DNA of 64,000 nucleotides, taken from the NCBI GenBank assembly GCA_947034885.2, contig OX344753.2, positions 3,224,001 through 3,288,000 on the forward strand, given 5' to 3'. Under the pieces are notes generated by a model that saw only the letters and a program-made list of their open reading frames with translations, was not told the DNA's origin and did not search any database. A program made the position numbers and the translations under genes. Below, piece by piece: positions 1 to 64,000 of this stretch. The stretch's first letter is position 1, and each line of letters begins with the position of its first letter. Source of the DNA: Thuidium tamariscinum (lineage: Eukaryota; Streptophyta; Bryopsida; Hypnales; Thuidiaceae).

Positions 1-684
1 TTTTGAAGTATGTATATACAATGATTATATTTGGTTATGGATAGTGTCAAAGTAGAGGGCTGAATCAATATTTAAGATGATGATTTGTACATTGGAGTGA
101 GGTCATGATAAGATGATGATAGTACAATGAAATTTGATGGTGTCAAGATTATAGTAAATATACTAGAATTTGATAGTCTCAAAATGATCATATGTAGTGG
201 ACTAGAATTAGACGATTTCAAGATGGTGACAAGTACATTGATTGAAAGTTAGACTCCAAGATGATGGCAAGTGCATTGGATTAAGATGACTTCAAACCAT
301 GATGATAAAGTATTTAAAGCTAAAGAACTCAAAGATGATAACAAGTTATTTGAAGTTAATGACTATTGCTTATATACTACAATTTCCATGATTATATATA
401 GACATAGGTAGGTAGGTAGGTATATTTATTATCCTTCATAATTGCAATCAACCTTCACTATTATTAATATGGCCCTATGCCTTTGGTCTAGTTTTTGTCA
501 TGTTTTTATTGTTCAAACTACAAGCAATAGTTAAAGATAATTAAAGCATAATAAATATATATAATATAAATAAATAACAAAAAAAGAACAAAAAAATAAA
601 CATACAAGTCCATATTCTAAAATAATTTAAGATCCAAAATAACTCAAAAACCTATGACTTTCACAACATGTATTTATAAGTTCC
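1..684. other. A+T-rich DNA without a gene
   Basis: No coding region is visible. Positions 60-330 hold several degenerate copies of a phrase like CAAGATGATGACAAGTACATT, spaced about 40-60 bases apart, which suggests an old short tandem array. The rest is simple A+T-rich sequence. Confidence 0.5.
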
Positions 685-3262
685 TTTATTATGTTTTCAC
701 CAAGAACACTTTAAAATTGCCATTTCTAGTACAAATACCATATTCTTGAATTTTTCGTATACATGCAATTATATGATCATGTAGTGTATTGGTTTGAAAA
801 GATGTGGTAAAATATTTCGGAAACTTCTATTGTATAGATAAGAAGATATTAGGGTTTGAATTGACAAAAATCTATATTTTGGGCCTTGCAAAAAACAAAG
901 CAATTGCACTTAAATAAAGTCTAATTAGTATAGAAAAATGTCCATGTTGTTGGTGCTCTTCTAAATTTATTCTTCAAGGCAAGTTGGCTAAATGCTTGAG
1001 AAATTGTTGATCATTTATAATTGTACAATGTATAGGAAAAAAAATTAAAGAGAAAGAAGTTGGGAATGATCTAAAATATTGAATTGTTGATAATTTAGTT
1101 GTAGAATTAAAAATTGCCAACCCCAATATACGGGGGAGGGGGGGACACTCTCACTACATTTGGAGGATCGTGTGGTAGAGGGGTATTTTTTGGGGGCCTA
1201 TTTACCTCCTCGGCAACATTAAGAGGGCCCCTATCATTACCTAATGCAAAAAATTTCCTATATAATTATCCATATCATTACTTATAATATGTAGGTCAAT
1301 GCAATTTTTTTAGCCTATATTTTTTATAAGTAAAATAACTAAATAAAAAACTAATGAAAAAGTAAAAGTGACAAGGAAGAAGTTTATAGAAAAAATATTC
1401 AATTCCTAAACACCAATTAGCATGAATGAAATAAACACAAAACATTAGAATTGAAAGCCGTACTCAACAATTACAAGCCATATGAAGAATGTGTTCAAAA
1501 ACATAGAGCCAAAGTCAATGAAAGTAGGGCAAATGCATGGTTGAGTGACTTGATTTTGGCAAAAGTCCAAGTTTACAAAGTCCTTGGAAAATTTGAAAAA
1601 CATAAATTAAATGTAGTCAAATTCAAGAACTACCATAAGTTAGCCATTAATGAGTCCAATCAACAACCCAATCTTCTCCGCCAACTTTATATTTGAAGTT
1701 CTTTACAACTCAATGTCGGTCCAAGAAATTAAAAAATAATTTGGTTAATGAAATAGTCCAAAATTCAATGGATGCGCCTAAAACTTATGAAAACATTAAA
1801 CTTAGACAAAAAAATTTAAAATTAAAATTATTACAAATGCAAAAAGGACTTCGTAAATTTCAAGGTTTTAAAAGTCATTAAAAAGTCCTTTGCAAACAAT
1901 CAATATATGTCTACACAACAAGATTATGATTTTTGAAAGTTTAGTAAATCCCCCCTTAGAATCAAAGTTCCTTGTATGAATTTGAATATTTAAAACACCT
2001 TTGAAAAGTCCTTGAAAAATATGCCAATAGCAAATTCATCACACTCCTATATTTTCAAAAGTCCACTACAATTTCATGCAATGCTATAAAAATCATTCAA
2101 CAACATAGTCATATTTATTGTGAAGTTTAAGATCCTAAAACAAATTTTCTTTTCTTTTCTAATTTTTAAAGCATATCCTACATACATTTGAAAATTTATT
2201 GTGTGCAATTTTGACATTGTGATACAATTTTGAGCCACTCAACCACGCAATCACCAAGTACTAAATGTGCAAAGTTCTGAAAATGTGCCTCAATGTCAAA
2301 ATGTAGACAAGAAGAAATGTCTGCCAGCAAATGAAAAACTAAATAGCAACACCCTACTGCATTTTTTTATACACACTTGCGTATTTGAAAAAAACATTCA
2401 ATCTACCATTTGCTATCCAACAACTATTCTAAAACTCTAAGTTTGTGAATACGGACCTTCATCCATTGATTTGGAGTTTCATCTTGTAACTTTGACATAC
2501 GAGTATTATACTATAAGTCTGACATATTTCTATGCTGTAATTTTGACGTAGTATAAATAGACCCTACTAAATACAATTCCTTGGATTTAATTCTTTTGCC
2601 CCTAAATTACTTGTACCTAAAAATTAATGGACCACATATTTTGGCTACCTACATTACTTATAATGGACTTGCCACTTTTCATGTCCCCTACTTTATATGT
2701 AATTCTTTTATAAATACTTATAAATATTACTCAAAATAAATTAAATCCACCCTATATTCCGCTGCACGTGGATTGCTAAAATGCGGGAAGTGTCCCCTCC
2801 TTGCCCCAATAGTTGTAATTTTCTAATAAAAATTCTACATCTTATGATTTTTTTGTAATATTAAAAATTGAGATAAATAAAAGACTTCAAAGTTTATTTT
2901 AGGGTATCTATAATTGCCAACAAACTAAAACTCTTCATAACTTTCATTTCATTAATCAAAATGAAATGATTCAAAGTTTTTAATATATATAAAAAATCTA
3001 GAAAACCAATTTCAAATTTTTGTGTTAGAAAGATTAGAGTTTTTCAAATTTGTCTATATTGGCAAATTGAAAAAAACCTACATATAATACAATGATTTTT
3101 TAACCATGTAATCAAAATTTATAAAAATTGTTGGTCCTAAAAGCTACCCCTTGTCCCTATATAATGTAAAGATTTCAAAGAAAAACAATAAAAATTCCAT
3201 TTGTAGTAAGCAACCCAAAAATCCTATATTGTCAAGAAATGCAGTTTGGTCTTTCAGGAGCT
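685..3262. repeat. Old, split copy of the TTAA/CCCC (piggyBac-like) family
   Basis: The left part (about 685-1120) matches the left half of the better copy at 4134-5079, for example around CACCAAGAACACT and GAAAAGATGTGGTAAAA. The right part (about 2812-3262) matches its right half, ending near GCAGTTTGGTCTTTCAGGAG. The terminal TTAA and CCCC are no longer recognisable, so the copy is older than the others. A 1.7-kb element (1129-2803) interrupts it. It encodes nothing recognisable. Boundaries are approximate. Confidence 0.65.
1129..2803. mobile_element. Non-autonomous hAT-like transposon, 1,675 bp
   Basis: The element is flanked by an exact 8-bp duplication, CCCCAATA, at 1121-1128 and 2804-2811. 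Its ends form an imperfect inverted repeat: GGGGGAGGGGGGGACACT on the left against the complement of AAGTGTCCCCTCCTTG on the right. Its right 150 bp matches, in inverted orientation, the left part of the element at 7238-7594 (shared CCTATATTCCGC and CACGT phrases), so the two are one family. Eight-bp duplications are typical of hAT elements, but no transposase is visible. Two small open frames (1451-1696 and 1693-1881) encode lysine-rich peptides that I do not recognise. It lies inside an older TTAA-family element. Confidence 0.7.
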
Positions 3263-3652
3263 GATTGGAACTATAAATTCTATATTGTTGTAGTATAAAT
3301 TGGGTAAGAAAATCCACTTTTTTACAAATGACAATGAAGTCAAAATGTTCTCATATTGGCAATATAGATACATATAACACCAAATTTTGGCTTATACTTC
3401 GTAATTGCCATATACAAACTATAAAACAATTGTTTATTAATGTAACCAACATCAAAAAACATCAACTATAGTATTGTTGTACATACCATGAGTAGTAGAA
3501 CTCACCTTATACAAAGCCTGTTGCATACACTTGTTATCTTTTGTTAAACACATATTTACTTTAAATTCCTGTTTTTTAGATTTGTCTTTTCATAGAAATT
3601 CAAATGTAGTAGTATATTGTGAGATGAGGATATAGTTTTGAAGATCAATTAA

Positions 3653-3904
3653 CCCTTGAAGGACTAAAAGTTCAAATTTATATATTCTTGTATTTTCAAA
3701 TATTTATAAATATTTATATTAGTTTCTTTCATATTTTTTTCAAATTTGACTTGAATATGTGAAAAAAATCTCAAGATATCACCATAGTTAGTATTAACAT
3801 TTTGAATATAAAGAATTTTTTTGTAAGAATAAAATAATATTCAATCTACAATCAATTTGAAGAGTAATTTTTTACCAAAAAATGTTTTTAGTTTGGCAAT
3901 TGAT
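3653..3904. repeat. Possible solo end of a TTAA-family element
   Basis: TTAA at 3649-3652 is followed by CCCTTGAAGGACTAAAAG, which matches the inverted right end of the element at 30100-31004. No matching opposite end is seen before the next TTAA at 3905. This may be a truncated copy or the flank of an older composite. Confidence 0.4.
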
Positions 3905-3908
3905 TTAA

Positions 3909-4129
3909 CCCTGAAACGTCTCAATCCTTTTTTGAATTTTTGTGCATTTTCGCTTATAGCTTTGTATAGATATATCATATACCAGAATTTAATGAATTTG
4001 GTCATTAAGGAAGGTTGTCTTTTCTAGATTCAAGTGTTACATTTGATAAATGAAAAGTTAATTGGATGAAACAGTGCCCTGAATCCCTCTGTTCATCATT
4101 CAAAATATGGACGGCGGAGCGCTTCAGGG
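3909..4129. mobile_element. Short TTAA-flanked MITE, 221 bp
   Basis: It lies between TTAA at 3905-3908 and TTAA at 4130-4133. The ends are inverted: CCCTGAAACGTCTC on the left and, read inward from the right, CCCTGAAGCGCTCC. TTAA duplication plus CCC-type ends fits piggyBac-like non-autonomous elements. It shares its right TTAA with the next element. There is no coding capacity. Confidence 0.6.
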
Positions 4130-4133
4130 TTAA

Positions 4134-5079
4134 CCCCTAAAGGTTTTTGATTATATTTCCACCAAAATCACTACAAAACTGCGATTTCTAGAACAAGTGC
4201 AAATTTTTTGAAAAAAACATTTTTTGAAATATTTAACCATAGGATCTTGTAGTTAGGTAGTTTAAGAAGATGTGAAAAAAATTTCAAAAACTTTCACCGT
4301 GTAGATTGCAAGATATTAACATTTGAACTAGCAAAAATCCTTTTTTTATCCCTGCAAAAATTCGGGCAGCTGCACTTTGCAAGGTCACATTTGTATAAAA
4401 AAATACTCAAAATTATGGTTACCCTTTGAATTAATTTGACAATTCAATTTGGCTATATGGTCAAAAAAATTCAAAACATTTAGAATTGTACAACATATAG
4501 GAAAAAAATAGTAAGTAGAAAGAAGTAGAAAATGCTTGAAATTTTTTAATTGTGAACAATTTATTTATAAAAATGAAAAATGACAATCCAAATGGTTAAA
4601 TTATTGTAATAAACAATCTTCACCCATTGTTTTAGTTTTTTTTATCAAAATTATTAAACATTATATTAAATAAAGAATTTCAAACTTTTTTGTGGAGTAG
4701 AAATTCTATAACTACCTATAAACTATCCCAAACTAAGGTTTTTTTTATAACTTTTGACTCATTTACCAAATTGGAATGATTCAAAGATTTTGATATAGAT
4801 AAAAATATAATAAATCTATTTCAAATTTTTATTTCTTAAGAAAAGAATTTTTAAAGAATTTTTTTTTGCTGCCCAGGCTGCCCGCAATTCAAAAAAACAA
4901 CATATCATGCCATAACTTTTTAACTATGTAGTCAAAAGTTATGAAAATTGTTGGGCCTTATAGGTACTCCTTGAACACATTTTTGTAAAAATTTCAAAGA
5001 AAAAAAATAAAAAATCCATTCATAGTGAGTTGCCCAAAATTTCTATTTTGCCAGAAAATGCAGTTCAGGACTTTAGGGG
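4134..5079. mobile_element. TTAA/CCCC (piggyBac-like) non-autonomous element, 946 bp
   Basis: TTAA at 4130-4133 and 5080-5083 flank the element. The ends are CCCCTAAAGG on the left and CTTTAGGGG on the right, a terminal inverted repeat. The body matches, in inverted orientation, the copy at 61671-62576, and in part the old copy at 685-3262 and the copy at 30100-31004. No open reading frame of note is present, so movement would need a transposase from elsewhere. Kolobok elements also use TTAA, but the CCC start favours piggyBac. Confidence 0.75.
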
Positions 5080-5083
5080 TTAA

Positions 5084-7229
5084 CCATATGAATATGATTT
5101 ATAGATTTTATTTTACTAATTTTGTTTTTGAAAATTACTATTGAAAGTTTTATTTTACAATTCATTGTCACATTTTAGAAATTAGCTTGACTACCTTAAG
5201 GTCATTAAGAGCTTAAGCAATTATACTTTCCATGTCTAAAAACTATTTTTTGGTCATGCAATCCATAAACTGACCAATATTGAACCCTTGCCATAGAAGA
5301 CTTCTCAACCACATGTAGCAATCCACATCCTAAACTACATACTTATACATGGAGGTATTAGAGTTCTACTATACAGTACACACCTCATTCATTTATTCCA
5401 CTCACTATATAATTTGCAACAATGAAATAACAATCTACTAGTACGTGTAAACCTTTAACAAACCCTAAATTAGTAAATCCTAAAGCCAATGGAATATAAC
5501 ACTATAGAAGTGAACTAGCTAGGAGATTTGTCTAAGAGATTTATACCTCTCTCTCTTGGAAGTATTGGCTTGCCTTTTCATCAAATACCTCCAAGTTCAC
5601 CTTATTCTTTGTAACATCCTTCTTGTTTCATTAAACCCTAATCTTTGATACCTACCATCCTATGATTACCTTCTTGATATTGTCATTGATTCCATCATTC
5701 ATCTTTTTCAAATTGTGAGAACAAATAGAAAATCACCTTTATTGTGCATCAATTCTTGCTTTGCAATCACAACACTAACATTGTAATGGTCGAATCCTAT
5801 TGCTCTTCCAAATTCTTAAATGAAAGGCTTTCTATAAGTACTACCTAAAGCATTAAGGATAGCATGTTTTGTAGCTAGTTGTGTAGTACTATGACTTCCT
5901 ATGCATAGCCTAATTTAATTGAGCATTAACTTCATCAACAATCTCTTAATAAGCTTTTGCCAACTTTGATGACAAAACATAATTAAGAAGGTCACCCTTA
6001 GGAAGAAAGTGATCTTATGTCGTCTTTAGAATTGACTTCCTTGTTTGTGGTCAATGACAAGCATCTAAACCTTACTAGATGGTCCTTACAAAGATAAAGC
6101 TATCCTACATTCTTCCCTCTATTAACAAATCTATTTCTTTGTCTTTACACTTCAACAATCCTAAACCACTATTGTTTCCTAACTTTCCTTTCTAGAAAGT
6201 ATCGGCTTTCAATTTTTTGCTTTGACACGATTTTTGTTGAGCATTCTAAGATGCAAGACAAGCTAGTCCATTTTCTAAATTTGTATCAATGCTTCTCTTT
6301 AAGACAACTTCATGCACAATCCATTATTTTGGTCCAATTCACCTCAACTAAGCCTTTTTCTTTGCCAAAGCAATTGACTCTATAGTATGCTAGTAAACCC
6401 TAAACCTACGAGGTCTCTAATTCAAGACCCTAACTACTTAGTACCATGAACAATAGTAATATTAAACAATAATGAATGACATTGATGACAACAAAACAGA
6501 GGCAAAATTTTACTCTAAACCCTAAAATGTTGAATGCAAATTGGAACTTAACAATAATCAAGAATCTCTACTATTTGAAGGACTTGTGCTTCTTCTTCCT
6601 TTACCTTGGTACAACTCTTGTAAACCATTAGATACTTCAGTTTCATTCTACACAAATAACACAATTAATGCCAATAAGCCTTTTACTTCTAAGGTCTTCT
6701 AAATTTGATAAACCCTAAACCTACATAAAACCAGTGTAGGTAGGAAGCTTAGGTTTAATTCCAAATTGGAGATGGTCGTTACTCTAATGCTTCAGATTGA
6801 ACTTCACAAAATGTGTGCTTGTAGAAATGTTGAAGCAAATGCAAACATAAGAAACGTAGATGCCAAATTACCACATTTGACCTAAAACAAAATGAATAAG
6901 TTACTTTTCTAAGAGAGATGCATTCCAAATCCTAATCACTCATCTACCAATCAAAAGCGTACATGTGACTGTTCCACATCACTCTAATAATGTGATGTCA
7001 CAGTTCCTACTACTCTAGTTGTCATTGCAATTATCAAAGTAATTAGCAAACTAAAAATCCAACACCCGTCTTGCCTAGGAAAATCAATTTTGTAAACTTT
7101 ATTGATTATCATTTCATGAAAAAAAATATTTTGAAAGGGTAAAATTTGAAAAATAAAATTGGCACTATGTTTGGTGACATAGAAGTTCATTTCTTTTAAA
7201 AAAAGATTGTATAATGGCATTACATATAA
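5084..7229. other. A+T-rich DNA without a recognisable gene
   Basis: No frame longer than about 80 codons and no domain is visible. Scattered AACCCTAAAC phrases occur around 5640, 6390 and 6710, but they form no array. The region may be decayed repeat sequence. Confidence 0.45.
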
Positions 7230-7237
7230 TCAAACAC

Positions 7238-7594
7238 CTAGGGGAGGACACTTCCCGTTTTAGGCACATTTTGAATGCTTTGAACCAACCACAACTGCTA
7301 GGGGAGACACTTCCCGTTTTTTAATAACCTACGTGCGGCGGAATATAGGGTACATTTAAATAATCTTAGGTAAAATTTATAAAAAATTTACATATAAAAT
7401 AGGGGACATTAAAAAGGCAAAGTGTTTTAAAAATAAAATAGGGATGATAATATGGCTAATTTTTTCGCTTTATGGTAAAATAGGGTCTCTTTTAATGTTG
7501 CCAAGTAATGATTACAAGTAATTGATAGCCCCCCTAAAAATACCCCACCACTGCACGTGGGTCCGCCAAATATACAAGAAGTGCCCTCCCCGGG
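7238..7594. mobile_element. hAT-like MITE, 357 bp
   Basis: An exact 8-bp duplication, TCAAACAC, flanks it at 7230-7237 and 7595-7602. The ends are inverted: CTAGGGGAGGACACTTCCCG on the left, and CCCGGGGAGGGCACTTC read inward from the right. The left terminus is present twice, at 7238 and again near 7301, so the end has been duplicated by about 64 bp. The interior is the shortened inverse of the 1129-2803 element. Confidence 0.75.
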
Positions 7595-7602
7595 TCAAAC
7601 AC

Positions 7603-8258
7603 ATACTTATTCAAGTTGACATATCATTTTTTATTTAGGGCGCATTTCATAATTGAACATGAGTCCTTTATTAAGTGAATGTGAATTATGATAATATTTT
7701 CAAACTACCATTAGAAATCCATTGCACACAACTTGTTATGAAATTTTAACTTTTTCTTTAAATCACTTTTAGAGAATAAAGTCTATATAATACTAGTGAA
7801 TCCTTTTTAACATTTGAAGACCTTTTAGATTCCATCAAGTAAAGAGGGTTGCTATTATGTGAGCATAAAAAGACGAGCCTATGAGCATAAAAGACTATAT
7901 AACTATGATATAAGTGTCTATATTATAATAATCTTCTATGTTAATATTGTATATATTCTAAAAGTATCTATATTAACACCGAATTAGATAGTTTTGTACT
8001 TGGCCAAGTGCATTTACCGTTTGCACTACTACTAAAAAAGTTGGGTACCCTCTCATTTTTAATGAGTGCATGTTTTTAATCTTATTGTTTAAAACTTCAA
8101 AGTCACTTGCAAATTTCTATTTTAGACGTTGTTTTGAATACTTTTCATCAGAAGATGTTCAGAATACATACATTTTTTTTATATACATTACATATTTTTT
8201 CTTGAACTTACAGTCTCTAACACTGAGAACAACAAATATATAAGAAATATACCATTTC
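7603..8258. other. A+T-rich DNA without a gene
   Basis: Nothing coding or structured is visible beyond a repeated GAGCATAAAAAGAC-like phrase near 7861-7895. Confidence 0.4.
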
Positions 8259-8652
8259 ATTCACTAGAAGAAAAAAGTGTTTGCTACAACCGATTGCACT
8301 ACAACTACATGTCCTATGCAACTGTTGTGCAACTACATCCCTCTATATTTGCACCAAATCGATGTTTATATTGTTGTAGTTGCAAAGTAGTTGCACAATA
8401 GTTGCAAAATGAAGTTTAGAATTTACAGGAATGAGAAAAAAAGAATCTTAAAGTATTCTACATCCAATGTTTATCAGGGTTGCTAAAGTATGAGCAGGGA
8501 GCGACGAGCATTGAGCATTGAGCAACAAGCAATGAGCGTTGAAGTGTGACCAATTTTTAAAAATCTTGTAAGAAATTTAAAACTTTTCACCATAAGATGC
8601 CTATATCCGTGGTTAAGAGTAAACATTTATGGTTATAAATGAGTTTAAAGAT

Positions 8653-8751
8653 GATGAATGGAGATGAATGGGGATGAATGGGGATGAATGGAGATGAATG
8701 GGGATGAATGGAGATGAATGGGGATGAATGGAGATGAATGGGGATGAATGG
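8653..8751. repeat. 10-bp minisatellite, about ten copies
   Basis: Near-perfect tandem copies of GATGAATGGA / GATGAATGGG alternate within the Mutator-like element. A minus-strand open frame here (8613-8807) is a by-product of the repeat. Confidence 0.95.
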
Positions 8752-9232
8752 ATTTCAATAAAAAAATTGTAGTTGGCTTTGATGGATGAAATACATCTAT
8801 TGTTCATTGCATTAAATGATAAATGTATATTGAATGGGATTAAAAACTTAGTTTTTTAGGATAAAGATTGATGTTCAAGTACCTTTAATTAAAGATAAAG
8901 AAGTTACCAAAAGACCCTCCCTTAATTAATTTGGGAGTTTGTTTAAATTGAAATTGAAATTTTAAAATTTCATACTTATTTTTTTCAAAAGAAAATTTGT
9001 ATTTTGAAAAAAAATAATAATAATAATAATATAGATGGTTCTTTGGATTCGAGAAGCAATTTTTCATTACTAAAGGCACCTTTTCCACATTAATTTGGAG
9101 AAAATTTAAACTACTATTAAAAAAAATTCAATTATCTTTTTCAAAGAATAATTCAAAACTTTTTTTCAAATTTTTTTCAAATTTTTTTTCAAAAAAAAGA
9201 ATTCAATTTAAGAAAAATATTTTTATATTTTT

Positions 9233-9470
9233 TAATGAGGGCTCCTCGGATTCCGAGGAGCCTCTCCTTGCTAGTGCTAACTACTAAGAGAAGCCTCCTC
9301 GCTTCTGAGGAGCCCATTTTCGGTGCCAAAAAAAAATTTTCAAATTTAAAAAAAAATAAAAAAAAATAAAAATTAATGAGGGCTCTTCGGATTCCGAGGA
9401 GCCTCTCCTTGCTAGTGCTAACTACCAAGTGAAGCCTCCTTGGTTCCAAGGAGCCTATTTTGGGTGCCAA
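9233..9470. repeat. Duplicated 97-bp unit with GC-rich palindromes
   Basis: Units at about 9233-9328 and 9374-9470 are close to 90% identical. Each begins with a near-perfect palindrome (GGCTCCTCGGATTCCGAGG...) and holds a second one (GCCTCCTCGCTTCTGAGG... or its variant). Similar palindromes recur singly near 9563 and 9727. They contrast sharply with the surrounding A+T-rich DNA. The 93-codon minus-strand frame across them is repetitive and not judged a gene. Confidence 0.85.
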
Positions 9471-11267
9471 GAAAAGTTGTTTTGGGGGTATATAAAGGCT
9501 TAAAGTTCTTTAAAACTTCAGGTCTGTTTGCGCTAGGAGAAGGCTTTTTCGGAGCTCAACAAAGGCTCCTAAGATTCCAAGGAGCTTTGAACTAAATTAT
9601 TTTATTTATCTTAAAAAATATTTTTTTTGAAAAATTAAAAATTAAATTAAAAATAAAATAAATTTAAATTTAAAGATTATCTAAATGAATAGAGTGAAGG
9701 TGTTTCTAGCAACAAAAAATTTCTCTTCGGATCTGAGGAGCCATTTGTTGATTGAAAAAAAATGAATTTTTTTATGGGCTTAAACAAATTTTGATCAAAA
9801 AATTAATTAATTAAAAAATATATATATATATATATATATATCTCTTTTACCAAAAAGTGATTTTTGAATTTTTTTACCTTTTAAATTACATTTAAAATAA
9901 CCCCCAAATTTGAAGAAAGAAATGTCTCCCTAGATCCGATGAGTTGTTTGCTACATTATTTTTTTTCTATTAATTGAGTATTTGAAATGATTTTTCAATT
10001 ATTTCAAAAAAATGAACGTATGACATGGATGAAATTCATTCGTACATCACTTCAATTGTAATACCTTTCATGTTGTGAGAGAGGTTAGGCTATTATTCTT
10101 GGCCCTACCTACAACATTTGAGTGCTAAATAACTACTTTAAATTAAACATGTTTTAGCAATAAATTGATTTTTTGAAATTTTTATTTTTAGTAATTTTTA
10201 TTTTGGCAATTTTGACATTACTATTTTTGGATCTGACATCACTATTTATGACTCTGACATGTCTATTTTTAGTAAAAATATCTTAATGAGCATTCAAATC
10301 TAAATGCTTGTTGCTCAAGGCTCATCGCTCGTCACTCCCCGCTCACATTCTAGCGTCATTGCAATGTTTATTACAATTGTTGACTAATATCTATGCAACT
10401 ATTGTGTGATTATGCAACTATTGTGCAACTACTATGCATGTGTGTGACTTTTGTGTGACTGGGCAACTATTATGCAACTCCTATGCAACTATGCGATTAT
10501 CGTGCAACCACAGTGCGACTATACCACTAGTTGTCAACTATTTTACAACTAGCATTCAACTAGTTTTCAACTATCATGCAACTAGAATTCAACTAATACT
10601 AAAGCAATTACATTACAACTAAGAAACAATTAGTATACAATTAGGAAACAACTAGGATTAAGTCTCATATCAATTATCCCATATCAGTTATTAGGAATAT
10701 CATTAAATTAAATGTATAAGAATCATAACTTATCGCATTCTTGTATAATGAATTTTAATGCTAAAAATCTATAATATTTCTATACTTTGTAGATTTCTAC
10801 AACTTATAAATTTTTATAATTTTTAGATTTCTATAGTCTACAGAAATCTATAAAAATGGTAAAATTTTTTAAAGTAGTAAAATCTATCAATATGAATATT
10901 TGGATTGCTAATCTAAAAAAAGATAGATTAAAAATTTTGAAATCTACAAATAATCTAGTTGCAAACTAGTTGCAAACCAGTTGAAAGCCAGTTGCAAACT
11001 AGTTGTAAGTCAGTTACAAGCTCGTTGTAAGCCAATTGCAAACTAGTTGCAACAAGTCGCTGCAATCAAGTTCCATATCAGCAACCACGTCGGAAGAGTT
11101 CATCAACGAAGTTCTATAGACACTATCGGATGAGAAATAATTTTGCCACTTTTTGCAACTATTGCAACTACAGTCCCTAAATTATCACCTAATTGCAAAC
11201 GCCCAATGCAATTACAAAACCAATTGCAGACTGTAGTTGCAAAAATCTTTGTTTTCTTCTAGTGATT

Positions 11268-11990
11268 GCTTTCATAGTTTCTATACTAAAAATTAATAAT
11301 AATTATCAAAACATTTATTTAGAAGAAGATAATGACATACAAAGCATATCCATTGCCTTCTCATTCCTAATCTATATGTCGCTATAATAAAAAAAAACTC
11401 CAACATCTTCAAACACTTTTAAATCAAACACACAAATTTCACTCGATTCCACATCCTACACTACAATGACATATACTTCTAACTTCACTACTTCTACTAC
11501 ACTTTTGCTTCAGGTATCTCCAACACTTATGTAGATGATTCTGTCAAGTCCTCTGCTTCCTCTCCACTAGTTGCCTCAGTTTTTTTATGTATCCTTATTC
11601 ACCTATTGAAGTTAGTGGAGGTGAAGAAGCATACTCCAATGTCTTATCTACTATAGCATCTAGAATAGGTGCTGCAACCCTCTCTACAAAAGAAGGATAC
11701 TTTGTAGATTCCTTCAAAATTGAAAAAACACTTTCATAAATGTAATTTTCATCATTTTTTGTTCTCTGAATAATTATATTTCACTTGGCCCTTGTCATAA
11801 TAATATTCACCTTCACCTGAAATCAAGCTTTCTATATTTCGATTGCTGAACATAGACAATGTTGATATTGGTTTCTCTTTTGTTGGTGTACCTTCAATTT
11901 CTCCATCCTTAGCTCCTATATCTTCAGCTTCTTTATTCTCTACATCAACATTAGTTCATAGTGGAATATAATTAGAATCTTCTTTTACTT
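11268..11990. other. Region without a recognisable gene
   Basis: The sequence is C- and T-rich on the plus strand. It may be the far end of the decayed coding remnant that follows, but no frame can be read with confidence. Confidence 0.35.
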
Positions 11991-11999
11991 CCATTAAAC

Positions 12000-13930
12000 T
12001 GCCTTGTTCTCTATAGGCTATATGTCCATCATCTATATGACTATATCTTATGACTCTATATCGTGGCCACCATTAGGTAAATTGTCAGAGTGAATTTGTT
12101 TTGAATCTCTTCTATCTCTACTTAATGATGAAGCTCCAAAATCAATTACAGTCTCCTTTTTTTTTTCCTCTGATTTCTTACTTCTTCACTTGAAAAGTCA
12201 CTCCTTGATTGAGCTACCCTTTCTGATCTAACATGCTATATATTTGAATTTTCTGAAAGACGAATATTAATCGGAGTTTCATCTCCTATATTTACTACAT
12301 TTGCAACTCTACATTCTACTACCCTATTTACAACATTGACTATCACCATTTTCTCCCTATACAACAACTGAAGCGTACGATACATAAATTATATATAACT
12401 CGTTGCCCCTTCCATAATGATTATTTCATTGCCTACAAAAGTAATCTTCAAAATCCTTGGCACAGCCATTTTAATGCCCAAAGTCACTAGTTCCCAATTC
12501 CATAGTAGATACATCTGCACCATTCTCTTCAATTTCAAAGGTGTTCTCTCTAATTTGTCTTTTATTCGAGACACCACTTCCGTATTCTAAATGTCTTTGA
12601 CTATGACATCTAAATTATCTATACTATGAGATATGTTTTTCATAGGTCCACTTTCTACTGGATATTACATAATCATGGCAATGTCTCCCATGGTTTGTAC
12701 ACCACGTTGCTTTTGTCCTCCATAATATAGATCATGTACATCTGAAGGAATTGTTCTCCATTCAAATATCCAGGAATCTTTCAAACAATAATAAGTCTTG
12801 TTAACCCCATCCTAGACTGCATTGCTTCATCAAAATATAAATCTACTGGGAAAAAAATGACGATTCATTTTAAACTACAAGACATCCAATTTTGAAGTTT
12901 TTGCACGCCTTTGCTATAATCATCGTCTATCCATTCTCTATCTGGCCCTTTTGCACCTCCTTATCTACAATCGAATATCCATAAATATAGTTTTTCTAAT
13001 TCCACATATTTATCTTCAAAAAATCCCCTCTTACAATGCTTACATCGCACATGCACTACTCTTTCACCCTCTTAACCTTGCACTATAGAGAGAGCTACTT
13101 GCCAATTCCATCGTGCATTTAATATATCCTCAACATCCCAGCTATAGGTTGTATAGCCTCCTCGACCTCTTCTAATATCTCTGAAATGTTGTTTAACAAA
13201 TGCTGAAATTACATGTTCAATACTCTTTAATGCTTGAACTGTCTTTACAGTAGGAGAATACTACAAGGTTTTGGATATAACATCCAACGTCTTTCTAATC
13301 ACAACAATTTTCTTTCCCCCATCATTTGCATATTTGCTTATATTTATAGCAAAGAAATCATCTACAAACAGAGGATTTTTATCACCTACTTGTACCATCA
13401 AAAATTGGACTTGGTTCTTCATAACATCCTTTCGTTGCACATGATCTACCATATACGCTATTGTACCTTTCATAAAATTTGTAGATGCAGCATTATTGAA
13501 GTAGTACCACTATCATGGTCGCTTTCCATCAATCACCTCCTTCACAACCATTTGTTTCAATATATGTGCATAGGTCTTGTTTGAGACTCTACGTAAAGGT
13601 CTCCACCACGTTCTCTCCATCTTCTTCTTTCTAGGATTTCCGTCCACAGTCTCAACCGTATTTCTTTCTTTTGCCATTTTCTTCCAAAAGTCTTTTGTTT
13701 TCTTGCTATAGAATAATTTTCCTTCTTCATAGTCTTTGTAGACTTGTAATATTGCCTCATACAATTCTTCATCATTATTCCAAGTATATCTTATATAATC
13801 AACCATCCTCTTTGACAACTCCCCTAACGACATATGTTGCGGTAACCCTTTACTGTAATGTAATGCACTTGCTGCCATCATCATCGTCTTGCTCTTTCTG
13901 CATCATCAACTTGAGCAACAATACTAGGGC
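12000..13930 (-). pseudogene. Broken, unidentified coding remnant
   Basis: Protein-like segments are read from the minus strand between about 13884 and 12390. The longest (13884-13513, 123 codons) is charged and contains WNNDEELYEAILQVYKDYEE and KTKDFWKKMAKE; the next (13473-13261) has MVDHVQRKDVMKNQVQFLM. Near 13060-12970 a short piece reads VVHVRCKHCKRGFFEDKYVE, whose CxxC pair looks like half of a zinc-binding site. The segments lie in changing frames with stops between them, so no intact protein is encoded. Transposon origin is likely given the surroundings, but I do not recognise the family. Confidence 0.4.
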
Positions 13931-16540
13931 AACCACAAGCTTTCCATATATCACGCAACTTCATCAAATTTTTGTAGAAAAAAGTGTAGAAAGGCCGTTG
14001 AAACTCCTTTGCATTAATTCATATTGATGCTTCAATATAAAATTAAGCATTATTATATACCAATAACTTTGCTTTCCATTTTCCAAAGCGCAAACGGAAC
14101 TGCTCTTCTAACATTTTCCCATTTTGATGTTTGTAAACTCTCAAGTTAGCACTTAGAACTTTAGGTCTATTTTTTGCGAATGTTTTGCGAAATTTAATCA
14201 AAATGTAAAAAAAAATATAAAAAAAGAGTATTAGGAGAGGTTTGGTAGCAGTCTCTACCAAATTGGTGAAGAAACATCTTAGAAAGTGTAAAATTCCTAA
14301 TTCTAAGAATTTTCATCATTCTAAATCTTAGATTCTTAGAAGTGAATTTTAGAGAATATTTAACCATTTCGAGATATGTGAGAATATGAGAGTTAGTCAA
14401 TTTTAGTGTCTGCCTATGCAAAGTCAACTTTTTAAGGATGCATATAGCATACTAACTAAACCAACAGAGTCTACTATAAATCTAGAGAGTCTGTCAAAGT
14501 CTAAATCCAATTCTAGTGTAAATTGAATTTAAAGGTAAAATTTTTATAGGTAACTTTGAAAGTTGAAGTATCAAGACATAGAAAATGGTGGAATTGAAAA
14601 TTGAAAACTATAGAGAGGTATTCCAAGGGTTGGAGCATTCCATGAGCAAACAAGAATAAAGCAATTGTTCAAGATTCATAGGTATCGTAAATTAAATTGT
14701 TCAATTGGACAAAGTAATTCTAAATTACTAAAAATAAATAAGTACAAGTCAGTGTGGAACCTACACTTAGAATCTAAGAGTGGTCTTAGATGACACCCAA
14801 TTTATTTCGGATTTTTCTGAAATTCCACGTTGACTCTATAGAAAGTCAACCACGAACAAACATATTTGTAAATTCCTAAAAATTACATATGTTGCGGTAA
14901 AATCTCACTAAAAAATAGATTAGGTGTTTGTATGCTTAATAAGTGCCCAGTCTAGTTTGAAGACATTCAGACATTCTCAACTACTAGAACCAACATCGAC
15001 ATCAAATTTCATGAGAATTTACAACTTAGCGGCGGATTGATCGGCGTACCAAGGGTGAATGATGTCTAATTGGAGTGAGTGAAGAGACATTACTTACTCT
15101 CACAAACATTTTTAACAACTTTGGCTTGACAAATTCATCAAAAAGTGCAAATTTCAATAGTTAGATTTTTAACTTTTAATTGAAGTTACTGTAATTCCAA
15201 TTTGCGCTCACAAATGGCTTAAGAGTGAAGGGTAATGGGTCCTTCAAACTAATTGAGGTCTTTTGAAGACAATGACGCAAACAAATTTTTATTTTGGGTT
15301 GTTCTTTAAAAGATAGAGAGGGTCAACTCTTAGTTTGATTTTTTAATCATTAATTGCAATTAATTAATATTGATTTTGGAAATATCTTTTGAAAAATCAA
15401 AGATTGAATTTGGTCAAGATCTCTTTCTTATGTGAAAATCCATCTTTGAATAAAAGAAAGACAATTTTCAAAATAAGTTTTTGTTCATTTGCAAAATATC
15501 TAGATAGATTAGGGTTAATTTCAAAAAATCTTGGATTAAGATCTTGGACTTGATTTGGTCAAGATTTCATTAGCTAAATGGAGAGAGTTCTAGAGTTTTC
15601 CACCATTGAACAAGTATTATTTTGAAATTACATTTATGATAGTTTAGGGGTAATAAAGTATTTTCACTAGCAACTTACTGAGGAGGGCTCGGATATAGAA
15701 ATATAAGGGGCCTCCTCGAGGTTGTTAGTGCCCTCATTTCTTGCATACCGATGCTCTGTTCTCTTCTTCTTTGTTTTGTGCTACCGGCGTAGTTGGAGCA
15801 CTACTTGGACTAAAGATTTTTGTCAAGTTTTATTTTATGTTTTATTGTTGAATTTTGAAGGCTTAGGGCCCCTTCAATTGATTCTTATTTTTTATTTTTG
15901 TGTTAAAGTTTAAAACCTCAATTATCTTTATTTTGATAGAGTTTGAAAGGGATAGACTTCCAAAGCTTTAATTGCTTAAAATCGTTTAAAATTAACATTT
16001 TGTAGTACTTGCAATAGCATTTAGTGTTAATACACTTAAAGCGGCGAGGCTTGACCTTGCCAAAAGTGTATTAGACCAATTATTTAGCTCAAATTTTGTT
16101 GTATAACGAAATTTGAGTTTCAAATATCAAAGTTCGGTTTAAATACTGTCATGAGTACATCTTTTGGTATTTAAGTGACAACAATCTTGACATTTTGGGG
16201 ATATTAGAGTTGATGTTTGGTTTAAACACTGTCATGTATACCTCCTTCAACATCTAAGAACTTTAAAATACTAATTTTTTTTTGACATCGATAGTGCCTA
16301 GGGTCGCCCCTACATGGCCGAGCTACAGCCATTTATATCCTTGATTTTTTTTAAATCAATCGTTAAAACCTAGGGTTGCCCCCACACGACGAAGCTTTGA
16401 TTCTACAAACTTCAATTTAAAGAAATTATACTACTACACTTAGGGTTACTCCCACATAGCGAAGCTTTCACTTTGCTAATTCTAAAAATTTGTGAGAATT
16501 TGTCCTCAAATAAAGCTAAATTTTCATTAATTTTTTTCTA
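13931..16540. other. A+T-rich DNA without a recognisable gene
   Basis: Open frames here are short and low in complexity. A small GC-richer patch at 15680-15730 contains GAGGAGGGCTCGG and GGGGCCTCCTCGAGG, resembling the palindromes in the 8475-10361 element. Three imperfect tandem units of about 75 bp at 16290-16470 share TAGGGTTGCCCCCACACGACG-like text followed by AAGCTTT. Confidence 0.4.
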
Positions 16541-16544
16541 TGCA

Positions 16545-17780
16545 TGTGTGAGCTCCAAATTTGTCACTTTCGACTCATGATTGTTTTTTTCGTTTTTTTG
16601 TAAAATATAATGTATAAAATAGTACAAAAAGCCCCCAAAAGAGTGTAAAACCAAAATAGGCATGTGACGTGCCAATATAGTATTTGGTCATATTTCTAGT
16701 ATTTTTATCCATTTAGGTCTAAATTCCGATTGTGAATAGGTTAAAACCCCAATAATACTCATCTTTTGTGTGAATTCTCAAAATAGCCTCATCTACCTTG
16801 CATGTGACAATTATTAGCTAAAAGTAGGTCTTAGGAATATAGGGTAGTCCTATAGCCCAGTTCCTTCGATAGGTTTATATTTACAATTATTTCTTACATT
16901 TAGTAGAAATCCCAATTTTTAGCCTCGAGATTGATTTTGTCACGATGACTCTATGAAGCAAATCTATGGCTAGAGGATGGTGCATTTGGGTTAAAACCAT
17001 GATAAAAAAATCGATAGCGAGGTTGCTTTGTCAAGATTCCTCTTTCTGTGGAAGATTCTCCGGATCCCGATAATTAAAGGATGGAACAAAATTTATTTCT
17101 CCTTTGGCAATTGTGTAGAATCCAAATGTGGTTTTACACATCTTTTTAAGAATTTCATGGGAGGTCCCTCAAAAAGTTTTGGAATTTTCTAATACTCAAA
17201 AGATGCCTTTATGAACGGTCAATCGCTTTAACCTCCAATGGAAAATTCATAGAAATTACGCAAGTTGCACTAAAATTCCAATAAAAATTAGAATAGCTTT
17301 TTTTATGTTAATAAAGAGCTCCAACAAATTTCAAGACATTTTGATAGCGGGAAGTATCCGAATTAAAGAGTTCATATCTGAATTGACATTTTAAAAATAT
17401 TACAAAGAAGTTGACTGACATTAAGGGTGCATATGACATCAAAATGAGGTCCAAGTTAGGTGTTTTTTTACTCCTTCAGACCTATTAGAGACCCTTGTCT
17501 AGTTACTTTTCATAGAAAAATCAACCTCCAAAAGCTGAATTTTTACTCTATTTGGTCGTTAATTTAGCATTGGGTTTTGTTGAGTTTTTAGTGGATGAAA
17601 AGGGGGAGGGGGGGTCTATTTTATTAAAAATGGATTTTTTAAGCCAATGGCTCACTTCGTTTGTGATTTGGAGTCAAACTCCAAAAGTTACAAATAAGTT
17701 CAACGTAGAAAGTCAAAAATGGTTGGATTAGGATGAAAATTCTAGTTGATAAGTTTACCACAAGAAATTGAGAGGAGGTG
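16545..17780. repeat. Dispersed repeat, copy 1 (possibly LTR-derived fossil)
   Basis: This stretch aligns along its length with 29397-31545 in the same orientation. Shared phrases include GCCAATATAGTATTTG/GTTAATATAGTATTTG near the start and TTAGGATGAAAAT near the end. It contains the unoccupied target (GCTTTAACCTCCAATGG, near 17228) of the TTAA element seen in copy 2. The beginning TGTGAGCTCC and the lack of coding sequence would suit a long terminal repeat, but no internal retroelement region is recognised. It is clearly old. Confidence 0.6.
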
Positions 17781-18579
17781 GGTACGTTTGGAAGAGTACT
17801 TAAGGACACTCATTTCTCTCTCAAATCACCTTTTAAATCATTTCAAGCTTTCTTGTGGTGTATTTTTAAACTTTGAAGGACATTGGGGGCTCTTCAAGGT
17901 TTGCTAACTTCTTTTGAGTGTATTGAAGAGTTTTTTGCGAAGTTTTCTTGAGTTTGAAGTGATTCTTGTACTAATCCTAGAGACATTCCCTTAAAGATTG
18001 ATGATGCCGCTTAGGGGAGCCTCTAACAACTAACCTTTGGTGTATCTTAGGTTTTCCCTTGTCTTTAGTATTTAAGTTGTTTTGTATTAACATCTAAGGT
18101 TGTACACTAACATTGGTTCTGTTGTTTTTGTGTCAAGTATTTTTCTTGTCTCTTTTGGGACGACAAAGCTTTGACTTTGTGGGAAATAATTTAGAGGTTA
18201 CTCTTCCCTTTGTTGAAACCACGAAGAAGCTTTGACTTCTTGTTGGTTGAAGACGTTTAGAATTTTGTGTTTTTATCTCCTACGGCAAAGTTTTGAACTC
18301 AGGGGAAATTCTTGTGAATTTATTGTCCATTGTGGGGAGTACTAGTGTTGAAAATAAAGAGTTTTGTGGTTTGAAAGATTTGGTTTTGGTTTGGTTTGGT
18401 TTGTTGTATTGTTTGTTTTAAAGAAAAAAATTTGTGTTATAAGAAGAAAAAGTGTTGTTGTTTTGTAGTAGTTCGGTAGATTAAAGGATTCTAATTTTAA
18501 AACAATTAACAACAAACACAAAAAATTAAAAATTAAAAAAAAATTAAAAATTAAAAATTAAAAATTGAAATTTAAACAT
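17781..18579. other. Region with a recurring AAGCTTTGACT motif, no gene
   Basis: Between 18160 and 18300 three loosely similar units carry GACAAAGCTTTGACTTTGTGG, GAAGAAGCTTTGACTTCTTG and GGCAAAGTTTTGAACTC. Relatives occur at 16040-16470. The units are too diverged for a simple tandem array. No coding region is visible. Confidence 0.35.
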
Positions 18580-21240
18580 CGGTAGGCAAACAAGTGCAGG
18601 CAGTCCGCCCTAGGCTAGTTTGCCAAAGCCTAGCCCAGGCCTAGCCAGCAAGGCTTAGCCCACTACTGTAGTGAGACCTGGCCTAGCTAATCAACCGGCA
18701 GTAAGCCCTCCAGGTGCTGCAGCCAGGTGACTAGGCTAGAGAGGGGGGCTTAATCACCTCCTCTCAACCTAAACTTGGATTGTTATTGTTATTTTATTTA
18801 TTTATTTATTAATTTTTAGATAAAGATAAAATAACATAAAATAGGGGAGAAAAAGAAAAAGAAGGGGAAAGAAAGTGAAGAAATTAGGAAAAGAAAGAAG
18901 GAAAATAGAAGAAAGATAGAAGGGTTAGAAGAACAGTGAAGAAATTAGAAAAGAGTTGAAGAAAATTTGGAAGATAAAAGAAAAATTAGAGTAGAGAAGT
19001 GTTGATTTTAAGAAAAGAGGAGATTTTATGAGAATTTAGAAGAAGAAGTAGAAGGGGAATGTAGTATATTTTTCGGAATCTAATCTTATTCAACTAAATC
19101 CGAGTTCGAACACTAGGGAATGAACTATGTAAGGCTAGCGTAATGTGCTCAAAGGTCACAATGTACAAATTTGCAAAATCTAGAGTCTTATTCACCCTTA
19201 ATCCCACTAAAACCCAAGAAAACATTCATCCGTCCATTATAAAATGAAAGAGACTCAACACGCACATCTCTGTCCTATCTAGTGTTCTAGGGCTTGTGAC
19301 AATAGTTCTGGGACAATAGTTCAATGTGGACTGACTTGTGTATGGATGCAATGCAGGACTTAGACTTTAGTATAGCTCACTATAGTACTTTGAAAATAGT
19401 ACAAATATATGTATTCAATATTTCAAAACAAATTAGAATTAAGGGTTTGGAAAGGCTTACAATAAGTCACCCCAAGGCTCTAGGACAATATGGCCAATAT
19501 CAAGGGTTAGCAACTACCTACAATACACAAAATCCAAACTTACAACATCTATATGCAATTTTCAATACAACACTCTAATAACATTGATGCAAAACAAATA
19601 ATGAATTCCTAAATCCTAATTCTGACTCTCAAATGGATCAATTCCAAACTAGGGGTACGGCCGTTCGAAATTTTTTGACCTTTATTTTAATTTGTTTTTG
19701 TTGGTCAAATAATTAATCAAAATGCCAAAGTTTTATACTTTTATATGCCATAACCGTGGTATCCGGTTTGATACCCGGCTATGCCCACGTCTGAAGCCCT
19801 CTACATGTACATCAGTTGATACCCCGCCCTATACCCTAGCTGATATCCGTGCGATATTTGGACTGGCTAGACCGGCGGACTTCAACCCGTCAGGCTGCCG
19901 GATCTCGATTTCCAACCCAACTCGATGTCTGCCGAAGTCCTGCTCTATCTCGTCGTCGCCTTCGTCTCGGCACCGAGTCTGCTCGTCGAACTGGTCGGCG
20001 CTACAGGCTGCCTTCACCAAACTTCGGCGACACAATTTTTCGATCGATTTCTATTGAATTACAATCGTGCTGCCTTAGTGATCTCGTGTGATCACACCAA
20101 CTTCCCAATTTCAATTCAATTCTCAATTATCAACATTCCCGAATCCCTAATTTCAATTGTCACTCACAAACTATTGAATTCGGACTTGTCGTTCTAAAAT
20201 CAGACAAATCTATCAAGTAATTACAACCTTTCAGTGTGCTTGATCAATCGGTTTCCAAAAATCTCCCAAATGCTGTCGAATCAGTCACCGAATTTACCCT
20301 CAAGATTTTCTCCGAATCCTTCCCGTTGAGGTCACCATTGTAGTAGACTCTTCTAGATCCAACATCCGATCTCCCTCGGCGAATCTGACTCCTTGTTGTC
20401 GACTGTTCAGTGTGCAACGATTGCTTTTAACGTTCAAATCATGATTTTCACCAAAACCTCACTGACCTGCACAGGGCAATGACCTTCACCGAATCGGGTG
20501 CCCCTCAGTCTTGAGCGCTAGTCGCTGCGATCACCCGGCTGGTCACTCGAACCCTCTCCAAAAAATTCATGTGGCTGGTTTCCTAAATCCAGTGATGGCG
20601 ATAGCTCTTCTCACAATCTGCCTTTCCAATCAATGTTATGGAATCCACTTCTCTGCTCCCGCACTCCGAATTTGAGTGCCTCTGACTCAACCGCCTAACA
20701 AACGAGATGCGCTTCTTCTTCTTCGCTGTCCGCTTCCCGCCCTACAGCCTTCCCCGAATATGCAATCTTCCCCACCACAGCTCTGCTGCTGAGCGCCGAT
20801 TCAATCCGTGTTTCACAAATGTCCCATTCAACACTCACAATTCCCTCAGAATCCAAGGAATTACAACACAGTGCACACACAAATTCAAAGTTGTTGCATT
20901 CAAATTAATAATTTCAATTTTATTACATGCGCAAGGATTACGGCACTACGAGAAATTCTACAATCGGCACTTCAGGTGAGAAGAATCGGAGAGAGAGAGA
21001 GTTTAAAAGCAGGAGGAGGGGGTGATTGGAAGCGGGAAGACTACACAGGTACCGCTCCCAATCACACCCGCAACCCCATCTTTCTCCTTGTCTTCTTTTC
21101 CTTATCTCTTTCTTTTTCTTTATTATTTTTTCTTTATCTTTTCCAATTACTAATTTCTTCCCCTAATTACTACTTACTTAACCCATTTCACACTTATATG
21201 GTAAAATATAGTTCTATTTCCACTATATACTAGAAATAGA
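18580..21240. other. Mosaic region with G+C-rich islands of unknown origin
   Basis: Islands at about 18590-18760, 19770-20040, 20300-20560 and 20640-20780 are much richer in G+C than their surroundings. The first is a run of CCTAG/AGGCC-type repeats. The others contain short frames on both strands, for example 19722-20057 (+) and 20880-20695 (-), with no domain that I recognise. A purine-rich stretch (18840-19070) and a CT-rich stretch (21080-21170) lie between and after them. Decayed retroelement ends or old gene-promoter DNA are both possible. Confidence 0.35.
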
Positions 21241-22489
21241 ATGATATATATATATATATATAAAGTTTACAAAAAAAATGAAAAAGTAGCTCTAAAGATA
21301 AAAAAAGTTAGACCACAGGGAATTAGGAAGAGAATTAGCAACATTAATTCTCAACTAGGGAGAAGGCTTTAGCAACTAGCTCACCAACTTTTTCACTCTT
21401 CTGGCCTATCTAGTGACTTCCTACACTCAAGCAATGAAGTTGTGGAAATGAAGTGAAGAGTGAAGAGGTTTATACTAAGGTTGGAGAAGGATTGAAGTAG
21501 ATAAAGTTTAAATAAAAAGTCTTAGAAGTTCAATTGCAACCATTAGTTAGAGATAGAAAAATAGTTGACTTGTAGGAGATAAGAATCAATTATTCTAAAA
21601 GCATTATTGTAGCACTTCCCAAGGTGTTGACTTGTAATATAATAATGTAGTTGCAATAAAAAAAATAGGAAGGAAATAGGAAGTAGACATACAAGTTGTA
21701 AGAAAATTTTCATCTTTAAGCAGTGAGCAAAAATATCAAATGAGTTCCAACCATGGAAAATGAAAAAAGTTGGGAACACATTTACAGCAACATGCAAGTT
21801 CCTCCATCCATTGCAGTAAAAAGCTAAAACATTTGTAATTTAAACAATTTCAAAGTAGAACAAGTTTATTAGAGGATCCGAATTAGAAGTGTGATTCAGT
21901 AGTAGAAGATAAAAAAAATTTCTTAGATATAGAGTAGTAATAGTGAAAAACTTTCCTTTAGCTTTTCAAAAACATATTACACTTAGAATTTGAATTTAAA
22001 ACAAGTAAGATAGGTCCGGATGAAGTTTAACCATTAGGATGGATGAAAAGTAGTTAGGAGAACTAAAAGTACATGAAGTAGAGTAAAGTTGATAAAATAA
22101 AAAATAAAAACATTATTAAGCAAAGAAAACTCCTAAATTTAGTTTATCAAGTGGTAGAAAATCATGGATGAAGTTTAAAGTACTGATTAGCAGTCAAACT
22201 TCATCTACTCAGAACTTTTGCTAAGAAAGTCTAAATAACTTGAGCTTTATCTTTCTGGAATGAGTAATAAATAATCTAAAAGAATATGTATTGAACTTTA
22301 GTTTAAAAAACACTTAATTAGATGATCATAGTAGCCTAATTAGAGGCCCAAACCCCCCCTAAAAACTTAGTTTAGGATCAATTAAGGTAATTTCTTCTTC
22401 TAAATACTTACCAACTATATAAAGATCTATTGCTTGAAAAGCACCATGGACTAATGCGTAAACACCCAATTCATAACTTAAGAATAAGA
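21241..22489. other. A+T-rich DNA without a recognisable gene
   Basis: A short AT microsatellite lies at 21244-21262. Otherwise no gene, array or terminal repeat is visible. Confidence 0.4.
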
Positions 22490-24150
22490 ACTCGGTTATG
22501 TTAGTTTGTTTATTAAAGGTGGATAATCGAGCGCTTACAATATGCGACATGAAGCAAAAGAGAGGATTATTGCTGCCAACGTTGAGGATTCAAGCAGATA
22601 ACACTACAACGGAGAACGAGAACATCTACATGTTTGGAGTGTGTGCTGCACTAGTAGGTCTTGGATTTTTTAAGAAGTACATCTTTGTTTTTTAATCATA
22701 GAATACACGCACAAGGACATTGATCAAAAATTCAATGTGATTTCAAATGTATTGAAGAAGAGAGACATAGATACATTGGAAGAAATGCTACAGTTGGTAG
22801 AGAAAGGCACCTCATATAACGAGTCTTTCGTGAATGCTTGACAGCTAGAACATGTTGACGATTGGAAGGCATTCATTACACCGCATTTGCTACGAGGAAG
22901 GGAGCAAGTGACTGGTTTAACAATTTCACACCATATGTTCTATGTAGAAAATAGACTAGTCTGTGTACAACCTAAATATTTCAATTCAAATGAGTGGGGC
23001 CCAGAAAGAGGACATTTGTGTTTGCACACACTACCGAGTACACTAGAGAAAACAAACCTTTTTGAGGTTTTTGCAGCTGATCAGAGGGAGTTGAAAGCTT
23101 TGGACAAATTCATAGCTTACAAAGAAAAATTATTACTGAGAAGCTTTGATCCAATTAAGAACTTAGAGGTTGTGATTAAAACAAAGGTATTCAAGGATTA
23201 CTTAGAAGAATTTTCACAACGAAGTCGAGAAGGCATCTGTGATCTACCATTTGGGCCATCTGAAGTCTTACACCAAAACGAAGATGGCAATGTTGTTCCA
23301 AATGTCGAAGAGGAAGGTGCTAATTCAAGCACATCAGCTAGAGCAGATCGAAATATAGCAGGGCTTGTAACTATTGATGTGTTAATGGAAACAATGCCTA
23401 ATCCCCAAAGGAGAGGATATTTTGGACCCCGCAGAGATAAACCTCAACGAAAAATATCTCGAAGAATGATAGGGAAGAGAACAGAGACTGAATCAATGAA
23501 GCGGTTCTTGAAGTAGAACGAGATGCAACATTAGATGAAATCTGAAGGCATTACAGGGCCGTTTCGGGTTTGTTCCTGAAACGGCTCCCAATGCCGATGT
23601 CCGCTGTCAAGCCGATTTTTATCAAAAAAAATAATAATAATAATTGGGGGTCCTGAAATATGAAAATAAGTCCAAAAAAAATTTGAAAAAAAAAATTATT
23701 ACGTGGCAGGGTTGCGACCATGTAGGATTCAAGTTCACAGGGCAGAAACTGCATTCTCGCAGTCCAAGAACCTGTAGTCTCCTAATGCCCTCAAACTTCA
23801 TCTAATGATGAAGATCCTTTCCCTCCATTCAATCTAGAGAATGACATTGTTATAGGATATTTTGTGGCTCTTATAGTAGAAGTAAGTGAAGTAAAAAGAG
23901 GAATACCTTTTTATTTAGGGAAGGTGTTAGATTTCGGTCAGCAGAGGTGGGCCTTGAAGATGAAAGTCCTCTAGTATTGGCCTAGCATGAGATCTGGAGT
24001 AGAAGAAGAAGCAAAAAAGCAATACAATGAGATATGCAAATTGCATGGAATCAACGGGGGAACCAACAGGGGAGAGGTTTTCTTGGGTTGAAAAAAAAGC
24101 CACTATATATTCCTAGACAAATGTCCCTTGTCATGGGAGAAGTGGGCATT
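22490..24150 (+). pseudogene. Broken transposon protein, DUF7869-like
   Basis: The plus strand reads RIQADNTTTENENIYMFGV near 22585-22641, then THKDIDQKFNVISNVLKKRD near 22707-22766, then an intact 209-codon frame at 22887-23516. This order (QxDN..EN.N, then G/Y-THxDIDQ) is what I know from a transposon-associated family of RNase-H-like proteins (DUF7869). The acidic residues in these motifs are probable metal ligands, which is inference. Coding resumes at about 23808-24090 with VGYF/IGYFVALIVEV and IPFYLGKVLDFG, a chromo- or Tudor-like C-terminal pattern. The gene is broken by changes of frame, several stops and a MITE at 23529-23807. It is a dead copy. Confidence 0.65.
23529..23807. mobile_element. 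MITE, 279 bp, inserted in the DUF7869-like remnant
   Basis: The ends are inverted: CATTAGATGAAATCTGAAGG on the left and CATTAGATGAAGTTTGAGGG read inward from the right. A second copy lies at 38512-38801, sharing GTCCTGAAATATGAAAA / GTCTTGAAATATGAAAA and GGGAACCCGCAG-like text. An internal hairpin pairs GGGCCGTTTC with GAAACGGCTC. No clear target duplication was found, so the superfamily is open. Confidence 0.65.
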
Positions 24151-25884
24151 TAGTACATTCAAGCATTACAGTACATGGTGTGCAAACAGAATAAACAATA
24201 ATGATTCCAATGGAGGCTAAACCTCATCTTCTTGAATACATGGCAATGCAGATGGAGGATTTAGATGACAAATATCTGCAAAATGATTTGAATATATATT
24301 AGAGAGGTATAAATTTATGAAATGTATTTTAGAGCGTCTAGTTGTAGGCATATCTATATTTTTGAAAAAACCCGGCAAAAGAAGATGCCAAATTAGTAGT
24401 GTGGAATGAAAAGTGTTGAAGGATTTCTTGAAGTAATTGAGACATTGGGAACAATATGATAAGTCCCATTTTATAAATTTCTCTTACAAAGACTGAATGG
24501 CATATTTTGAAATCCCCCCCCCCCATGTTTGAAATTGTGCATTTATCATAGTGTACAAATGAAGTACAATGTTGCACCCCCTAAGTGCAAAAATGTTTAA
24601 TTATAAGTATTTATATTTTAAACATCTCCAATGGTTGCATGATACATACTTATATATATATACTCAAGGCTCACATGTTGATACTTTCATGCTTACATAC
24701 TAGCATTGTTGCTTGCCCTCATCCAAATATTGGACAAAAAATAACACATTAATATGTATAACAAATCCATAATTCTATTTCATCTACACGTCCAAAATTC
24801 TATTTCATCAAAGACTTTTTAATTTGAAGTTTTTTGGCAATTTCATCCAAAATTTTATTGATTATTTTCTATGGGCTTCGTATAAAGCCCATTATTTGGT
24901 GTAAAATGATGACAAATTTTCAAAAAAAACATTGATATTGTTGGATTATTAATTTCTCTCTATCATAGGGTAATTTAGAATCAATGTTCACCTTATGTAC
25001 TTTTGAAATTTTGCATGAATGTATCTAAAAAGTTGTCTTCAATGGTGTAGAGTCTCAATTCTAAATAAAAGCAACACTTTTATTCCAAAAGAGCTCAAAA
25101 TTTGTTAACTTTATTGAGCAAGGTCTAAAAAAAATTTCATTTACTTCAAATATTATAATCTTGCAATTTATATAGTCAAATGAACTCAACTCATCTATTA
25201 CACATTTTCCTAATAGTCTAATATGGTTTTATACAATTGAAAATCCAAAAAAGCATATTAATTTTAAATTTGATCAATCCAACAAAAATTTATAATTTCT
25301 ATTGACTTCCCCTCATTTTTAAGGGCTTTAAAGCAATTGAGTAGAATGTAGAGGCCCATCAATCATTCCAAAACATTAATGTTGTCTATAATAATTATAA
25401 TCATTTCTTGATAGGAATAGTAACATGAAGTTCAAAAAAAAATTTACGAGCTCAAATGAAAATCAAAGATTAATTGTAAATGAAGAATAGTAAGCTAGAA
25501 GACATCAATTGATAAAATCTAAAATGATTCATTTTATTCCCTGTATTTTCAAGAAAGACCTATATTTTCTTTGTAAAATATAAAAGAAACATGAATCTTT
25601 TTTGGAGACAAAAGGATTAGTGTTTTACAAGGAAGAGATGTTTGCAATTAGTTGCTTGCTTGTTGAAAATGTTAGTAATGAAAATGAGATTTTTGATTTT
25701 ATTCAATTGCATTTTAAAAGGAAATTTAGATTCTTTTTAACTATATTTTTTGAACATTCTATTAAAAGAAAATATGGTACCTCCAAATTTGCCCCAAATC
25801 TAAAATTGTCATCTTCACAATCTATGCATATCCAAAATCAAAATCCTCTGCAAAAAAACACACTTTTAGAACCAAACTTTGATC
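24151..25884. other. A+T-rich DNA without a recognisable gene
   Basis: The only longer frame (25602-25892, 96 codons) is rich in F, K and N and resembles nothing I know. A run of nine C residues lies near 24517. Confidence 0.4.
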
Positions 25885-26050
25885 CTTCATAACTTTTCCA
25901 TAATTATATTCCAAGTGTTATGTTCTTTGGTGCATTGGAACCTCCTTTCACTTACCTGTTCACTTGCTAATAAGACAACATAAAAGTTTGACCAACCTAA
26001 TAATAGTAACTAGGTATAGTATTATTTTGCGTCGATTTTGGATACCCCTT
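25885..26050. mobile_element. Truncated, diverged copy of the TA-flanked MITE
   Basis: It shares GTTCTTTGGTGCATTGGAAC and several following blocks with the right half of the MITE at 59700-59972, and ends with TTTTGGATACCCCTTA where that copy has TTTTGGGTGTACCTACG. The left half is missing or too diverged to see. Confidence 0.6.
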
Positions 26051-26052
26051 AA

Positions 26053-26492
26053 AAGTCAACAACAATAATTTGTGGCCAATGAGTGACAAAGAATCTTTCC
26101 TTGTAGGACGAAAGTGCAAGTATTCATCCTCAGTATTAGAGGTGGAAAGGAAATATCTTTTTCAATAGTTTCACTTCCAATGAATATTTTTCACTCATTC
26201 AAAGTAGATGATGCGACATGGTATCAAAATGCATAATTTCCATGGCCACTAGTCCGTTGTTTGAGGGTTAACCCTTGAAGGATCAACCAGTGGCTGTAGA
26301 AATCATGCATTTGATATCGTGTGACATCATCTACTTTGAATAAGCCAAATACACTCATTGAAAGTCAAAATATTGTAAAAGATCTTCCCTTTCTACTCCT
26401 AATATTGAGGATGAAAAGTTGCATTTCTATCCCATAGGGAAAGATTCTTTGTCATCCATAGGAAGCCAAATGTCCGTGGCAATGTTCAAGAG
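26053..26492. repeat. Long fold-back repeat with a TTAA at its centre
   Basis: Arms at about 26074-26267 and 26272-26467 are inverted copies of roughly 75-80% identity; both contain TTCAAAGTAGATGATG and GACAAAGAATCTTTCC. The centre reads GAGGGTTAACCCTTGAAGG, with TTAA at 26268-26271. It therefore looks like two CCCT-type ends of the TTAA family facing each other across one TTAA. TTAA also occurs just outside, at 26049-26052 and 26493-26496, though chance is possible in this base composition. A transcript would form a long hairpin. Confidence 0.7.
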
Positions 26493-26637
26493 TTAAGCTT
26501 GAACTCAAAATAAGTCTCACTAAGATAGTCTGCTCTAAAAGCGATTGCATTCTAAATGCAACCTCTATTTAGGAACCAATGACATGTTATTTGAAATATG
26601 CACATAGATATGTACATGATGAGTTAGGTAGGCTTAA

Positions 26638-26766
26638 GAGCATCCCCATGCCTGCTCTTCAAAGCAACACTTCAAACATTTTGGACCACTGATCCTCTTG
26701 TCACAGGAAGATCAGTGGTCCAAAATGATTGAAGTGTTGCTTTGAAGAGCAGGCATGGGGATGCTC
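26638..26766. mobile_element. Tourist-like (PIF/Harbinger) MITE, 129 bp, near-perfect hairpin
   Basis: The 3-bp duplication TAA lies at 26635-26637 and 26767-26769. The two arms, each about 60 bp, are almost perfectly complementary, starting GAGCATCCCCATGCCTGC and ending at the reverse complement. The loop is about 10 bases. A TWA duplication and the short size fit PIF/Harbinger-derived MITEs. The close match of the arms suggests a recent insertion. Confidence 0.8.
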
Positions 26767-26770
26767 TAAG

Positions 26771-27097
26771 TAAGGGAGGAGGTCCATAAACCGACCATCT
26801 AAGGGCTGGAGTAGAATTTTGGGCAGGTCAAATATCTTGAAATATTTTTCAGTGAGTTTTCCTTGAAAGACAGCTTGAATAGGCATCTAACCCAAGTCGT
26901 TTCATATTTGTTGGAGCTCTCTAGAATTAGTTATCAAATTCTGAAGTTTAAAGGGCATAGGGCTCTAAAATGGTGCCCTAGCTAAAATGTACACTGTCAG
27001 TACACTGCTGAAGCCTATGAAAATGCAACATGTACAAATACTATACATTTAAGATAGGGCACCATTTTAGAACCCGCTCCATTTAAGAGCCTCCTCC
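26771..27097. repeat. Duplicated segment, copy 1 (inverted relative to 37896-38240)
   Basis: It starts GGGAGGAGGTCCATAAACCG and ends in CCTCCTCC. About 87% of bases match the copy at 37896-38240 on the opposite strand over the first part. Both copies contain the same small MITE at the same place, so the MITE was inserted before duplication. The plus strand, like the minus strand of copy 2, can be read as a peptide containing FSLKDSLNRHLTQVVSY, of unknown origin; in this copy it is interrupted. Confidence 0.7.
26960..27075. mobile_element. Small MITE (116 bp) within the duplicated segment
   Basis: The ends are GGGCTCTAAAATGGTGCCCT and, read inward, GGGTTCTAAAATGGTGCCCT, giving inverted repeats of about 35 bp. 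The same element occurs at 37919-38034. The target duplication is not clear. Confidence 0.7.
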
Positions 27098-27169
27098 TAT
27101 AGTTGCTTTTAGAGCAGACTACCTTACCCAAAAGTTGCCCCAAGGCTCTCATGACCAAATGTAGGCTAC

Positions 27170-28185
27170 TCTTTTACGACAAAAATCTACACGGGTCGGT
27201 TTTAGAATGGGATCAGAATGACCTACAGTACATCACGTACATCACCTCGCTGGCTCCTCTTTTTCTCAATCCACCAGTGGAAGGATCGCTGCCGCTGCCA
27301 AAGACAATCCCCGTACCTGAATGATAAGATTTGCACTCGCTTCAACTTCTCCGCCAGGATTTGTTTCTAACCAGCGGCAATCGATCCCACTCGCCTCCGT
27401 TTATTCTTGTTTTTCAAACCAGCGACAGGAATCCGTCCTCCTTTCGATCCCAGACAGGCTTACGTTAGCAATCAATTGCAAGCATTCGTGGGTCGTCCCA
27501 TGTTCGCGATCCAGAAGGTGCGTGAGCGTAAACCCCACCAGTCGAGTCAATTTGCTTAGTTTCGTGGATGGATGCAGAGCTTTCAGTTTCTGAAGGCTCG
27601 AGCTAGCTCTCTTATGGTGCTGGCTTTCGCCATTTTGATGCTTTGGTGGAGTGCTTGGTTGCGAGCTTCCGAAGCTTCCCCCACCTGAATCCTGTTGAGC
27701 TCTTTTGCCTCGTGCTGGTCACCAATTTCTGTCGTGGTTGATGAGACGCAGTGTATGCCTTGAGATTGCGTCTGTAATGGCAACAATTGATTCCGTTATT
27801 TCTTTCTCCTGGAGAGCGTTCCTACTTGCATTTGAAGATTGTAGCAACGGGAACCTCCCGTGAAGAATACATGCGGAGGTCGCCTTTGCCAATTTGACTC
27901 TGCCTGTCGTTTAGAATAAGATTGTCGAATTCGGGGATGCACTCTCCCAGTTTTCTAATCGACCGATTACAGTGACTTCATTTCCACATTTTTTGCCGTG
28001 GAAGCAAATTAAGACCTCCTGTACTTCGATTCCATGGCATCCATTAACCTACGAGATCAATTGCAGTGTATCCTTGGATTAGTGAAACCCTAATCTGGTT
28101 GCTGTTGCTTTTCATGCAGTGACGGGATCCATCTAGTACCTGTTCTGGGGTAATTCGCAACCGTAGAGTCCAGTCCTCCTTCACC
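27170..28185 (+). promoter_or_regulatory. 5' leader and promoter region of the acetyltransferase gene
   Basis: Base composition shifts from A+T-rich to balanced near 27180, marking the start of a probable host gene region. Several short upstream frames precede the main start: 27572-27688 (38 codons), 28034-28093 (19 codons, ATGGCA context) and a short one near 27870. A pyrimidine-rich stretch ending in TTTTCATGCAG at 28119 is a strong splice-acceptor candidate; GGTGCGT near 27517 could be its donor, giving a leader intron that would remove the first two. No TATA box was assigned. Confidence 0.45.
27572..27688 (+). CDS. Short upstream frame encoding a hydrophobic peptide (38 aa)
   Basis: The ATG at 27572 opens a 38-residue peptide. 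Its middle, SSLMVLAFAILMLWWSAW, would make a membrane segment or uncleaved signal anchor, preceded by basic residues and followed by a short acidic-to-neutral tail. It lies about 500 bases before the acetyltransferase start. It may be an upstream frame with a regulatory effect, a first exon of something else, or a chance frame inside a leader intron. I do not recognise it. Confidence 0.25.
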   Translation: MQSFQFLKARASSLMVLAFAILMLWWSAWLRASEASPT

Positions 28186-28869
28186 ATGAGCAACGAACTG
28201 CCTGTCCCCGAGGGGCCCCTTCCGCAGGGCTCACCCTTACCTCCTCCTTACTACTGGCCCTTCGACCCCACTCTCGTCGACCAACGTCGCGTCGCACGGG
28301 ACAGGCTTCGCAGGTACAACAGCACGGGCTTCTCCACCCTTCCCACTGCAGACCTGGAGTTGCAGCGCGCGCAGATTCTCTCGGAGCTTTTCGGCAAAAT
28401 CAACCCTGCGAAGCCACCCTTCATCGAGCCTCCGTTCCAGTGCGACTACGGCTCCAACATCGAAGTGGGGGACGACTGTTACATGAACTTCGGCTGCTGC
28501 ATTCTGGACTGCGCCAAAGTGACGATCGGCAACAACGTTTTGTTCGGCCCGAATGTGCAGATCTACTGCCCAGGACATCCATTGGATCCCGTTTTGAGGA
28601 ATGGGGTGAATGGGTTCGAGTTCGGGTTGCCGGTGAAAGTGGGTAACGATGTTTGGATTGGCGGAGGTGCGATTTTATTGCCTGGAGTGACGGTGGGCGA
28701 TGGGTCGGTGGTGGGAGCGGGCGCGGTGGTGACGAAGGATGTGGAGCCGCTGGTGGTCGTGGCGGGGAATCCTGCGAAAGTGGTGAAGCGGATTCAGAAA
28801 GGGGACTGGGGAAGGCCCAAGGCTCGCGGCAACGTTACAACAGAAGGACAGGGAACTACTGACACCTAA
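28186..28869 (+). CDS. Maltose/galactoside O-acetyltransferase family protein (227 aa)
   Basis: This intact intronless gene encodes a left-handed beta-helix acetyltransferase of the NodL/LacA/Maa group, which moves acetyl from acetyl-CoA to a sugar hydroxyl. Residues 24-72 (WPFDPTLVDQRRVARDRLRRYN and on) match the N-terminal maltose-acetyltransferase cap. The hexapeptide coil runs from about 75 to 205. The catalytic histidine is His131 in YCPGHPLDP. VWIGGGAILLPGVTVGDG and VVGAGAVVTKDV form the late coils and AGNPAKVV the usual end. The first 20 residues are proline-rich; the tail after 208 is family-atypical and may be disordered. No targeting peptide is evident, so a cytosolic site is likely. 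ATG 28186 is chosen because the cap follows directly. G+C content is far above the flanks, and the protein looks bacterial or fungal in style, suggesting ancient transfer. The substrate is unknown. Confidence 0.9.
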   Translation: MSNELPVPEGPLPQGSPLPPPYYWPFDPTLVDQRRVARDRLRRYNSTGFSTLPTADLELQRAQILSELFGKINPAKPPFIEPPFQCDYGSNIEVGDDCYMNFGCCILDCAKVTIGNNVLFGPNVQIYCPGHPLDPVLRNGVNGFEFGLPVKVGNDVWIGGGAILLPGVTVGDGSVVGAGAVVTKDVEPLVVVAGNPAKVVKRIQKGDWGRPKARGNVTTEGQGTTDT

Positions 28870-29396
28870 GAAGGACCGAATAAGCAATTCAGTGCAGGGT
28901 TTTTTTTGGTCTGTGGAGAAATGGTTATGTGGCCTTCCTTTCAAGAAGGTTTTAAGTTATTTAGCTCCTTAATTTGTGGGGCTTTAATTGGAGGTCAATT
29001 TTGAGTATACAATTTGCATATGTAATTTTTGTATGTATTGCTTGTGTGTGATGGATGAATTGAGGTTTTGGAAGCATTTTGGCAATAATATAGATGATGA
29101 CAGTTTGGCATTTCTTAACACATTTTCCCTCAATTTTTTCTATAGGCTTGAAGCTATCCATTTTTAAAAAAAAGCATTGGACATTTAATTGCCTAAAAAA
29201 ATCCTTGGTCCAACATCTTTCTATACTTTAAACGAGGTTGCTTTGATTGGTTGCATCCCTTAGACAAAAGACTAAGGTAGAGGGATCCATTGTCGGTCCG
29301 ACCCATACCTAATGTCTATAATACACAAGGGTAGGTAGTCATTTGTGAAAATCTTTATGCAACTTAAGTTACTTCTAATGAGGTGCTAGGTGTCAC
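28870..29396 (+). other. 3' flank of the acetyltransferase gene
   Basis: Composition falls back to A+T-rich by about 28950. T-rich and GCAATAATATAG-type stretches near 29070-29095 could serve in poly(A) addition. No further gene is seen. AGGTGCTAGGTGTCACA near 29380 recurs in inverted form near 39800. Confidence 0.35.
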
Positions 29397-31560
29397 ATTG
29401 TGAATTCCCATTTTGTCACCTTAGACTCACTACTGTTTTTTATTTTTTTATTTTTGCAAAATTAAGTGTGGAAAATAGTACCAAAACCCCTCCAAAAGTG
29501 AAAAATCAAAATAGGTATGTTACATGTTAATATAGTATTTGATCATATTTTGAGTGTTTTTACCTAAATAAATCCAAATTCTACTTGTAAATAGGTCAAA
29601 GACTAAAAAATCACAATATTTACCAATCTTTAGTAGAATTATCCAAAATAGCTTAATCTAACTTGTATGTGACAAAAAATGGCTAAATTGGTTCAAGAGA
29701 ACTTGGTAAGAATCCTAGAGCCCAATTTCACAAATAGATTACAATTTCTCTTTCAATTCCCAAATTCCATAGAAACTTCAATAGTTAGCTTGTGAATTGG
29801 AGAAATTCATGACAAACTAGTGAATTTAGAGTTGGAGGATGATGTTCCAAGGTTGAAAATACACTAGGAACTTAATAGTAAACTAAAGTTGCTTTGTCAC
29901 TCGAGATTCTTTTTTGTGTAAAAGATTCTCTAAAATCTAGTAATTTAAAGAGGTAGTAAGATTTATTTTGTCATTGACAATTGAATAAAGCAAGAAAATG
30001 AACTTACACATTTTTTTAGGATTCTATGAAAGATTCTACAAAATGTTTCAAATTTTTTGATATTCAAAAGATGCCTTTTTGGATGATCAACTGCTTTAAC
30101 CCCTAAAAGCCCATTGTCCCCTCGGGGGACAATTTGGAGTTCAAGCAAGTTCTATAGACCTCAATTTTTAATGAATCTTCTTAAAACTTTCTCATAATAT
30201 AGGAAAATTGATTAGCTTTTGTAGGAATATAATTTTTATTTCAATTGGTGCCTAGAAGCAAAAGTTATACTACAAAAAGCGTGGATTTTAACTCGGTGAG
30301 CAGAAAAACAAATCCACAAAAACTTGAAATTAAATTAAATTATTTTTCTTATAGATTATATTTTCATCTACATGTGAAGCTTTGATTCATTCCATTTGGA
30401 TTAGTTTTGAGAAAGTTATGAACAATCTTGTTTTTGGGCAGTTTTTCAAAAAATAACTTATAGGATTCATTTTTGAATGAAATTTTCACATTTTCTCAAA
30501 AGAAATGCTTGACAAGGTTAAATTTGCTTGCTAGAACAATCTCACCATTGGAATTATTGTGTTTCAATTCCATCTTAGAGCTATTAACAATTTAATTTTT
30601 CTTTCAACCTTAGACCTACCTCTATCTAATAATTTTTTTAAAGAATGAAAATCAAGAATTCTTTTTTTAAATTTTTTCCTAGACTTTCAAATCAATTCTT
30701 AAACACATAAATTTTTTAATTCAAAGTCCATAGTGTAAAACATTCAACAAATGGCAATCAAAGTCATCTAAAATTGTAGGACAGTGTTTAAAAAAACTAT
30801 GTTTTCCAACTTTGAATGCTCATATCTTCCAATCTATACGGTCAAACTTCATGAAATTTTTACCACATGATTTCAGACAAATAAAATAGAAGATACTACG
30901 GTTAGATTCTATAAAAACACTTTTTTTGTTCTTTTGGATGAACGCAGCAAAAATGACTGTTTTGAGTGGTTTTTGACAGAAAAATGGCCTTAGGCCTTCA
31001 AGGGTTAATTTACGATGGAAAATTCTTAGAAATTATCCAATTAGTGGTCAAATCTCACTAAAAATTGAAGTAGCTTCTTATATGTTGATAAGACTTTGCA
31101 ACAAGTTTTAAGACATTTCAATAGCCAAAAGTGTCCAAATTGGCAAGATTCTCTAATTACCAGCAAATTTAAAGTTTTCAATGGAATTTGATTGGCATTT
31201 CAAGACTATACAAAATCAGAATGAAGTGAAAGTGAAGTTTTTTTTATCATTCTCTCTAATCTACTTAAGAGCCTAGGTTAGTTATTTTTCTAGAAAAATC
31301 AAAGTCCAAAAGTTGGATTTTACCACTTTACAGGGTTAAGTTGGTGCTAGGTTTTGTTATGTTTTTTGCAATGAAAGAAAGTAGAAATCATTATGACAAA
31401 AAATGACCTTTTACAGCCAAAGGCACAATTCATTTGTAATTTGGAGTCTTTCTCCAAAAGTTAGAGTTTAGGTTCAACATAGAAAATAAAAATTGATAAT
31501 TTAGGATGAAAATCCTATATGATAAGATTATTACAACAAAATGAAGTTTTTATGATTAAA
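29397..31560. repeat. Dispersed repeat, copy 2 (possibly LTR-derived fossil), with a TTAA insertion
   Basis: It aligns with 16545-17780 on both sides of a 905-bp insertion at 30100-31004. Its upstream neighbour (29330-29400) recurs inverted near 39790-39850, so the repeat unit may be longer. No coding sequence is recognised and it is old. Confidence 0.6.
30100..31004. mobile_element. TTAA/CCCC (piggyBac-like) non-autonomous element, 905 bp
   Basis: TTAA lies at 30096-30099 and 31005-31008. The ends are CCCCTAAAAG and, read inward, CCCTTGAAGG. The related repeat at 16545-17780 has a single TTAA at this point, so the element and one TTAA are extra here: direct evidence for insertion with TTAA duplication. 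The right part matches the copy at 61671-62576 (CTTCCAATCTATACGG / CTTGCAATCTACACGG). An internal GC-rich palindrome lies at about 30111-30133. It has no coding capacity. Confidence 0.82.
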
Positions 31561-34500
31561 ATAATTGAAAAATTATAAAGGTATAGTTATTAGTTTAGGA
31601 TATCTATACCTTAAGACACATTTGGTTTGTTTATTTTGTTATATTGAGTTTTCTTAGACCATGGCATTGTATGTTTCTTTGGTTGTATTCTAGGTACAGT
31701 TAAAATGCTCTTGGCAAAGAGGGATGCATAGGCTTTGTTCCATGGTGTTCTATCCTAGAATAGAAAAGCTATTGAATTTCAAAAATTTTATGGATTAAAA
31801 ATTTAGAAATTATGTTTACTTTGATTTTGACTGTAGCAATGGTATAGGCATACAAATAATATTTATAATAAAAATGATTTTTTAGAATCTTAGTAGTAGT
31901 CCTTGGGGGGTGCACTATATAGGAAGTTTGTTAATCACATGTGAACAAGCCCTATTATTCAAGGCCTATGTAGGTGATTTTTTGGGATTTATAGGGGGCT
32001 TACTTTACCTAAATTTCTAAAAGGTACTTATTTCATGTACCCTATTTCTTAGTTAAAATTTTTTTAAGTGCCAATTTTTTATACCCTATGTTCATTATAA
32101 ATACAACATAGTAGAAATTCATACAAACAATTGACATACAAACAATTACAATATAACTCTAAATGGTGTATTTGCAAACTATTGCCCCAAAAGAGGTGTC
32201 ACACAACTATGATGCTCTTCCCACCATTGATACCATTTAGGGAAAAAAAAAGAATAGCCCCCGGCACCGTTGATTTTGCAAAATAAATACCCGGGAATCA
32301 TAGTCAAGGGGGGTTGTTGATTCTTTCTGAAATTAAGGAAGAGGCATGTCGGCTGTTGATGGAGCACCGTCTAGTTGATTTTCCTCATCCATTCAATTTT
32401 AGGGTTTTCCGCCCACGAACAAACTCTCGAGCATTTGTTTTTCCCTATGTTTTCTCTGCAGCTCAACTTTGCTTCAATTGTCCATTTCTAGTAGCTTCAA
32501 CGTTGAAGGAGTTGGGGGTGGGGATGGAGGCACGAATGAGTTAGTTGTTGTTGGTGTTGTTTCTGTTGGTGCCGAAGAAGTTGGGGCACCACATCACCAC
32601 ATGTGACTAGTGCTACTAGTGTCAAAGAAGTTGGGGCAAATCTGAAGTTCTAGGCGCCGCGCAGTCTAGGATGAGGTTTGCGGGTAGTGATGCTAGCCAT
32701 CTCAAATTGCTTCAATGCCGAAGAAGCTTTCTGTCATCGTAAGTTTTCCAACTTTTTGCACTTGAAATTTAATTGATAGTGACATGGAGTTATTGCAAGT
32801 AAGTTATTTGCAAGTAAGTTATTTGCTCCTACAAATTATTTAAATTAGTACTCTCCCAATCTTCTAGAGCCAAAGGAAATGAATGGGGGCTCAAGCTATT
32901 GCATTCTCTTGTTTCCCTTGCTTATGGTTGTGGTTATAAACAAGATTTTGCAAGTAAGATCTCTTTGTCCTTATAAGGCAAGGCAAGTATGTCGGTGTGT
33001 CAATGCTCTTGTTCCCTTGCTAGTGATTTGAATTCGTGATCATTGAGCGAAGGGACATTTTCTCAGTGTCAATCCGACATAGCCATTAGCATATTCCATG
33101 TGCTTCAGGCAAATAGCTTGAGATGATCATTTGTTAGTTTGAGGTTCTTTTGCTAGTTTACTTCTTTTTGGTTTTCACTAGTTTTTTATTTGAATAGAGT
33201 TTCAAGTTGGCGCCCCCTATGTTCTAAATCCAAATTTGAAATCTAAAATTTTTAGCTTCACATCTCTTTTGAGGGCATTTGTGATGTTGCCAAGTAGACC
33301 ATTAATTTTTGCTTCTCCTTTTTGAATTGATTTTGATGCATGTTTGTCACTATATACTCAAAATTGGCAGTTACTACGATTTTCATTTTAATATTTGCAA
33401 ACTATATTCACAATAACACAAAATCATAGAAATTGTAAACAAAAATTTGAAAATCTCTCCAACAAATATGAACACAAATTTGAAATCTTTCAAGAAAATT
33501 CCCAAAACCGCCACTATAAAAACAAAACTTTAACATTCAAAAAACTTCATTAAACCCAGTCACCTACTCACCCTACCATTCAATCAGTGACTGAACTGAC
33601 AGAAGTGCTTGGCCAATGAGAATATCATTCATTTATGGGTTCATTCATCCAGATTTAAATTTGCCTATACAACAAGTTCATGGGATTCTAGTCGACCCTT
33701 AATAAACCATAAATTCTCACACTTTTGTGAATTTAGTGTATAGCTCATGGATTTATACTATACAAAATATACTATGGAAAGTTCAAGTGCTTTGAGGGGA
33801 ATTTTCGTGGGGCTACTTTAAAAAAAAGAAATTGATAAAATTTTGTATTTTTGTATATTCTTCATTTTTTTTAAAGTCTAAAAGCCAATGATATGGATGT
33901 CAATTTACTTTGAATAATAATTCTATAAAATTTAGGTCCAAGGCAATTAAAATCACCCTTCATTAATTTGCTTGTTGACATCAAAGAAATAGGGAGTGCA
34001 TCCCCTAGGTAGTAGTCAAATGGGGATTTTAGAATGTATATTTTAGACATAATATGAATAAATGCTGAATGTTCAGAGTGCTCAAAATAGGTGTTTCTAA
34101 AATGAACTATCAACACTTATGCATAGTAGGAGTATATTTTAGGCAATATTATGTAGCACCAAATATAAAAAAGGGGATGGAACGAGGTGTCATTACCGTA
34201 GGCACATCCCAAAATCCACTTTGTTTATTGTACATAGTGACTATTATGAGGTTGGTCAAATATTTATATTTTCATGTTGGCAAAAGAAAGGAAGTTCCAT
34301 CATACAAAAAAATGAGATAATTAGATATAACTTGCAAAAGATATAAAGGTTCAAAGTTCTTGGTATTTTAAATTCAAATCTCCCCTTCAATCTGTTCACT
34401 TTTCCACCCATTGCCACAATTGCCTAGTTCTTTGTTATTTTCAATGACTACTTGGACTTCAAAATTTAAAGGAGTTGTACACCATATGTGTGTTTGCTAA

Positions 34501-34590
34501 AATAGAGAAACATTGAGGATACATTGGTGGTGTCAGTTGAATCATGGGAATGTACATAGACTTCGTGCAATTGAAAAGCTAGTGATGACG
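31561..34590. other. Decayed DNA without a recognisable gene
   Basis: A slightly G+C-richer patch at 32310-32740 has short frames such as 32314-32544, and a repeated GAAGAAGTTGGGGCA near 32570 and 32620. A direct repeat, TTGCAAGTAAGTTATTTGC, overlaps itself near 32800-32825. No domain is visible. Confidence 0.35.
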
Positions 34591-36240
34591 GTAGAAGAGA
34601 TTTGTTGGAGAGCCAAAGCTCTAAAATGGCATCACCACCCCGAATGTATTGTGGAATTGATTTTTGTGGCCTTCAACTAGCATGTCATGTTCTTCTCAAT
34701 ACCTTGCTTTCTTTGTTGCTTGGAATATCTTCAACCATTCTACTTCTACAAGCTTCAATGTTTTTCCATGGTACATTGTCCAACAACATTTTGTTGTCAA
34801 ATGTAAGCTTCTTCTATTTTTTGAGTTTGGAGTGCTTGTGCTTGCTTCTCTTGTCTTTCTTCTTCTCTATCAGTATCTTTTTTTTTTTGCATTGCTCCAA
34901 CTCTTGACATCATTGTTTGTTTTCCTTACTAGTATCAATTTTGGCTTACTGCAAGTCCTCTGCTACATTCATATACTCATCAAACGTCAACATAGTGGAC
35001 TTGTTGAAGTCCACAACAAGATCTTGTGAAGTTTCAATCACTTGCGAGGTTAGGAAAGGCAAAGTCATGAAAATATTAATGGACTATAGGGCTTCAATGT
35101 CTAGTTGAAAGCTACCCATTTCCTTTGGCACATAAAGATCAAAGTCATTTGCACCCACAAAAAATGTTGCACATTAAGACAATTAGGTACATGTTCCTCA
35201 GCTAGATGTGTTGCTATCTCCGTAAATTATAGAGGCTCTTTCTTGCTACCCCCTTGCATTTTAGAAGCTTCCTCTAGGTTGTTCTATATATTCATATGAT
35301 ATTTCATTGTCTTTTAATTTAGAACCATACGCCTTAGAAGTTGTTCTTGGATCATTGCTACAATTGGGCTCTTGAAAGAGGGTGATTGCAAGAAACACTT
35401 GTCCTTTTTTTTGTCCCCTTGACCTCTACTAAGTAGTTTTTTGCTCATAACTTTTGCATCTCTTGCCCTATCAACTTGAAATTCAGATTGAAGTGCATAC
35501 AAAAGTTTCATATGTTGTGAAATTCTTAAAATTTTTAAAAATTAGTTTACTATTTTTAAATTGCCCCCAATTGTTTGTCTACCTTGGCCAATTTGGGGAT
35601 TTTTAGTCCTATTTTTGACTCAAAAATCTCAATTTGAAGCCACAAATTGGACAAGTTGGAGGTCTACTAACATTTCAAGGATTGTCATTGAGATTTGGTG
35701 GAAATAGTAAAATGTCTATTGTCCATATGGGATCAAAGTGACCTTCCTTTGCACAAACGCTATGAAGAGGGGAAAAAATTTAGAGGAATTTTTTGTTGTA
35801 ATGTGAGCAAAATTTTATTTAGAAAAATGTATTTTTTAAAATAATTTTTTGATTTTTTTTTAATTATTAAAAATAAAGAGGTCCACAAACCCTTTTTCTG
35901 CTATTTTTTGCTCCCTCTGGCCTGTAAAGTATTTTGTAGTAGTCTATACTACTGCATTGATGGCCCAAATCTGCAAGCGCCCAAAATCAACATTTGAGAT
36001 TTGTAAGTGCACATTAGATACACTATACTATCAAGATTGCATAGTATTGCCAATACTATGTCCAAAAACAACGTTTTTGAGCAAAAAATGTGAAGTGTTT
36101 CTTGCAATCACCCACACTATTGATGGTTGTAGGTGGCATAGGATGTCTTCTTTCTCCAATGGCTCAAAACCTTGCTTTGATGTTCTTTTTTGACAATGCT
36201 TTTTGCAAAGCCAATGCACTTGTGGTTGATTCAAGGTACT
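34591..36240 (-). pseudogene. Possible broken coding remnant, unidentified
   Basis: Minus-strand pieces look more protein-like than the hydrophobic plus-strand frames opposite them. They include 35511-35314 (MSKKLLSRGQGDKKKDKCF...), a lysine-rich stretch near 34900-34800, and 36234-36031 (WLCKKHCQK..., CHLQPSIVWV). No family is recognised and no intact gene exists. The alternative is chance frames in biased sequence. Confidence 0.25.
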
Positions 36241-36246
36241 TTAACT

Positions 36247-36567
36247 AAATATGGTACCAAAAAATTGCATTCAAAATCGAGTGTGGTTCTTTTTGCCATG
36301 ATTTTTTGCATGCCGACTACTTGTGCAATCAATGTTTTTTGCAATTTTCCACTGTAGCTTTTTTGGAATTTTGAGTATGTAATATACCAATGGAAAGATA
36401 TAGAAAATATCTTTTTAATTATATATTACACACCCCAAAATTTTAAAAATTGTTGTGGAAAATTGTAGAAGAAGTTGACTTTCTACTACATGTGCTAGAA
36501 CAATCAAAACCATGGCAAAAAGAACCGCACTCAATTTGAAGTGCAATTTTTTTTACCATATTTTGTT
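36247..36567. mobile_element. Fold-back element (about 320 bp hairpin)
   Basis: The two halves are inverted copies: AAATATGGTACCAAAAAATT and GTGTGGTTCTTTTTGCCATG on the left pair with CATGGCAAAAAGAACCGCAC and TTTTACCATATTTTG on the right. Complementarity continues inward in weaker form. The target duplication is not resolved. A transcript would form a long hairpin of the type that feeds small-RNA pathways. Confidence 0.7.
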
Positions 36568-37895
36568 ATAGTGAAGACATTAAAATTGAATTATTTTGCT
36601 CTAGTAGTCATGGTAGGTTCAAAGGTATACTCGAAATGGTTTGAAGACACTATAGTATAGCTGTTGAAAATCAAATGTGTGATGTATGCTACAAGAAGGT
36701 CACAAGATTCAAGCTAGCTATTTTTGCTTTATGGATGACTTCTAAGGTGACATGGCTTTTGTGGCCATCCAAAATCAATAAGTCTTAATTGTCACTTGAA
36801 ATGCCTTGTAGTTCTTGGACATTTTTGATAAAATGCAAAATCCATTCAAAGAACAAGTATGATGTCATCTATGCCTTTTGTTGCATGGCCATATAAGCTC
36901 CCAACTCACACTTCTCCACATAATTCTATCTCAATTGTTTATTTTAAAAGATACAGAACAAGAGATTGGATGTCCTAGATGCATTAATATAAACTAGTAT
37001 CACTACAAGAGAAAGGGATATTTTAAGTATAGTCCTAGTAGTATAGTCTTTTAAATAATGACCTTTAAGTCATTTTTTTAGTAAAATTTTAATAAAAATG
37101 TGCCAAAATTTCAATTGACGCTTGTAAATTTGGATGTTTTTTTAACGTCAAACAAAACGAGGTCCTGCAAGCTTTGCAAAGGACTATATGTAGAGGGGTC
37201 TTAAGTGTCACATAAGCTCTTTTTGGGATGGATAGTGCTACACGAGACAATTTTCCATCCAACATTATTTTGACCAAGGTTGTGACATGGATTTGGAAAA
37301 AAAAGTGATGTGGACCCCAAATTATGTTGACATGGACTATCAAATTATACTAACATGGACTCTCAAATTATACTGACGGAGACCCCAAATTATGTTGACG
37401 TTGCATGTTTTGTTAGCATACTTTTGTGTCATTTGAAACAACAAATTAGATGTTTTTTAAAACATCAATTGATACAAACCCTACCTATAAGGTAAATTCA
37501 ACCAATTTCTTTTTTTAAATTTAAGGAAAAAAAATGAACAAGGAAATTTGTTGAATTCAATAAAAAATGAAGAAAACTTACCATCTACCATTAAAAGAAT
37601 TTTGATGGTGAAATGAAGGAATTACTTCATTTAAAGTTAATGAGAGTGAAGGGGAGAGAGAATATATCTATATCCTTTCTCAGCCCAATGTGAGACAAAA
37701 GATATGAGACCTATAATATGGCAATTTAACCATGTCGATGTCATTTTAGACATGTAGATATTGTTTTAGACAAGTCGACATTGTTTTTGATATTTTATAT
37801 TGAATAGTATTGTTGTTTTATGTATCTCACATGAATTGTCTCTCTTTCTACTACTCCACTTGTATAAAGAACATTTTGTTTCATCCATGCTATAT
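36568..37895. other. A+T-rich DNA without a gene
   Basis: About 37300-37400 carries four loosely similar units of 21-28 bp built on ATGGACTCTCAAATTATACT / GACCCCAAATTATGTTGAC. A CACTACAAGAGAAAGG phrase at 36997 resembles a CACTA terminus but has no visible partner. Confidence 0.4.
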
Positions 37896-38240
37896 AGGAG
37901 GAGGCTCTTGAATGGAGCAGGTTCTAAAATGGTGCCCTATCTTAAATGTACAGTACTTGTACATGTTGCATTTTCATAGCCTTCAGTAGTGTACTGACAG
38001 TGTACATTTTAGCTAGGGCACCATTTTAGAGCCCTATGCTCTTTCAACTTCGGAATTTGATAACTAATTCTAGAGAGCTCCAAAAAATATGAAACGACTT
38101 GGGTTAGATGCCTATTCAAGCTGTCTTTCAAGGAAAATTTACTAAAAAATATTTCAAGATGTTTGACGTGCCCAAAATTCTGTTTCAGCCCTTCGATGGT
38201 CGGTTTATGAACCTCCTCCCATACATCCAAGTTATACATC
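37896..38240. repeat. Duplicated segment, copy 2 (inverted relative to 26771-27097)
   Basis: It begins AGGAGGAGGCTCTTGAATGG and ends CCTCCTCCC. It includes the same nested MITE as copy 1 (here 37919-38034). On the minus strand it overlaps a 92-codon frame (38287-38009) containing EEVHKPTIEGL and FSLKDSLNRHLTQVVSY. The peptide is not recognised. The segment itself has short inverted ends (GGGAGGAGG type) and may be a mobile unit or captured sequence. Confidence 0.7.
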
Positions 38241-38511
38241 CATTCCCTTTTTTTGGCAAAGCATGCCATGTGGTTGCCCTTTCCCAAAAAATTTCACTTA
38301 TGGTCAATATATTACCATAGACCGTAGTAACTCTTATTAATTTATCCATAATTGAAATGAATTTCTTATTGATGTGATAGTCTATGTTTTTATGGATGTC
38401 ATAAAAAATATGAACTTGTTTTTCTAAACATCATCAAGAATGTATCTATCTATGATGACATCTGCTTGTTCTCTAATTTAGTTGCACAAGTTTTTCGCAA
38501 CATCATATCAA

Positions 38512-38801
38512 CATTAAAGGGGATTTGAGGTCTCCAAAGGGCCATTTCAAGGTTGTATCCCGAAACTGTTCTCGTAATTGTTGGCCACTGTCAAGTCAGC
38601 ATTTACCCAAGAAAATAAATAAATAAATAAATTTTGTAGGGGTCTTGAAATATGAAAAAAAAATTAATTTTAAAAATTTTAAAAATAAATTATGACATGG
38701 CACTCTCTCAATCACATAGGATTTATGTTCACATGGGAAAAATTGCATTCCCGTTGTCCGGGAACCCGCAGTTTTTCAATGGCCTCAAAAACCCTCTAAT
38801 G
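38512..38801. mobile_element. MITE, 290 bp, second copy of the 23529 family
   Basis: The ends CATTAAAGGGGATTTGAGG and, inward from the right, CATTAGAGGGTTTTTGAGG are inverted. Internal text aligns with 23529-23807 in the same orientation at roughly 65-70% identity. Confidence 0.65.
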
Positions 38802-40252
<1,451 letters not shown>

Positions 40253-41688
40253 TATTTGTATTGTAGTACAATTTCAAATGACAAATAAAAGTGTGAAATG
40301 CAACATTAGTTTTAAATATTTCTAAATTCTATACAATGTATTCTAAACAACCTAATAAGGTCAATACACTACTAGAAAAATCATTGGCAACATCAACAGA
40401 AAATCAACTGAAAGCTGTTGTTGCCTTCTGTTGATTTGGTCATGTTGTCTTGGGCACTTTTTAACAGGAATTTGTTGTTCAGATATTGTTGATTTGGTTA
40501 GTTCTTGTTCAATTTGTTGTTGCCTACAATAACCACATCAGCATGGGGAAGATGATGTGTTGCATGACATGACAAAGTGTTTGTGGATTGTTGTCTAATT
40601 TGCAAAATTCATTCGTTAGGGATGTGTTTTCAAAGGAGATGAAACTCTATATTTTTAATTTGCCGTCCACTTCAAAACATCAACTTCATGCTGCAACGAC
40701 GATGCAGCACAGTCATGTACATGCACGCTCAAGAGTATCAATTTCTACTGCAATTAACATCTCTTCATATCAAAGCAGAAGTCAAGAAAAAACAGTAGTA
40801 CCAAAATTAGAGTGATGAAAAAACGCCACATTTGTAATTCTATGTTACTAAAATAGACAATACATGTGAGGAACAATTGAGAATAACATGTTCCCCTACT
40901 TTAGCAAATTAATATTCTGTTGACTAAAAATTTGCATAGCAACAAAGAACCACAAATCAAATACTGAAGTTCAGTCATTATGCCACAGCCACTCTGTACT
41001 CTGTCAGTCAATTTGTCTACTATGTCCAATGCAAGGTAATTTTTGTTTTTCATACCACAGCAAACAAAGTTCAAAGCAACCTTAATAGGGAATACATTAT
41101 ACTGCCATGCTGCTTCGGAGTTGAAACTCTATGGCAACCTCACTACTGTCATACTTCCTTTTCCCCGAAATTTATTCAATGCCAGGAAACATGTGTATCA
41201 CCTCATAACCCCACATATTTATTCAAAAGCTCAATAAACAACATCCCCACAATAATTGCAATCCACCATTCACTAACACATGACGTTGGAATCTAACTCT
41301 ATTTCACTCACATCCTCTAATATACAATATACACTCATTACTACTCTTCTAAAACAACAATTATTACTTTCCCTATGACATGAGACTGTAAAACAACCTC
41401 AGAACTCTATTTCTTACAACCAACTTCGAACTCCTATGTCGACATTGTCATCCTGTAGCAATCCACTTCTACCCCCCACTCCACGCCTCCACATTACCAA
41501 CCTGCCACACTTAAATACACGGTAAACAACCTTCATAACAACAATATTAATCACTGCAACTACTGAAAACAATGACGCTAAAGTACATGCTTATTAAGAG
41601 ACATTACACATTTTCTTCAACAAACTGGAGTTCTCATTCACGTACATACCTTGATTCCCTTTTTGACAGTACAAGACTTAGACATTCG

Positions 41689-44600
41689 TCACTGTGATGG
41701 TGCCACAACAGTTGATGTTGTTGCCTTCTCCTTCTGCGCCCGCAGGCGCTTGATTTCAGCTTTCAATTCTTCAATGAAGTCATCCTTTGAAAGTGTCCCC
41801 TCATTTTCTACGGTGCAGCTTTCACGTCCATGTCTAGCCTGTCCTTTACCCATGTCCAACCTGTCCACCTCATCTTCATCAACATCATGACCACCTTGTA
41901 CGCCTCTCTTTACATGTATGCAAAAAACATATCAATCATGTCAGAATCAACCACAGAAGATCCTTCAAGCTTTCAATTTTTAAAGTCTGACCTAACAAAC
42001 CACAAGGTTCACCATTGCATGACGTACTATATTCATATTGTATGTCTACATAAACTCTTGCTACCTCCAATGGAATGTACAACCTATTCAACAAATTCTC
42101 TTCCTACTTTTAAATTGTGTACAACATTCTTGCAATATGAGTGAAGACTTATATGCAAGGCAAATTACTAAGCTACACTAGTGATGCACAAGTAAACCTC
42201 TGCATTCCAATGACCAAACTACTCCAAGTTTTTAGTCTGACTTTAAGACTCAAAGTTCATGAAGGTTCTTTTCTTCTGAACTCACGTCCAAAAAAAGTCT
42301 CATTATTCACAGTAGTCCTACACATCCAAACATGCCACAAAAGGACTACAAAAAGACCATAAGAACTCTACCTAGCATATTTGACATCACAATCTTTAAA
42401 ATTCTTTATAGAAGCCCTGACAAATTTGAATTCCATTACTATATGATGTACATGTCATATCATTATGACATACAAATCCTGCAAAAGAATTCCAAATAAT
42501 GCGCAATCAGATACTTCTCTAACACAAATTCAGATGAGAGGACAGAATTACAGGAATCTCTTGCAAAGAATAGGTCATTGGAAAGGGCATACATAGAGAA
42601 CTACCTTGTGTGCATATTCTGCACGTAGCTTGTATTGGTAGCTGCCTTCAGTATCACTGGAATGCCCTTCCGAATTCCATCCTTCCTCCTGCGAATGGGA
42701 ATCTCCAACTGACCACAACTTCTCCCGATAGTCTCTCTCTAACTTTGTGACAATTGTAGAGACACTTCTCTTTTGCCCTCCGAAACCTTTGTCCCTCTGC
42801 ATTTCTTCTTCAACTTCGTGGGGATGCGGTGACCTCTCCAACAACGTTTGCAGCTTCTCCCTGATGCCATTCTCTCCTCTAGATCTAGTCCTGCCCAAGG
42901 TCTTCCGACAAGCATTTGCATAACGCCCTTGCTCAGATTTATCCTCCCACTGCTTACTGTTTTCCAATTTCTCTAAACGTCGCCACCATTGGTAGTCCAT
43001 ATGGGGTGGTTGCTTCCCCCCATTTTTGATGTATATTATGAGTTCAGCCCTCTTCTTTGTGACTGCCTTGCCCATAAGTCCCCTCAAATGATCTTCATTC
43101 AGTTTTCCGGAATAGTCAAAATTTTCATCCAAACGGTCCTTGAATGATTGCACATCTTCATATGTTTGCTTCCTAATGTGTGTGCAGGAGGGATCCAGCC
43201 ACTTTGCTAGCTTGTTGATTTCTGCTATCCACATTGGCCTACCTGGGCCATATGGTCTTCCTTCAGGATCCAAAGTAAGATAGAAAGGCTTTTTCCCATC
43301 TTGTTGTCGTCTATTCATCTTTGCTTCACGGGAGGATTGACTCTGCCGACGTTCTCTTCTATCCACTGCTGGCAACGTCTCTACTTTCTCTTCTCTGTCG
43401 ACGACTGTGGAAGCCCTGCACTCCATTCTTCTGAACTTCTTATCGTCTCTAGACATTCTTGGGGGTGAATTCGAAGAGTATGGCGTCCTACTCCTCTTTC
43501 TTAAAGTGCCACTTCTCTCAGGCGAACAAAATCTCCTTTGTTGCACACCTTTTTCCGGAGATGGTGATGAGTACCTTCCACTTCGCGGATGATCCCTACT
43601 ATAGAAGCTCCTGCAGTCTTGATAATCTGCAATCATCGAAAACATTGTTATAATCTGAGAACTTCAACTACTGCACACAATATGTTGTCCTCAAAATGTC
43701 AACAATTGTGATTGCTATGCACGGATCTTAAAAAGAAAAGCACAGCACATGCTTGTTATCTTCAATGCAAGCCTATGTCTACGCAATCACCCTCCACCTT
43801 CAGAAATCAAATTCTTTATCAACAATTTTGTTTCCCAATTGCCTTCAAGAATCAACATTAGCCTTCATATATATCCATTGAAAAAAGACTGAACTCAAAA
43901 TAAAAATGTTGAACTTCAGAGACAGGAATTGAAAAAAGAACAGCATGAACTGCCTACTCATTTTATGTCCTGTTCGCATTACAAGCAGTAGAAACAACAA
44001 TGAACTCGAAGTATTCATAAGGTAAATCAATCTACTATAAATACCTAACCACAGTTGTAGCAATGACATAGGAATTGAAGCCACAGGTCAGCCTGCAAAG
44101 TTTTTTTCAACCACGTAAACATTAAACACAACATACACTGTCGTATATATGAAATTCTGCACATTAGATTTACCTTGACCATGAAGTTTTTTTTTTTTTT
44201 CTTCTTCATAATATTTTGTTTGTCTTTGAACACTCCTATGATGACGGCCTTCTGTCGAATGTCTGGCGCTTTCAGATTGACTTGGTCGAAAGCGCCAGAG
44301 TTCCTCTTCTCGAGTACTCTGCGAAAGATTCTTTCAAGGACTTCTGGAATTCAAGTTATCAACTGCTTTTCGTTGTGGAGCACGTTCCTCTTCTGGGGAC
44401 TTCAATTGATGTGGTGTTTTTCCTCGTGAATGCTGATGAAAAATATCAGAGGACTTGATCAATGAATACCATTAGTACTTACAACTAGAGATCCCATACT
44501 TCCAAAATTTTGGTCAGGAACTAAATTATCCTAATCATTGCAAACGTCCCTACATGAACAGTTCCATTGAAAAACGTATGTATATTCATATCAATGTTTT

Positions 44601-46173
44601 TTATTTCATGTTCTATGAAATGCTATAGTGTCAAAATTATTTTTTATAGTGTTGCTTCAAATTTCAACATTCCTCTACATATTGGATAGAAAACATCACA
44701 TTAGTGTTTATCACGTGTCTTCATTTCTGTTTTCATCTACAATCTTGTGCCAAGATTATCTTGAATTCGATTTCTCTGGCAAAATTAAGAGTTTCCCTAG
44801 TCCTTTGGCTCTTAGCCTATTTAATTTTAATTCATGCAATGTGGCACAGAAAAGACCCCCAAACAAGCCTTTATTAATGTACTGAGCACATGTTTACACT
44901 TTTATACATAGAATAACTTTTCCAATTTCGTACTTACCTCCTCATACAATTCATTGGGCGGTGACGAAGCTCTAGGCGGCGACAAAGTTTGCCTTCGACA
45001 AGAATCCCCAACTCTGGGACCTTTGTCCCTCGAGTCCACTTCGTTCTCAATGTCATCTTGCCAGCTCTCAAGATGAACTGTGTTGTGCGCACTTCTGTGA
45101 CTAGGCATTGATTGCTGCACATCATCAACATCTAGCTCCTTCCCAGGACGACGAAGAATAGATGGATCTTTTGATACCTTCGCTTGAGCTAGGGAACGAA
45201 CAACGCCATCTTCTACTTTATTGTGGTCATTTGCAAGAAGGAAAAAAATTAATCACATAAAACTAGACTGCTTTTAAACTTAAAACAAGAACTTCTCTTC
45301 TACAACGAACATGCATGAAAAAACAGTCGTAAAGCAAAGTCACAAAATAAAGTATATAATGAGAAGTTCCTACATATTGCCTACTGAATACTAGTCTACT
45401 CCTATCAACCACTTGCAAGTCCCAAACTGCTTTTCCCTTTAGTTTTTGTATATTCAATTCTGCATGGTACACTTACCATGCCCATGGTAAGTGTAGAAAG
45501 GTGAGATGCAGTTTCTCGACGAACAAAAAAAGCAATTCCAGGATGACTTCATAATTGTGATGAACTTTGTCATGGTCTTCAGAACAAAAGAGAGGGTGCA
45601 TGGAAACTGAAAGTGACAATCGTGAAGACACTTCATGGCAAAGACTGTGTCACCTACATTTATGGGAGAACAGAAGTCGACATTACCTGTCATTCTTCTT
45701 TGACATGAGGATTTCGGATGAGAGTAGAGAACACCCGAAGGCACTTCCTTTGCTGCGACACCCTTCCTAGCATCCCCGTCACTTGAGCAAGCCGTAACCG
45801 ATGTAGGGATATTGTCCACCTTACGAGGTTCCAATATTGTCCTTACTTGGCGACCACAAGCTACTGCATCTTCTACCCTCTTGCGACGTAGTTCTTCAGT
45901 ATCTGCTACTACATTGTTTGAACGACCCAGCACTACATCCACAGCTGAGGGATCCAGAGACTTCCCTTTCGCTTTTCCCTTCGATGTTTTGGCCTTTCCC
46001 TTTGGTCGTCCTCTTCCCCTCTTAATTAACTCCTCCACTGCATCTTCCGTTGGTGAGTTATCAACAACCTTGTCTTTTGAGAGAAGTGGATTCTGTGTCG
46101 GGCTTTTTGCTTTTTGTTGCTTGGGTGGAAACCATGGCTCGGGCATGTCCCTAGACTTCAAACGAGTCGCCAT
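41689..46173 (-). CDS. TnpA-like DNA-binding protein of the CACTA element (five exons, one in-frame stop)
   Basis: Proposed exons on the minus strand are 46173-45687, 45215-44938, 44432-44174, 43626-42605 and 41907-41689. All junctions are GT-AG and every phase agrees, giving 754 codons. Exon 1 has an AT-hook (GRGRPKGK, residues 53-60). Exon 3 and the start of exon 4 are rich in R, S and E. Exon 4 (about residues 342-681) holds the conserved core, with DPEGRPYGPGRPMWIAEINK, WWRRLEKLENSK and SEQGRYANACR, resembling the plant Transposase_24 (Ptta/En/Spm) family. The last exon has a coiled coil, DDFIEELKAEIKRLRAQKEK. TnpA-type proteins bind subterminal repeats and help transposition. An in-frame TGA lies at 44336-44334 in exon 3; either the copy is dead or that exon is spliced otherwise. 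Start ATG 46173 is in good context (GACATGG). Confidence 0.75.
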
Positions 46174-49100
46174 GTCTACTTCTAGCACCTACAACACCAT
46201 ACACACAGTGATTGTTCAACATTGATATAGCGGAAGAGCTGCAGCAAAGAAACATTAGACCTTCTTCATCACTGAGACGTGGATAGAGAATGCTCTGGAA
46301 ACCAAAAACGTGCATTCTAGGTACAGTCGATTCTTAAGAATTGTAAAACATTGTAGATCTACTCAATTGACGGAAGCCACTTCTACTGCTTGTGATGATT
46401 TTTGACCAGAAAAACACGATGACTCTTAGGTGTATGAGCAAGGCCCGCTTCCTTGTGCACAAAGGTTGACATGAAGACCAGCAGCCATTGTGGAGGCAAA
46501 GATGTTTCTACATTACTTCTTCACTAGCGGTTCCACTTTTTTGTGAAACTTCCAATTTCGGTTGTCAGGGAAGTTCTATGACTACAGTACTCGATTCAAC
46601 CCCAAATTGCCTCTGTGCTATCTCCCCCAAAAGCAAGAACAACTGGAATAAAGAGCAATTGGTGAGACTCCTTTTCATTTCCCTTCTTTTCCCATCCCTA
46701 CAGTGAATGGCCCTATTGTTGATGTCTCATTCGTGAACTACCTAACACTCAAGAGTAAATAAATTAAACAAGGATAATTCAGATCGGGCATTGCATTCCA
46801 TTCCCTGCAGAAGGGGTCGTTACTTTTGATAGAATCATGGGAAGCATCGCTACTGATGTACAGCACGTTGGTCTCGGAGTTCAACTGGTATATTCCTTGT
46901 CTTTGTTCTACTACACTATAGAGCAACAATACCTATACAATAAGTACGAGAATTCCCAGACAATAAGGAAACAGCAAACAGTGCTAAAACTTCAAACGAG
47001 AGCTCTCATATATCGTGAAAGAAAATCCTTTTTTTTATATGAAAACCCTCACATGAACACCTGCGATATTGGGGCACTGAAGTCGAGAGCCACTAATAGA
47101 GAAACCTGCACGTGATTTGCGCTAGAGAAGCTTCAGGGAGTTTCTCTTGCGCCATCACTGCCGCAGATGGTGACGGAGTTCAGTTATTTCTTGGTCTCAC
47201 CTCCTCTTCCTTGGGTTTGAAGTTCAATTCTCTTCAAACAGAGGTAGAGAGCTTTCGGTCAACAACAGCTTATCCTCCTTCGTCACTCCTCCCGTGATTT
47301 CTATCGCCAGTTGTCAATGAACACGTACTTGAACATGAATCGCATGAAACTAGCTAGATCTGTAATTGCCTCTAGACAGGATGCCGACTTCGTTTAATGT
47401 GGTGACATGTAGCGTACCTTACTGATTTTTGAACTTCAAAATAGCACCTCCCAAGGAATCGCTGGAGACTTCAACCTCTGCAATGTTCGGGTTGCTTAAA
47501 CAGAGGGCGACGAAATTCTTTCTCAGCATTCTAGCGTGCAAGCCAGCATGCCGCAACTCTTTTCCCTCAAAGGCTCCGTCTGTGCAGTAGAAACACTTGC
47601 GCACTATCACTTGAGGAGGACCACAAGCAACTTGAAGCTGCAAAGCGCTCACTTCCACCGCTTCCTAGTTCTAACCCTGCGGCAACAGAAGTTACAGAAC
47701 TTTCACGAAGCAGTTTCTGGAGAAATTTGACGCCACGTACTATACTTGGACTAACAGCTTATAGACTAACGACATTCATCCAATGACAAAATTAGGGTTT
47801 CTTAAAGGCACAACTACCAAGGCGAAATAATCAGCGCCTCTCAGTCTTCCTAATCGTGGGCGACAGAGTTCATGCGTAGCAGCAACGCTATTTCTGACCA
47901 CGATGAACTCCACATGAGACAACTGCGTCAGGTGAAAAAAGCCCAGGTGAGTGGCACCGAAGGACTGGGACAACGGCGGTTGGAGCTTTGCAGAGAAGGC
48001 TGGCTCACTTACCGCCTTCCAAATGTGAAAGTTACCGCAAGCCTTCTCCAATTATGGGCTTTTCTATTTCTGGTCTAATGTGAGCTATTTACTTCTAGGC
48101 GGCGCTGTTCTTTATTTGACGTCCACATGGCGATGCAAGGAAACAAAATTAGAAACTTCAGTGGAACTAATTAACTCTACCTGCTCCTGGTGCCTCTAGT
48201 TTGCGGCGGTTTTTGGCGAGAAATCAAACCTGGAGTTCTATTTCGGCAGAGGAGACTTTCCAGCGATCCGGAAGAGGCTCTTGTCCTCAGCTGCCCTCAC
48301 GCTGCATTGTGGCTTCCCGTTCCTCGCAATAGAAACAACTTGCCAGGCAGCGCGCGTCTCGAAGTGCGGTTCAGGCTGAGTGGAGAGGCGGGCGGTGAGG
48401 TTCCTCGATGAGGTAATGGCACATTCCAGCAAACATCAAAGTCTCCCAGAGCGCCATGAACGAGAATTTGTTGCAACTGCTTCCCTTGTGCTCCCCAGTT
48501 GAGGGTGGTGAAGTTCAACGACTTCAGTGAAATCTGCAAAGTTGAAATCCTGGATGTCCAGAGAATTCAGTTCTCTTAAGCGCTGAACATTCCGATGCCC
48601 ATATTGTGCATGATTATAAAAGGGAGCTCCAGTAAGTTGTGTCGTCCGAAAATCGTACCTACTTGTTAATCAACTGTGGGTTTGGTTTCGGCAGGGCACA
48701 CCAACTCCGGGTTTGGTTTCGGCGAGGCAGACGGTGACGCTTTTGGGCTCCGGTGCAGTCGTTGGTACAACTGATCGGCTGCTGCAAGATCTTCCTACGT
48801 CGACTAACTGATCTCTAAGCAAGTGAGGAAGGACGCAGCATCTCCAAGAGGAGAATTCGGAGTGTGTTGGTTAATTGGCCCGCAAAGTCAGAAATCCCGA
48901 CAGGTTGGCTGACTTCCTCCTTCATTATTCAATTACTTTGACGTGTGTCTTCGATAGTAATGTATATCGTAACGAGAACTGAAAAATTGGTGTTCTCTGC
49001 TTGAAGGAAGTGCATACTCAGTACTTCTGGAATTGAAGAGCCCTGTGTAATATTTTTTCCCATGTCTGCAGATATCGGTATTGCCCTACTTGCCATTTTC

Positions 49101-52100
49101 TCCACTGCATTGAAATGGAGGTGGTGATTGTATGTGCACATCGATAGCAAAGGCAGGTCTCCTTTTTCTTTCTAAATGCCGAAGGTGTGATGGTCTTTTT
49201 CTTCTGGAGGAAGCACAATAGGAAACGGACATATGAATTTGACGTCTGACATGTGGTTGCATGGGAATCGTACTTGTGTTCAACAAGAAAATGGTAAATT
49301 AACATGGACTTGGTTGGAATTTCAGAACCGCAGTAGTAAGATCTAGCACTTGGAATGCATCTTACATTTGCAAACAAAGAGACTTCGTCTTCTTCCGGGA
49401 ATTTCAGGGTTCATTGCATGCGAGACACGGTCTATAGCTGCATCGGTACACGATCTTCAACTTCTAAGATCATTTCCTGTATCACAGGTATTCCATCATC
49501 ACTGGTTCAAATTCATACCCATTCAATGATATCATTTGTCTGCTCCTTAAATTGTATAGCCCTAAAGTTTGAAAAATCAAGTTATATTTGAGATTTGATT
49601 TATTGAAAGCAATCTGTGAAAGGACAGCATAATAAGTTGTGTGTACTACTCACATAGTGGACACTTATCTAGTGAATGTGAGTTCTAGAGTAAAACTGCA
49701 ATTCATGATAGTATTGATCGGATTTCTAGATGATGAAGAAACTGAACACTGAATTGAGAAAGAGAGTACCTTCCTCAAATGATGAAGGTGAATTATACTG
49801 GGAACTTGTTTTCAGAAAACATGACTAAGTAAGCGTAGTCGGAAAACATGAAAAACCGTGTTCACGGTAACATATCAACATGTCACTTTGAATATTCTCC
49901 TGCGCTGAAGAAGTTCCTCCGCGTCTTGTTAGTGCTTGCAGGGATACGCAAAGAACATGAGGAAAAACACCGGGCAGTTCCATAGAGAGTCAACTTGTAA
50001 ACTCCAAGCTCTGCAACAAGCGTAAGAAGATCGGTATTCCAGCAGTCGAAATTGTGTTGGGTCCCACAGGTGAAAAACACCTTTATTGCTTGTCTCTTTC
50101 TGTTATACATTGTCCATTTAAGTCTATCTTGCAAGATATCTGCTCCGTAACGTCACCATCAGCAACGCTATTTTGGAAAGTAATGAGCACTAAATCATTA
50201 GAAATGATGGCCAAAATTAATTATATAATCAGTTGAGTTGTGTTGTCTATTAATGTGTGATATTTGATGTGATTTGCTAAACGTCATAATTAATGACAGT
50301 TGGTATAATATAAAGCTTGGCATTCTGCTAAGTTACTGATTTCTACACATAGTATTCTTTAAATTACTAGAGATGGACAAAGTATTTAGTGGCGTGTATT
50401 ATCTAAGAGATATTTGTCAAATGGAGGAAAAATGAGCACCAAAATCTGGTCTATGGCCTTTTAGTTGTCAAAATTAAAGAAAGTATTTGCTGAACGACAA
50501 GAACAGAATAGGATTTCCTCCTGTAAGACAGAGTTGGTGATTTATTTGCCTTATTCGCTGAATCGTTGCAATGTCTCCATCGCATTAAGTGGAGTCCTAG
50601 GCACAAGGTTTGCATTGCATGTCCTAATTCATGAGTAATAACTGAGACAAGTATACCTTGCAAGGATTTTATTGTGGTAGATTTCCTATGATGATCATTT
50701 ACGAACGAAGCATAGTGACAATAAACTTAAGAGAAATGAGGTAAGTATGCTGTAGGCTTTTGATATTGAAGTTTGAGTAAGTTATATAACGTACTCAAAG
50801 TGAAGACAGTTGTTTTCCGTCTAGTAGTTATAATAAGTTCTCATGCTGAATAGGAATATAATCACAAACTTAGACAAGCACTGATTTGTCTTTTTCCATG
50901 AATAAAACTAGTATGTCTTGTGATGGTTGCAGATTTCGAAGGACTCATGGGAGTTAACTTTTCAAAGGTATGTAGTTAGCTATTTATTGCTTATGAAGAT
51001 CCATATCATTAGCATTATATGTACGCATATTTTTTACTATACATTTGCCAAAGTATTTAGCTTTACTTCTGCGTACAAGTCATGAGAGACTTCTCTTTTT
51101 GGTTAGTTGTATCTAGGAATCCAAATGATGCTTTGATGATCTGTATATTTCCTTATGAGCAGGACTACCTTCTTCCTCTGACAAGTTGTTCGACAAGAGG
51201 CAAAATCTGGAAAACCAATCAAGAAGTACATGTTCAGGAAGTAAAGAAGCAAGTTTGCAGATTTGCCAGTGGGCAAGACATGGAGGTATGAGGTTTGATT
51301 AATCTATGCAAAAGTTTTACAATAGACTGATGAAGTATTCTCCAAATGTACTCAGTTCTTAAACTTCATATGTATGTCTTGTAAAAGTTTGCAATACATT
51401 AATGAAAACGGTGCATCTGTTTTCTCAGTGACATGTGGTGTGTATGGCTTTCAGCAACAAAAAATTTTGATCGCATTAGGTACGTTGAATTCCACCATCT
51501 TCCAACTAACTAAGAATATGTGAAGAAAGAGCACTCCTGAGGTTTTGAAAACTGAATTTGTGAACAGTAATTGCACCTACAAGTAGAGTACACGTCAGGT
51601 TAGCAGTAATGTTGTTGAATCTTCTACCGCATTCTGAAGAAATTCCCTCCTTAGATGTCAAAGTTGCATTGGCGTACCTTCTTCCGAAGGTGTTCCGCTC
51701 TGTAGTGTAGATTAAAAATACCGAACTCGTCATACTATAAGGGCATTATCAACATAGTCATTCAAGAAGAAAGACACAAAGGAAAACAGAAGTTGTATAG
51801 AACAACACTTAGTAGTACAACCTCGATGGTAGTGTTTGAATTGTAGGTCGTGGGTGTTGTTTGTTTGTTTGTTTTGAACATGCACTAGTACGTCAGTGTT
51901 AGCATGGAGTTATACTTTGTAAATTCAAGTGTTCATAAGGGTATTGTGTCCTCAGAAGTTTAGGGAAGCTCCTGAAGTATGCGATGAAGATATACATTAT
52001 GATGTGCTCCTATGCTATTGTGCTCGTAGATGTTGATGCATATAAGTTTTGAATGGATTTCCCTTGTGTGGGTGTTGTGAGCATGTCACCTTCTTGCAAT

Positions 52101-52260
52101 GATGAGAACTTGGGGTACATGCAAGTTGCAGCCATTTGCAAATCATTTCTTTCTTGCAGGTACTGGACAGGATCAAATAATTTTTAAGTACTTGTGACTA
52201 AATATTTCAAGTACTCATCAAGAAAACAACAAAAATCTCTGCAAAAGCAAAGTGGAAAAT
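46174..52260. other. Central 6 kb between the divergent CACTA genes
   Basis: This interval must hold the promoters of both genes. A stretch at about 47100-48850 is clearly richer in G+C than the rest. Minus-strand frames there, bounded by plausible splice sites, include 48539-48297 (LKSLNFTTLNWGAQGKQLQQ, after acceptor CTTTGCAG) and 47658-47419 (FVALCLSNPNIAEVEVSSD). Their leucine spacing recalls leucine-rich repeats. They may be a captured host gene fragment. A plus-strand exon-like piece at about 51163-51285 lies between CAG and GTATGAGG. None can be assigned. Confidence 0.4.
47419..48560 (-). pseudogene. Possible captured host gene fragments with leucine-rich pattern
   Basis: Three minus-strand pieces read LRELNSLDIQDFNFAD (about 48580-48540), ISLKSLNFTTLNWGAQ (from 48531) and CLSNPNIAEVEVSSDSLGG (about 47500-47440). 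Leucines and hydrophobic residues recur as in leucine-rich repeats. The pieces do not join into one frame without assumed introns. CACTA elements are known to carry host gene fragments. The assignment is weak. Confidence 0.25.
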
Positions 52261-55200
52261 ATGCGTCGAAGGTTGTGTGCGGCTTACCATATAGAGCGCA
52301 CAATAGCTAATAGGCTGGGATTACGTGAATATCCTTGTGCATGCACACGTTGCAGAGGCGGACGATTGAAGAAAGTTGACATCGTTGCAAGGCACCATCG
52401 TGCTAATGGACGTGATCCATACTTAATATACCCTGTCATGGTAATATTTCGTTTTGAATTCAACACCTTGTTTGTTCATCTTCACTTTTCACTTTAATTT
52501 GTAGGTTGCATAATAGAGCGCCATGCTGCCCGTCCCACTCAGAGTACGTTTTCCATTGTCTTATTCTTCTCACAAAGGTATTATGTATTGTTTTTACAAA
52601 TACATATAGGAAATGTTGTTGAGTGATGGGTTCACTTTAGATTTAGAGGTACATAATTGTGCTCAGGCAGTGCATGTCTTGATTTTATAAAGTTCTTACT
52701 CCAGTTGTCATCGTCTTTGGTGATCTACAAACTGTGGATGGGCAAAATGTATGTCGTCCTACTCGACGTCCACATCGACAGGAAGAGCTGTATCGACGTG
52801 AGGGACATGAAAACGGGAATGAAGGATTCACGTGGCCAAATAGGACTGTTGTTGATGTGGAAAATATGGCTCGGGATGCCTTCGGCCGAGTAGATGAAAT
52901 CCATGATGATGTTCTCGATGAGGATGGTCAAGCACCTAATGATGTCAACAACATCGAAGGAGATGGATCCTAGAGCGAAGAAAACTTGGAGTATTTGGTA
53001 CGAGAATCCACTCAACCAGTTTTTGAAGGTAGTACTCTTAATCGTCTCCAATGTGGCATTGTATTCTTCTCTCTATGCAGTCTTTACTCAGTACCACAAA
53101 CTTTCATGGATGCAATGTTAACTTGGATAGCCGGGGACCTTCTTCCCACGTCGAATTGCTTCCCGAGAACATCTTATGAGGTGAAGACTATGTTGATGAG
53201 GTTGGGACTAAAACATCAGCAAGTGCATTGTTGTCCTAACAGTCATGTGCTCTATGAGGGGGACAACGAGGACCTAATTGAGTGTCCAACATGCCAACAA
53301 AGTCGTTATATTCCGGGATCTGACAGAGTTCCACGAAAGGTTGTACGATACTTTGATGTCATACAACGTTTGCTGCGAATGTTCAAATGCCCAGAAGTAG
53401 CCAAATACATGACTTGGTATGACAACCATAGATCAAGAGGGCAAGTAATGAGGTCTGCATGTGACAGTTTGCAGTGGAAGAATATTGATCGAATTCATCC
53501 TGACTTTGCGGAAGTGAAGACAAATCTCCGTCTTGGACTGGTTGGAGATGGCATTATTCCATACAGAAACAATGCCATCAAACATTCGACTTGGGTTTTC
53601 CTAATTACAATTTATAATCTCCCCCCTTGGCTTTTAACTAAAAAATTCTTCATATCACTAGCTATACTAATTCCTGGTCCTCAATCTACTACAAGTGATA
53701 ATGTGGATGTTTTCCTACGTCCATTAGTGCGTGATCTACTGAAGTTGTGGACGAGTGTGCCGGCAATAAATATGTCAAAACCTGATGGAGAAAGAAGATT
53801 CATTTTGAGAGCACTGTTATTGTGGACAGTAAATGATTTTCCTGCGTATGGACTTCTATCAGGTCAACAAACCCATGGGTATAAAGGGTGCCCCCTGTGT
53901 GGTCCAGAGACGTGCGCAGAGTATGCCCCACTACTTAGAAAAATGATATATCTTGGAGGAAGACGATACCTTCATGCCAATCACCCATTTCGAAGGGCTA
54001 GAGCTGCATTTAATAATCACCCAAAGTGGGATATGACTCCAGATAGACCAACAGGAGAAGAAATTTTGCGATGGGCATGCGAAAGGGAAGACTATCTAAA
54101 CGAAGGTGGAGTTGAGAATTCAGAGGACGACCCTGTAAAACGTCATGGCGTTAAACGGAAGAGTGCACTGTACGAGCTGCCTTATTGGAAGGTGCGTTCA
54201 TGAAATAATGTTATAAAGGGAGTTTGAAATTATTTCAGTTGTACCAAATTCATGGAACTTTTTTTTTTGTCTATCATGAGGCTTGGTAAAATCGTAATAG
54301 TTGCTGAATGCAAGAAGTGTCATGTCTTGTGGAAAAAAAAAAAAAAATTGAACTGTATGAGGGATTAATTATGTTGACTTATGCATATTCGTTTTTGTTG
54401 GAAGCTAGTGTATCATTCACTGTTTTAGTTGTCAACAACCGTATCTTTCTCAGAAGTGTATTACTGATTGTGAGAATCAATATTCCTTGCAAATCAGTGT
54501 TCCTAGGAATGAGCAGAGAAAGTGTAATATTGTTAAATTTTTTAAAAACACGTAATTGTATGCATTGAAGTCTGGTACTCATGCCTCCATATTCTTCTTC
54601 ATTTCTGGTCAATTTGTTCATGTAGGGATATAGAAGGATTTGACTGAAGGTGAGGCCCTTAGAAGCCTTTGACACCTGAAATGCAGTGTATGAGATGAAG
54701 TTTCATGAGTCGCAGTGAAAAATGCATTTCTGTAATTAGGAATCCTACGTAGAATTAAAAACGATAGAAAATCTTTTTTTTTGTCAATGACAATGAATTA
54801 ATTCATTTAATCGGATGCAAATTTTACGCAAGAGAGAATATTTAGTATACAACCATGACAGTGAAATATAATATTTCAACAGTTGTGTTTTGAACTTCTG
54901 ATATGGAGGCTGTCATTTCACATCATTTACAAGTCTGTAGGGGAGAAATGAGAAGATTCCTTTTAGGGCAATGTTGTGTGCTTGTCACATCCAATCCGTT
55001 TTAGGGGTGGAGATTGAAATTACTTTGTGTTTGATCGAAGTCAATTGTACAGAAATTTGTGCTTCTTAATTCTGTAGAAAGGTTACTGAGTGAAAACTTG
55101 GAACGATGATGATCAACTTAAGTTCTCAATCAATTTCTTCATTAAAATATAATTGTTAATAGAACTTAGAATTAGCTGAGGACTAATACTTTAAAATTGG

Positions 55201-57571
55201 AATCTTTGTAATAATATTTAATGAGATGCTTCTGAAATTTACATTGGCTTTTTCCAAATACGCAATAGTGGCGAAGCGGTGTCTACCTAGAATTCTAAAA
55301 ACAGTTTACCACTTACTGAGGCTTCTTTTCATAATGGCAAGGTTGATACAATGTTTAGAAGCAGTTTGAAATTAACTATTGCTTGATGTTGCCAAAATAG
55401 TCAATAGTGTATAGTAGTTGAGAGAGTGAGAGAGTGTTGGTTAATCTGGATGAAGAATTTCAATTGACATTTGGGTTTGTTGATGTCATTGCAGGACCAC
55501 CTTGTACGTCAAGCTTTAGATCCCATGCATTGCGAGAAAAACCTTTGTGAAAATATATTAAAGACAGCAATGGGTGAGAAAGATTGCCCCGCAGTAAGAG
55601 TTGACATGCAAACAAGGAATATTCGTCCACATCTTCATTTGCAAGTTGTGGGTCCAAACGGTGATAGATTTTATATGCCGGATGCTACCTATGTTTTATC
55701 TGCTGTGGATAAGGCGAAGGTGTTCCGTGTACTGAAGTCGTTGAAGACTCCAACAAATTATGCAAGCAATTTGCACAACAAAATCAACAAAGGGAAGTTT
55801 AGTAGTCTTAAATCACATGACTATCATGTTCTTATGCAGCAAATTCTGCCATTATGTTTTCGAAAAGTCTCTAATAAGTCTTTTGCCAGAGCAGTGATAC
55901 GAGTGAGTAGAGTGTTTAAGAGAATTTGTGCCAAGACAATAAATGGTGAAGATCAAGAGCAATTTACAGCGGATTGCGCAGAAAGTATGTGCTTGCTAGA
56001 AAAAGAGATGCCACCATCGTTTTTTGATATAATGCCACATCTTCCTAACCATTTAGTGGAAGAGGTTTTCCTATGTGGTCCCGTTCATGCAAGGTGGATG
56101 TACCCTTATGAGCGTTATTTCAAGAATTTGAAAGGATTTGTGCGGAATTTAGCAAAACCGGAAGCAAGTATTGCTCAAGGTTATCAAGTGGAAGAAGCCT
56201 TGGGGTTCATTACTGAATATATGGCAGACTACAACATTACTTCACGACGAGTGTGGGATGACAAAGAAGAGCCAACGATGGTGGATGAAATTTTGGAAGG
56301 GAAGGGCAAACCGAGAGATCTATCTGAGGAATTGAGGGATGCAATGCATGCATTTGTTTTGGACAATGCAAACCACTTGGAGCCATACAGAGAGTAAGAC
56401 TTTCCATTCTAATTTTGAAAAGATGTAGGGGAGTCTCTGTGGTCGACATGGTACGAAGTGGGCGTGAAAGACAAGAGTTTGGTATGCGTAAGGACTTTGT
56501 GAAGAGTGGACATGAATAAAAGTTTATAGTTATGGACGAGAGCGTCTTTAGCAAAAGGGCATGAATAGTAGATCATTCAGTACTTTGGAAGTCAACATTC
56601 ACACGACATGAACATACATGAGAATATTTTTTAATTAGTGAAATAAAATTTTAAAACACTAACTTCTCTTGTATTGTGATTTTGGGTGTAGAAGGTATCA
56701 ACAACTTTGGCAAGAAAGAACAGTAGCACGAGAAGAGTTCCGTCGAAGGCACCCACGAAGGAATGGAAGAAGATGGCAACCGTATCCCACTGAGTTGGAA
56801 GAGTTACCACCTTTCCCTACATGGATCCGAAAAGACATCGAGGATGCTAAAGAAGGAGGGATTGTGGTTCCTGAAGATGTGGAAGATTCATCGAAACCAC
56901 CGAACTTACGAGCACGTAAATTCAAGAGTATGTATGCATATGGTTATCACTTCCGAGTGAAGAGTGCAGAGAGTAGCTTGAGCACCTTTGACTCGGGGTT
57001 AGCTGCTGTTTTTCGCAGATATTGCCGATCAGGCAGACGAGATCAAAATCCAGTGGATGCTACTTTGGAATACATAGGCCAAATTTTGGAGATTGTGGAG
57101 TTGAACTATGAACGACATTGCACCGTCTTGTTCGTGTGTGAATGGGTGAAGGCTAATTACAGGGGGAGGAATGCCACAATAAAGAAAGATGAATGGGGAT
57201 TCACTATGGCCAATTTCAACTCCCTTGTACCATTTGGATATGAATCGTTTGCTTTCCCAATTAATTGTGACCAGGTATTTTTTTCGGATGATGAAGATGA
57301 GCCAGGATGGAAGGTAGTATTACGAACTGAGGTTAGGGGGCGTAGAGTAGATAGTGAAATGGAGGATGAAGAAGAAAGTGAGATGTTCAGAATGGGAGAG
57401 AATTCAGATTTTGAGGGACTTGAAGCTGCAGCCTTCAGTGAAGAGGAAAATGGAGTTCCCATCCGCACAGGTAGAAACATTGAGATGAATGAAGTGCTTG
57501 GAGAGGGGATAGAAGAAGCAGCTTCAAATTTTGACCGGGATCTCGGAGAGTCCTCAGAAGATGAAAATTGA
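52261..57571 (+). CDS. TNP2-type CACTA transposase (four exons, one in-frame stop)
   Basis: Exon 1 (52261-52440) carries the N-terminal transposase-associated motif EYPCACTRCRGGRLK. Exon 2 (start uncertain, open from 52683, to 54191) carries the Transposase_21 core with CPNSHVLYEGDNEDLIECPTC, candidate catalytic Asp in LVGDGIIPYR (53547) and Asp in TVNDFPAYG (53835), and a zinc-type CPLCGPETC. Exon 3 (55495-56393) opens DHLVRQALDPMHCEKN with the candidate third acid, Glu, at 55534, then a DUF4218-like region. Exon 4 (56692-57571) has FRRRHPRRNG, FPTWIRKDIE and a DUF4216-like GYESFAFPINCDQVFF. Junctions 2-3 and 3-4 agree in phase; junction 1-2 is unresolved. Total is about 1,150 codons, normal for the family. 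A TAG at 52971-52973 interrupts exon 2. The protein would cut and join the CACTA ends in the nucleus. Confidence 0.85.
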
Positions 57572-57856
57572 AATGTAAGAATCAGAAGCACTGTATGCAA
57601 TTAATGGAAGTTCATGTCAGTTGAATTGGTTGGGAGAGAACTCCGTATATCAATTGCAAGAGTTTGGAAGTTAGATTCCATGTTGAAAAGGGCAGCAATT
57701 AGAAAAAACATATATTTCTTTCAATTTACATGATGGAAGAAGTTGAATGGTTTTTAGGGGTTCTATGCATTGTGTGATGGTTGTCATTGTCACAGGTAGG
57801 CACCCAATACTACTGTGGTGGACAGGGATGATTGTGTTTTTCACTTTTTTCATCTA

Positions 57857-58128
57857 AGGTAGGTACACCCAAAAGCGTCAGTTTCTCTACTGTGCCTAGT
57901 TCTTGTTATTATGTTGTTCAAATTTTTTTACAGTCTTGTTGGTGAGTGAAAGCATGTTCCAACGCACCAAAGAACAGTGGATTTGGATACCGTATACAAA
58001 AGTTATTAACAGTCAAAGTGTGTTTCTGAAAGCGCCATCTACAGTCTGGGTACATGACTGATTTTGAAAATCTATGCACGTGGTACAGAGCGCTTTAAAG
58101 TCAGGTGCCATTTTGGGTGTACCTACCT
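57857..58128. mobile_element. TA-flanked MITE, 272 bp, copy 1
   Basis: Perfect inverted ends AGGTAGGTACACCCAAAA are flanked by TA (57855-57856 and 58129-58130). TA duplication fits Tc1/mariner-type MITEs, although the ends do not resemble classic Stowaway. The body is the inverse of the copy at 59700-59972. It was inserted into the CACTA element after the 3' end of the transposase gene. Confidence 0.85.
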
Positions 58129-59699
58129 TACTACGGAGTGGTTGCGAAGGTTTCGAGCATGGACCATTGAAGTAAGTGTACACTTCATGTAGAATATAAA
58201 GTACATGTGGTTGCTTTAAAGCACGTGTTCTTATTTCTAGTGATTGCATCAGAACATATGGTAGTTGAAGAGGTATGTGAAGTATGGAATTCCTGGGGCT
58301 AGAGAGGTCATGTTTCTTATTGTTCAATGCCTTCTTTGAATGAAAATTATTTTATTGTAACTATGGGGTTGTTGAATTAAAATGTTGATACCATCAGAAG
58401 GACATGCACATGGCAGTTTTCATTATAGTCCTCGTTATAGTCTGGGAGTTTTAATGAAATGTCTTTATAGTTGGTTCACTGAATTTCATTCCTGAATTTG
58501 CAAAAGTGTGTTTTCCATTCTTCCATTGTAATGTGTTGTTTAAAGTAGGCTTCTGATTTACTAATTAATTACTATGTGGAAGTGGGGGTTAGAGTAATTG
58601 GAGCTATTGTGTAGAAGTCGGGAATACAGTGACCTTTGTACGACTTGCTGTGGAAAGTCTCATTCATTTTCAAGCGTGGCTTTTTATATATGGTATAAGA
58701 AAAGGACGCGTAGAACATTAATGTTGTCACTATTAAAGATGTTTGTATTGCTTTGAGGCTAGAGGAAGATGAAGAGTAATGTAGAGAGTTTTATTTTTTA
58801 ATTAATTAATTTAATTTCAAAATGTTTAGTCCATTAAGAGAGAAATAGCATTTCTGTTGGTACTTCTTCAAATAGAAAGCAGTCCTGGCTTCTCTTGCTG
58901 TTATTTTATCGAGTATTTGTTTTTATAGAAGACATGAGTAGAAGAAATGTACTACTGTTTTATAGATTTTCAAAGGAAATTGTTAGTAATTGTTGATTGA
59001 TTATTTGAAAAATGTATTTTTAACTTCGATGGAAAGTGAAGCAGATGTCAATGATGAGCAAAATTTCCTTCTTAATGTGAAGGAGATGTTGTCTACCCTT
59101 GCCCACAAGGATTGCATGCTTCTTATGTAATTTTTGCATTGAGGTATGTTCATTCCACATGGAAGAAACTGTGTGTGTTATTTGTCTTTAAAAGTCCACT
59201 AGTGCCCTAGTTTGATTCCGAAAATAATGTTTTAAATTGACAGGAATCTAAGTAGTTTATGTTTTCAAAATTGTTTGATCTCTCTAGTTGGGAATTTTTA
59301 TAAAAGAAGGTGATAGGAAACCTGAATACAACAATTTCATATAAAATGAACAATAATATGAGAACATCTTTGAACGTCCATTTCATTAATTAGAAATTAA
59401 GAGCAGACTCTTCAAAAACAAAGTCAATAGAATCGCTTGAATTGGCAATGACATTTGTGCAATTAAAATGTCAAGCAGATGTTCTTCACAATGATCTTGG
59501 ATTGGTGCAATTGGGAGGCAGTCTCTGAAGTCAGCGAAGTATGACAGTGATGGTAAAATGTAAGTGTATTTTACTTATTAATTCAGTTTTCTGATTTCAA
59601 GTTTGGAAAATACTGTTCACTTTGTAAGTTCATTAGGTCATTGTGATTGCACTTGTGAAATGGGGTCATAGTCTTGAAGAAGAGATTCAGGTAGAAATA

Positions 59700-59972
59700 A
59701 GGTAGGTACACCCAAAAGTGCCCTGTTTCTAAAAGCGCCATCTATAGCGCACATACATTTCCAAAATCAGTCATGTTCACAAATTGTAGATGGCGTTTTC
59801 AGAAATAGACTTTGACTGTTAATAACTTTTGTATACAATATCCGAATCATGCGTTCTTTGGTGCATTGGAACATACTTTCACTTGCCAACAAGACTACAT
59901 AAAAATTTGAACTAATTAATAGTAGGAAGTAGGCTCAATATGAATAAGTGGCGCTTTTGGGTGTACCTACGT
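59700..59972. mobile_element. TA-flanked MITE, 273 bp, copy 2
   Basis: The ends are AGGTAGGTACACCCAAAA and, inward, ACGTAGGTACACCCAAAA, flanked by TA (59698-59699 and 59973-59974). It shares GTTCTTTGGTGCATTGGAAC with the truncated copy at 25885-26050, and the inverse with 57857-58128. Confidence 0.85.
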
Positions 59973-60507
59973 TAGCCAAAGGGGACCATGAGGTTAATTT
60001 CATAAGTGGAATAAGTCTATAAAATTTTGTTTCTTGTGACTATAATGTCTACCTAGCATGCATCATACATATGGTAGTACATGAACCTTGTCCAAGAGGG
60101 ATACAATAGGCTTTCATATCCTGAATTGAATTTCTTATAATGATGCTTAATAGACTTGGAGTCTAGGATTTTCTTGTTATTTTCTGTTGACTTATTTGCA
60201 AAGAAGGTAGACATTTTTCATCTTCATAGTTGCCTTGCAAAGCTAAGTAAACAAGCAAAGGAAAGTGTGAGAAGAACTTGCTTTTTTGAAAGAGGCGTGA
60301 TCCTGCACATCATTGGAAAAGATTAGAGCTTTGTGCTTGAGGTGCAAAGAGATTCTGGAACTGTATTACTAGTTTGTATAGTATGAGGGAATGTTCTACC
60401 TTGGCGTATTGTAGGAATCATAATTAATATTATTGAGTAGTAGCATTGAAGATTGGAGAGCTCGTAATTTGAATATTGATATTTATGCTCTTTTTTTGTA
60501 TTGCAGC

Positions 60508-60660
60508 ACGTATAAGAAGGACCCTTCATTCGCATGCCAGCATGTGTGGTGTACAAGGTTGTTATTCAACAACAATGTTAATGGAGTTGAAAGTGAATTG
60601 CTGAGTCTTTTGACTGAGAGTCAGCCTCCTCACTCACATTATGAAATAGCTGAGACCTAA
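60508..60660 (+). other. Possible terminal exon of an unknown CACTA-borne frame
   Basis: After an acceptor-like TTTTTGTATTGCAG (ending 60507) an open frame reads TYKKDPSFACQHVWCTRLLF and ends with TAA at 60658-60660. It lies 3 kb beyond the TNP2 stop and has no recognised domain. It may be a remnant exon or chance. Confidence 0.25.
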
Positions 60661-61670
60661 AACTGGGATTGTAGGTATTGTTTCTTTGAGAATTGAATTT
60701 GTTCAACATATTACTTCTCACAAGTCACAAGGCACTTGCATTGTTGATGGCTTGATATATGAGCTGAATTAGGTCTAGTTTTTGTGAAGTTTACAAGAGC
60801 TAATAAACAGAAGATGCAAGACAAGTTTTTGCATAGATTCCAGTTGCAGGTGGAATGAAGTTGAAATTGGTCACAGTGAGCAAATTTTTCTTGCAGCTGT
60901 GCGTAAGTATTGTATAGAATAAACGTGTTTGTCGTTCCAAAATTCCTTGGATTTAATGCATTCACAATTTCACACCCAATGTGTTCGGAATCAGCAAATG
61001 TTATATTTTTCAACCTAGAAATGTAAACAATAATAGTAGCTATATTATTCTGGTAGTCACAGTACCTTACGTGTATAATAAATTCAAAACATGAATCTAG
61101 GTTATGAAAGTTTTATAGTCAGAAGTAAGAGGCTAGTTGTATTAAATGAGACATGTAGGTTTGAATAAGAGGGCAATCACTTTTAATCCTTTGTATCGTT
61201 GCTTTATACACACATGCCCACTGATGTAGTATGTGAAATTTGCAGCATGAATGAAGTCATGAGGGTATTTTCAGAATTTCAGTAGAACATGCACCATTCC
61301 AAAATACAACTGAGAAAACCTCCGTACTTTCACTAAGATATGCATTTTTGTAGTATATGCATCTTATAAACCACATACATTTAGTTTTCAATAATATCAC
61401 CACGTTTGAAAAGGCTCCATGTTCAACAATGTCTAAATCAACAACAAACATGTAGCATCTGTTGAAGCCTTTCCAAGTATCTGTCCAATTTAACAGATTG
61501 TGACCTCATGTGCTCCAAACAACACAAATTTGTTGGTTTTCTGTTGTCTTGGTCACCATTTTCTAGTAGTGATAACAAAAAACATCATAAAAACATTAAA
61601 GATAATTATGATATTGAAACTAAGAAAACACCAATACTAGTAATACAACATCAACAACATGAGAAATTAA

Positions 61671-62576
61671 CCCCTAAAGCCCTGAACAACGTTTTTTGAG
61701 ATTATAAATTTTTTGGGCAGCTCACTACTGATGGAGTTTTTATTTTTTTTCTCTGAAATTTTGATACAATGTGTGCCCGAGGAATAGCTTTAAAAAGTTA
61801 TAGCAGGATATGTTGTTTCCTTTACTCGGCGAGCAGCCCGGGCAGCTCAAAAACTTCTTCAAAAAAACTTTTTTTTTAAAAGTGAAATTTCAAATTGGTT
61901 CTTTAGGTTTATACAGGCATGGGAAGCTTTGAATCAATCCATTCCAATCAATGAGTCAAAAGTTATGAAGATTTTGAGTTTGGGGTAGTTTGCGGCCAGT
62001 TACAGAATCTCTACAGTCCAAAAAATGTTTGAAATTCTTCATTTAATTCAATTTTTCATATTTTTGGAAAAAAATGAAAAAAAAGGTGTAGATTGTTTAT
62101 TACAACATTTTAACCATTGGGATTGAAAATTTTCAATTCCATGAATAAAATGTTCACAATTTAGTATTTTGGCTCATTTTTTACTTCTTTCTACTTACTT
62201 ATTTTTTCCTATATGTTGTACAATTTCAAATGGTTTGAAATTTTTTGAGAATGTAGCCAACTTGCATTGAAGTATGAATTCAAAGAATAACCACCATTTT
62301 GAATTTTTTTTCACACAAATGTGACCTTGTGAAGTGCAGCTGCCTGGATTTTCGCAGGGATAAAAAAACAATTTTTGTCAATTCAAATGCTTATATCTTG
62401 CAATCTACACGGTGGAAATTTTTGAAATTTTTTCCGCATGTTTACAAACCACCTTGCTACAAGATCCTACGGTTACATGAGTCAAAAATGTGTTTTAAAA
62501 AAAAACAAATTGCACTTGTATTAGAAATGGCAGTTTTGGAACATATTTGGTGAAATTATAGTCAAGGCTTTAGGGG
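61671..62576. mobile_element. TTAA/CCCC (piggyBac-like) non-autonomous element, 906 bp
   Basis: TTAA flanks it at 61667-61670 and 62577-62580. The ends are perfect 11-bp inverted repeats, CCCCTAAAGCC. The body is the inverse of 4134-5079 and matches 30100-31004 in the same orientation. It lies only 96 bp beyond the large CACTA element. The 84-codon frame within it (62299-62553) resembles no transposase. Confidence 0.82.
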
Positions 62577-62580
62577 TTAA

Positions 62581-63769
62581 CATTATAAAAATAGTGTATA
62601 GATTAACACTTGAATATGACTTCTATTGTAATATAAAGACCATATATATTTTATTTATATATATGCATTTGCAATGGTTTGGGTTTTGAATCAATGGTGC
62701 AAGACAAAAAGGCCAACATTCTTAGCAAACTTAGCCACATGGAAGTGAGAGTATCCAAACCCTACAATAATTTCTTAATGGATACTTTATGTGGACACAA
62801 ATCCCCATAGTACAACCTCATTGTAAATTTACTGCTCAATTTTTTTGTCTTGAAACAATAGATTCTTACATGTTGTCACATAGTTGACATACTTATCGAA
62901 AGATTTGTATGTACAAGCTACAATTATTTGCTAGATTGGGTAGGTTTTATCATTCACTTAAAGAAAATTGTCTACATTTATACTCATTGTATTATAAAAA
63001 ATTTGTATGGACCCTATTTGTGAAGACTAATTTATTAATAAAAATTTCTACTAAATAATGTTTTTACAGAGCCTAATATATATAATACGATATGTGACAT
63101 TTCAAGGACCCTATAGTAGTCCTATGTATTATATAAAATTTATCCTCTTTGAATTAAATGGACTCTATCTTTTAACTCATGTAGTTTTCTAAAAACCACG
63201 AGTAATCTCCTTGGATAAATGACTCCTTGCCTCCATTGGAATTCTAGTACTTTAGACATAATTAGATATGGATCATGACTGTTAATGGATACCTCTACTT
63301 TATTGAAGTTTGGAGTGGAGGATCAATAACTATGTTTCCATTCAAAGAGTGGTATAGATATTTAGTTCTTTTCACAATAATGCTCTATACTAAATTGTAT
63401 TTTGATCTTGAAATTTTCATATTTTTTTAGCATGATTTGTATAGGCTTTGAATTTTCTTCACTTTTTCTTTCAATATTCATGCTAATTTCAGCCTTTCAC
63501 AAAAATCTAATATTTATATTATTTATATTGGATTTGTGGTTTCTTCTTTGAAGATTACAACCTAGACATTCACTTTTAAATAGAGGAGAAAAAAAAAAGA
63601 TTTGGAATGGAGGATTTGGGATTTTGACTTCTTGATGATAGTTTTGTCCTTTTAGGGCTAGGGTGTTCCAACAAGACTTGTGCTTTATGGAAAATTGAAT
63701 TGTTGTGTAGGGCTTATTCATCTTCTATTGAACATGTAGATAGATTTTAGCAGTATACCAAGTAGATTG
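62581..63769. other. A+T-rich DNA without a gene
   Basis: No frame, array or terminal repeat is recognised. Confidence 0.45.
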
Positions 63770-63773
63770 TTAA

Positions 63774-64000
63774 CCCCTAAAGGACCTAGCTATATTTTTG
63801 GTAATATAGAAACTTTAGCAAGTACATGTGACCAGAGATTTTATTATTATTTTTTGAAATTTTCACAAAACATATGGACAAGAAATATATTTAAAGCCCA
63901 ATAAATTTCATAACTTTTGACTACATAGCTAAAAATTATTGCATGATATGTTTTTTTCCAACTCAGGTAGTCTAAGCAACTTTAAAAAAATCGCTTTTTT
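63774..64000. mobile_element. Left end of another TTAA/CCCC element, cut by the window edge
   Basis: TTAA at 63770-63773 is followed by CCCCTAAAGGACCTAGC, and the body resembles 4134-5079, including the phrase TTTCATAACTTTTGACTACA. The right end is outside the window. Confidence 0.65.

Follow-up and report, generated by a model that had tools for sequence, protein, structure and literature searches.

The piggyBac superfamily is best known from animals, and piggyBac-type MITEs are reportedly present there as well, for example in corals. Two other groups, Sola3 and Kolobok, duplicate TTAA on insertion, and the Kolobok transposase differs from that of piggyBac. The well-defined piggyBac is 2,472 bp (PMC10813416). 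A repeat table for C-fern has a PiggyBac entry of 1,230 copies and 122,417 bp (PMC6890710), and an angiosperm MITE review also carries the PiggyBac annotation in plants (PMC10004981). Footprint-free editing in rice has already made use of a piggyBac-type transposon (PMC10905368). Among the matches listed in the open-access literature on mosses, bryophytes, and land plants, no paper dealt with piggyBac transposases of mosses; an apparent match concerning Niphotrichum contained only the word "piggybacking." The family described here is a new member of this known superfamily in an unexpected host.

Results

A TTAA-flanked family of 0.9-kb elements

The window is the whole 64,000-nucleotide stretch that was analysed; its contig measures 30.6 Mb and the genome 363 Mb. 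It contains a LEAFY exon with 100 of 106 residues matching PDB 4bhk and 75 of 103 matching 2vy1. Because this exon is closest to 4bhk, a moss host is almost certain, and the "plant DNA" of an earlier, sequence-only reading was right and can be narrowed accordingly.

The 0.9-kb family has the termini TTAA-CCCCTAAAG...CTTTAGGGG-TTAA. Window copies end in CCCC...GGGG and E2 ends in CCCC...AAGGG, which are terminal inverted repeats of the CCC/CCY type. The window contains five exact occurrences of TTAACCCCTAAAG (4130+, 5071-, 61667+, 62568-, and 63770+). Allowing up to two mismatches gives nine window matches compared to 2.49 expected, and none of 100 shuffles reached nine. A family profile was built from the four copies E1–E4. 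It also recovered the two parts of a split copy outside the profile (E = 8.9e-51 and 3.7e-50), and it had no match on the reversed window. E1–E3 contain a single open reading frame of at least 80 residues, a 91-residue frame in E3.

The sequence-only reading counted at least four clear copies plus an old split copy that share a body, CCCC ends, and TTAA. The family is real and the profile confirms the split copy, but the 30.1-kb copy (E2) belongs to a more diverged subfamily and the copy at 63770 (E4) is not a clean full copy. Beyond the window end, the far part of E4 is inverted and no left terminus was found.

Table 1 Coordinates of the TTAA elements and associated features in the window
Feature	Position	Strand	Details
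E1, non-autonomous piggyBac-type element	4130..5083	+	954 bp including both TTAA; ends CCCCTAAAGG / CCCCTAAAGT
E2, diverged subfamily	30096..31008	-	913 bp; ends CCCCTAAAA / CCCTTGAAG
E3	61667..62580	-	914 bp; CCCCTAAAGCC at both ends
E4	63770..64000	-	one terminus, TTAACCCCTAAAGGAC
Old family copy, left part	679..1127	+	profile positions 12–464
Old family copy, right part	2805..3260	+	profile positions 459–921
Insertion splitting the old copy	1129..2803	.	1,675 bp; 8-bp duplication CCCCAATA; GGGGACACT at both ends
Paralogous empty site of E2	17031..17421	+	E = 2.9e-37; single TTAA at 17228–17231
Separate TTAA element	3905..4133	+	229 bp; ends CCCTGAAACG / CCCTGAAGCG; abuts E1, one TTAA common to both
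Short TTAA element, another family	26044..26271	-	~228 bp; inner end CCCTCAAAC; outer end decayed
Second copy of the ~228-bp short family	26268..26495	+	inner end CCCTTGAAGG; head to head with the 26044..26271 copy, TTAA in common

The insertion that splits the old copy appears to be hAT-like. With this insertion removed, the flanks follow the family profile without a break from position 16 to 919. Other short TTAA elements are also present, and the ends of the 229-bp element resemble a GC-rich autonomous group (CCCTGAAACGCCGG). An element at 3649 (TTAACCCTTGAAGGACTAA) has termini that match E2, and its body match is only E = 0.011.

TTAA target-site duplication

The joined flanks of E2 match the paralogous empty site across the insertion point, where there is one TTAA compared to two at the 30.1-kb copy. 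TTAA is thus a duplicated target, as in piggyBac. The empty-site evidence comes from this one site; none was found within the window for the joined flanks of E1 or of E3. Ten genome copies, one of which is E1, were also compared. Similarity stops at TTAA, which by the coordinates used is intact on the left in nine of the ten and on the right in eight.

The empty site alone fits a TA, TTA, or TAA duplication because the TTAA palindrome contains all three. It is therefore compatible with two kinds of MITE usual in plants, Tourist (PIF/Harbinger), which would have duplicated 3 bp (TAA or TTA), and Stowaway (Tc1/mariner), which would have duplicated 2 bp (TA), the surrounding TTAA being a coincidence. 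However, most of the ten copies retain the T and A at the outside of the motif, the inverted ends mirror each other around TTAA, and a piggyBac transposase is carried by the longer members described below; a Tourist or Stowaway origin is extremely improbable. The 4-bp TTAA reading thus draws on these conserved outer bases and the type of transposase as well as on the empty site.

Copies across the genome

A whole-genome search with the 4130 copy as the query gave 9,625 first-look candidates, and 40 of these were scored. The 42 matches listed from the scored candidates are the query itself, 39 others with 85 to 89% identity, and two partial matches with 71 and 73%. The whole query is spanned by 35 of the first 40 matches. 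The window family has the properties of MITEs, namely the lack of transposase coding, a high copy number by this count, and ends common to longer transposase-encoding elements; at 0.9 kb, its members are longer than MITEs usually are.

Longer elements with matching ends encode a transposase

The transposase is absent from the window, as the sequence-only reading stated, and is located elsewhere in the same genome. A genome search with Pfam DDE_Tnp_1_7 (PF13843) gave 659 candidates, and all 116 that were scored were above the cut-off. Twenty loci were fetched for detailed work. The search for longer members and the transposase test proposed earlier were answered by three of the 20, L030, L025, and L019, which match the family profile at both element ends and encode a PF13843 transposase. 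The profile E values at the two ends are 5.7e-40 and 5.8e-17 for L030, 1.6e-18 and 5.7e-26 for L025, and 1.5e-27 and 2.8e-15 for L019. L023 is matched at one end, and the transposases of the other three loci group with it (100/99). The profile had no match on the reversed loci or on five block shuffles.

An element that combines the exact window body with a transposase was not found among these loci, and the tie to the long elements consists of the terminal 216 to 491 bp. This confinement, with none of the coding sequence of the long elements seen in the short ones, would be expected if the ends were alike by convergence only, the short family being moved by some other transposase and the piggyBacs of this genome being separate. 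The matches in L019, L025, and L030, however, run 216 to 491 bp inward on each side, in register from TTAA, with E values down to 5.7e-40 and no match in the controls. In addition, the subterminal palindrome GTCCCCTCGGGGGAC in E2 recurs at one end of L019 and at one end of L030. Convergence is very unlikely.

A TTAA-flanked, C-initial end pair with at least 10 of 14 bases matching is present in 17 of the 20 loci. In this end search, unrelated A-initial pairs equal the true pair in L019 (12/14) and L020 (10/14). CCC-initial ends were likewise seen in 17 loci and were not found in L013, L018, or L031. Full-length piggyBac elements are numerous in this genome, and the 15 elements listed are 4.9 to 7.1 kb. 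The catalytic region of L030 is interrupted by stops. L021 and L022 are two 5,096-bp elements with unrelated flanks that differ at 2 bases; this near-identity suggests recent movement, in a subgroup other than that of the window family.

The transposase protein

Both L025 and L030 were put through hmmscan and DDE_Tnp_1_7 was found. The 629-residue open frame of L025, which is part of the gene, matches this domain with E = 2.9e-79, and its PDB matches are piggyBat 9c0f (1e-26) and piggyBac 6x67 (1.8e-22). A profile of 10 moss transposases matches the piggyBat and piggyBac structures at 2.7e-52 and 4.3e-47, respectively. The L025 motifs TIDE, DNYFSS, and GVDVVDQ align to 6x67 and 9c0f as a DDD triad, and the aligned Asp residues are presumably the piggyBac catalytic residues. 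These three Asp columns are invariant in all 10 aligned moss transposases. Simple patterns detected all three motifs in nine of the 20 loci; the remaining 11 are broken or lack a pattern match to one or more motifs. A pattern for the Cys-rich C-terminal motif CxxC...CxxC...C...H matched 13 of the 20, the rest being broken there or off-pattern. Upstream is an N-terminal domain of ~100 residues without a significant Pfam match. Its best matches (E = 0.061 in Pfam and 0.15 in the PDB) were taken as chance.

The transposase also bears on Kolobok, another superfamily to which the observed TTAA duplication could point. Kolobok termini are given as 5'-RR...YY-3' (PMC9587614), whereas the window family has 5'-CC...GG-3', and a DDE_Tnp_1_7 transposase lies between the matching ends of L019, L025, and L030. 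We give a Kolobok assignment almost no weight.

Discussion

The window elements are very probably piggyBac-superfamily members of a moss that are non-autonomous and MITE-like, and they are presumably mobilised by a transposase of the L019/L023/L025/L030 group. The TTAA duplication at one site, the CCC...GGG ends, the thousands of first-look candidates, and the end homology to transposase-encoding elements are observed. The sequence-only reading of piggyBac-like elements in plant DNA is supported by the longer members with the same ends and by the duplicated TTAA. A transposase of this group would bind the ends common to the short copies, which would be cut out at TTAA and, by analogy with piggyBac, pasted into new TTAA sites. 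The short copies probably originated as internal deletions of longer elements.

The abundance of piggyBac transposase genes in this moss, some of them intact and apparently recently moved, indicates that the superfamily is thriving in a land plant. We put at about even chances the broader idea that the piggyBacs of mosses form an ancient plant branch that has diversified and is still active, that a single genome holds several deep transposase lineages whose end sequences track lineage, that most of them carry a plant-specific N-terminal domain, and that they serve what are probably thousands of short derivatives. The presence of piggyBac in a moss raises the question of vertical descent versus horizontal transfer. 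No relative of the moss transposases was confirmed in viral contigs using a single protein plus profile, a search with short peptide patterns that distant relatives can escape, so no viral carrier is seen there. Three exact element-body pattern matches in viral contigs are not homologous to the family and were taken as chance. For a transposon type already used in rice editing, the moss offers a source that is native to plants, and annotation pipelines without TTAA-element models may miss or misfile such DNA.

The C-fern and angiosperm PiggyBac annotations share their name and a plant host with the moss family. Copies in the C-fern entry average ~100 bp, and no transposase is described alongside them, whereas the moss has transposases and an insertion site. 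Like Trichoplusia ni piggyBac and piggyBat, the moss elements have a TTAA duplication, CCC-type ends, DDE_Tnp_1_7 with the DDD triad, and a Cys-rich C terminus. They differ from both in their moss host, in the length of the listed elements, and in the additional upstream domain. Animal piggyBac-type MITEs are likewise short, lack a transposase, and belong to the same superfamily, and the window family is distinguished from them by its plant host, its 0.9-kb length, and its long shared subterminal stretches.

Window copies of the family and their ends

The window contains three full, AT-rich copies of 0.91–0.95 kb (E1, E2, and E3), and the family ends are TTAACCCCTAAAG...CTTTAGGGGTTAA. Exact TTAACCCCTAAAG occurs 5 times in the window. 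With at most two mismatches there are 9 matches, where 2.49 would be expected; none of 100 shuffles attains 9. The family profile did not match the reversed window. At least four clear copies plus an old split copy had been claimed by the sequence-only reading. Three full copies and the split copy stand; the fourth (E4) is one end that runs on beyond the window with its distal part inverted, and its second end was sought past the window end and not found. The insertion dividing the old copy is putatively hAT-like.

Features of the window and transposase-bearing elements with window-family ends
Feature	Window position	Description
E1 (+)	4130-5083	Full copy
E2 (-)	30096-31008	Full copy, diverged subfamily; ends CCCCTAAAA / CCCTTGAAG
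E3 (-)	61667-62580	Full copy
E4 (-)	from 63770	One end of a fourth copy
Old copy, two parts	679-1127 and 2805-3260	Profile match
Insertion dividing old copy	1129-2803	1,675 bp; 8-bp duplication CCCCAATA; GGGGACACT at both ends
E2-like segment	3649-3904	Begins TTAACCCTTGAAGGACTAA, resembling an E2 end; body matches the family no better than E 0.011; possibly a copy that is very old or has recombined
CACTA-type transposon	52974-57571	Frames in order Transposase_21, DUF4218, DUF4216
248-aa open frame	28123-28869	Maltose-acetyltransferase cap and hexapeptide repeats; GC-richer stretch; possibly acquired horizontally
Inverted repeat copies, other family	26770-27101 and 37893-38224	332 nt, 94% complementary
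Inverted arms	57888-58130 and 59698-59940	243 nt, 79% complementary; inverted pair TTAA-CAGTCAAAGT within the arms (bounds 58006-59822); possibly another DNA transposon
L030		6,453 bp, CCCCTAAAGGCCCA at both ends; window profile 1-379 and 710-925
L025		7,121 bp; window profile 1-478 and 680-925
L019		5,143 bp; window profile 1-255 and 710-925

The whole genome (363,211,507 bases in 19 contigs, with the window at C5:3224001-3288000) was searched with E1 DNA. This gave 9,625 first-look candidates, of which 40 were scored. The 42 matches listed are E1 itself, 39 at 85–89% identity, and two more pieces (71 and 73%); of the first 40, 35 cover the query from end to end. The 85–89% identity of the best-scoring relatives suggests older insertions.

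TTAA is the duplicated target

The region around E2 is itself a repeat, with the element present in one copy and absent from the other. The E2 flanks joined around one TTAA match window 17031-17421 (E 2.9e-37); the alignment crosses the insertion point ungapped, and this segment has a single TTAA there. For E1 and E3, flanks joined in this way had no empty-site partner within the window. Because TTAA is palindromic, the empty site by itself is also compatible with duplication of TA, TTA, or TAA. Conservation was compared across ten genome copies of E1, E1 itself among them. Within the 13 columns nearest each end, the TTAA among them, the majority base is present in 80–100% of copies, compared to 30–60% in the 20 columns outside the ends, where single columns reach 70% and 80%. 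At the coordinates taken, 9 of 10 copies have an intact TTAA on the left and 8 of 10 have one on the right, counting an extrapolated right end for L036 that is probably a few bases off. The outer T and A, conserved in most copies, and the transposase type decide in favor of a four-base duplication. Together with the E2 empty site, they bear out the sequence-only view of TTAA as the target, and show insertion at TTAA with target duplication.

Transposases encoded elsewhere in the genome

Searching this genome with PF13843 (DDE_Tnp_1_7) gave 659 candidates, 116 of them scored. All 116 were above the cut-off (E 5.7e-80 to 1.4e-70), and 0 of 14 control genomes matched. Twenty of the 116 loci were fetched from the top of the list, mostly skipping repeats with identical scores, so the sample is not random. 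TTAA-flanked, CCC-initial inverted ends (at least 10 of 14 bases matching) bracket the transposase in 17 of 20 loci, among the three best pairs found, although L019 and L020 each contain an unrelated A-initial pair equal to the true pair in score. No bracketing CCC-initial pair was found in L013, L018, or L031. Element length is 4.9–7.1 kb among the 15 measured, which exclude L020 and L023.

Open frames match DDE_Tnp_1_7 at E 2.9e-79 (L025), 5.1e-79 (L021), and 4.5e-80 (L017). The piggyBat structure 9c0f is matched by L025 (1e-26) and L017 (7e-33), and piggyBac 6x67 by the same loci (1.8e-22 and 3.4e-24); a profile of ten moss transposases reaches 2.7e-52 and 4.3e-47, respectively. The three Asp motifs align with the solved structures (TIDE, DNYFSS, and GVDVVDQ in L025), and the three Asp do not vary across the ten aligned moss transposases. 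A Cys-rich C-terminal motif was found by pattern in 13 of 20 loci. These data establish the encoded transposase as piggyBac, the superfamily originally proposed.

A conserved domain of ~100 aa is encoded upstream of the catalytic frame in 18 of 20 loci (e.g. L017:6949-7281 and L021:6780-7097) and was not found in L019 and L030. With 14 of the 18 aligned, the best Pfam E was 0.061, not significant, and their profile found nothing better than 0.15 in the PDB. The domain is possibly a plant-specific piece of the transposase.

Shared ends link the short and long elements

The profile of window copies has 17 matches in the 20 loci (E below 1e-3), whereas neither the reversed loci nor any of five block shuffles gave a match. 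Part of the 17 are other short copies nearby. In L030, L025, and L019 the matches are both termini of the very element that encodes the transposase and keep register from the TTAA; in L023 a single end is matched. Longer members with family ends and a DDE_Tnp_1_7 transposase, which the first reading proposed to seek genome-wide, are thus represented by L019, L025, and L030. In a tree of 16 transposases, midpoint-rooted for drawing only and with the L030 row just 37% filled, L019, L023, L025, and L030 group together (support 100/99). Theirs are the sole rows in the tree with left ends starting CCCCTAAA; other groups have other ends. These comparisons show ends common to short and long elements and a transposase gene with the predicted catalytic residues. 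A transposase of the L025/L030 group would act in trans on the short copies, mobilizing them by cut-and-paste; the short copies probably arose through internal deletion. The palindrome GTCCCCTCGGGGGAC, ~20 bp from the end in E2 and likewise at a single end of L019 and of L030, is a plausible transposase binding site.

Recent movement

L021 and L022 are 99.96% identical across exactly 5,096 bp, TTAA to TTAA, with two mismatches and unrelated flanks. Ten places are listed with a 1,023-aa open frame at E 4.8e-78, and an eleventh (L021) has an equal frame length at E 4.1e-78. The near-identity with unrelated flanks and the repeated frames show that the genome has recently moved piggyBacs. This movement belongs to the GC-rich group, not to the group with window-family ends. 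In GC-rich L012, L014, L016, and L021, a subterminal stretch like GGCAGCGCCAATTTGTGGCGTTT lies inside one end and is perhaps a transposase binding site.

Nesting was also observed. E1 is placed on the TTAA of a 229-bp element (3905-4133), two short elements have a common TTAA at 26268-26271, and one copy at L014 stops at TTAA, followed by CTCCTAAAGCCCT. Such nesting fits a TTAA-seeking mechanism.

Host and comparison with known systems

LEAFY is present in the genome (SAM_LFY E 1.6e-27; none of 14 controls matches), with five weaker matches besides. The DNA-binding exon of this locus is identical at 100 of 106 positions to PDB 4bhk (FLORICAULA/LEAFY HOMOLOG 1), presumably from Physcomitrium, and at 75 of 103 to 2vy1 (PROTEIN LEAFY), presumably from Arabidopsis. 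It has Asp and Cys at positions 312 and 345, which we take to be moss-type. The 4bhk identity confirms that this is plant DNA and makes a moss host almost certain, and the DUF4218 and DUF4216 of the CACTA-type transposase fit a plant host.

Literature on moss piggyBac transposases was not found among the matches listed. The opening summary of one paper gives insects, fungi, and plants as the sources from which piggyBac was isolated, and the main text of a 207-plant MITE survey contains neither 'piggyBac' nor 'TTAA'. The C-fern repeat table lists 1,230 PiggyBac copies (122,417 bp) (PMC6890710), and a review passage names PiggyBac among angiosperm MITE superfamilies (PMC10004981). The claim made here is of a new piggyBac member in a host where it was unexpected, and not of a first report.

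Kolobok was considered and set apart by its published end description: it too duplicates TTAA, but its ends are 5'-RR...YY-3' (PMC9587614), and those of the window family are the opposite. The moss elements are like Kolobok in TTAA duplication and unlike it in their ends.
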